Shown: piece after piece, positions 1 through 23,419 of the stretch
Layout: the number at the start of each line of letters is the position of its first letter
How positions within the stretch are numbered: position 1 is the first letter of the stretch
The notes under the pieces: generated by a model
Told to the model about the DNA's origin: nothing
Databases searched by the model: none
Seen by the model: the letters and a program-made list of their open reading frames with translations, nothing else
Virus record (IMG/VR): IMGVR_UViG_3300037502_001335
Coordinates: 1-23,419 of that record
Direction: 5' to 3' (one strand)
Length of the DNA: 23,419 nucleotides
Source: a virus
Translations under genes and position numbers: made by a program

Positions 1-165
1 TGCCTTGGCCTCGATTGCCAAGAAGGTTCCCCCTGCGCAGCAGAGGAAGTCAGGAACTCCCGCGTTGCCGTAGCCCGTGCCGATGGGCATAGCGTAGTAC
101 ACGTTGTACTGTTTGAGCAAAGCCTTGATCTTGGCTTTGACTTTTGCCTCGGGTGTTGCGGCCAT
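1..165 (-). CDS. VRR-NUC-type nuclease, N-terminal part (cut by window edge)
   Basis: The visible 55 residues begin MAATPEAKVKAKIKALLK and contain a GxPDF motif (residues 36-40) followed by an IEAKA motif (51-55). This spacing of a PD and an E-x-K pair is the core of the VRR-NUC branch of the PD-(D/E)XK nucleases. In phages these proteins are thought to cut branched or flapped DNA during replication and recombination. The ATG is preceded by AGGG four bases upstream. It lies downstream of a dedicated promoter (195-222), so it is not simply the tail of the operon to its right. The C-terminal part lies outside the window, so total length and the rest of the active site cannot be checked. The family call is fairly sure; the exact DNA substrate is not known. 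Confidence 0.8.
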   Translation of the reverse strand, partial: MAATPEAKVKAKIKALLKQYNVYYAMPIGTGYGNAGVPDFLCCAGGTFLAIEAKA

Positions 166-194
166 CTAACCCTCCAATTGATTTCAGGGGGGCT

Positions 195-222
195 AGTGTA
201 TCAGGCGCTTTTACTTTGTCAA
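195..222 (-). promoter_or_regulatory. Sigma70-type promoter for the VRR-NUC gene
   Basis: Read leftward, a consensus -35 TTGACA (217-222) is followed by a 16-base spacer and a TACACT -10 (195-200) preceded by TG, an extended -10 arrangement. It fires toward the nuclease start at 165 and sits just after the terminator at 234-255, so the nuclease has its own transcription unit. Confidence 0.7.
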
Positions 223-233
223 GCACCAGACGC

Positions 234-255
234 AAAAAAGCCGCCCGAAGGCGGC
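234..255 (-). terminator. Rho-independent terminator of the leftward operon
   Basis: On the minus strand a perfect 6-bp GC stem (GCCGCC/GGCGGC, 240-255) with a 4-base TTCG loop is followed by six T (complement of 234-239). It lies 22 bases past the stop of the DUF3310 gene and would end the long leftward transcript. Confidence 0.85.
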
Positions 256-267
256 TTAGGGAAAGTA

Positions 268-282
268 CCTAACAATGTTAGG
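268..282. repeat. Palindrome copy 1 (CCTAACAATGTTAGG)
   Basis: Perfect 15-base odd palindrome. The TAA stop of the DUF3310 gene lies inside it, and it sits just before the terminator at 234-255. Confidence 0.9.
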
Positions 283-760
283 CGTGTTCAATCGCTCGGT
301 CCAGATACCAGCGGGCCTTCTCCAAGTCCTGCCTGCGGTTGCCCTTGTGGTCGGCACGAGTGATGTACTTGACCGCGTTGCCTAGATGATAGCCAAGCCC
401 TTTGGCCTCGATGAAGTCGATTGTCTCGATCCCACCGACCTTGTAGTGCGCCGGGTGGTTGACCAAGTCGGCTACGGGTTCTTCCGTCGTAGCAATCGTT
501 GGCAGCGGCTCAGACGAGGACATCACCGCGACGGTTTGCCATGTTTCGCGTGTTTTGTGGGCAAGCTCAGCGGCTGTGATTGCCCGCTGGTACGCAATTT
601 CTCCCTGCTCAGCGTCCTGTTTCAATTTTTTCATCTGCGACTTGATTGTGTAGACGTAGGGTACGCTCACGTTGAACTTGTTTGCTATCTCAGATGCTTT
701 ATCGCCTGGGTACTTTGTGACGTGTGCGCGAATTTTTGCTGCGAGTGATGTTTTAGCCAT
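278..760 (-). CDS. HTH plus DUF3310 protein
   Basis: 160 residues. The N-terminus (about 8-46) looks like a helix-turn-helix domain (ASEIANKFNVSVPYVYTIKSQMKKL). After a low-complexity linker, residues 101-157 match the DUF3310 family: NHPAHYKVGGIETIDFIEAK, then LGNAVKYITRA and DLEKARWYLDRAIE. DUF3310 is a common phage domain of uncertain biochemistry, often annotated as nucleotide-kinase-like. The fusion to an HTH is seen in other phages and could make it DNA-binding. I chose the ATG at 760 because AGGAG lies 8 bases upstream. The in-frame ATG at 766 gives an ATGA overlap with the upstream gene but sits only 2 bases from AGGAG. It is the last gene before the terminator. Confidence 0.85.
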   Translation of the reverse strand: MAKTSLAAKIRAHVTKYPGDKASEIANKFNVSVPYVYTIKSQMKKLKQDAEQGEIAYQRAITAAELAHKTRETWQTVAVMSSSEPLPTIATTEEPVADLVNHPAHYKVGGIETIDFIEAKGLGYHLGNAVKYITRADHKGNRRQDLEKARWYLDRAIEHA

Positions 761-762
761 GT

Positions 763-966
763 TCATTTCTCCTGTGTTTGGCTGTTGACGTAGTCGGTAA
801 GGATTTCTCTCATCTTGGCCTGCTTTGTCTCGGCGAAGTGCGTGGTGAAGTAGTCCATCACATCCTTCGGTAGACGCAAGCTCGTGCAAAGGAGCGCGGG
901 TTTCTTACCGGGTCCGCGCCCCTTGCGTTTCTTGATCGGTTTGAGTTCTTCAATTCCTGTAGTCAA
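763..966 (-). CDS. Small ribbon-helix-helix-like protein, TTG start
   Basis: 67 residues with a basic N-terminus (IKKRKGRGPGKK) and then LLCTSLRLPKDVMDYFTTHF plus QAKMREILTDYV, a strand-helix-helix pattern like Arc/BrnA-type ribbon-helix-helix DNA-binding proteins. The start is TTG, supported by GGAGG seven bases upstream, and it overlaps the upstream stop as TTGA. A role as a small repressor or antitoxin-like DNA binder is plausible but inferred; no toxin partner is visible next to it. Confidence 0.7.
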   Translation of the reverse strand: MTTGIEELKPIKKRKGRGPGKKPALLCTSLRLPKDVMDYFTTHFAETKQAKMREILTDYVNSQTQEK

Positions 967-1127
967 AATGGTGCCTCCTCTGCACTGTTGCGTTGCTGCA
1001 TCTTGTACTGCCTGTGCGCTTTCTCAAGCAGCTTTGGGTCCATCCTTGTGAACGGCCAATGGGTTCTCACCTTCTCTTGAAGGTCAAGCTTGCGCGGTTT
1101 TTTGGTGTCTGCACCGTCACTTTGCAC
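963..1127 (-). CDS. Hypothetical small basic protein, GTG start
   Basis: 54 residues, lysine/arginine-rich, no family recognised (KKPRKLDLQEKVRTHWPFTRMDPKLLEKAHRQYKMQQR). I chose the GTG at 1127, which has AGGG six bases upstream and an 11-base overlap with the upstream gene. A TTG seven codons earlier (1148) has no ribosome binding site. Reality is supported mainly by its place in the coupled gene train and the TTGA junction at its end. Confidence 0.6.
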   Translation of the reverse strand: MQSDGADTKKPRKLDLQEKVRTHWPFTRMDPKLLEKAHRQYKMQQRNSAEEAPF

Positions 1128-1323
1128 GGTTTTCCCTGTCTCTGGCAAGCGCCAGCGTTAAACGGTTGGGGTACTTGTTGGCCGCCATGATGCGATTGAT
1201 GTATATGCTTACGGTTCTTTTGGACAGACCAAGCTTACGCGCCACGAGGTCGGTTTCTCCAAGCTCACAAAGCACGTCAAGCAGTTGTGCCTCGCGCTCA
1301 GTCAGTAGCAGTTGTTTGGGCAT
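1117..1323 (-). CDS. LuxR/GerE-type HTH DNA-binding protein
   Basis: 68 residues that are essentially a stand-alone LuxR-type helix-turn-helix: LTEREAQLLDVLCELGETDLVARKLGLSKRTVSIYINRIM (about 7-47). The LT-x-RE-x-x-L start and the LGLSKRTVSIYI recognition-helix region fit the GerE/sigma-4-like fold. There is no receiver or ligand domain, as is common for small phage regulators. It starts one base after the TGA of the upstream gene (TGACATG); there is no strong Shine-Dalgarno, so translation probably depends on coupling. It is one candidate for the protein that reads the dispersed palindromes; that link is inference. Confidence 0.75.
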   Translation of the reverse strand: MPKQLLLTEREAQLLDVLCELGETDLVARKLGLSKRTVSIYINRIMAANKYPNRLTLALARDRENRAK

Positions 1324-1324
1324 G

Positions 1325-1585
1325 TCACTTGTTTGCAGGGCATTCGCGCCCCTGTTTGCAGTTGTTGTTGTAAGGCGGGCAAGTGGTTGATGGGGCCGCT
1401 ATTTTCCCGAGTTCTTCTGCGGCTCGTTGCATGGTGTAGTCAAACGTCCATCGGTGCTTGGGGTCAAGCCTGCACATCGCCTCATAGATGGGTTTGGCAA
1501 GGTTCCACAGTTGATCTCTCTGGCGCAGGGCACAGGCTGGCCGTTGACACCCAAAGTGGCAGGAATGGATGTCATCGTGTTTCAT
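1325..1585 (-). CDS. Hypothetical cysteine-rich small protein
   Basis: 86 residues with seven cysteines in two groups (CHFGCQRPAC near the N-terminus; CPPYNNNCKQGRECP at the C-terminus), suggesting metal binding. No family recognised. It overlaps the upstream gene by ATGA and has no good Shine-Dalgarno, so it is probably translated by re-initiation. Confidence 0.65.
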   Translation of the reverse strand: MKHDDIHSCHFGCQRPACALRQRDQLWNLAKPIYEAMCRLDPKHRWTFDYTMQRAAEELGKIAAPSTTCPPYNNNCKQGRECPANK

Positions 1586-1797
1586 TTGCTTTGTTCCCCG
1601 GCTTCGTATCCTTGTTTAAACCCATCGTCCCACGCCCGATGCCATGCTTGACACCACAGTTCGTACCAGCCCCTGCCGATGGGGAAATCAAACGGCGGCT
1701 CTTCTTTTGCAAAGTCTTTAACGTCCTTGCGCTTGATGAAGGCTTCCCACGCTTTGTCACGAGCCTTGTCGTGGATGGGTATGTCGTCGAGTCTCAT
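1582..1797 (-). CDS. Hypothetical small acidic/aromatic protein
   Basis: 71 residues, rich in Trp and charged residues (GWYELWCQAWHRAWDDGFKQGYEAG). No known domain recognised. The ATG at 1797 has GGAG seven bases upstream and an ATGA overlap with the upstream gene. Its role is unknown. Confidence 0.7.
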   Translation of the reverse strand: MRLDDIPIHDKARDKAWEAFIKRKDVKDFAKEEPPFDFPIGRGWYELWCQAWHRAWDDGFKQGYEAGEQSK

Positions 1798-2099
1798 TTC
1801 TTCACTCCAAATGCTTCACGGATTAGGTCGGCAGAATGCCACGGCTCGGCTTCGTATGCAATCTCAGCGCAGCGGTCCGCAACTTGCCACTCCAACTCTC
1901 TGAGCAGGTCTTCAACCGTATCACCGTGGCCGGTGGCGTAGCCCTTGGTCATCATCCACTGGGCCACCTTGTTGCGCTCGGCTGCTTGGGCCATGTGGAA
2001 GAAGCGTTCAAGCTGGTCATCTTCAAACGACCAATCAGGGAAGTCAGGGTTGCGTTCTGCGCCAGCCTCACGCGCCATGCGGATGATGTCTTCTTTCAT
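1794..2099 (-). CDS. 'IIRMAREAG' family protein, copy A
   Basis: 101 residues with the start MKEDIIRMAREAGAE and a second conserved block LERFFHMAQAAERNKVAQWM. This small family is recurrent in phages of Gram-negative bacteria; its function is unknown. The start at 2099 is set by GGAG five bases upstream and an ATGA overlap. It is paralogous to the gene at 2314-2622: both conserved blocks are shared almost unchanged at the DNA level (around 1981-2010 against 2468-2497, and 2066-2090 against 2587-2611). Confidence 0.8.
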   Translation of the reverse strand: MKEDIIRMAREAGAERNPDFPDWSFEDDQLERFFHMAQAAERNKVAQWMMTKGYATGHGDTVEDLLRELEWQVADRCAEIAYEAEPWHSADLIREAFGVKK

Positions 2100-2317
2100 G
2101 CTTGCTCCTTTTTCCACTTCTCTATCACCTCGTAACGGGCCTGTATGATGGGCGCAGCGCAGTCATTACACATTTCAGCCGTGTAACCGATCTGATAGGT
2201 GTAGTGGTTTTTTGGTCGTGGGAACTCGCCAAGCAGGTAGTTGGCGCATTCATAAACTTCCACGTCAATTTTCTGTTTGCACAGGTCACAGATGTGCGTG
2301 TAGGTCAGGCGGATCAT
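2096..2317 (-). CDS. Small zinc-ribbon-like protein
   Basis: 73 residues with two CxxC pairs (CDLC near residue 9 and CNDC near residue 52), the layout of a small treble-clef or zinc-ribbon protein. The start at 2317 has a G-rich Shine-Dalgarno (GGGGG, spacing 5) and an ATGA overlap. It lies between the two paralogous 'IIRMAREAG' genes. Function unknown. Confidence 0.7.
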   Translation of the reverse strand: MIRLTYTHICDLCKQKIDVEVYECANYLLGEFPRPKNHYTYQIGYTAEMCNDCAAPIIQARYEVIEKWKKEQA

Positions 2318-2622
2318 GATTGCCCCCTTGCTCGGATGGCGGCGGCGTATGTCGGCCAAGCCAACAAAGTGTTTTTGTCCTCACACACCTTCGCACACGC
2401 CTCGCGCTCGGCCTCAACAGCCTTGGCAATCAATTCATCCCACCGCATACTTCGTGCCTCGCGCTCGGCTGCCTGGGCCATGTGGAAAAAGCGTTCAATC
2501 TGCGCAAGTTCCTCGATTTCGGAGTCGCACAAAGCACCTTCCTTGCCGCCGTACAAGTGCAGAATTACAGCACTGCGCAGACCCGCCTCACGCGCCATGC
2601 GGATGATGTATTCGCGGGTCAT
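2314..2622 (-). CDS. 'IIRMAREAG' family protein, copy B
   Basis: 102 residues: MTREYIIRMAREAGLRS, then an insert containing LYGGKEGALCDSE, then IERFFHMAQAAEREARSMRWDELIAKAVEAEREACAKVCEDKNTLLAWPTYAAAIRARG. The tail resembles the C-terminal stretch common in this phage family. The start at 2622 forms ATGA with the upstream gene and has a GA-rich leader (GGGGAAGAAG). It is a duplicate of the gene at 1794-2099; the two differ in the middle and at the C-terminus. Unknown function. Confidence 0.8.
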   Translation of the reverse strand: MTREYIIRMAREAGLRSAVILHLYGGKEGALCDSEIEELAQIERFFHMAQAAEREARSMRWDELIAKAVEAEREACAKVCEDKNTLLAWPTYAAAIRARGQS

Positions 2623-2858
2623 ATCTTCTTCCCCACATATCTTCTCCGTGTGCCACAAGCTGCACACTTGTCGCCTACAAAGTCGTGGTCTCGGACTTCG
2701 CCAAGCATCCCGCACAGGTGAGCGCCGAACAGCCCTGCCAGACCCATCAGGTAACTCCCATCGGGCGCATGAAACAATTGTGGGTAGCCTTCGGTGAAGT
2801 ACTCATACTCCAAGGGGTGGCGCGGGAGTGCCCTCTGATCGGGGAATGGTTCAGTCAT
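2619..2858 (-). CDS. Hypothetical protein with C-terminal CxxC
   Basis: 79 residues; N-terminal MTEPFPDQRALPRHPLEYEYF, a Gly/Leu-rich middle (GLAGLFGAHLCGMLGE), and a C-terminal KCAACGTRRRYV motif that could bind metal. No family recognised. The start at 2858 is supported by AGGA four bases upstream and an ATGA overlap. Confidence 0.65.
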   Translation of the reverse strand: MTEPFPDQRALPRHPLEYEYFTEGYPQLFHAPDGSYLMGLAGLFGAHLCGMLGEVRDHDFVGDKCAACGTRRRYVGKKI

Positions 2859-3067
2859 GTTTTCCTCGCTTTCAGCATGGCATCGGCCACTGCGTATGCA
2901 GACTTGGCCCAGATCGGAAATAGTTCTTCTGCTGACTGGTTGCCCCACACCCGACCCATCAAACCCTGCATCGCCTTGGCCGCGAAGTAGTCGCGCAGGG
3001 TCATGCCTTCTTTGGATGTGTGATTTTGTGGACTCGGAAACGCTGGCCCACCCGTGTCTTTACTCAT
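2855..3067 (-). CDS. Small phage protein of the 'GMTLRDYFAAKAM' type
   Basis: 70 residues: MSKDTGGPAFPSP, then EGMTLRDYFAAKAMQGLM, then YAVADAMLKAR. This pattern (GGPAFP followed by GMTLRDYFAAKA) is familiar from many phages and prophages of Gram-negative hosts; no function is established. It overlaps the upstream gene by 8 bases; AGGA lies upstream at a long spacing. Confidence 0.75.
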   Translation of the reverse strand: MSKDTGGPAFPSPQNHTSKEGMTLRDYFAAKAMQGLMGRVWGNQSAEELFPIWAKSAYAVADAMLKARKT

Positions 3068-3326
3068 GATTCTTCTTCCTCAAATAAAACTCCATCGCAA
3101 TGCGGTATGGGTCAAGCGCAGGTAGCGGTCGGTCGTTGAAGAAATAGTATGTCGGCTTGCCCTCGTCCACCGACGTAACAACTGCCCCATCAACAACGTG
3201 GTGATACCTCGTTTCTTCAACCCGAATGGTGTAACCCTCCAACCGTGCCACAGCCAACTTCAACTCAAGGCTGCCAATCGGCACATAGTTCTTGATGGTG
3301 TCGTATTTCCCAATCAGTTCAGTCAT
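3060..3326 (-). CDS. Hypothetical protein with NinX-like N-terminal motif
   Basis: 88 residues. The segment LELKLAVARLEGYTI recalls the 'L-x-AVAxxEG' motif of NinX/DUF2591 proteins, but the rest does not clearly fit, so this is a weak resemblance. The start at 3326 has an excellent GGAG at spacing 7. Unlike most neighbours it is separated from the upstream gene by a short gap rather than an overlap. Confidence 0.7.
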   Translation of the reverse strand: MTELIGKYDTIKNYVPIGSLELKLAVARLEGYTIRVEETRYHHVVDGAVVTSVDEGKPTYYFFNDRPLPALDPYRIAMEFYLRKKNHE

Positions 3327-3338
3327 GATTCTTCTCCT

Positions 3339-3764
3339 TCAGTCGTTGTCAACCAACCCATTGCGGGTGTCGTCCTTGATGTACGAGGGCGCAGGTGCTG
3401 CGGGTGAAGATTTATCCAAAGCCCTGCAAATTTCAGTCCAAACAAGAGTTGGGGTATTGCGCTGGATATACCCAACTGCTGCGGCCAATGCCGACGAGCG
3501 AGTTTCTGCCCAACAAACCGGGCAAAATTCTGGCCCTGCCTCGCAATGCGCCACCGGCTCCTGCTCTGGCTGCACAGGTGCTGCGGGTGGGGTGGTGTCG
3601 TCTTCTGCCCACACCGACTCAAGTGCTTGGCTCCACGGCACAGGTGCCTGCTTTTTGGCCTCCGCGATTGCGGTGCGGAGGCACTTCACAATGTCTGCTT
3701 GACCAACTACGCCGCCCATTTCAATCAGGTCGATAACTGCCTCTACTGCTTCAATGAGTGTCAT
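3339..3764 (-). CDS. Hypothetical proline/alanine-rich protein
   Basis: 141 residues. The N-terminus (MTLIEAVEAVIDLIEMGGVVGQADIVKCLRTAIAEAKK) is helical; the middle is Pro/Ala/Glu-rich and probably unstructured (TTPPAAPVQPEQEPVA); then come CxVC-like cysteines (FCPVC) and another helix. The start at 3764 is set by a G-rich Shine-Dalgarno (GGGTGGGGA) and ATGA overlap; an upstream in-frame ATG lacks this support. Function unknown. Confidence 0.7.
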   Translation of the reverse strand: MTLIEAVEAVIDLIEMGGVVGQADIVKCLRTAIAEAKKQAPVPWSQALESVWAEDDTTPPAAPVQPEQEPVAHCEAGPEFCPVCWAETRSSALAAAVGYIQRNTPTLVWTEICRALDKSSPAAPAPSYIKDDTRNGLVDND

Positions 3765-3967
3765 TCCCCACCCCCAGCAATCCACACAGCAGTGCCGCCA
3801 GTGTGTTCAAAGTCTTCCGTCTTCAGGCGTATGTACGCCTGTCCAGCTACACCCGCGTTTTGAACGTAGCCCTGGATGCCCCAGGACTTGACTTCGGTTA
3901 CCACCACTAGGCAAGCCCCAAACATCTCTTTGTCAGGGTTGACTTGCACGATGTCGCCAATGTTCAT
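3761..3967 (-). CDS. Small beta-rich phage protein
   Basis: 68 residues: MNIGDIVQVNPDKEMFGACLVVVTEVKSWGIQGYVQNAG...AYIRLKTEDFEHTGGTAVWI. The GD-x-VQVNP start and VVTE-x-KSWG-x-QGYV core look like a small SH3-like barrel and are familiar in phage genomes; no function is established. It has GGAG at spacing 6 and an ATGA junction. Confidence 0.75.
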   Translation of the reverse strand: MNIGDIVQVNPDKEMFGACLVVVTEVKSWGIQGYVQNAGVAGQAYIRLKTEDFEHTGGTAVWIAGGGE

Positions 3968-4164
3968 TTGATCCTCCAGAGCCTGATGGAGCCATCTTCC
4001 ACTGTTCGGGTTGCGAACTCCACGCCATGCTTATCTGCGTAGCGTTTGGCGGCAATCCAAGCGGTAACTCGTTTGATGTTGGTGGGCAGCACGAAGCTGT
4101 CGCCGACTTCCATCTGGGCAAACGGGAAGCTAGTTGGCATCGGAATGCCTTTTTCGATCTTCAT
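3964..4164 (-). CDS. Small conserved phage protein
   Basis: 66 residues: MKIEKGIPMPTSFPFAQMEVGDSFVLPTN...AAKRYADKHGVEFATRTVEDGSIRLWRIK. The layout 'KGIPxP...FPF-x-xMEVGDSF...A-x-x-YA-x-xHG-x-x-F-x-T-R' recurs in phage genomes with no assigned role. GGAG lies 8 bases upstream; ATGA overlap with the gene to its right. Confidence 0.75.
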   Translation of the reverse strand: MKIEKGIPMPTSFPFAQMEVGDSFVLPTNIKRVTAWIAAKRYADKHGVEFATRTVEDGSIRLWRIK

Positions 4165-4400
4165 TTCTTGTTTCTCCTTTTCCGGTATGGCACCATGCTT
4201 GGCATCTCTACAGTCATCTGTTCGGGTGTTGCAGCACTATGCGCTGCTGCTTTCTCTGTGTATGGCAGTGAAGGCTCAACGCCGCCCTTCCTCTTCTCGT
4301 TGACGATTCGGCTGGCCTGATAAGCCGCTCGGCGCGAAGTCTCAATGTCCTTCAGGCTGATCTGCGGCTTGTAGTTCCGCCAATCAAACGGGTCATTCAT
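4161..4400 (-). CDS. Hypothetical small protein
   Basis: 79 residues, MNDPFDWRNYKPQISLKDIETSRRAAYQASRIVNEKRK with a basic C-terminus (YRKRRNKK). No family recognised. The start at 4400 follows GGAGG at spacing 5 and forms ATGA with the upstream gene. Confidence 0.7.
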   Translation of the reverse strand: MNDPFDWRNYKPQISLKDIETSRRAAYQASRIVNEKRKGGVEPSLPYTEKAAAHSAATPEQMTVEMPSMVPYRKRRNKK

Positions 4401-4582
4401 TTGACCCTCCGCATTGCCATCCATTCGGGCTCTTTGGACTCCAGGGGCGGCGGTGCCTTTCGTAACTCACTGGGCGGCACCCAGCCGTACTTGCGCCACA
4501 GCTTTTGAACATCTGCGCCTGATGTCCACTTGAAGTCGGGATGTCCAACAGGAATCCACGGGTCTGATCTTCTTGCGTTCAT
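4397..4582 (-). CDS. Hypothetical small protein
   Basis: 61 residues: MNARRSDPWIPVGHPDFKWTSGADVQKLWRKYGWVPPSE. The 'V-x-x-x-WRKYGWVPPSE' motif is reminiscent of short phage proteins of unknown role. The start at 4582 has GGAG upstream and an ATGA overlap with the 294-aa gene; longer starts would run far into that gene. Confidence 0.7.
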   Translation of the reverse strand: MNARRSDPWIPVGHPDFKWTSGADVQKLWRKYGWVPPSELRKAPPPLESKEPEWMAMRRVK

Positions 4583-5463
4583 TTGCCTTCTCCTTGTGTT
4601 GCTGCATCTAACAGTAAAACAAAACATTCGGGGTCCACTCTGCAACCTACGCCTTGTATGACGTTGTCGTCTTCTACCAACTTGAGTAAACCGAGCTTGC
4701 CCCTCATCCACGCGGGGAGCGTAGTATCATCAAAAATTTCCACCTTGTCACGCACTTTGACAACGTAATGTACGCCCTCACGCAAAACAAGCGCACACTC
4801 CTGACTAGCAAACGCTTTCCTCGCCTGATCAATCGTGAGCATCTCAGCCTTACGTTGCTCGTATTCAGGCAGTAGGTTTTGTTTGTTGGTCGTCTTCAAG
4901 AACTCAACGAACTGCTCCCTAACACTGTTAGCAAAGATGACCGAACTGTCGCGCACGGACGAATAAAGTTCTCGAACTTTGTGCTCTTTGTCCGACTTCT
5001 GCCTATCCAACAAGCGTCTTGTTAGCTCCTCTACTTTGTCAAACCGCTCACCCGTACTCTTCGCAAAGAAGTGCTTCTTGATTGCCGCCAGAGCCTTTGT
5101 CGCATCGTGGGTGCAGTACGAACTTCTGCGCTCCCTTAGCTTCCGGAGCCTGTCGTTCGTAATCAAGAATCCATAGTCGTTGCGGAACCAATGCCACCTG
5201 ACCTCGCCTAGCTCTTCCCCATTGCAAAATATCTTGATGCTGTCAATGGTCTTCCCGTCATAGGCAAGGTCTATCACCTTAAACTTCCACGAGGGCCTGA
5301 TCGTGGCAAGCCTCACAAACAACTCGTTGTACGGAACCCGAGCCTTCAGGTCTGCTTTGGACAGAGTAACGCCATCTTTGCGGCGGTGTTCTACTAACTC
5401 AGGGGCCAGCACCACGCTGTCTAACGCGAGCATGTCCAGGGTTGTTGGGGGTAACGTCTTCAT
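4579..5463 (-). CDS. Hypothetical 294-aa phage protein
   Basis: 294 residues, no domain recognised. It is charged and probably cytoplasmic, with a helical central part (KHFFAKSTGERFDKVEELTRRLLDRQKSDKEHKVRELYSSVRDS). The start ATG at 5463 has AGGAG at spacing 5; a GTG two codons earlier overlaps the Shine-Dalgarno and is less likely. It follows the DUF3150-like gene by 9 bases and may belong to the AAA+/VWA module by position. A palindrome copy (4919-4931) lies in its coding sequence, encoding ANSV. Confidence 0.75.
   Translation of the reverse strand: MKTLPPTTLDMLALDSVVLAPELVEHRRKDGVTLSKADLKARVPYNELFVRLATIRPSWKFKVIDLAYDGKTIDSIKIFCNGEELGEVRWHWFRNDYGFLITNDRLRKLRERRSSYCTHDATKALAAIKKHFFAKSTGERFDKVEELTRRLLDRQKSDKEHKVRELYSSVRDSSVIFANSVREQFVEFLKTTNKQNLLPEYEQRKAEMLTIDQARKAFASQECALVLREGVHYVVKVRDKVEIFDDTTLPAWMRGKLGLLKLVEDDNVIQGVGCRVDPECFVLLLDAATQGEGK
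4919..4931. repeat. Palindrome copy 2 (CTAACACTGTTAG), intragenic
   Basis: Perfect 13-base odd palindrome with centre C/G inside the 294-aa gene; it encodes ANSV on the minus strand, followed by R. Confidence 0.85.
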
Positions 5464-5472
5464 CTTCACTCC

Positions 5473-6327
5473 TTAGAAATTGAACTTGTTCAAAATGTCA
5501 TCTACCTTCGACTTCAACTGCTTGCGGCAGTCGGCATCCTCTTTGATGCCCTCCATGTCTGCACCTAACATTGTTAGCTCAAGCTGACGCCGTGCCTCCT
5601 CCAACTTCGGGTCATTGGTGATGTTGAGCTTGGTGAGCAGGGAGCACAACTCCAGTGGGTTGCTGATAAGTGTGTCGTGGTAACGCTTCTTCCCGTCGTC
5701 ACCCTCCACATCTGTCAACTTCTTGGAGATGACATCCAACTCGGCGTGTAGCCTCTCCCACGGTTCACGACATGCTTCAGCCAATTTTTCGCGTTGCTGT
5801 GACTCAAACGTCACCACCAGTTCCCTCATGTCCTCGGCAGGCACATCGAGGCGAAAGTCCCCCGCCTCGGGCACAGGCTTGACCGTGCGGCGAAACCCAA
5901 ACTTGTGCTTGACCTCCTCAAGCTCCGGGTAGTCCTCTGCCTTGTACAGCCCCTGCAATGCATTGGGAGCCTCGGCCACCAGACGCGGATACTCGATGAA
6001 GAAGTTGTTGCACATGAGGTTGAACGTGTGTTCAAAGTTATTCATCGTGGTCTTGTAGTCCATGAACAACTTGGTCGGCAGCAGCCTCTCGCCCTTGTCG
6101 GCCCACGGCAGCGTGTGCTGGTTGTGATACAGCCGCGCCCGCGCCGCAAACTTCTCGATGTCTTTGCGTAGGCTCGTACCCGCAAACAGATTCTTCTTGG
6201 TCTGCGATGCCCCACGCACCGCCCCCGCGTCGATGTTCACCTTGTCGGTGATCTCTCGGTCTACCTTGCTGGCAGGCCACACGCTGATGTTCAACTCCAC
6301 TAACACTGCTGATGCGCTAATACTCAT
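5473..6327 (-). CDS. DUF3150-like protein of the AAA+/VWA module
   Basis: 284 residues. The start MSISASAVLVELNISVWPASKVDREITDKV and following KDIEKFAARARLYHNQHTLPWADKGERLLPTKLF resemble DUF3150 proteins, which occur in phages and integrative elements next to CobS/MoxR-like AAA+ ATPases and VWA proteins. I recognise the pattern but cannot confirm it without a profile search. The C-terminal half is rich in charged helices. GGAG lies upstream of the ATG, and ATGA joins it to the upstream gene. The genes for the AAA+ and VWA partners lie 3.8 and 0.7 kb upstream in the same direction. A palindrome copy (5565-5577) lies in its coding sequence, encoding LTML. Confidence 0.7.
   Translation of the reverse strand: MSISASAVLVELNISVWPASKVDREITDKVNIDAGAVRGASQTKKNLFAGTSLRKDIEKFAARARLYHNQHTLPWADKGERLLPTKLFMDYKTTMNNFEHTFNLMCNNFFIEYPRLVAEAPNALQGLYKAEDYPELEEVKHKFGFRRTVKPVPEAGDFRLDVPAEDMRELVVTFESQQREKLAEACREPWERLHAELDVISKKLTDVEGDDGKKRYHDTLISNPLELCSLLTKLNITNDPKLEEARRQLELTMLGADMEGIKEDADCRKQLKSKVDDILNKFNF
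5565..5577. repeat. Palindrome copy 3 (CTAACATTGTTAG), intragenic
   Basis: Perfect 13-base odd palindrome inside the DUF3150-like gene, read in frame as LTML. Confidence 0.9.
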
Positions 6328-6581
6328 TTCAGTTCTCCTTCAAAAGTTTCAAAGTCCCGGTGCTCCACACCGAAAAGTTTTACCGCCCCTACCACACCTA
6401 ACTTTGTTAGGTTGCGGAGTGGTTCTCCGTACACCATACTGCCTCCTAGCCCTCTGTAATAGACGGGCTGCACAAAGAACCGCCACGGCTTCCACCACAT
6501 GCGGGCAACTACGACACCCAAGACCGGGTTGCCCCAATCTCCGATGCTTGCCATATAGAAGGTTCCCGGTTGTAGCTTCAT
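6324..6581 (-). CDS. Hypothetical small aromatic-rich protein
   Basis: 85 residues: MKLQPGTFYMASIGDWGNPVLGVVVARMWWKPWRFFVQPVYYRGLGGSMVYGE. Rich in Trp, Phe and Tyr, but no clear transmembrane segment. No family recognised. Start and upstream stop overlap as TGATG; AGGGAAG lies just upstream. Its last codons (FETFEGELK) repeat those around the end of the region upstream of its start (FETFEGRL), suggesting a duplicated translation-initiation segment. Confidence 0.7.
   Translation of the reverse strand: MKLQPGTFYMASIGDWGNPVLGVVVARMWWKPWRFFVQPVYYRGLGGSMVYGEPLRNLTKLGVVGAVKLFGVEHRDFETFEGELK
6398..6410. repeat. Palindrome copy 4 (imperfect centre), intragenic
   Basis: CTAAC-TTT-GTTAG: both arms are intact (CCTAAC/GTTAGG with flanks) but the central ANT is changed. 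It encodes LTKL in the 85-aa gene. Confidence 0.75.
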
Positions 6582-6793
6582 CAGTCTTCCCTCAAAAGTT
6601 TCAAAAACCCAATCGCCCCGGCACGGGTCGGTGCTCGGGCTAATACTTCTACGCGGGTTTCGCCAAAGCCGTTTGGGATGTACTCTTTCTTCAGCACCAG
6701 CCAATCGTCTGTGGTCTTGCATATGCCGTACTCAACGGCATACAGTCGGTCAGGATTCCCGAACCACTCGGCTGGGTCTCGGTTGATAGCCAT
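6581..6793 (-). CDS. Hypothetical 70-aa protein
   Basis: MAINRDPAEWFGNPDRLYAVEYGICKTTDDWLVLKKEYIPNGFGETRVEVLARAPTRAGAIGFLKLLRED. Mixed alpha/beta prediction by eye; no family recognised. The start at 6793 follows AGGT and lies 6 bases after the TAG of the upstream gene. Confidence 0.7.
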   Translation of the reverse strand: MAINRDPAEWFGNPDRLYAVEYGICKTTDDWLVLKKEYIPNGFGETRVEVLARAPTRAGAIGFLKLLRED

Positions 6794-6799
6794 CGTTAC

Positions 6800-7042
6800 C
6801 TACCTGCTCGGCTTGCCCGCCAGCTTCGCCATCTGATACATCTGGGTTGACAGCAGGCGCATACTGTACGTTTTGCTGTTGGGGTAAACGTGGTACGTGT
6901 GGTCTGCACCCTCGGCCCCACGCTTTTCCTTCTCGATCCAAACCTCCTCGTAGACTTCTGCCTGCTCAAGCAACTCCACCAGCTTGATACCGCTCTCTCG
7001 GCTAAGAACAACCTTGTGCCAACCCAAGTCAACCACAATCAT
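6800..7042 (-). CDS. Hypothetical 80-aa protein
   Basis: MIVVDLGWHKVVLSRESGIKLVELLEQAEVYEEVWIEKEKR...HTYHVYPNSKTYSMRLLSTQMYQMAKLAGKPSR. The pattern (strand, helix with LVELLEQAE, then strands) suggests a compact alpha/beta protein; no function known. The start at 7042 is supported by GGGG six bases upstream; the longer in-frame extension overlaps the VWA gene and lacks a binding site. It follows the VWA gene by 10 bases and is probably co-translated with it. Confidence 0.7.
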   Translation of the reverse strand: MIVVDLGWHKVVLSRESGIKLVELLEQAEVYEEVWIEKEKRGAEGADHTYHVYPNSKTYSMRLLSTQMYQMAKLAGKPSR

Positions 7043-7052
7043 CTTGATCCCC

Positions 7053-8297
7053 TCAGTCCTTAATATGAATCGTCTTACCGTTGCTTGCGGTAACACCCTC
7101 TGGGCCGTTAACAATGCACCACATAGTAGGCGCAGTCCAATCCGAACCCCAGTCGTTGCCCACGTACCCGTCCGTGAGAATGATGATGCACTCCGGTTCA
7201 ATCTTCTTCTCCTTCAGGTACGTAGATACACATGATGGGCTCGTGCCTCCCCCACCCTTGGGCTTGGTCGAGCTAACAATGTTATGTACATCACCCTCAC
7301 CGTACTGCTCGTGCGCTGCCACCTCACAGTCCCAATAGAGCAAGTCCACCTGCTGCGGGTTGACCTCCTCGGCGATACCCTTGACCTCGGCAAGAAACTC
7401 AGACAACTCTTGGTCGCCAATGCTTCCTGATGTGTCGATAGCCACAACCAAGTGCCCCACCTTCTCACCGATCAGGCTCGGCATATACACACCCGAACTC
7501 AGGAACCTGCGGTTGACCCTGCGCCAGCTACTCGCATCCTTGGCTCGGCAGACAGTCTTGACGAACTCACGCAGCACCTCACGCCAGTTGACCTTGGGCT
7601 CCAACATCTCTTGAAGCATTCGGTCGAGGCCACCTGCGCCACTACCTGCAACCTTCTGGTGAGCGATCTGCCCCTGCCTTATGGCTTGGTCAATGTCACG
7701 GGCAAGCTGCTTCTTTTCTTCCTCGCTCATACCCTTGGCATCGCCCCAATCGTGCTCGTCGAGGCCAGCACTCCCACCGCCGCCATCACCATCGCCCCCC
7801 TCATCACCGCCGCCGCCTCCGCCTCCGCCTCCATCCTTTTGCTCTTGCTTGAGAATGTCGAACACCTGCTTGGCGTTCATGCCACGGAACCTCTCGTCGA
7901 TCAGGCCCATCGGCTTGCCCTTCATGGGCCCGTCAGCAAACCTAGGCATTGAGATAACCTGCTCACTCGGGTCAAGGTCGCGCAGCATCAGGTTAATCAC
8001 GTAGTCACAGGCGGCGTTGGCCAGACGGTGATCCTCATCATGCAGCTTGTTCCACGTAGTCAGATGCCGAAACATCTTGTGCCCAGCCTCGTGGGCCACC
8101 ACAAAGTTAAGCTCGGCCTCCTTTAGCTGCTTGACGAAAGCCCGACCGAACCTATCGTCCCGGCCATTGGTCACTGCTGTTGGGACGCGGTCATCCACAC
8201 TTGTCTTGCCCACCATCAAGATGCCCGAGAGCAGGGCAAACTTGGGGTTACGCATCAGGCTGATCTTGGCCTTCTGCAACTTGCGTTCTTCGTTCAT
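7053..8297 (-). CDS. DUF2201-type metallopeptidase/VWA protein (CobT/ViaA-like partner)
   Basis: 414 residues with two parts. The N-terminal part holds FVVAHEAGHKMFRH with an HExxH zinc-peptidase motif (HEAGH, 69-73), as in DUF2201 N-terminal domains. A very glycine-rich linker (about 156-178) leads to a C-terminal VWA-like domain with MIDAS-type residues DTSGS (288-292), a GGGGT loop (348-352) and LTDGY (374-378). Such proteins usually work with a MoxR-type AAA+ ATPase as a metal-dependent chaperone or insertase; the matching ATPase is at 9054-10130. The ATG at 8297 has AGGAG at spacing 7, and a palindrome copy runs directly into that AGGAG. A further palindrome (7273-7285) is inside the gene. 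Confidence 0.85.
   Translation of the reverse strand: MNEERKLQKAKISLMRNPKFALLSGILMVGKTSVDDRVPTAVTNGRDDRFGRAFVKQLKEAELNFVVAHEAGHKMFRHLTTWNKLHDEDHRLANAACDYVINLMLRDLDPSEQVISMPRFADGPMKGKPMGLIDERFRGMNAKQVFDILKQEQKDGGGGGGGGGDEGGDGDGGGGSAGLDEHDWGDAKGMSEEEKKQLARDIDQAIRQGQIAHQKVAGSGAGGLDRMLQEMLEPKVNWREVLREFVKTVCRAKDASSWRRVNRRFLSSGVYMPSLIGEKVGHLVVAIDTSGSIGDQELSEFLAEVKGIAEEVNPQQVDLLYWDCEVAAHEQYGEGDVHNIVSSTKPKGGGGTSPSCVSTYLKEKKIEPECIIILTDGYVGNDWGSDWTAPTMWCIVNGPEGVTASNGKTIHIKD
7273..7285. repeat. Palindrome copy 5 (CTAACAATGTTAT), intragenic
   Basis: One arm ends in TTAT rather than TTAG. It is read in frame as parts of HNIVS in the VWA domain. Confidence 0.75.
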
Positions 8298-8306
8298 GTC
8301 GTTACT

Positions 8307-8321
8307 CCTAACATTGTTATG
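8307..8321. repeat. Palindrome copy 6, fused to the Shine-Dalgarno of the VWA gene
   Basis: CCTAACATTGTTATG. Read on the minus strand, the terminal AGG of the palindrome is the first part of the AGGAG ribosome binding site of the VWA gene (start 8297). Confidence 0.85.
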
Positions 8322-8351
8322 CCCATCATTCAATCAACAGTTTCAAAAGAA

Positions 8352-8660
8352 TCAGTATTGCTTCTCCTCCTCCGCTGTTAGCAGCATGGATACATACCCC
8401 ACCACAGCTTGATAGTTGTGCCCTTCGTACAGCACCTCACGCGTAAGCTCGTGGTCAGAGGAGGAAAGGCTGCGCCTACCCCAACGTATCAACGCGAACT
8501 GATACATCGGCCCCGTATCGTGCCCAAAAGCTCGTTTGCTTACTTGAAGTTGGTACGAATAGTCGAACTTCTTGAGCTTGTTGAACTTCCACTCAAGCTC
8601 CTCCCATCCGGGAGGGTAGTTCACCCCGTTAATTTGGACGTACATATCCTGCTCACACAT
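8352..8660 (-). CDS. Hypothetical 102-aa protein
   Basis: MCEQDMYVQINGVNYPPGWEELEWKFNKLKKFDYSYQLQVSKRAFGHDTGPMYQFALIRWGRRSLSSSDHELTREVLYEGHNYQAVVGYVSMLLTAEEEKQY. No family recognised. The start is uncertain: ATG 8660 overlaps the upstream gene by 8 bases without a clear Shine-Dalgarno, and ATG 8645 (MYVQING) has only a short AGG close by. Separated from the VWA gene by about 54 bases. Confidence 0.65.
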   Translation of the reverse strand: MCEQDMYVQINGVNYPPGWEELEWKFNKLKKFDYSYQLQVSKRAFGHDTGPMYQFALIRWGRRSLSSSDHELTREVLYEGHNYQAVVGYVSMLLTAEEEKQY

Positions 8661-9042
8661 CCCAGGTGATGCTTCGACTAATGCCCAACATGCATCGGTC
8701 GGGCCCGTCCCGCACCACCTCTATATCGTTGTAGTCCTCACCTATACGGACGAACTCATACGCCCAGAAGGACGCGGGGGTTGCCACGCTTTTACCATCG
8801 AAGAAACTTGTGAACTTGTCCACAAACGCATTGAAGTCCTTCACCTCTGTATAGGACTCGTACCACTTTACATCGTCAACTTCAAACGCATAGCCAGCAG
8901 CGTTAGGGGTGCTAAACCACCGCAGCGCACCGCGCATCCATTCGTCTTTTGAGAAGTTCTCGTCCACAAACAACTTGAGCAGTGCCTCGTTTGCTGGGTC
9001 TGTTGTGTAGAACAGAGCCCCTATATTACTTCGGTATCCCAT
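8653..9042 (-). CDS. Hypothetical 129-aa protein ('MGYRSNIG')
   Basis: 129 residues starting MGYRSNIGALFYTTDPANEALLKLFVDENF. The 'GYRS-x-I/V' opening is a familiar start of small phage proteins with an alpha/beta sandwich-like pattern; no function known. I chose 9042 because GGGGTGG lies upstream at good spacing; ATG 9054 (overlapping the AAA+ stop as TGATG) lacks a binding site. It is translated right after the AAA+ ATPase, so it could be tied to that module. Confidence 0.7.
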   Translation of the reverse strand: MGYRSNIGALFYTTDPANEALLKLFVDENFSKDEWMRGALRWFSTPNAAGYAFEVDDVKWYESYTEVKDFNAFVDKFTSFFDGKSVATPASFWAYEFVRIGEDYNDIEVVRDGPDRCMLGISRSITWDV

Positions 9043-9053
9043 CTTCCACCCCA

Positions 9054-10130
9054 TCACAACAGGTCTTGGTTTTTTGCAACCCACTCGGCGAACGCCTTGG
9101 CGCTGAACGCGATTGACTGCTTGCTCGGGGTACGTGCGATGTTGATTGCAAACACCGCCTGCCACTCGGGGTCGAACCGCTCCAGATACTCCATGAATGG
9201 GTTGATGGTGTCCTTCGTAACCCTAGAGATTGCGCCGAACACCACGATGGCACACGCACCAGGGCTCGACGGCAGCTTGGTGTTCTTCGGGTCTTTGATC
9301 GTCGATTCCCACGTAGGCAGTTGGTCAGCGAACTCGATGTACGCCTGCATGTCACGCGCCGCAGCCTCACCCACTGCGCCGGAGAGCGCAGCGATTACCG
9401 AGTCGGCGTCGTTGAGCTTCCTCGTCCTAACAATGTTCGATGCAGTCTCCAACGAGCGCGGGGAAACAAACGCAGTCTGCGACTTCTTCGGGTTGTAGAT
9501 GTACGGGTTGTCCCCCTGCGCCGCGTCTGTGTACGATGCAAGGGCGTGTGGGTATTGGTTGACCCACGCAAGCACCTCGGCCTCGATACCCTTGTTGATA
9601 CCCCACTCGATCCACTCCTCGGCAGTGGGCTTGCTGATCGTCACCGGGACCAGCCGGTTACGGCTATGTGCTTTGAGGTTGTCACCTACGCCGTCGGTTG
9701 TGAGGTTGCCCGTGAGAAACACGATGGTCTGCCGGGGCCCGTCCTTGGGCAGTGGGTTGTCACCGAGTCGAGGGTTGGCCTTCTCAAGCATCGGGTGCAG
9801 CATGTTCTTCACCGGGTCCGCGCCCTTGGTGAACTCGTCGAGCATGATCAGCAGGGGCTTGCCCTCATGAATCTTGAACCGGGCATTGGGGTAGTAGCGG
9901 GTTGTCTTGGTGTCGTGGTCGATCACCGGCATTGCGATGTCGCCCAGGTCCATGTTGGGTACGTCGATATACGCATACTCGTACCCCAGATCACCAGCGA
10001 TGTTCTCCAGCAGGGAACTCTTGCCGATACCCGGCTCGCCTTGCAACAAGAACCGCGTCTCCGGGTTGGTCTTGATCAAGGTGGCTGCCTGCTTGAGCGT
10101 GATGCGCTTACCGAAAGATACTTCTGACAT
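9054..10130 (-). CDS. MoxR/CobS-like AAA+ ATPase
   Basis: 358 residues. Walker A GEPGIGKSS (31-39), Walker B LLIMLDEF (93-100), sensor-1 region FLTGN (138-142) and a likely arginine-finger segment SRNRL (156-160) define an AAA+ ATPase of the MoxR/CobS/RavA branch. These ATPases form rings that remodel proteins together with VWA partners; the partner here is at 7053-8297. It is the first gene behind the consensus promoter at 10225-10253, with a leader of about 85 bases carrying a palindrome copy. GAGG lies 8 bases before the ATG. A further imperfect palindrome (9427-9439) is in the coding sequence. Which protein it remodels in infection is unknown. Confidence 0.9.
   Translation of the reverse strand: MSEVSFGKRITLKQAATLIKTNPETRFLLQGEPGIGKSSLLENIAGDLGYEYAYIDVPNMDLGDIAMPVIDHDTKTTRYYPNARFKIHEGKPLLIMLDEFTKGADPVKNMLHPMLEKANPRLGDNPLPKDGPRQTIVFLTGNLTTDGVGDNLKAHSRNRLVPVTISKPTAEEWIEWGINKGIEAEVLAWVNQYPHALASYTDAAQGDNPYIYNPKKSQTAFVSPRSLETASNIVRTRKLNDADSVIAALSGAVGEAAARDMQAYIEFADQLPTWESTIKDPKNTKLPSSPGACAIVVFGAISRVTKDTINPFMEYLERFDPEWQAVFAINIARTPSKQSIAFSAKAFAEWVAKNQDLL
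9427..9439. repeat. Palindrome copy 7 (degenerate arm), intragenic
   Basis: CTAACAATGTTCG: one arm is degraded to GTTCG. It encodes NIVR in the AAA+ gene. Confidence 0.6.
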
Positions 10131-10151
10131 TTCTGATTCCTCTGATGTGTG

Positions 10152-10166
10152 CCTAACACTGTTAGG
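10152..10166. repeat. Palindrome copy 8, in the leader of the AAA+ gene
   Basis: CCTAACACTGTTAGG, perfect arms, 21 bases upstream of the ATG of the AAA+ gene and inside its predicted mRNA leader. Confidence 0.9.
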
Positions 10167-10224
10167 CGGGGCTCTAATAAATTGGGGCGGGTTGATTCAT
10201 GCAGGATTTCCCACATGAGCTTAA

Positions 10225-10253
10225 AGTATACCACACTTACTTGACATTGTCAA
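10225..10253 (-). promoter_or_regulatory. Strong sigma70 promoter for the AAA+ operon, with palindrome over the -35
   Basis: Read leftward: TTGACA (10248-10253), a 17-base spacer and TATACT (10225-10230), close to the full consensus. The -35 lies inside a perfect odd palindrome, CTTGACATTGTCAAG (10240-10254; 17 bases with flanking A/T), which would be a natural repressor site. The palindrome also places a TTGACA on the plus strand, followed at 18 bases by TATCAT, so weak rightward transcription is possible. Confidence 0.85.
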
Positions 10254-10266
10254 GTGTTCTTGTCTA

Positions 10267-11259
10267 TCATCCTTTCCGAATGGGTGCCACATACTGCGCG
10301 TACTTCAGGTTAGGCACCTGCCCGACCTCTGTCGTGTACGCCTCGAACGCCTCCTCCGCGTGCTTGCACATGATGACCTTCGTAAACAGTGTCGTTACGG
10401 CCGGTGCCCATATCGCCCGGTACTTGTCTCTCTCGTACTTGATGTTGTTCGCCAGCGGAGAGCAGGTAAGCCACAACGCCGCCTTGTAGAACTTCTCGTG
10501 GTCGTCGCTGCGTATCAACTCTACGAACTCGTCCGAGCGCTCACTGTAGAAGGGGGCTTTGCGCTCCGATATGTCATGCGCCCCAGGCAGCGGGATGTAC
10601 TCCGCGTGGGCATCCCTACCCAGCACAGGATTACCCCGAGGGCCCCGAGGCATCATAGAAACTAACCGCACCCCATCTCCTTTGCGCACGCCGAACGCTT
10701 GTGCGTACTCGTCTATCCCCACTTGGAACGTCTTTACCTCCGGGCTAGTGCGCAGTTTGAGGAACGCCTTGAGGTAGTCGGCGAACTGCTTGTATCGCTT
10801 CCTAACACTGTTAGCCCCCTTGCGGTTAACACGGTATGCGGTGTACGTCTTGGGGTTGAGCGCGACCCACTTGCCCTCTGCGTTTCGCTCAAAGAAATAC
10901 TCACCATGAGGCTCCATGATGTAGCTCTGCCCCCCGATGTGTACCTTCGTGAACGGACCCGAGGATGACGACGATATGTGCAGCACCCGGGACATGAAGC
11001 TGCGGGTCGTGATCGAACTGTAGCCCCCCATCATCAAGCGCATACGCCCGTTAGGGTAGAACGTCACCACGGGAATGGAATAGCACATCAACTCCACACT
11101 GAGGGCATCACCCATGCGGATCGAATACATGTTGTGATCTCTGCGTCGGCCAAGCGGGCGCGTGCCTCTGCCCCTGATCGGTTCGATCTTGTCATGAAAT
11201 GCCTTGGCCTCGGCGTAGGCCCGAAACCCCGGCACATATTGAACTGCTACGTTTCCCAT
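10267..11259 (-). CDS. Hypothetical 330-aa phage protein
   Basis: 330 residues starting MGNVAVQYVPGFRAYAEAKAFHDKIEPIRGRGTRPLGRRRDHNMYSIR. Mostly beta-strand in the N-terminal half, basic helical stretch around KRYKQFADYLKAFLK, and a conserved-looking C-terminus (LWLTCSPLANNIKYERDKY). Proteins like this occur in other phage early regions but no function is established. ATG 11259 has GGAGG at spacing 5; ATG 11262 is too close. It overlaps the stop of the 27-aa microgene (ATGATG), so the two are probably coupled. A palindrome copy (10802-10814) lies inside, encoding ANSV. Confidence 0.75.
   Translation of the reverse strand: MGNVAVQYVPGFRAYAEAKAFHDKIEPIRGRGTRPLGRRRDHNMYSIRMGDALSVELMCYSIPVVTFYPNGRMRLMMGGYSSITTRSFMSRVLHISSSSSGPFTKVHIGGQSYIMEPHGEYFFERNAEGKWVALNPKTYTAYRVNRKGANSVRKRYKQFADYLKAFLKLRTSPEVKTFQVGIDEYAQAFGVRKGDGVRLVSMMPRGPRGNPVLGRDAHAEYIPLPGAHDISERKAPFYSERSDEFVELIRSDDHEKFYKAALWLTCSPLANNIKYERDKYRAIWAPAVTTLFTKVIMCKHAEEAFEAYTTEVGQVPNLKYAQYVAPIRKG
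10801..10815. repeat. Palindrome copy 9 (CCTAACACTGTTAGC), intragenic
   Basis: Core CTAACACTGTTAG at 10802-10814 inside the 330-aa gene; it encodes ANSV, the same peptide as copy 2 in an unrelated gene. Confidence 0.85.
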
Positions 11260-11342
11260 CATGTCCTCCAAACAAAAACATCTAACATTAAGACAATAAC
11301 CGCAACGGTTATGGCTAACCAAAAAACGGGGTCGATTTTCAT
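11259..11342 (-). CDS. 27-aa single-membrane-span microprotein
   Basis: MKIDPVFWLAITVAVIVLMLDVFVWRT: two short charged ends around one hydrophobic helix (about 6-24), typical of a small inner-membrane peptide. Its ATG overlaps the upstream TGA as ATGA (11339-11342) and its TGA overlaps the two candidate ATGs of the 330-aa gene, so it fits exactly into the coupled train. A G-rich stretch (GGATGGGGG) lies about 10 bases upstream. Its 3' end carries the GGAGG of the next gene. An inverted repeat ATAACCG-CAA-CGGTTAT (11296-11312) and a half-copy of the dispersed palindrome lie inside. Function unknown; an antimicrobial, anti-defence or lysis-timing membrane peptide are all possible but speculative. 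Confidence 0.7.
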   Translation of the reverse strand: MKIDPVFWLAITVAVIVLMLDVFVWRT

Positions 11343-11593
11343 TGCGACACTACCCCCATCCCAAACCCCTCGGACTCCATGTCGGGCGGCATCAGTTCCT
11401 CGTAGGGGTTGCCATCAAACATCTTGGCTATGGGGACGAACATCACCTCCCCCTCGTCTGTGCGGTTCAGCGCACAGATAGCCATCACCGGCTTGCCCGT
11501 AGCAGCGTCGGTGCATTCGAGGAGGCACACGTCATTAAGACCTACTGCTTCGAGTAGTGTCTTGAAGTTCTTCTTGTATCCATCAGCGATCAT
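11339..11593 (-). CDS. DUF6117-like small protein
   Basis: 84 residues: MIADGYKKNFKTLLEAVGLNDVCLLECTDAATGKPVMAICALNR...VMFVPIAKMFDGNPYEELMPPD. The pattern (NF-x-TLL-x-A, L-x-ECTDA-x-TG, P-x-A-x-x-x-x-GNPYE-x-x-x-PP) fits the small DUF6117 family known from plasmids and phages of proteobacteria; function unknown. GGAG lies upstream; ATGA overlaps at both ends. Confidence 0.75.
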   Translation of the reverse strand: MIADGYKKNFKTLLEAVGLNDVCLLECTDAATGKPVMAICALNRTDEGEVMFVPIAKMFDGNPYEELMPPDMESEGFGMGVVSQ

Positions 11594-11784
11594 TTGCTTT
11601 CTCCTTCTTCGTAGGTGTCACACGGCAGGCCCACTGCCTCAACCATTTCGTTGTTGTCAATTAGGTCGGCTACTCGCCTAAGTATTGCGATGGCAAGCTG
11701 CGTCTGCGTCACGTCCTCGCCCTCTGGGTGGGTGCTGTTTGATACGCTGAACGCCAGCGTGTAAGCGTGGTTGTAGGTCTTCAT
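11590..11784 (-). CDS. Hypothetical 64-aa protein
   Basis: MKTYNHAYTLAFSVSNSTHPEGEDVTQTQLAIAILRRVADLIDNNEMVEAVGLPCDTYEEGESK. A beta hairpin followed by a helix (TQTQLAIAILRRVADLI) is likely; similar short proteins with 'A-x-x-x-F-x-V-x-S' starts and 'L-x-x-A-x-x-x-R-x-x-x-L' helices are common in phages. Function unknown. Good Shine-Dalgarno (GGAG) and ATGA junctions. Confidence 0.7.
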   Translation of the reverse strand: MKTYNHAYTLAFSVSNSTHPEGEDVTQTQLAIAILRRVADLIDNNEMVEAVGLPCDTYEEGESK

Positions 11785-11972
11785 TTACTCTTCTCCTTCA
11801 CATCAATCTCCTTCACAACAAACGGCAGGTGACCGGCGTGCAGCGTGGCGAGATACGCCTTCACCTCGGCCAGAGTATTGAACTCCTTGCGGGTCAGCAG
11901 GGCAGGGTATGGGGGCACAGTCGGGTCGAACCCAGTGGTGTAGCCCATCACAAAGTACTTCTCGGTTTTCAT
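11781..11972 (-). CDS. Hypothetical 63-aa protein
   Basis: MKTEKYFVMGYTTGFDPTVPPYPALLTRKEFNTLAEVKAYLATLHAGHLPFVVKEIDVKEKSK. Looks like a small beta-alpha-beta domain; no family recognised. AGAAGGAG precedes the ATG, and a palindrome copy (11986-11998) ends just before that Shine-Dalgarno. Confidence 0.7.
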   Translation of the reverse strand: MKTEKYFVMGYTTGFDPTVPPYPALLTRKEFNTLAEVKAYLATLHAGHLPFVVKEIDVKEKSK

Positions 11973-12340
11973 TTGCTTACTCCTTCTAACATTGTTAGTT
12001 CATCGGGGACATCGACCTCGTCTCCAAGTTCACCCATCACATAGCAGCGCATGGCTGCGATCAGGGGCGTGGGGCCGCAAACAATTCCCCAAAACTCAGT
12101 TTCAGTTTCACCCTCCTCTCCTGCCTCCCACTGCTGGTGCGGCAGTCTGTTCCTCACTTTCAACAGACCAATTCCCTTACGATCAATGATCGGCCCGCCA
12201 AACGCCCACTCGGTCGAATACGGGTAACGCACCACGATGTCCCTTATGCTTGGCTTGCCCTCGTATGCGCGAGGGGTTTTAGCAAGGATCACCGCGTAGT
12301 TAAGCGCGTGGCCTGTCAGTTCACTCGTCTTGATCTTCAT
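11969..12340 (-). CDS. ninX-like: NinX/DUF2591-like protein
   Basis: 123 residues: MKIKTSELTGHALNYAVILAKTP, then YSTEWAFGGPIIDRKGIGL, then CGPTPLIAAMRCYVMGELGDEVDVPDEL. The TSELTG-x-AL-x-x-AV start, the S-x-x-W-x-x-GGPII-x-x-x-I box and the GPTPLIAAMRCYV-x-x-x-LG-x-x-V-x-VP end are the hallmarks of the phage NinX (DUF2591) family. Its function is unknown even in lambdoid phages. Its C-terminus (LTML) is encoded by a palindrome copy that also borders the ribosome binding site of the next gene. ATGA overlap with the upstream gene. Confidence 0.85.
   Translation of the reverse strand: MKIKTSELTGHALNYAVILAKTPRAYEGKPSIRDIVVRYPYSTEWAFGGPIIDRKGIGLLKVRNRLPHQQWEAGEEGETETEFWGIVCGPTPLIAAMRCYVMGELGDEVDVPDELTMLEGVSK
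11986..11998. repeat. Palindrome copy 10, next to the Shine-Dalgarno of the 63-aa gene
   Basis: CTAACATTGTTAG. It encodes LTML near the NinX-like C-terminus and is directly followed, on the minus strand, by AAGGAG of the next gene (start 11972). Confidence 0.9.
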
Positions 12341-12633
12341 CCTTCGCTCCTTCTAAACAACAACTCCACGCGGTACACCGGCCCGCGCAGGCCGGTAATG
12401 TCGTCAACCCCGAACTCGTCATAGCCGTCGGTGTCCACCGACTCGTGGGCAAACAGCCACAGGTTGTCGTCGGCATCACGCCAGGATTGCGTCACAGTGC
12501 TTACCCACTCGTCGATCTGCTCCTGCTCACCGTCCTCCAAGCCCGACGCATCACCATTGATCAGATAGGGCAGGGCCCATGCACCTACGCTGTACTCGAT
12601 CTGCTCGAAAGGTATCTGGGTTGTGTTTTTCAT
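12337..12633 (-). CDS. Small conserved phage/plasmid protein (INGDASGL type)
   Basis: 98 residues: MKNTTQIPFEQIEYSVGAWALPYLINGDASGLEDGEQEQIDEWVSTV...HESVDTDGYDEFGVDDITGLRGPVYRVELLFRR. The 'YLINGD-x-SGL-x-x-x-E-x-x-x-ID-x-W' block is a known pattern of short proteins in phages and plasmids (possibly DUF6926); function unknown. It has GGAGG upstream with a palindrome copy directly before it, and ATGA overlaps. Confidence 0.75.
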   Translation of the reverse strand: MKNTTQIPFEQIEYSVGAWALPYLINGDASGLEDGEQEQIDEWVSTVTQSWRDADDNLWLFAHESVDTDGYDEFGVDDITGLRGPVYRVELLFRRSEG

Positions 12634-12935
12634 TTCGTACCCTCCTCTAACATTGTTAGGCTCTCTGCTCTGGGTTGTGTGTCCTTGATGTTCAGGCCCG
12701 CCTTCGTGCGGCGCATCACGCTGAGCACCTCTCCACCATCACGCTCGGCAACGATGGCCAGCCCATACTGACCGAGCACGATCCGCACGGCCATGTTCTT
12801 ACGCGCACCGCGTACCGACGCTGCGTAGCCCATGCTTGCGGGTTTCTTACCGGAGGCATCTGCCTCGGTGAAGTATTGGGTCAGGAAGGGGCGCTTGTGC
12901 CGCCCGTGGGTTTGGTTTTTGTTTCGTGTGCTCAT
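12630..12935 (-). CDS. Hypothetical 101-aa basic protein
   Basis: MSTRNKNQTHGRHKRPFLTQYFTEADASGKKPASMGYAASVRGARKNMAVRIVLGQYGLAIVAERDGGEVLSVMRRTKAGLNIKDTQPRAESLTMLEEGTK. Basic N-terminal tail, then a region with a possible alpha-beta fold (AASVRGARKNMAVRIVLGQYGLAIVAER). No family recognised. Its last residues LTMLEEGTK are encoded by a palindrome plus the next gene's ribosome binding site. GGAGG upstream, ATGA overlap. Confidence 0.7.
   Translation of the reverse strand: MSTRNKNQTHGRHKRPFLTQYFTEADASGKKPASMGYAASVRGARKNMAVRIVLGQYGLAIVAERDGGEVLSVMRRTKAGLNIKDTQPRAESLTMLEEGTK
12647..12659. repeat. Palindrome copy 11, abutting GGAGG of the 98-aa gene
   Basis: CTAACATTGTTAG. On the minus strand it runs straight into AGGAGG (start 12633) while encoding LTML of the upstream gene. 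Confidence 0.9.
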
Positions 12936-13144
12936 TTCGTACCTCCGTTTAACTGCACCACGTCGATGTGGTTCTTCATCCTTGACATGGTTACACCTAC
13001 TGAGATATTCAGTAGTTGGGCAAACGCATACGCTGCGTTGGCCTTGGCCTTGGCCGGTGTTGGGGCCATCGTGTAGTGGCGCAGCACTTCGCCTCGGTTG
13101 TTGAAATGCACCACGTATTTGTTGGTTTGGTCTTTGGCTAACAT
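12932..13144 (-). CDS. Hypothetical 70-aa protein; start codon inside a palindrome
   Basis: MLAKDQTNKYVVHFNNRGEVLRHYTMAPTPAKAKANAAYAFAQLLNISVGVTMSRMKNHIDVVQLNGGTK. A strand region followed by an alanine-rich helix; no family recognised. The ATG is the centre of a palindrome copy (13138-13150), with GAGGG seven bases upstream. The upstream gene's TAA is also in the palindrome (TAACAATG), two bases before the ATG. A longer in-frame reading would overlap the zinc-ribbon gene without a better binding site. Confidence 0.75.
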   Translation of the reverse strand: MLAKDQTNKYVVHFNNRGEVLRHYTMAPTPAKAKANAAYAFAQLLNISVGVTMSRMKNHIDVVQLNGGTK

Positions 13145-13150
13145 TGTTAG
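13138..13150. repeat. Palindrome copy 12, spanning a stop and a start codon
   Basis: CTAACATTGTTAG. On the minus strand it contains the TAA of the 76-aa gene and the ATG of the 70-aa gene. Confidence 0.9.
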
Positions 13151-13377
13151 GCCCTCAGTTGCTTCTGGTTGGTCTGCTTGAGGGTCAGGGGCGCAGAGTC
13201 TGCGGTCACGAACTGATAACACCCCTTGCCGTATTCTTGGATCACTGTCCAGCTTGCCCGTGCCTCACGGGCCTGCGCCTCACCGCAGGGCATACACACT
13301 CGGTAGCCCAGTTGCCATCGCTCGCTGCTCACATCGTCGCCGCAGCAGGCGCACTCTTGCCAGTCTAGGTTTCTCAT
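13147..13377 (-). CDS. Zinc-ribbon-like 76-aa protein, first gene of its operon
   Basis: MRNLDWQECACCGDDVSSERWQLGYRVCMPCGEAQAREARASWTVIQEYGKGCYQFVTADSAPLTLKQTNQKQLRA. Two CxxC pairs (CACC at 9-12 and CMPC at 28-31) mark a small zinc ribbon, followed by a segment typical of short phage zinc-ribbon proteins. GGAG seven bases upstream of the ATG. It is the first gene after the promoter at 13465-13493, with a palindrome copy in its leader. Confidence 0.75.
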   Translation of the reverse strand: MRNLDWQECACCGDDVSSERWQLGYRVCMPCGEAQAREARASWTVIQEYGKGCYQFVTADSAPLTLKQTNQKQLRA

Positions 13378-13400
13378 CTGCTTACTCCTTCTTTGATATG

Positions 13401-13415
13401 CCTAACAATGTTAGG
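13401..13415. repeat. Palindrome copy 13, in the leader of the zinc-ribbon gene
   Basis: CCTAACAATGTTAGG, perfect, between the promoter at 13465-13493 and the Shine-Dalgarno of the gene starting at 13377. Confidence 0.9.
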
Positions 13416-13464
13416 CGGTTGGGGATTAGTTGAGGCGCTCAGCCTTCGTTTTCAGTTTTCTTTA

Positions 13465-13493
13465 ATTGTACCACAGTTTATGTCCAAATGCAA
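13465..13493 (-). promoter_or_regulatory. Sigma70 promoter for the 13377-leftward operon
   Basis: Read leftward: TTGCAT (13488-13493), 17-base spacer, TACAAT (13465-13470). It would start a leader of about 80 bases before the ATG at 13377, containing palindrome copy 13. Confidence 0.7.
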
Positions 13494-13505
13494 GTGTTTT
13501 GGTCA

Positions 13506-13587
13506 GGGGGGTGGACAAAAGGTGGGGACGTGAGGGGAGGACGCAGGATGGGGACGAAAAAGGGGGGCACAGGGGCGGGAAAGGGTT
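13506..13587 (+). other. G-tract cluster (G-quadruplex potential)
   Basis: Six runs of four or more G and several shorter ones, with purine-rich spacers, lie on the plus strand (13506-13511, then runs in ggtgggga, gagggga, atgggga, agggggg and agggg contexts). It is sited just upstream of the leftward promoter and beside the AT-rich stretch. The coding strand of neighbouring genes shows nothing like it. Confidence 0.6.
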
Positions 13588-13591
13588 TACC

Positions 13592-13604
13592 CTAACAATG
13601 TTAG
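13592..13604. repeat. Palindrome copy 14, noncoding
   Basis: CTAACAATGTTAG between the G-tract cluster and the AT-rich stretch of the candidate origin, about 100 bases upstream of the leftward promoter. Confidence 0.9.
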
Positions 13605-13664
13605 AAAGTGAAAAATCATTGTCAACCACTATTTTGTGTTTGTAACAAAAGAAATTCAATGAAA

Positions 13665-13693
13665 TCAACAAGTTAGGAAGGCAAAGTTATAAT
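13665..13693 (+). promoter_or_regulatory. Possible rightward promoter into the repeat region
   Basis: TCAACA (13665-13670), 17-base spacer, TATAAT (13688-13693). The -10 is perfect, the -35 matches 4 of 6. There is no gene downstream, so if real it would make an untranslated RNA or primer across the CGTAAC repeats. Confidence 0.35.
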
Positions 13694-13919
13694 GTAATAA
13701 AGTTATTCGATTTTTTTAATGTGGTCCCCCCCAGGGTTTGACAGTGTGGTGCGAATTGCGCTTGCCGTGACCCGCCCTCTGCGCATCTCGGGCGGCGCTT
13801 CATAATTTCCATTTTTTCCGTAACATTTAACATTGCTTATAAATCAAGGACTTACAGAGGGGTGTTGTGTAACAGATACACTTTTTCCGTAACTTTACCC
13901 CGAAATTCCGTAACACTAC

Positions 13920-13946
13920 CCCCGCACAGGGAACTGGTGGCGGTCC
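13920..13946 (+). repeat. 27-base direct repeat, copy A
   Basis: Begins CCCCGCACAGGGAACTGGTG and ends GGTCC; it matches 14162-14188 with one difference (C/T near the end). The two copies bracket the central iteron pairs. Confidence 0.85.
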
Positions 13947-13962
13947 CGGAAGCTATAACCCT

Positions 13963-13996
13963 ACTGGGATGTCAACTTAAAAAAACGCGTAACTTT
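13963..13996 (+). repeat. 34-base direct repeat, copy A
   Basis: Begins ACTGGGATGTCAACTTAAAA and ends GCGTAACTTT; identical to 14026-14059, a 63-base period, and includes one CGTAAC repeat at its end. Confidence 0.9.
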
Positions 13997-14025
13997 ATCA
14001 CAACGTAACTTTACCCAATAACCAC

Positions 14026-14059
14026 ACTGGGATGTCAACTTAAAAAAACGCGTAACTTT
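14026..14059 (+). repeat. 34-base direct repeat, copy B
   Basis: Identical to 13963-13996; it runs directly into palindrome copy 15. Confidence 0.9.
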
Positions 14060-14081
14060 CTAACAATGTAACAATGTTAGG
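14060..14081. repeat. Palindrome copy 15 with an extra half-site
   Basis: A half-site CTAACAATG is directly followed by a nearly full palindrome (GTAACAATGTTAG at 14068-14080), giving three half-sites in 22 bases inside the iteron region. Confidence 0.8.
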
Positions 14082-14161
14082 TCCGGGCCAAATGTAAAGA
14101 CCCACTAACTCACTCAACTTTACAAAACGCGTAACTTTATCACAACGTAACTTAATGCTAT

Positions 14162-14188
14162 CCCCGCACAGGGAACTGGTGGTGGTCC
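14162..14188 (+). repeat. 27-base direct repeat, copy B
   Basis: Matches 13920-13946 except for one base; it marks the right edge of the iteron region just before the terminators. Confidence 0.85.
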
Positions 14189-14212
14189 TACGCTTAGGAA
14201 CGTAGGGACAAC

Positions 14213-14241
14213 AAAAAAGCCACCTAACAATGTTAGGTGGC
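14213..14241 (-). terminator. Terminator whose stem is an extended palindrome copy 16
   Basis: The palindrome is lengthened to an 11-bp stem (GCCACCTAACA/TGTTAGGTGGC, 14219-14241) and, read leftward, followed by six T (complement of 14213-14218). It therefore works as a rho-independent terminator built from the dispersed element. It is the second of two in tandem. Confidence 0.8.
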
Positions 14242-14249
14242 GTAGAAAC

Positions 14250-14273
14250 AAAAAAGCCCGCCGAGTGGCGGGC
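14250..14273 (-). terminator. Rho-independent terminator of the 15038-14292 operon
   Basis: Read leftward: a 7-bp GC stem GCCCGCC/GGCGGGC (14256-14273), 4-base loop, then six T. It lies 19 bases after the stop of the 71-aa gene. With the next terminator it isolates the candidate origin from transcription coming from the right. Confidence 0.9.
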
Positions 14274-14291
14274 TGGTCGGAGCGGGGAGGG

Positions 14292-14507
14292 TCAGGCGGT
14301 TTCCCAGACACATTCGGTGTATGTGAACCGAGAGTCCAAGTGCATCCCTTCCGAGAGATTAGGGTTTGCCATTTTGAACGCTAGAAGAACGTTCTTTCGT
14401 TCTGCATAGTCGCATTGAATGCTTGCCAGAGTTACCCGTTTTTCACTGCCATTGGGCAGGGTGACGAACGTGCAAATTGCCAGTGTGCCGAAAAAACTTT
14501 CCTTCAT
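14292..14507 (-). CDS. Hypothetical 71-aa protein
   Basis: MKESFFGTLAICTFVTLPNGSEKRVTLASIQCDYAERKNVLLAFKMANPNLSEGMHLDSRFTYTECVWETA. Beta-rich start followed by a helix; no family recognised. GGAG lies 8 bases before the ATG at 14507. It is the last gene before tandem terminators. Confidence 0.7.
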   Translation of the reverse strand: MKESFFGTLAICTFVTLPNGSEKRVTLASIQCDYAERKNVLLAFKMANPNLSEGMHLDSRFTYTECVWETA

Positions 14508-14528
14508 GGTGCATTCTCCAAGGGTTGA

Positions 14529-15038
14529 TTACAGGGTTGCCAGATCGATACCCAGGGCAGCCAGGGCACTGCCGATATAGGTGTGAGCATTACGCTCTTT
14601 GTCGGACATGGATTCGGCACGCCGACCGGCTTTGAACAACAGGGTCAATTCTTCGACATATCGGAGGGTCAGCGACCGATTAGGCTGTGCGCCGCTCGAT
14701 TCACCTTCACCTTCACCCTCGCCGGTAGCGGCCTCGCCCTTTGGCCCTTCGCAGTGCTCTTGTGCATACTTGCGAACCCGTGCCCACACTGTTGAGGGGT
14801 TGGTATGCTTCGCTGCTTTCAAGACCGTGAAAAGGTCTTGTTTCTCTTTGTGGACAGCCTTTGCATCTTCGCTCGTATCCCGATGCTCTACGAGATACCA
14901 CTCGGCAGGAAGAACACTGCAAAGCGCCTCCGCATACTTTCTTTCCGCACCGTAGGCACGGACGTTAGCCTCTGCAACCTCCTGGCGCAACACCGCAATG
15001 GACGAAACCACCGCACCGACAACAGTCATATCTGACAT
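14529..15038 (-). CDS. Hypothetical 169-aa protein with charged helical core
   Basis: Starts MSDMTVVGAVVSSIAVLRQEVAEANVRAYGAERKYAEALCSVLPAEWYLVEHRD. The core (SEDAKAVHKEKQDLFTVLKAAKHTNPSTVWARVRKYAQEH) is helical; a Gly/Glu-rich linker (about 105-118) separates it from a C-terminal helix (SLTLRYVEELTLLFKAGRRAE). Similar two-part small proteins occur in phages of Gram-negative hosts near the start of early transcription; function unknown. GGAG at spacing 8 with palindrome copy 17 directly upstream. First gene of the operon from the promoter at 15121-15150; a longer in-frame reading to 15278 runs through that promoter and is rejected. Confidence 0.75.
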   Translation of the reverse strand: MSDMTVVGAVVSSIAVLRQEVAEANVRAYGAERKYAEALCSVLPAEWYLVEHRDTSEDAKAVHKEKQDLFTVLKAAKHTNPSTVWARVRKYAQEHCEGPKGEAATGEGEGEGESSGAQPNRSLTLRYVEELTLLFKAGRRAESMSDKERNAHTYIGSALAALGIDLATL

Positions 15039-15051
15039 AACTCTAACTCCT

Positions 15052-15064
15052 CTAACATTGTTAG
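15052..15064. repeat. Palindrome copy 17, abutting AGGAG of the 169-aa gene
   Basis: CTAACATTGTTAG. On the minus strand it is directly followed by AGGAG (start 15038), the same 18-base arrangement as copy 11. Confidence 0.9.
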
Positions 15065-15120
15065 CCCTTTCAATCGGTGGGTAACTAACCGATGCAACCG
15101 ATCTTCGCTTGCATGAGTGT

Positions 15121-15150
15121 ATTATACCATAAAAAACGTATGAAAGCCAA
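15121..15150 (-). promoter_or_regulatory. Sigma70 promoter for the 169-aa and 71-aa genes
   Basis: Read leftward: TTGGCT (15145-15150), 18-base spacer, perfect TATAAT (15121-15126). Leader of about 75 bases with palindrome copy 17; copy 18 lies upstream of the -35. Confidence 0.7.
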
Positions 15151-15184
15151 CATAGCGTAGAAAATAATTCGAGAGTGGGAATGG

Positions 15185-15201
15185 GCATAACAATGTTATG
15201 C
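15185..15201. repeat. Palindrome copy 18 (GCATAACAATGTTATGC)
   Basis: A 17-base perfect palindrome with the ATAACANTGTTAT version of the arms, about 35 bases upstream of the leftward -35 box. Confidence 0.85.
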
Positions 15202-15443
15202 GGGCGCGCAGTGCGACCCCATCCCCCCAAAACCGGGCAAAGGGGAGGTAGGGTCCCAATACACACTGTTCCGCACACCCGACATCCAACCCCAACTTTT
15301 ATTCTGTACCACAGGTTTATCCCCCCACGATAACTTCCCTAATTTTTGTATAGCCCCCCTCCCCCCCTTCATTTTTTCCCCACAGGGCTCCCCACCCCCT
15401 TCTATATAGAAAGGCCCCCCATAGGAGTCCCAACCTCCTCCCC

Positions 15444-15473
15444 TTGCACCACGATATATTTTTCTGTTACATT
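15444..15473 (+). promoter_or_regulatory. Possible promoter for the rightward virion genes
   Basis: TTGCAC (15444-15449), 18-base spacer, TACATT (15468-15473), 36 bases before the small terminase ATG. A moderate match; late genes may instead use another signal, for example a phage-modified polymerase. No palindrome copy is attached to it. Confidence 0.4.
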
Positions 15474-15508
15474 CCGGCCACTCCCTTCTTTAAGGTGCTT
15501 CTCTAGTT

Positions 15509-16105
15509 ATGATTCCTGTTGAGCCTACGGCAGAGCATCCGCTGCCCTTTGATCTCTCAGACGAACAGCCCAAGACATATCGGGATGCTGTTGCCACTGC
15601 GGTCAACACCGTAGACCTAATCAACGAACTCGGCGGCAGCATTGACTATTCCGACGAAGACCTAGCAAAAGCCTCCAACCTGATTCTTGGGGAGGAGAAA
15701 CCAACCAAACCGCGTCATGTGGCCTCTGCAACAGAGGCGGCTGCGGCTCACGCGCTGGTCAAACGCTTCGATTTCACAGCTTTTGCGGATGCCCTTCAGG
15801 CCCGCAACTTCATCACCAACAAACTCATCTCAATTGCCGATTGCGGAGACCCGAAGTTGGAGTTGAAAGCCCTTGAGTTGCTTGGAAAGCACAGCGACAT
15901 TGGGCTGTTTACTGAGCGCAGCGAGATCACAATCCACCACACAACGTCCGAGACGCTCGAAAGGAGCATCAAAGACAGGATCAAGAGGCTGCTGCACGCA
16001 GACGTTGCAGATATTGCGCCGCTTGACGACCTCGATACGCAGTTGGGCACGCCCAAGCCGGTCGAAACTCCCGAAACTTCGGAAGAAACCGAGGAAAAAC
16101 CGTGA
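15509..16105 (+). CDS. terS: Terminase small subunit (probable)
   Basis: 198 residues. The central part (FDFTAFADALQARNFITNKLISIADCGDPKLELKALELLGKHSDIGLFTERSEITIHH, about 90-147) has the helical pattern ending in 'LELLGKH-x-x-x-LF' typical of small terminase subunits. The N- and C-termini are acidic and probably flexible. It would recognise viral DNA and load the large subunit. It sits directly before the large subunit, with a GTGA overlap. The Shine-Dalgarno is weak and far (AAGGTG, about 12 bases). Confidence 0.8.
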   Translation: MIPVEPTAEHPLPFDLSDEQPKTYRDAVATAVNTVDLINELGGSIDYSDEDLAKASNLILGEEKPTKPRHVASATEAAAAHALVKRFDFTAFADALQARNFITNKLISIADCGDPKLELKALELLGKHSDIGLFTERSEITIHHTTSETLERSIKDRIKRLLHADVADIAPLDDLDTQLGTPKPVETPETSEETEEKP

Positions 16106-17628
16106 GTGACGTGACACTCAAGGACATTGAGACCCTGATCAACTCAGGCAAACTCAGCGAAAGCGACTTGCGCACGCTTGAGGCACAGCTAATTCGGCTG
16201 GAAAAGCTCAAAGAACGCGAGTTGTGTCAGCGGCGGTTCATCAAATTTGTGGAAAAAGTGTGGCCGTCCTTCATTTCGGGTGCCCACCATAAGAGGATGG
16301 CTGACGCCTTTGAGAGAGTTGCGAACGGGCAGCTTAAAAGGCTCATCATCAACATGCCGCCACGGCATACCAAGTCGGAATTTGCTTCATATTTGCTCCC
16401 GGCGTGGTTCTTGGGGCGGTTCCCAGAGAAGAAAGTCATCCAGGCGTCCAACACAGGTGAGTTGGCCGTGGGCTTTGGCCGCAAGGTGCGAAATCTGGTC
16501 GATTCCGAGGTCTACAAAGAGATTTTTCCTGCCCTTTCACTGCAAGCCGACTCTAAGGCAGCCGGTAGGTGGAACACGTCCAAGGGTGGTGACTATTTCG
16601 CCATCGGTGTGGGCGGTACTGTGACGGGTAAGGGTGCCGACGTGCTGATCATTGACGACCCGCACTCGGAGCAAGAGGCTGCACTGGCAGCGATCAACCC
16701 TGACGTGTATGACAAGGTGTACGAGTGGTACACATCCGGCCCCCGGCAGCGTCTCCAGCCGAACGGGTCGATCATCATCGTGATGACTCGGTGGGCCCAG
16801 AGGGACTTGACGGGGCAGGTGATCAAGAGCGCCGCGCAGCGTGGTGGTGAGGGCTGGGAGGTCATTGAGTTCCCGGCCATTTTGCCCTCGGGCAACCCGC
16901 TATGGCCACAGTTTTGGTCGCTTGAAGAACTCAACGCGCTCAAAGAAGAACTGCCCAACGCCAAATGGCAAGCGCAGTACCAGCAGAACCCAGTGGGTAA
17001 CGAGAGCGCCATTGTCAAGCGCGACTGGTGGAAGTGGTGGGAGAAGGACGACCCGCCAGAGTGTGAGTACATCTTGCAGTCATGGGATACGGCCTTTGAG
17101 AAAACGTCTCGGGCCGACTACTCCGCTGGCACGACATGGGGCGTGTTCAGTTGCAAAGAAGATGGGTTCAGGCCCAACTTGGTCCTGCTCAACACGTACA
17201 AGAAGCGCGTGGAGTTCCCCGATCTGAAGAAGGACGTGCTCAACGAGTACAACATGTACGAGCCCGACAGCGTCATCATCGAGAAGAAAGCCTCCGGGGC
17301 CCCGCTAATATATGACTTGCGAGCGATGGGTATACCCGTGCAGGAGTACACACCCAGTAAGGGTCAAGATAAGGTCGCCCGGCTAAATTCGGTCTCCGAC
17401 ATAATTGCATCGGGGAAAGTGTGGGTGCCGCGCACGCGCTGGGCCGAGGAGTTGGTCGATGAAATTGCGGCGTTCCCATCAGGCGAGCACGATGACTTGG
17501 TTGACGCTACAACGCTGGCCCTGATGCGGTTCAGACAAGGTGGATTCCTGCGGTTGCCGATAGACGAGCCGGAGGATGTTGTGTATTTCAAAGGTAGCCG
17601 CCACCGTGAGCGGTTCTACACAGTTTAA
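16102..17628 (+). CDS. terL: Terminase large subunit
   Basis: 508 residues. ATPase part: Walker A-like PPRHTKS (86-92), Walker B VLIIDD (181-186) and a coupling-type MTRW segment (228-231). Nuclease part with RNase H-like acidic residues: QSWDTAF (D329), SVIIEKK (E394) and EHDDLVDAT (D464/D465). This is the DNA-packaging motor and headful/end nuclease acting at the portal. GTG start with GAGG at spacing 7, overlapping the small subunit stop as GTGA. Length is normal for the family and no frameshift is seen. Confidence 0.95.
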   Translation: MSDVTLKDIETLINSGKLSESDLRTLEAQLIRLEKLKERELCQRRFIKFVEKVWPSFISGAHHKRMADAFERVANGQLKRLIINMPPRHTKSEFASYLLPAWFLGRFPEKKVIQASNTGELAVGFGRKVRNLVDSEVYKEIFPALSLQADSKAAGRWNTSKGGDYFAIGVGGTVTGKGADVLIIDDPHSEQEAALAAINPDVYDKVYEWYTSGPRQRLQPNGSIIIVMTRWAQRDLTGQVIKSAAQRGGEGWEVIEFPAILPSGNPLWPQFWSLEELNALKEELPNAKWQAQYQQNPVGNESAIVKRDWWKWWEKDDPPECEYILQSWDTAFEKTSRADYSAGTTWGVFSCKEDGFRPNLVLLNTYKKRVEFPDLKKDVLNEYNMYEPDSVIIEKKASGAPLIYDLRAMGIPVQEYTPSKGQDKVARLNSVSDIIASGKVWVPRTRWAEELVDEIAAFPSGEHDDLVDATTLALMRFRQGGFLRLPIDEPEDVVYFKGSRHRERFYTV

Positions 17629-17637
17629 GGAGCCATC

Positions 17638-20115
17638 ATGGCAATGGAAAAAGGTTTGTATGCAGCGCCTCTTGGGATGATGGAGGGGGTTGAACCTCCC
17701 ATTGAAATTGAGATCGAAGACCCCGAAGAGGTGCGCATCGGCATGGGTGACATTGAGATTGATCTCAAGCCACGCAAAGAAACTGCCGAGGATTTTGACG
17801 CCAACCTCGCAGACTATATGGACTCTAGTGAGTTGGAGTCGCTTGGCTCCGAGCTTATCGAGGAGTTCGACAAGGACATTCAGGACCGCAAAGACTGGAT
17901 GCAGACCTACGTAGAGGGGCTCAAGCTACTGGGGCTCAAGTATGAGGAGCGCACCGAGCCGTGGAATGGAGCCTGCGGTGTTTTCCACCCCATGCTCACC
18001 GAGTCTGTGGTTCGCTTCCAGAGTGAAGCCATGATGGAGACGTTCCCCGCGCAGGGGCCGGTCAAGACACACATCTTAGGCCGAGACACTCCCCAGGTGC
18101 AAGAAGTCGCCGCCCGTGTGCGGGACGACATGAACTACCAGCTTACCGAGGTCATGGTCGAGTACCGCCCGGAGCATGAGAAGCTGCTGTGGAACCTGCC
18201 GATTGCTGGCAGTGCGTTCAAGAAGGTCTACTACGACCCGAGCATCGGGCGTCAGGCAGCAGTGTTCATCCCCGCCGAGGACATCGTGGTGCCCTACGGT
18301 GCATCGAGCATCGAGAAGGCCGAGCGGGTTACGCATGTGATGCGCAAGACCAAGAACGAGGTCACCCGGCTCATGGAGGCTGGGTTCTACGTCAACGTGG
18401 ACCTCGGGGAGCCGACGCACCAGCTTGATGACATCGAGAAGCAGAAGGCCGAGGAGACCGGCATGTCTGCGATACAGGATGATCGGTTCCGCATCCTTGA
18501 GATGCACGTTGACCTTGACTTGCCTGGGTTTGAGCATAAGAATAAGAAGGGGGAGCCCACTGGGATCGCACTGCCGTATGTGATCTCAATCGAGAAGGGC
18601 ACCGGCAAGATTCTGGCTGTCCGCCGCAATTGGTATGAAGATGACCGACTCCACCTCAAACGGCAGCACTTTGTCCACTACCAATACATCCCCGGCTTCG
18701 GGTTCTACGGCTACGGGCTTATCCATCTCATTGGTGGTTACGCTAAGTCCGCTACCATGCTCATCCGCCAATTGGTTGATGCAGGCACTTTGTCGAATCT
18801 CCCCGGAGGACTTAAGTCACGGGGGCTTCGCGTTAAAGGTGATGACACTCCCATCGCACCAGGGGAGTTCCGGGACGTAGACGTGCCCTCGGGCTCGATC
18901 CGCGACAACATCCTACCCCTGCCGTACAAAGAGCCCAGTCAGGTTCTCTACACGCTGTTCAACCAGATCGTGCAAGAGGGGCGAGCGTTCGCCTCTAGTG
19001 GCGACATGAAGGTCAGCGACATGTCGTCGCAGGCTCCGGTGGGCACCACACTGGCCATCCTTGAACGCACACTCAAGGTGATGACTGCTGTGCAGTCTCG
19101 CATCCACCACGCGATGAAGCAGGAGTTCAAACTCCTCAAGGTCATCATCGCTGACTATACCCCGGAGGAGTACGACTACGAGCCGGTTGATGGCTCACCC
19201 AAGGCCAAGAAGTCTGACTACGACATGGTCGATGTCATCCCGGTGAGCGACCCCAACGCCGCCACGATGGCCCAGAAGATTGTCACGTACCAAGCGGTCC
19301 TCCAACTGGCGCAAACCGCGCCCCAGCTTTATGACTTGCCCCTGCTGCACAGGCAGATGATTGAGGTGTTGGGCATCAAGAACGCGGCCAAGCTTGTGCC
19401 GATTGAGGACGATGCTGTGCCTGTTGACCCGGTGCAAGAGAACATGAACCTGCTGACCCAAAAGCCGGTGAAAGCCTTCTTGGAGCAGAACCACCAAGCG
19501 CACATCCAGGCGCACATGGCGGCGATGCAGAACCCCAAGATTCAACAGCTTTTGCAGATGAACCCCGCTGCCCAAGCTATCGCCGCTGCGGCTATGGCCC
19601 ACATCAACGAGCACCTTGCGTTTCAGTACCGCGTTGAGGTTGAGCAGATGTTGGGCGTGCCGCTGCCTCCGATGCAGGAGAAAGGCGAAGAACGGCAGCA
19701 GATTCCGCCCGAGATTGCCGATCAGGTTGCGATCATGGCGGCTCAAGCTACGCAGCAGCTTCTTCAGCGCGACCAGCAGGCTATGGCGCAGCAACAGGCC
19801 CAACAACAGATGCAAGACCCGGTGGTTCAGATGCAGATGCAGGAGCTTCAGTTGAAGATGAAAGACCTTGAACTCAAAGCGCAGAAGCAAGCCACTGATG
19901 CAGCAGCCAAGGCCGACCAGATTCGGGTGGAAGAGTCACGGATCGCGGCCCAAAAAGAGATTGCAGCTATGCAAGTCGCGGCAAATGCAGCCGCTGCAAA
20001 AGACAAGCTTCATAAGGGTATGGAGCTTGAAGGGGCCAAGCTTGGCGTGCAGATCGCTAAGGACAAAGCACAAATGAGCCGCCCGCAACGTCAACCCGAG
20101 AGGAGTAAATCGTAA
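17638..20115 (+). CDS. Portal protein (P22-like, large)
   Basis: 825 residues. After an acidic N-terminus (IEIEIEDPEEVRIGMGDIEIDL), blocks such as FHPMLTESVVRFQSEAMMETFPAQGPVKT, YRPEHEKLLWNLPIAGSAFKKVYYDP and GYGLIHLIGGYAKSATMLIRQLVDAGTLSNLPGG are typical of the large portal proteins of podovirus-like phages. The C-terminal 150 residues are glutamine/alanine-rich coiled coil (QQLLQRDQQAMAQQQAQQQMQ), which may form the portal barrel or contact internal proteins. It forms the ring at the capsid vertex through which the terminase packages DNA. ATG with AGGAG at spacing 5, 9 bases after the large terminase. Confidence 0.9.
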   Translation: MAMEKGLYAAPLGMMEGVEPPIEIEIEDPEEVRIGMGDIEIDLKPRKETAEDFDANLADYMDSSELESLGSELIEEFDKDIQDRKDWMQTYVEGLKLLGLKYEERTEPWNGACGVFHPMLTESVVRFQSEAMMETFPAQGPVKTHILGRDTPQVQEVAARVRDDMNYQLTEVMVEYRPEHEKLLWNLPIAGSAFKKVYYDPSIGRQAAVFIPAEDIVVPYGASSIEKAERVTHVMRKTKNEVTRLMEAGFYVNVDLGEPTHQLDDIEKQKAEETGMSAIQDDRFRILEMHVDLDLPGFEHKNKKGEPTGIALPYVISIEKGTGKILAVRRNWYEDDRLHLKRQHFVHYQYIPGFGFYGYGLIHLIGGYAKSATMLIRQLVDAGTLSNLPGGLKSRGLRVKGDDTPIAPGEFRDVDVPSGSIRDNILPLPYKEPSQVLYTLFNQIVQEGRAFASSGDMKVSDMSSQAPVGTTLAILERTLKVMTAVQSRIHHAMKQEFKLLKVIIADYTPEEYDYEPVDGSPKAKKSDYDMVDVIPVSDPNAATMAQKIVTYQAVLQLAQTAPQLYDLPLLHRQMIEVLGIKNAAKLVPIEDDAVPVDPVQENMNLLTQKPVKAFLEQNHQAHIQAHMAAMQNPKIQQLLQMNPAAQAIAAAAMAHINEHLAFQYRVEVEQMLGVPLPPMQEKGEERQQIPPEIADQVAIMAAQATQQLLQRDQQAMAQQQAQQQMQDPVVQMQMQELQLKMKDLELKAQKQATDAAAKADQIRVEESRIAAQKEIAAMQVAANAAAAKDKLHKGMELEGAKLGVQIAKDKAQMSRPQRQPERSKS

Positions 20116-20309
20116 TGAGTGATGCCATCCATGCGTTTGCGCATGTGCAGAGAGAGATTGATAAGTACCGGCAGGAGCAAGTCGCCTTTCTTACAGCCAG
20201 CCGTGCCGATTCGTACGATGAGTACAAAAAAATCTGCGGAGTGATCCGGGGTCTTAACTACGCAGATCATTTGATTGACGACCTCGTGCAAAGGATAAAG
20301 AATGATTGA
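20115..20309 (+). CDS. Hypothetical 64-aa helical protein in the head cluster
   Basis: MSDAIHAFAHVQREIDKYRQEQVAFLTASRADSYDEYKKICGVIRGLNYADHLIDDLVQRIKND. Wholly helical by eye, charged. Small proteins of this type are common between portal and scaffold genes; no function established. TAATG overlap with the portal stop; GGAG about 9 bases upstream. Confidence 0.75.
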   Translation: MSDAIHAFAHVQREIDKYRQEQVAFLTASRADSYDEYKKICGVIRGLNYADHLIDDLVQRIKND

Positions 20310-20706
20310 TTACGATGTGGCCGCAGTGGACCTATCCGGCATTTTGAACAAAAGTGCAGAGGAGAAGGCCAAGCAACTTCCTGACCCAAAGACGTACCAC
20401 ATGCTTTGTGTGGTGCCCGAGGCGATGGCGGAGTATGAAGATAGCGAAATTCTCAAAGCCGCCCAAACCATGCACTACGAGGAGGTTCTGACTCCCGTGC
20501 TGTTTGTGATCAAGCTTGGGCCTGACTGCTTCAAGGACAAGACTCGGTTCCCCAGTGGGCCATCGTGCAAGGAGGGTGACTTTGTCATCGTCCGACCCAA
20601 TTCAGGCACCCGCTTGAAGATTCATGGCCGAGAGTTCCGGATCATCAATGATGAGTCGGTCGAGGCTATTGTGGAAGACCCGCGTGGCATTTCGCGTGCA
20701 TCGTAA
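20302..20706 (+). CDS. GroES-like co-chaperonin (phage-encoded)
   Basis: 134 residues. The segment KEGDFVIVRPNSGTRLKIHGREFRIINDESVEAIVED (90-126) follows the conserved pattern of the chaperonin-10 barrel: GD-x-V, SGT-x-x-K/I, G-x-EF-x-I and V-x-AI. The region between about 40 and 89 holds VVPEAM...LTPVLFVIKLGPDCFKDKTRFPSGPSC, where the GroES mobile loop would lie. T4 gp31 is the known phage co-chaperonin needed to fold the capsid protein; the position between portal and scaffold fits a similar job. The family call rests on motif reading only. It overlaps the upstream gene by 8 bases. Confidence 0.7.
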   Translation: MIDYDVAAVDLSGILNKSAEEKAKQLPDPKTYHMLCVVPEAMAEYEDSEILKAAQTMHYEEVLTPVLFVIKLGPDCFKDKTRFPSGPSCKEGDFVIVRPNSGTRLKIHGREFRIINDESVEAIVEDPRGISRAS

Positions 20707-20716
20707 GGAGCGATAG

Positions 20717-21712
20717 ATGGCAAACAAATTTGACGATGAAGATTTCAAGTTCCCTCATGAGAAGTCTGAGGGCGGGAAAACCGAAAAGGAAACTCCTGAG
20801 ATTGAAATTGAAGATGACACTCCACCGGAAGATCGTGGGCGCAAGCCTATGAAGGAGCCTGTTGGAGAAACTACTGAAGACGAGTTGGCTTCATACGACG
20901 AAAAGGTTCAAGCTCGGATCAAGAAGTTCACTCGTGGGTATCACGATGAGCGCCGTGCCAAAGAGGAAGCCCTGCGTGAGCGCGAGGCCGCTGAGCAGTT
21001 TGCCAAACAGGTGTACGAGGAGAACAAACGCCTGAAAGAGCAGCTTTCCACCGGCAGCAAAGCGTATATCGAGACATCGAAAAACGCCGCTGAAGTCCGC
21101 CTTGTCTCTGCCAAGAAGAAGCTGAAAGAGGCTTTCGAGGCTGGCGATGCGGAGGGTATGGCCGAGGCTCAAGCGGAAATTGCTGACGTTACGGCAGAGG
21201 CGCGAGAGATTCAGCGCATGAGGCCGGTTGAGGTTAAGGACGAAGGGGATTTCAAGCCCGCCGTTGCCCAACCCACCGCCCCCAAGATGACGCCCCGTAT
21301 GCAGAAGTGGCTTGATTCCAACTCTGAATGGTGGGGTAATGACGAAGAAATGACGATGGCTGCAATGGGTATTGACAAGAAGTTGCAGCGAGAGTATGGT
21401 GCGGAATATGTAGGTACGGAAGAGTACTTTAAGACCGTTGACCGTACTATGCGAAAAAGATTTCCTGAGTATTTTGAAACTCAGAGCCAAGAGGACGATG
21501 ACCCGCCTCCTCAAAAGAGGTCAGCCCCGGTGGAGGAGGAAGAATCTCCGCGCCGTGCTACAAAATCTGCCGCTGTGGTGGCTCCGGCCTCCCGCAGTTC
21601 GTCGCCTAGTCGCATTCGACTGAAGGCATCCGAAGCGAACATTGCCCGTCGCCTTGGGGTCCCTTTGGAACAATACGCCAAACAGGTTGCTTTACTTAAC
21701 AGAGGTGAATGA
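20717..21712 (+). CDS. Scaffold-like protein
   Basis: 331 residues, highly charged. Acidic N-terminus, then long coiled coil (DERRAKEEALREREAAEQFAKQVYEENKRLKEQL, about 76-110), helical middle, and a Pro/Ser-rich basic C-terminus ending in SRIRLKASEANIARRLGVPLEQYAKQVALLNRGE. Charge, coiled coil and place directly before the capsid genes fit a scaffolding protein that shapes the procapsid and binds the capsid protein through its C-terminus. GGAG at spacing 6. Confidence 0.8.
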   Translation: MANKFDDEDFKFPHEKSEGGKTEKETPEIEIEDDTPPEDRGRKPMKEPVGETTEDELASYDEKVQARIKKFTRGYHDERRAKEEALREREAAEQFAKQVYEENKRLKEQLSTGSKAYIETSKNAAEVRLVSAKKKLKEAFEAGDAEGMAEAQAEIADVTAEAREIQRMRPVEVKDEGDFKPAVAQPTAPKMTPRMQKWLDSNSEWWGNDEEMTMAAMGIDKKLQREYGAEYVGTEEYFKTVDRTMRKRFPEYFETQSQEDDDPPPQKRSAPVEEEESPRRATKSAAVVAPASRSSSPSRIRLKASEANIARRLGVPLEQYAKQVALLNRGE

Positions 21713-22191
21713 TGGATCAACAAGCTCAAACTGATGCGCCCGTGCGTCAAAACCGCACACCCCGCGTGATGGAGTCGCGTGAAAAAAACATGCGAGTTCA
21801 GGCGTGGCGCAATCCAGAGACGCTTCCTTCTCCTGACGACCGTCCGGGCTGGAAACATCGTTGGATTCGACTGAGCATCATGGGTTCTGACGATCCCAAA
21901 AACATCTCCAGCAAGTTGCGCGAAGGATATGAACCCTGCAAAGCAGAGGAGTATCCGGAGTTGATGTTGCCTGCCGTTGACAGTGGCCGCTTCAAGGGCG
22001 GCATTGAAATCGGCGGCTTGTTGCTTTGCCGTATTCCAGAAGAGTTTTTGCAGCAGCGGATGCAGCACTTCGATGCCAAAAACAAAGCTCAAATGGAGTC
22101 GGTGGACAGCGCTTATCTCAGTGAAAATGACCGACGAATGGAGAAGTTCTCTGAACGCAGTTCTAAGGTCACTTTCGGTTCTGGTTCTTAA
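21712..22191 (+). CDS. Conserved head-region protein, unknown role
   Basis: 159 residues from the second of two adjacent ATGs (GAGG lies 6 bases before it; the first ATG at 21709 is only 3 bases away). MDQQAQTDAPVRQNRTPRVMESREKNMRVQAWRNPETLPSPDDRPGWKHRWIRLSIMGSDDPKNISSKLREGYEPCKAEEYPEL. The C-terminal half is charged and helical. It lies between scaffold and capsid genes; a minor structural or assembly role is likely by position only. Confidence 0.7.
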   Translation: MDQQAQTDAPVRQNRTPRVMESREKNMRVQAWRNPETLPSPDDRPGWKHRWIRLSIMGSDDPKNISSKLREGYEPCKAEEYPELMLPAVDSGRFKGGIEIGGLLLCRIPEEFLQQRMQHFDAKNKAQMESVDSAYLSENDRRMEKFSERSSKVTFGSGS

Positions 22192-22205
22192 TCAAGGAGT
22201 CTTAA

Positions 22206-22901
22206 ATGGCTTATCCCACCATTGACAAGCCTTACGGCTTGAAGCCGATCAATTTGATCGGCGGTCAGGTGTTCGCCGGACAAACTCGCCAATACCAGAT
22301 TAACCCTGCCGGGTTCGCTGGTAACATCTTTTATGGAGATGTGGTGAAGATTGTTTCGACGGGCTACGTTGAAAAAGATACTGGGCAGGCAACCGCCACG
22401 CCCGTTGGTATCTTCCAAGGCTGTTCTTACGTTAACGCGCAAGGACAAGTCATTTTCGCGCAGTACTATCCCACCGGATACGCTGCCCCCACCGGCACCT
22501 TCATCACCGCATACGTGCAAGATGACCCCGATTTGCTGTTTAAAGCTGTTCTGGTCTCTGGCCAGACCGAAGATGGCAACGGGCTTACTCCGGCTTATCT
22601 GAGCCGTAGTGTGATCGGTACTAACGCTGAAATCGTGCAAAACACGGGCGTAACCGCTACCGGCGACAGCCGTATTGGTTTGTACGCTACCACCAGCGCA
22701 ACCACCGCCTCTTTGCCGATCCGCATCATTGATGTGGTTCCCGATACTGCCAATTCGTCTGGCAATTTCGTGGAAGTGATCTGCAAGTGGAATGCACCGT
22801 ATGTGGTTTCCACCACCACCGCAACTGGCGACCCGTTGGTTTACACCACCGCAAGCGTTGTGACCGGCGGACACCAGTACCTCAACCCCGTTGGCGTCTA
22901 A
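22206..22901 (+). CDS. Probable head decoration/structural protein
   Basis: 231 residues, MAYPTIDKPYGLKPINLIGGQVFAGQTRQYQINPAGFAGNIFYGDVVKIVSTGYVEKDT. Rich in Thr, Ala, Gly and Val with few charges; repeated beta-strand pattern (e.g. ASLPIRIIDVVPDTANSSGNFVEVICKWNAPYVVSTTTATGDP). Proteins of this type lie directly before the major capsid gene in several marine and freshwater phages and are thought to coat the capsid. GGAG at spacing 6. Decoration is an inference from composition and place. Confidence 0.7.
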   Translation: MAYPTIDKPYGLKPINLIGGQVFAGQTRQYQINPAGFAGNIFYGDVVKIVSTGYVEKDTGQATATPVGIFQGCSYVNAQGQVIFAQYYPTGYAAPTGTFITAYVQDDPDLLFKAVLVSGQTEDGNGLTPAYLSRSVIGTNAEIVQNTGVTATGDSRIGLYATTSATTASLPIRIIDVVPDTANSSGNFVEVICKWNAPYVVSTTTATGDPLVYTTASVVTGGHQYLNPVGV

Positions 22902-22916
22902 GCGAAGGAGTAAATC

Positions 22917-23419
22917 ATGGCTATTTCACGCGCACAACTGCTGAAAGAGCTACTCCCTGGCCTGAACGCCTTGTTCGGGATGGAGTACGCTCGTTATGGC
23001 GAAGAGCACAAGGAAATCTACGAAAGTGAGACTTCCGAGCGTTCGTTTGAAGAGGAAACCAAGCTGTCTGGCTTCTCCGCCGCTCCGGTGAAGAACGAGG
23101 GCAGCGCGATTGCTTATGACAACGCGCAAGAGGCTTGGACCACTCGATACACCCACGAAACCATTGCCCTGGGTTTCTCGATCACCGAAGAGGCGATTGA
23201 AGACAACCTGTATGACAGCCTGTCTGGCCGTTATACCAAGGCTCTGGCCCGTGCTATGGCTTACACCAAGCAGGTGAAGGCCGCTGCCGTGCTGAACAAC
23301 GGTTTCTCCAGCACCTACCCCGGTGGTGATGGCGTTTCCCTGTTCAATGCGAACCACCCCCTGGTGTCGGGTGGCGTCAACAGCAACACTCCCGGTACTC
23401 AGGTTGACCTGAACGAGAC
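22917..23419 (+). CDS. Major capsid protein, N-terminal part (cut by window edge)
   Basis: 167 codons visible: MAISRAQLLKELLPGLNALFGMEYARYGEEHKEIYESETSERSFEEETKLSGFSAAPVKNEG, then IALGFSITEEAIEDNLYDSLSGRYTKALARAMAYTKQVKAAAVLNNGF and SLFNANHPLVSGG. The 'AL-x-x-AMAYTK-x-x-x-AA-x-VLNNGF' helix and 'LF-x-x-x-HPL' loop are hallmarks of HK97-fold capsid proteins of the Mu gpT-like branch. GGAG at spacing 6. It would be the main folding client for the GroES-like protein. The C-terminus lies beyond the window. Confidence 0.9.
   Translation, partial: MAISRAQLLKELLPGLNALFGMEYARYGEEHKEIYESETSERSFEEETKLSGFSAAPVKNEGSAIAYDNAQEAWTTRYTHETIALGFSITEEAIEDNLYDSLSGRYTKALARAMAYTKQVKAAAVLNNGFSSTYPGGDGVSLFNANHPLVSGGVNSNTPGTQVDLNE

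Follow-up and report, generated by a model that had tools for sequence, protein, structure and literature searches.

What reads a 13-bp palindrome that recurs throughout the early genes of a phage, and what would such reading achieve? The DNA analysed here (the window) is a whole IMG/VR record, itself a fragment of 23,419 bases. Its leftward early block holds 18 distinct copies of CTAACANTGTTAG, 12 of them exact, five with one mismatch and one, at 15187, with two; a nineteenth match, at 14060, overlaps the copy at 14068. The original prediction had placed these 18 copies correctly throughout, had described most of them as perfect, as they are, and had asked for a comparison with shuffled sequence. 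One hundred dinucleotide-preserving shuffles yield on average 0.46 matches at up to two mismatches, and never more than three, against the 18 found. The predicted confinement to the leftward half holds in that no match to CTAACANTGTTAG lies between 15200 and 23419 of the window, but this "half" is half of a fragment, because the window is the entire record. In relatives of 47–66 kb the listed sites likewise fall mostly within one block.

The sites occupy leaders, gene ends and coding sequence. The gene that opens the leftward early block, which we call F, encodes 169 amino acids (MSDMTVVGAVV..., start inferred; 14529–15038, minus strand) and lies behind a promoter-like TTGGCT-N18-TATAAT (15121–15150, minus strand, by consensus match only). 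Upstream of this promoter-like sequence is the site with two mismatches (ATAACAATGTTAT, 15187–15199), and in the F leader is an exact site (15052–15064), directly 5′ of AGGAG and about 50 bp downstream of the inferred transcription start. The MoxR-like AAA ATPase gene (9054–10130, minus strand; PF07728, PF00004; phrog_1297), our yardstick of comparison, has a promoter-like TTGACA-N17-TATACT upstream (10225–10253, minus strand, again by consensus alone) and an exact leader site (10153–10165), likewise some 50 bp past the inferred start. A further exact site (14224–14236) sits in a terminator-like stem (14219–14241) followed by a T-run, so the terminator-stem copy described earlier is genuine. 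Others overlap the second hexamer of a promoter-like TTGACA-N16-TAACAT (site 13592–13604, promoter-like sequence 13598–13625), lie in the leader of ORF 13147–13377 (13402–13414), or coincide on the minus strand with an in-frame ATG, a possible start of the ORF ending at 12932 (13138–13150). Two more occupy the 3′ ends of ORFs 12630–12935 (12647–12659) and 11969–12340 (11986–11998), each 5′ of the next gene's Shine–Dalgarno sequence (SD).

Among the copies with one mismatch, that at 14068–14080, overlapped by the two-mismatch copy at 14060–14072, lies in a repeat-rich region without a called gene. Another precedes the SD and probable start of a VWA/metallopeptidase-like gene (site 8308–8320; gene 7053–8333, minus strand, DUF2201), and the remainder are found within that VWA gene (7273–7285), the MoxR-like gene (9427–9439) and ORF 6324–6722 (6398–6410). 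Exact sites also lie within ORFs 10267–11322 (10802–10814), 5473–6327 (5565–5577) and 4579–5469 (4919–4931), and the leftmost (269–281) falls on the stop codon of a gene for an HTH+DUF3310 protein, just before a terminator-like stem (238–257).

Related phages keep the network, a point on which the original prediction had staked itself. At least three sites of some version occur in 79 of 80 MoxR loci; the exception, L025, is a 10-kb locus whose MoxR is 85% identical. It lacks every listed version and carries only three copies of CTTATA-NN-TATAAG. The versions in relatives consist of the half-sites CTAACA/TGTTAG spaced by 1, 2 or 3 bp, or have changed arms, and orthologous positions bear the spacing specific to the class. 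The site matching window position 9427 is at −380 from the stop of the MoxR-like gene in 31/31 spacing-1 relatives, and that matching 7273 is at −220 to −236 from the VWA stop in most of them. Spacing-1 and spacing-2 loci together supply 1290 distinct site contexts. Two site versions coexist in L065, L061, L107, L187 and L200, whose records each contain only one detectable F. In a 61-kb TerL relative that lacks F, three matches lie scattered and form no network.

Eighteen shared gene families were compared by sequence, and F alone clearly covaries with site version. F is one homologous family across site classes; at 75–90% MoxR identity, its members are 44.8% identical within a spacing class (320 pairs) versus 18.9% between classes (426 pairs), whereas the corresponding gap in the 17 other families is only −8.2 to +7.7 points. 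The test left out window ORFs without homologues and 20 families with fewer than six members in a class; F's own BLAST list was among those 20, and a profile-based F set took its place. Class changes counted on trees (six for MoxR versus five for F; ten for TerL versus six) separate F only weakly from other genes, and the identity-matched test was therefore needed. Some accessory genes are class-biased in whether they occur at all. This applies to ORF 11969–12340 (12 spacing-1 and no spacing-2 loci), to 4397–4711 (14 spacing-1 loci and one spacing-2 locus) and to the spacing-2 gene L030:8499–8978 (23 spacing-2 and two spacing-1 loci), and ORF 10267–11322 is present in 49 and 13 loci.

We regard F as the best candidate reader. 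The comparison supports the phage-encoded DNA binder and the operator- or stoperator-like network of the original prediction, but the reader is most likely none of the recognizable HTH or RHH proteins to which it pointed. Covariation with site class is absent for the RHH-like ORF 763–966 (−8.2 points) and for the HTH+DUF3310 ORF (−1.7 points), and the LuxR-type HTH ORF 1117–1323 has no homologue among the loci compared. A host protein could instead read the sites, with site versions mirroring different hosts. A search of GTDB genomes with MoxR found no relative, and one with TerL found 10 contigs whose titles span unrelated phyla, so no host can be named. Two of these contigs, L267 and L270, were examined for sites and have none in their loci; loose matches across the whole genomes number 0 and 6, below the 5 and 11 of the controls. 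We give a host reader very little credence, since it would leave the covariation of F, and not of 17 other families, without a reason.

Within F, one residue follows the spacing. F has a nearly invariant tryptophan (W85), and the residue five positions before it (W-5, N80 in the window) lies at the start of a predicted helix. W-5 is N in 40/40 spacing-1 F proteins and T, S or V in 54/56 with spacing 2, and within one F subfamily it ranks first of 161 columns (N in 5/5 versus 0/54). L111 and L124 combine N with spacing 2, as do both CTGACA-NN proteins. This count retained 116 of 179 F matches, 18 of them without a clear class, after removal of repeated sequences, three proteins shorter than 140 amino acids and five without the anchoring W motif (both spacing-3 proteins, L075 and L095; the CTCACA protein L153; L119; and L137). 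Independent pairs number only three to four, so a phylogenetic sign test could not make the link to this residue significant.

F has no convincing match in Pfam, PHROGs, NCBIfam or PDB. Among 60 members searched, the best Pfam match is CagZ, in one protein (E 0.0062), and PHROGs returned phrog_21283 in two (E 0.0037) and phrog_8240 in one. Structure models of F are middling (pTM 0.42 and 0.54). Foldseek found nothing at E ≤0.001 in PDB for the window or spacing-2 model, nor in BFVD for the window model; the best VIA-align Z scores (spacing-2 model 5.8, window model 4.0) may reflect a common helical arrangement only. Such a lack of matches is no proof that the fold is new.

The mismatch patterns of the sites fit double-stranded DNA as the form that is read. 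Palindromes in leaders and at gene ends might also act as RNA hairpins in translation control or termination: stems are possible, a terminator-like stem is present at one site, many sites precede an SD, five T fall within 12 bases after 46 of the 1290 sites, and on the sense strand the spacing-2 centre is more often AA (257) than TT (78). However, imperfect copies do not favour G-U pairs, which account for 14 of 438 sites with one mismatch, the A and T beside the centre, would-be loop bases, are conserved, and the window has no Rfam match. On account of the mismatch pattern we set the hairpin reading aside as highly improbable. The ends of integron attC cores also resemble CTAAC/GTTAG; an attC-like reading was dropped because the sites lack a long variable stem and are located inside genes.

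The placement of the sites bears on what F would do when bound. Promoters were located by consensus match only and, once near-copies were collapsed, comprised 63 promoter-like sequences. Sites avoid promoter cores and often sit 20–79 bp downstream of promoter-like sequences: 32 of the 63 have a site at +20 to +79, compared with 8.9% of random positions, and a single one has a site over −45 to +10, compared with 9.3%; the other 31 have none at +20 to +79. Sites before an SD and start are likewise enriched (293/1290 versus 7.4% of random positions), and within the early block sites are also found in genes and at their ends. A strong promoter-like sequence lies 20–89 bp upstream of only 151/1290 sites, and for 16 of 61 F genes the 150 nt upstream contain no site.

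Some of these features would suit a protein that reads the sites for DNA architecture, replication or packaging, in nucleoid- or partition-like fashion, rather than for transcription. Most sites lack a strong promoter-like sequence immediately upstream, some lie inside genes or in the repeat-rich region, and the intervals between them are more regular than random (median 570 bp, CV 0.73). Furthermore, one of 60 F proteins weakly matches the nucleoid protein GapR (E 0.003), and matS, a 13-bp odd palindrome, is to our knowledge a site of chromosome organization. Against this stand the preference for +20 to +79 of promoter-like sequences, the avoidance of their cores and the enrichment before SD and start, and we consider an architectural role unlikely. 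The original prediction had offered a repressor or a nucleoid-like binder; we favour the former and rank the latter lower.

We propose that the sites are probably double-stranded DNA targets of F, a putative dimeric repressor that blocks early transcription in the manner of a stoperator system, although we hold this with only somewhat better than even confidence. Against it count the mixed-version phages with a single detectable F, the N residue in some spacing-2 proteins, the accessory genes with class-biased presence, the near-equal tree counts for MoxR and F, the few independent pairs, the many sites and promoter-like sequences that are not paired, the F genes lacking an upstream site and the middling structure models. 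Each TAACA half-site would take one subunit of an F dimer. Made first in infection, F would accumulate on approximately one site per 0.6 kb, where it would halt RNA polymerase both shortly after the start of transcription and as the transcript is extended. In this way F would silence itself along with the early block, leaving the late rightward genes free, and separate site versions would prevent the F of one lineage from acting on the genome of another.

Alternatively, the phage could be temperate or a phage-plasmid, with F as its immunity repressor and the sites true stoperators that keep a prophage silent. The anatomy is L5-like: sites are numerous in transcribed DNA, the reader gene carries one in its leader, and there are specificity groups. 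Yet tyrosine integrase (PF00589), serine recombinase (PF00239) and ParA (PF13614) each matched in 0/21 relatives' records of 47–66 kb, which may be incomplete, with controls positive in 14, 10 and 14 of 14, and the window F heads the early block instead of forming a separate repressor unit. We judge this alternative improbable. More tentatively than the repressor reading itself, we suggest that F belongs to an unrecognized family of lytic-phage DNA-binding proteins that uses half-site spacing (0 to 3 bp) as a lock-and-key code, providing superinfection exclusion or early shut-off without lysogeny; this is possible but not what we would bet on. Each lineage would then rewrite dozens of dispersed sites along with one protein, and an early-gene silencer would act on its own kind while sparing competitors. 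The relatives form a natural series in which spacing changes while the half-site stays, making the evolution of protein–DNA specificity directly testable. As the network is easily found and a reader is proposed, sequence alone suffices to assign members of this mostly uncultivated, otherwise anonymous phage group to specificity groups.

The closest described counterpart is in L5-type cluster A mycobacteriophages, where more than 20 13-bp repressor sites are dispersed and most are not promoter-associated; site versions differ between subclusters (L5, TipsytheTRex) together with the repressor, a site lies near the repressor gene with autoregulation proposed, and L5 sites are asymmetric and monomer-bound, with an orientation that follows transcription (PMC6550527, PMC9283540). 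The window shares with L5 many dispersed sites in transcribed phage DNA, with binding by F being putative. Unlike those of L5, the sites here are palindromic, the spacing-1 centre base on the sense strand being A in 205 and T in 162, although the spacing-2 centre leans towards AA as noted above, and their versions differ in half-site spacing. Going by consensus-found promoters, cores are overlapped less often than by chance (1/63), although one in the window, at 13598–13625, is overlapped. No lysogeny genes were found in the 21 possibly incomplete records, and the F profile finds no repressor among PDB sequences, though F may be related to one in fold alone. T7 Gp5.7, a DNA-binding shut-off protein of a lytic phage, is a small protein that represses initiation from host-RNAP promoters, and the opening of its abstract mentions no dispersed site network.

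In layout, CTAACANTGTTAG is close to the sites of MatP and TetR: matS (GTGACRNYGTCAC) and tetO (CTATCANTGATAG) are 13-bp odd palindromes with a free centre. Neither TetR nor MatP families occur among the Pfam matches of 60 F members, nor MatP among those of RHH-like ORF 763–966, and structural matches of TetR-type chains to the F models are non-significant (Foldseek E ≥1.5). Synechococcus phage MinM2 (OQ594354) carries 37 copies of GGTTCAG-N-CTGAACC at up to two mismatches, with 18 of 23 leftward-block sites 1–90 nt upstream of a gene start. Like the window it has annotated VWA-like and MoxR genes; unlike the window, it has a different site sequence and 14/37 sites in rightward genes. MinM2 has no detectable F, and its first leftward gene is not recognizably related. 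In the first 50 kb of HTVC023P, HTVC027P, 023Pt_psg01 and phage DSL-LC04, no palindrome with 6-base arms occurs more than three times. Searches of open-licence papers by site letters, by dispersed palindromic or stoperator-like repeats and by roadblock-type early shut-off gave no description of this network among the matches listed, and no paper was found on MinM2 or its twins. One of five strings of site letters occurs in 19 papers; the ten of these that were listed contain only the 10-base string, and one of the ten concerns P2-like Burkholderia phages. The stoperator systems we know of are all in temperate actinophages. Here, palindromic sites are paired with a protein unrecognized by libraries, in phages without detected lysogeny genes. 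If our reading is true, it would suggest more than one origin for dispersed roadblock repression and a use for it in lytic growth.

We identify a dispersed palindromic site network in the leftward block of the window. A search for CTAACANTGTTAG with at most two mismatches returned 19 matches, 12 of them exact and two overlapping (14060 and 14068), against 0.46 on average and never more than 3 in 100 dinucleotide-preserving shuffles. All 18 positions of the original prediction were recovered in this way, and the leftward confinement it described held, with no match past 15199 in the window. The window is the entire record, a 23,419-base IMG/VR fragment to which none of 50,697 phage records is a near match. 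Its left part is a leftward block of many small ORFs together with genes for a MoxR-like ATPase and a VWA/metallopeptidase-like protein (VWA), and its right part encodes terminase with further rightward ORFs; the terms "early" and "late" are deduced from this gene layout. A dyad related to the site, TTGACATTGTCAA at 10241-10253, shares bases with the -35 hexamer of the promoter-like sequence upstream of MoxR.

The expectation that related phages keep such sites was confirmed: 79 of 80 MoxR loci carry three or more sites of one version or another. The exception, L025 (10,163 b), has none; it carries three copies of a CTTATA-NN-TATAAG palindrome. Relatives comprised 160 viral loci found with MoxR and terminase (TerL) queries, and locus counts are redundant because several loci are pieces of one contig. 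Within their 2.24 Mb, CTAAC-N3-GTTAG arms number 667 exact and 917 with at most one mismatch (9 and 10 of these, respectively, in four loci that are pieces of the window), versus 59 for a reversed-arm control at equal stringency. Many loci without this word carry a relative of it. De novo palindrome counting revealed CTAACA-NN-TGTTAG (14 bp), CTAACA-NNN-TGTTAG (15 bp), CTGACA-NN-TGTCAG, CTCACA-N-TGTGAG and ATAACA-NN-TGTTAT, to which later loci added GTAACA-NN (L223) and one divergent spacing-0 case with three sites only (L119). Classes are named here by half-site spacing or changed arms. One version was assigned in 111 of 167 sequences and two in 5; the 51 that reached neither threshold include many TerL loci showing late genes only, plus named phages.

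The sites appear to act as DNA rather than RNA, judging from their mismatches. Changes of the G-U type, which an RNA stem could accommodate, account for 4/142 one-mismatch sites of spacing 1 and 10/296 of spacing 2. The usual change, in either half-site, is C to A (or G to T) at the outer position or A to T (T to A) beside the centre. Of 380 exact spacing-1 copies, 367 have A or T as the centre base, and the spacing-2 centre on the sense strand reads AA in 257 and TT in 78.

Site placement would fit an action on transcription. In network-bearing records of 47-66 kb, the sites listed fall together within a single block of about 10-22 kb, which wraps round the record ends in G009; G011 has one stray one-mismatch match. 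Intervals between sites have a median of 570 bp (CV 0.73). The early sense strand carries 219 distinct strong promoter-like sequences; a site falls within -80 to +150 of 160 of them, most often starting at +40 to +49 and never from -50 to +19, versus 4/34 on the antisense strand. With near-copies collapsed, a site lies at +20 to +79 in 32/63 promoter-like sequences (8.9% of random positions) and over the promoter core in 1/63 (9.3% of random positions). The window sites at 15052 and 10153 lie ~50 bp downstream of the inferred transcription starts of the first leftward gene and MoxR, respectively; a promoter-like match at 13598-13625 is an exception, being overlapped by a site. Such avoidance of the promoter core would be expected of a roadblock more than of a repressor that occludes promoters. 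Seen from the sites, a strong promoter-like sequence lies 20-89 bp upstream of only 151/1290, and a Shine-Dalgarno sequence with start codon follows 293/1290 versus 7.4% of random positions. Placement also differs by class. A site within MoxR, 380 bases ahead of the stop codon, occurs in 31/31 spacing-1 and 0/31 spacing-2 full-length genes, and one 0-30 bases after the stop in 22/31 spacing-2 versus 9/31 spacing-1 genes, while the MoxR leader carries a site of the class's own spacing in 26/31 spacing-1, 30/31 spacing-2, 2/2 spacing-3 and 2/2 CTGACA genes.

We propose that the reader of these sites is F, the first gene of the leftward early block (ORF 14529-15278, minus strand, with a likely start at 15038, giving 169 aa). 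When window proteins were compared with ORFs of the loci, this gene was found in 48 spacing-1, 6 unclassed, 2 spacing-2 and 2 spacing-3 loci, and MoxR in 57 spacing-1, 37 spacing-2 and 3 spacing-3 loci. Spacing-2 loci have another gene at this place; profile searches unite the first leftward genes of both classes in one family, F, which has no convincing match in Pfam, PHROGs, NCBIfam or PDB sequences. In phage pairs at 75-90% MoxR identity, F identity is 25.9 points higher within class (44.8%, 320 pairs) than between classes (18.9%, 426 pairs). For seventeen other window families with at least six members in each class (twenty lists were too small), the corresponding gap runs from -8.2 (RHH-like ORF 763-966) to +7.7 (ORF 13147-13377, which lies close to F). 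A version in 5-point bins gave the same F pattern, with the VWA control nearly flat. Class changes on trees (6 on MoxR, 10 on TerL, 5-6 on F) are weaker evidence than this identity test. A site lies at most 150 nt upstream of 45/61 F genes.

Class-biased accessory genes count against the uniqueness of F. ORF 11969-12340 (12 spacing-1, 0 spacing-2 loci) and ORF 4397-4711 (14 and 1) occur in just a minority of spacing-1 loci; the strongest competitor is the spacing-2 gene L030:8499-8978, which lies between F and MoxR and occurs in 23 spacing-2 and 2 spacing-1 loci. Five phages (L065, L061, L107, L187 and L200) have two site versions and one detectable F each; they were perhaps caught mid-change of specificity, or a second F may lie in the missing part. 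Two F genes stand close together in one phage at L085:7301-9051. The RHH-like protein at 763-966 is kept in both classes and weakly matches BrnA-type antitoxins and phrog_4692. Direct repeats containing CGTAACTTTA words, at 13880-14160 between F and the remaining early block, are a possible origin.

One residue of F tracks spacing. A further scan of viral sequences, with the spacing-2 F subfamily as query, gave 80 loci, several on contigs already in the set. The 116 F proteins compared include 18 without clear class. Five residues before a nearly invariant tryptophan (W-5), N occurs in 40/40 spacing-1 proteins, and the 56 spacing-2 proteins have T (50), S (2), V (2) or N (2), a count that left out proteins lacking the tryptophan motif, including both spacing-3 proteins and the CTCACA protein. 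Within the spacing-2-type subfamily, N is found in 5/5 spacing-1 proteins (L013, L234, L235, L247, L249) versus 0/54, ranking this column first of 161 (Fisher p 2e-7, kinship not corrected for); L013 also has its sites positioned as in spacing-1. The second-ranked column behaves alike, with S in 4/5 versus 0/54, and S occurs there in 28/35 spacing-1 proteins of the other subfamily. Exceptions, with N and spacing 2, are L111, L124 and two CTGACA-NN proteins, and the link comprises three to four independent pairs only, fewer than a sign test requires. The structure model of the window F (pLDDT 74.8, pTM 0.42; spacing-2 F, 79.9 and 0.54) places N80 directly before helix 81-97, the second helix of a possible helix-turn-helix.

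Co-occurrence of F and sites is weak support, because most F-less records are fragments with late genes. Among 27 records, including G013 and one other from earlier comparisons, six have F: L119 (3 sites), L153 (11), L107, L098 and L128 (2 in 8 kb) with sites, and L152, a fragment truncated within F. The 21 F-less records comprise 18 with no match, two with a single match and a bacterial genome with six, below its control of 11. In L125 (record G013), a 61-kb TerL relative, no F was found, and sites amount to three matches at one mismatch, one of these exact, and none of spacing 2. Synechococcus phage MinM2 (OQ594354; L167, L170), with no detectable F, has the same network layout but another site sequence: GGTTCAG-N-CTGAACC, 37 copies over 65 kb. 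Of the 23 sites in its leftward block, 18 precede a gene start by 1-90 nt, and 12 of the 18 do so by 18-29 nt; many sit ~22 nt upstream of leftward genes. The Pag-Yong1 and Pra-JY27 records have the same length as MinM2 (65,014 b).

Our best reading of these sequence patterns is that F may be a dimeric silencer of the early block acting on RNA polymerase. Made first in infection, F would bind, as a dimer, to sites just downstream of promoters and within genes, and bound F would stop RNA polymerase, closing the early block, F's own gene included. Integrase, resolvase and ParA gave no match in 21 long records, which makes shutting off early genes during lytic growth, or excluding like phages, a likelier role than prophage maintenance. 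The stoperators of Cluster A mycobacteriophages are asymmetric 13-bp sites whose orientation follows transcription, bound by a monomeric, two-domain repressor, with site versions matched to repressor (PMC6550527, PMC9283540). The F network is without their site asymmetry and lysogeny features, and we therefore keep it apart from stoperator membership; the Cluster A network is nonetheless the nearest known system, with a similar proposed working.

Follow-up and report, generated by a model that had tools for sequence, protein, structure and literature searches.

What does a phage do with an AAA+ ATPase encoded in one operon with a protein that joins a putative metallopeptidase to a VWA domain and with a third protein of the DUF3150 family? 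The question is raised by a viral contig of 23.4 kb (IMG/VR record IMGVR_UViG_3300037502_001335), which is analyzed here as a whole and is referred to as the window. Its right part is oriented rightward and carries the genes for the terminase and the portal together with the first part of the major head protein gene, and its left part is oriented leftward and carries small genes together with the AAA+/peptidase-VWA/DUF3150 module.

Organization of the operon and its promoter

According to our analysis, the module is a tight leftward operon which extends from 10253 to 4579, that is, from the promoter to the end of the 294/296-aa gene (Table 1). At several junctions the genes are coupled by overlapping stop and start codons (TGATG, ATGA), as expected if they form one operon. 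The original prediction, which placed the ATPase, the HExxH and VWA/MIDAS protein and the DUF3150-like protein in a single leftward operon at 5473 to 10130, was correct in its coordinates and is borne out by domain matches, motifs and gene overlaps. It also rightly reported small genes within the module, but these are five rather than four, and all five come and go among relatives. The 294-aa gene that it described after the DUF3150-like gene is present as well, with 294 aa if translation starts at the ATG at 5463 or 296 aa if it starts at the GTG at 5469; its product gave only scattered single PHROG matches.

Table 1. Features of the module and its leader region in the window
Feature	Position	Strand	Basis
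Sigma70-type extended -10 promoter, TTGACA-N17-TATACT with TG	10225..10253	-	11/12 consensus matches; -35 within palindrome CTTGACAATGTCAAG
Leader palindrome CTAACACTGTTAG, 13 bp, 23 bp before ATPase start	10153..10165	no strand	Sequence
AAA+ ATPase, MoxR/midasin (AAA_5) type, 358 aa	9054..10130	-	Pfam, PHROG, catalytic residues
Small gene, 133 aa	8653..9054	-	Start overlaps ATPase stop (TGATG); variable among relatives
Small gene, 102 aa	8352..8660	-	Variable among relatives
DUF2201_N putative metallopeptidase + Gly-rich linker + VWA (MIDAS) protein, 414 aa	7053..8297	-	Pfam, motifs, VWA fold in model
Small gene, 80 aa	6800..7042	-	Frequent in relatives
Small gene, 70 aa	6581..6793	-	Reading frame
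Small gene, 85 aa	6324..6581	-	Coupled to both neighbors (TGATG, ATGA)
DUF3150-family protein, 284 aa	5473..6327	-	Homologue matches, profile comparison; no confident fold match
Lineage-specific fourth gene, 294/296 aa	4579..5469	-	Locus comparison

The strong promoter announced for this operon was recovered as a near-consensus sigma70 promoter, which is kept, matching the consensus at 11 or more of 12 positions and lying about 98 to 156 nt upstream of the ATPase gene, in 35 of the 37 relatives whose ATPase is at least 70% identical, and is absent from relatives more distant than this set. Its description as regulated is putative and is drawn from the palindromes that lie over the -35 element and 23 bp before the ATPase start. 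A reading of the 13-bp palindrome as an RNA hairpin is less likely, given that its loop would contain A6 and T8, two positions that hardly ever vary. A host-type promoter likely implies transcription by the host polymerase, although it says nothing on timing.

Domain composition of the conserved proteins

The ATPase matches AAA_5 (Pfam, 1.5e-6) and PHROG_1297 (ATPase, 4.4e-48) and is of the AAA_5 rather than the AAA_3 type. Virtually all complete homologues have the Walker A GK, the Walker B DE, the sensor N142, R159 and R225, and the catalytic motifs of the window ATPase are intact. In the profile comparison, midasins are the closest proteins of solved structure, with a score that sums several AAA modules of one chain. 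The earlier reading of the ATPase and its VWA partner as a MoxR-VWA pair holds. Among the Pfam matches of the module there was no family of the RavA LARA or ViaA type, and an ATPase of 358 aa has little space for a further domain.

The partner protein matches DUF2201_N (9.8e-29; 101.2 bits against a curated cutoff of 23.2) and DUF2201/VWA (4.3e-17; 62.8 against 26.4), corresponding to Pfam PF13203 and PF09967. In the curated alignment, H69-E70-x-x-H73 and the MIDAS residues D288-S290-S292, T352 and D376 are invariant. The original prediction had been made to depend on the conservation of both motifs in relatives, and across 173 distinct homologues, the later of which were fetched with patterns covering part of these same stretches, HExxH is kept in 155 and the MIDAS D-S-S triad in 171, i.e., in every row spanning the latter site. 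The remaining rows are truncated at HExxH, except for a Variovorax chromosomal copy which has lost this motif, so that peptidase activity is not always needed. H78, N94, D98 and N102 are nearly as constant as the HExxH and MIDAS residues, and D98 or H78 may, judging from this pattern, serve as the third metal ligand. In the predicted structure, the VWA half is canonical (Z up to 12.9) and finds the MIDAS domain of midasin as its top Foldseek match, while the N-terminal half consists of strands followed by helix 60-76, which holds HExxH. When the whole model was used to search the PDB, the matches covered the VWA half and none was returned for the N-terminal half, for which the motif, the Pfam name and the predicted helices suggest a zincin fold. 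A pore finger like that of NorD was not identified in this protein. In many database records the second protein of the pair is called an HNH endonuclease.

The DUF3150-like protein of the window, taken alone, is too divergent to match the Pfam DUF3150 model (PF11348), but 9 of its 37 aligned homologues do match it (best 3.6e-6), and the MinM2 homologue, which is 28% identical to the window protein, is annotated as DUF3150. Profile comparison of this family with the plasmid proteins encoded between ATPase and VWA genes gave 4e-35 and 1e-26. On these sequence comparisons the window protein is a member of the DUF3150 family, firmly tied to the plasmid proteins. Its predicted model is mainly helical (mean pLDDT, 78) and found no PDB match with an E value below 0.001. 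In a comparison with the VMAP ternary conflict system, weak VMAP-M1 matches were obtained for 4 of the 37 homologues (best 0.002) and none for the window protein.

Linkage of the trio in phages

Relatives of the VWA protein occur in 653 phage records and the trio was found in many freshwater phages; a scan of genome contigs returned three relatives only. In 48 loci the sequence extends far enough to either side of the VWA gene to show the full context, and of these all 48 carry the ATPase gene, 44 the DUF3150 gene and 38 the fourth gene. At least three trio gene orders occur (A-V-D, D-A-V and A-D-V, where A, V and D stand for ATPase, VWA and DUF3150), and the linkage is therefore not explained by shared order alone. 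The module is core in its lineage: among contigs chosen by terminase similarity alone and extending at least 10 kb upstream, a choice made to avoid selecting on the module, the VWA and DUF3150 proteins were both present in 20 of 20. Within the close clade, the trio proteins are roughly 65 to 90% identical, compared with about 30% for the neighboring p351 and for p296, the product of the fourth gene.

In a 65-kb relative, the module lies near, and on the same strand as, genes for DNA polymerase, primase/helicase, helicase, exonuclease and endonuclease VII, and the structural genes occupy the opposite strand. MinM2 harbors all three trio genes, with a primase gene nearby. In the N4-like phage Presley, the ATPase and VWA genes adjoin those for exonuclease V and DNA polymerase, and no DUF3150 homologue was found; the gene that lies between ATPase and VWA in this phage is not a DUF3150 gene. 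DUF3150 is therefore not indispensable to the ATPase-VWA pair.

Plasmid and chromosomal copies

The occurrence of the module in other mobile elements, suggested by the original prediction, was confirmed and extended. Six proteobacterial plasmids carry ATPase, DUF3150 and VWA genes, the latter with HExxH and MIDAS. In the B. anthina, B. vietnamiensis and Robbsia plasmids the trio is flanked by PRTRC or ParB/ThiF genes on one side and by type IV secretion genes on the other, in that of P. graminis it stands beside secretion genes, and in that of Simplicispira it follows genes for RecT, nuclease, SSB and toprim proteins. Of the 300 genomes in a Burkholderiales sample, 3 were found to contain DUF3150, among them the centre genome of the sample. 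In the VWA tree, the Burkholderiales copies from plasmids and chromosomes group together with support and are separate from most phages, which indicates that the trio is old in both phages and plasmids, with the deepest placements unsure owing to some long branches.

Comparison with known systems

A MoxR ATPase-(metallopeptidase-vWA) pair was described in group 2.2 jumbo phages by Iyer et al. 2021 (PMC7824862), who proposed a role in virion assembly and proteolysis. Our module resembles this pair in having an AAA+ ATPase with intact catalytic residues next to a vWA protein that bears a metallopeptidase domain at its N terminus, and differs from it in the presence of DUF3150 and of a lineage-specific fourth gene, in genomes of about 60 to 65 kb and in its location in the replication arm. 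In phage N4, gp24 and gp25, which are core and middle genes (PMC4193335), likewise encode an AAA+ ATPase and a DUF2201-VWA protein and belong to the core of Schitoviridae; Presley_33, a relative of the gp25 type, shares about 30% identity with the VWA protein of the window. Unlike the genes of our module, however, those of N4 are of the middle class, and a phage polymerase transcribes them; the N4-like Presley is devoid of DUF3150. A further parallel is the operon of Burkholderiales and Rhodospirillales plasmids, where all three parts are homologous and HExxH and MIDAS are kept; it departs from the phage module in its A-D-V order, in the PRTRC (ParB/ThiF-type) genes and the type IV secretion genes that flank it in three Burkholderiaceae plasmids, and in the separate position of the Burkholderiales copies in the VWA tree.

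The combination of a MoxR/midasin-type AAA+ protein with a VWA/MIDAS partner is shared with NorQ-NorD, RavA-ViaA and midasin/Rea1, whose client complexes differ. To our knowledge, the VWA partners in these three systems have no HExxH domain. NorQ-NorD uses a VWA finger, placed in the pore of the ring, to remodel a protein complex (PMC13036017). The archaeal virus ATV also encodes a MoxR ATPase and a VWA partner, p618-p892, tied to the development and growth of its extracellular tail (PMC4124505); unlike the phage module, this pair is without a peptidase domain (PMC7824862). The ATPase-(peptidase-VWA) pair is thus already known, while the trio seems not to have been described as a unit: in the literature searched, where DUF3150 is not mentioned, we did not find it as a conserved set of genes in phages and plasmids. 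The parts of the trio are already named separately in database records.

Possible function of the module

The reading that we tentatively prefer, while giving it slightly less than an even chance, is that of an early-expressed AAA+ remodeling machine, in which the peptidase-VWA partner would take hold of one protein complex, and perhaps cut it, and DUF3150 would serve as an adaptor. The ATPase would form a ring, on which the VWA domain would dock by analogy with NorD on NorQ and with the MIDAS domain of midasin itself. MIDAS, DUF3150 or both would hold one client protein, which ATP-driven motion would pull or twist, and the zincin-like site would either cut this client or be armed by the motion. 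The likeliest client would be not the virion but a protein or nucleoprotein complex encountered soon after entry, during host takeover, replication or recombination, a preference that is due to the promoter type, the replication-arm location and the presence on plasmids.

The same pair could instead be a chaperone and maturation protease which folds tail or head proteins and trims them, as Iyer et al. 2021 proposed for the jumbo phages (PMC7824862). The core status of the module, the ATV precedent in tail development (PMC4124505) and phage RPP1, an N4-like phage encoding four virion proteins near its gp24/gp25 homologues (PMC4193335) and hence favoring a virion role there, all speak for it. 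We nevertheless deem it unlikely here, at about one chance in four in our judgment, with the module residing in the divergent replication arm, away from structural genes, and behind a host-type promoter, and with the trio present on plasmids, which make no virions, yet of which some copies adjoin type IV secretion genes. Action against host defense was also envisaged when the module was first noticed. A machine of this kind, which would take apart or cleave an immune complex of the host shortly after entry, would agree with the early-type promoter, with a trio common to phages and plasmids, which both face host defenses, and with its rarity in Burkholderiales genomes (3/300). It is rather improbable, however, for a module which is invariably present, unlike patchy and fast-evolving anti-defense genes, and whose trio is roughly 65 to 90% identical in the close clade beside neighbors at about 30%. 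PADLOC gave only weak P-loop matches, and known defense systems were discarded as candidates. Least credible of all is the interpretation as viral cobaltochelatase subunits CobS/CobT working with host CobN to raise cobalamin synthesis, which follows Liu et al. 2021 (PMC8651126), who reported cobST pairs in tailed viruses and a viral cobT often annotated as a peptidase. The AAA+ and VWA/MIDAS layout is the same, but no CobS or CobT family model matched at E values up to 10, the partner matches DUF2201_N and DUF2201 with an invariant HExxH, and a third protein, DUF3150, is linked. We accordingly reject the CobST reading, and metal loading as in CobN-CobST, another earlier suggestion, finds no support. 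Taken together, the early-type promoter, the replication-arm location, the core status and the plasmid copies disfavor pure virion maturation, a cobaltochelatase and a fast-evolving anti-defense function.

Returning to the remodeling machine, our data suggest that the trio is a general protein-remodeling machine of mobile DNA. In a bolder form, which we regard as doubtful, lytic phages and conjugative plasmids would share the trio as a general system that acts soon after entry on one complex of the host or of the element, either remodeling or cleaving it, and that amounts to a relative of midasin split into separate proteins and armed with a protease. The pair is core in hundreds of phages, including N4, and its being of early type, invariant in its lineage, joined by DUF3150 and present on plasmids without virions narrows the hypotheses on its function, which can now be put to the test in N4 and in a plasmid.

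A dispersed palindrome in the non-structural arm

Scanning of the window with at most one mismatch allowed revealed 17 copies of the 13-bp palindrome CTAACA-N-TGTTAG, corresponding to 34 strand hits versus 0.16 expected by chance. The copies lie both within and between genes, often with a start codon 11 to 25 bp downstream, and the same scan found none in the structural part. The 62-kb relative G002 carries 12 sites, all of them within 12.1 to 27.4 kb, i.e., in its non-structural arm. On the basis of this analysis, the set resembles dispersed repressor sites (stoperators). One of two terminator-like hairpins is formed around a copy of the palindrome.

Positions of palindrome copies, hairpins, and additional proteins in the window
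Feature	Position	Strand
Palindrome, first nine sites	269, 4919, 5565, 6398, 7273, 8308, 9427, 10153, 10802	
Palindrome, other eight sites	11986, 12647, 13138, 13402, 13592, 14068, 14224, 15052	
Terminator-like hairpins	14219-14241, 14255-14274	-
DUF3310 protein, left end	278-889	-
Protein between portal and head genes	20302-20706	+

Of the two additional proteins, the one at the left end contains a DUF3310 domain (2e-21); the one encoded between the portal and head genes matches a GroES-like PHROG at its C terminus (9e-7) and gave no match in the Pfam search.

Annotation and variation of the peptidase-VWA protein

The peptidase-VWA protein is labeled "HNH endonuclease" in PHROGs (PHROG_1314) and in many RefSeq phage records, e.g., NC_023581.1 (L003:4929-6134). 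A Pfam search of the window protein identified DUF2201_N and DUF2201 and did not detect an HNH domain; the label is probably a propagated misannotation. On Burkholderiaceae plasmids (L131/L222, L215/L219, and L217), the trio formed by this protein, the AAA+ ATPase, and the DUF3150-family protein is flanked by a PRTRC cassette (ParB, ThiF-type) and type IV secretion genes. In the chromosomal copy of Variovorax sp. WDL1 (L128:8905-10236), the VWA protein has lost HExxH, with HE replaced, and retains the MIDAS motif, which suggests that the function of the VWA part can persist after loss of the peptidase site.
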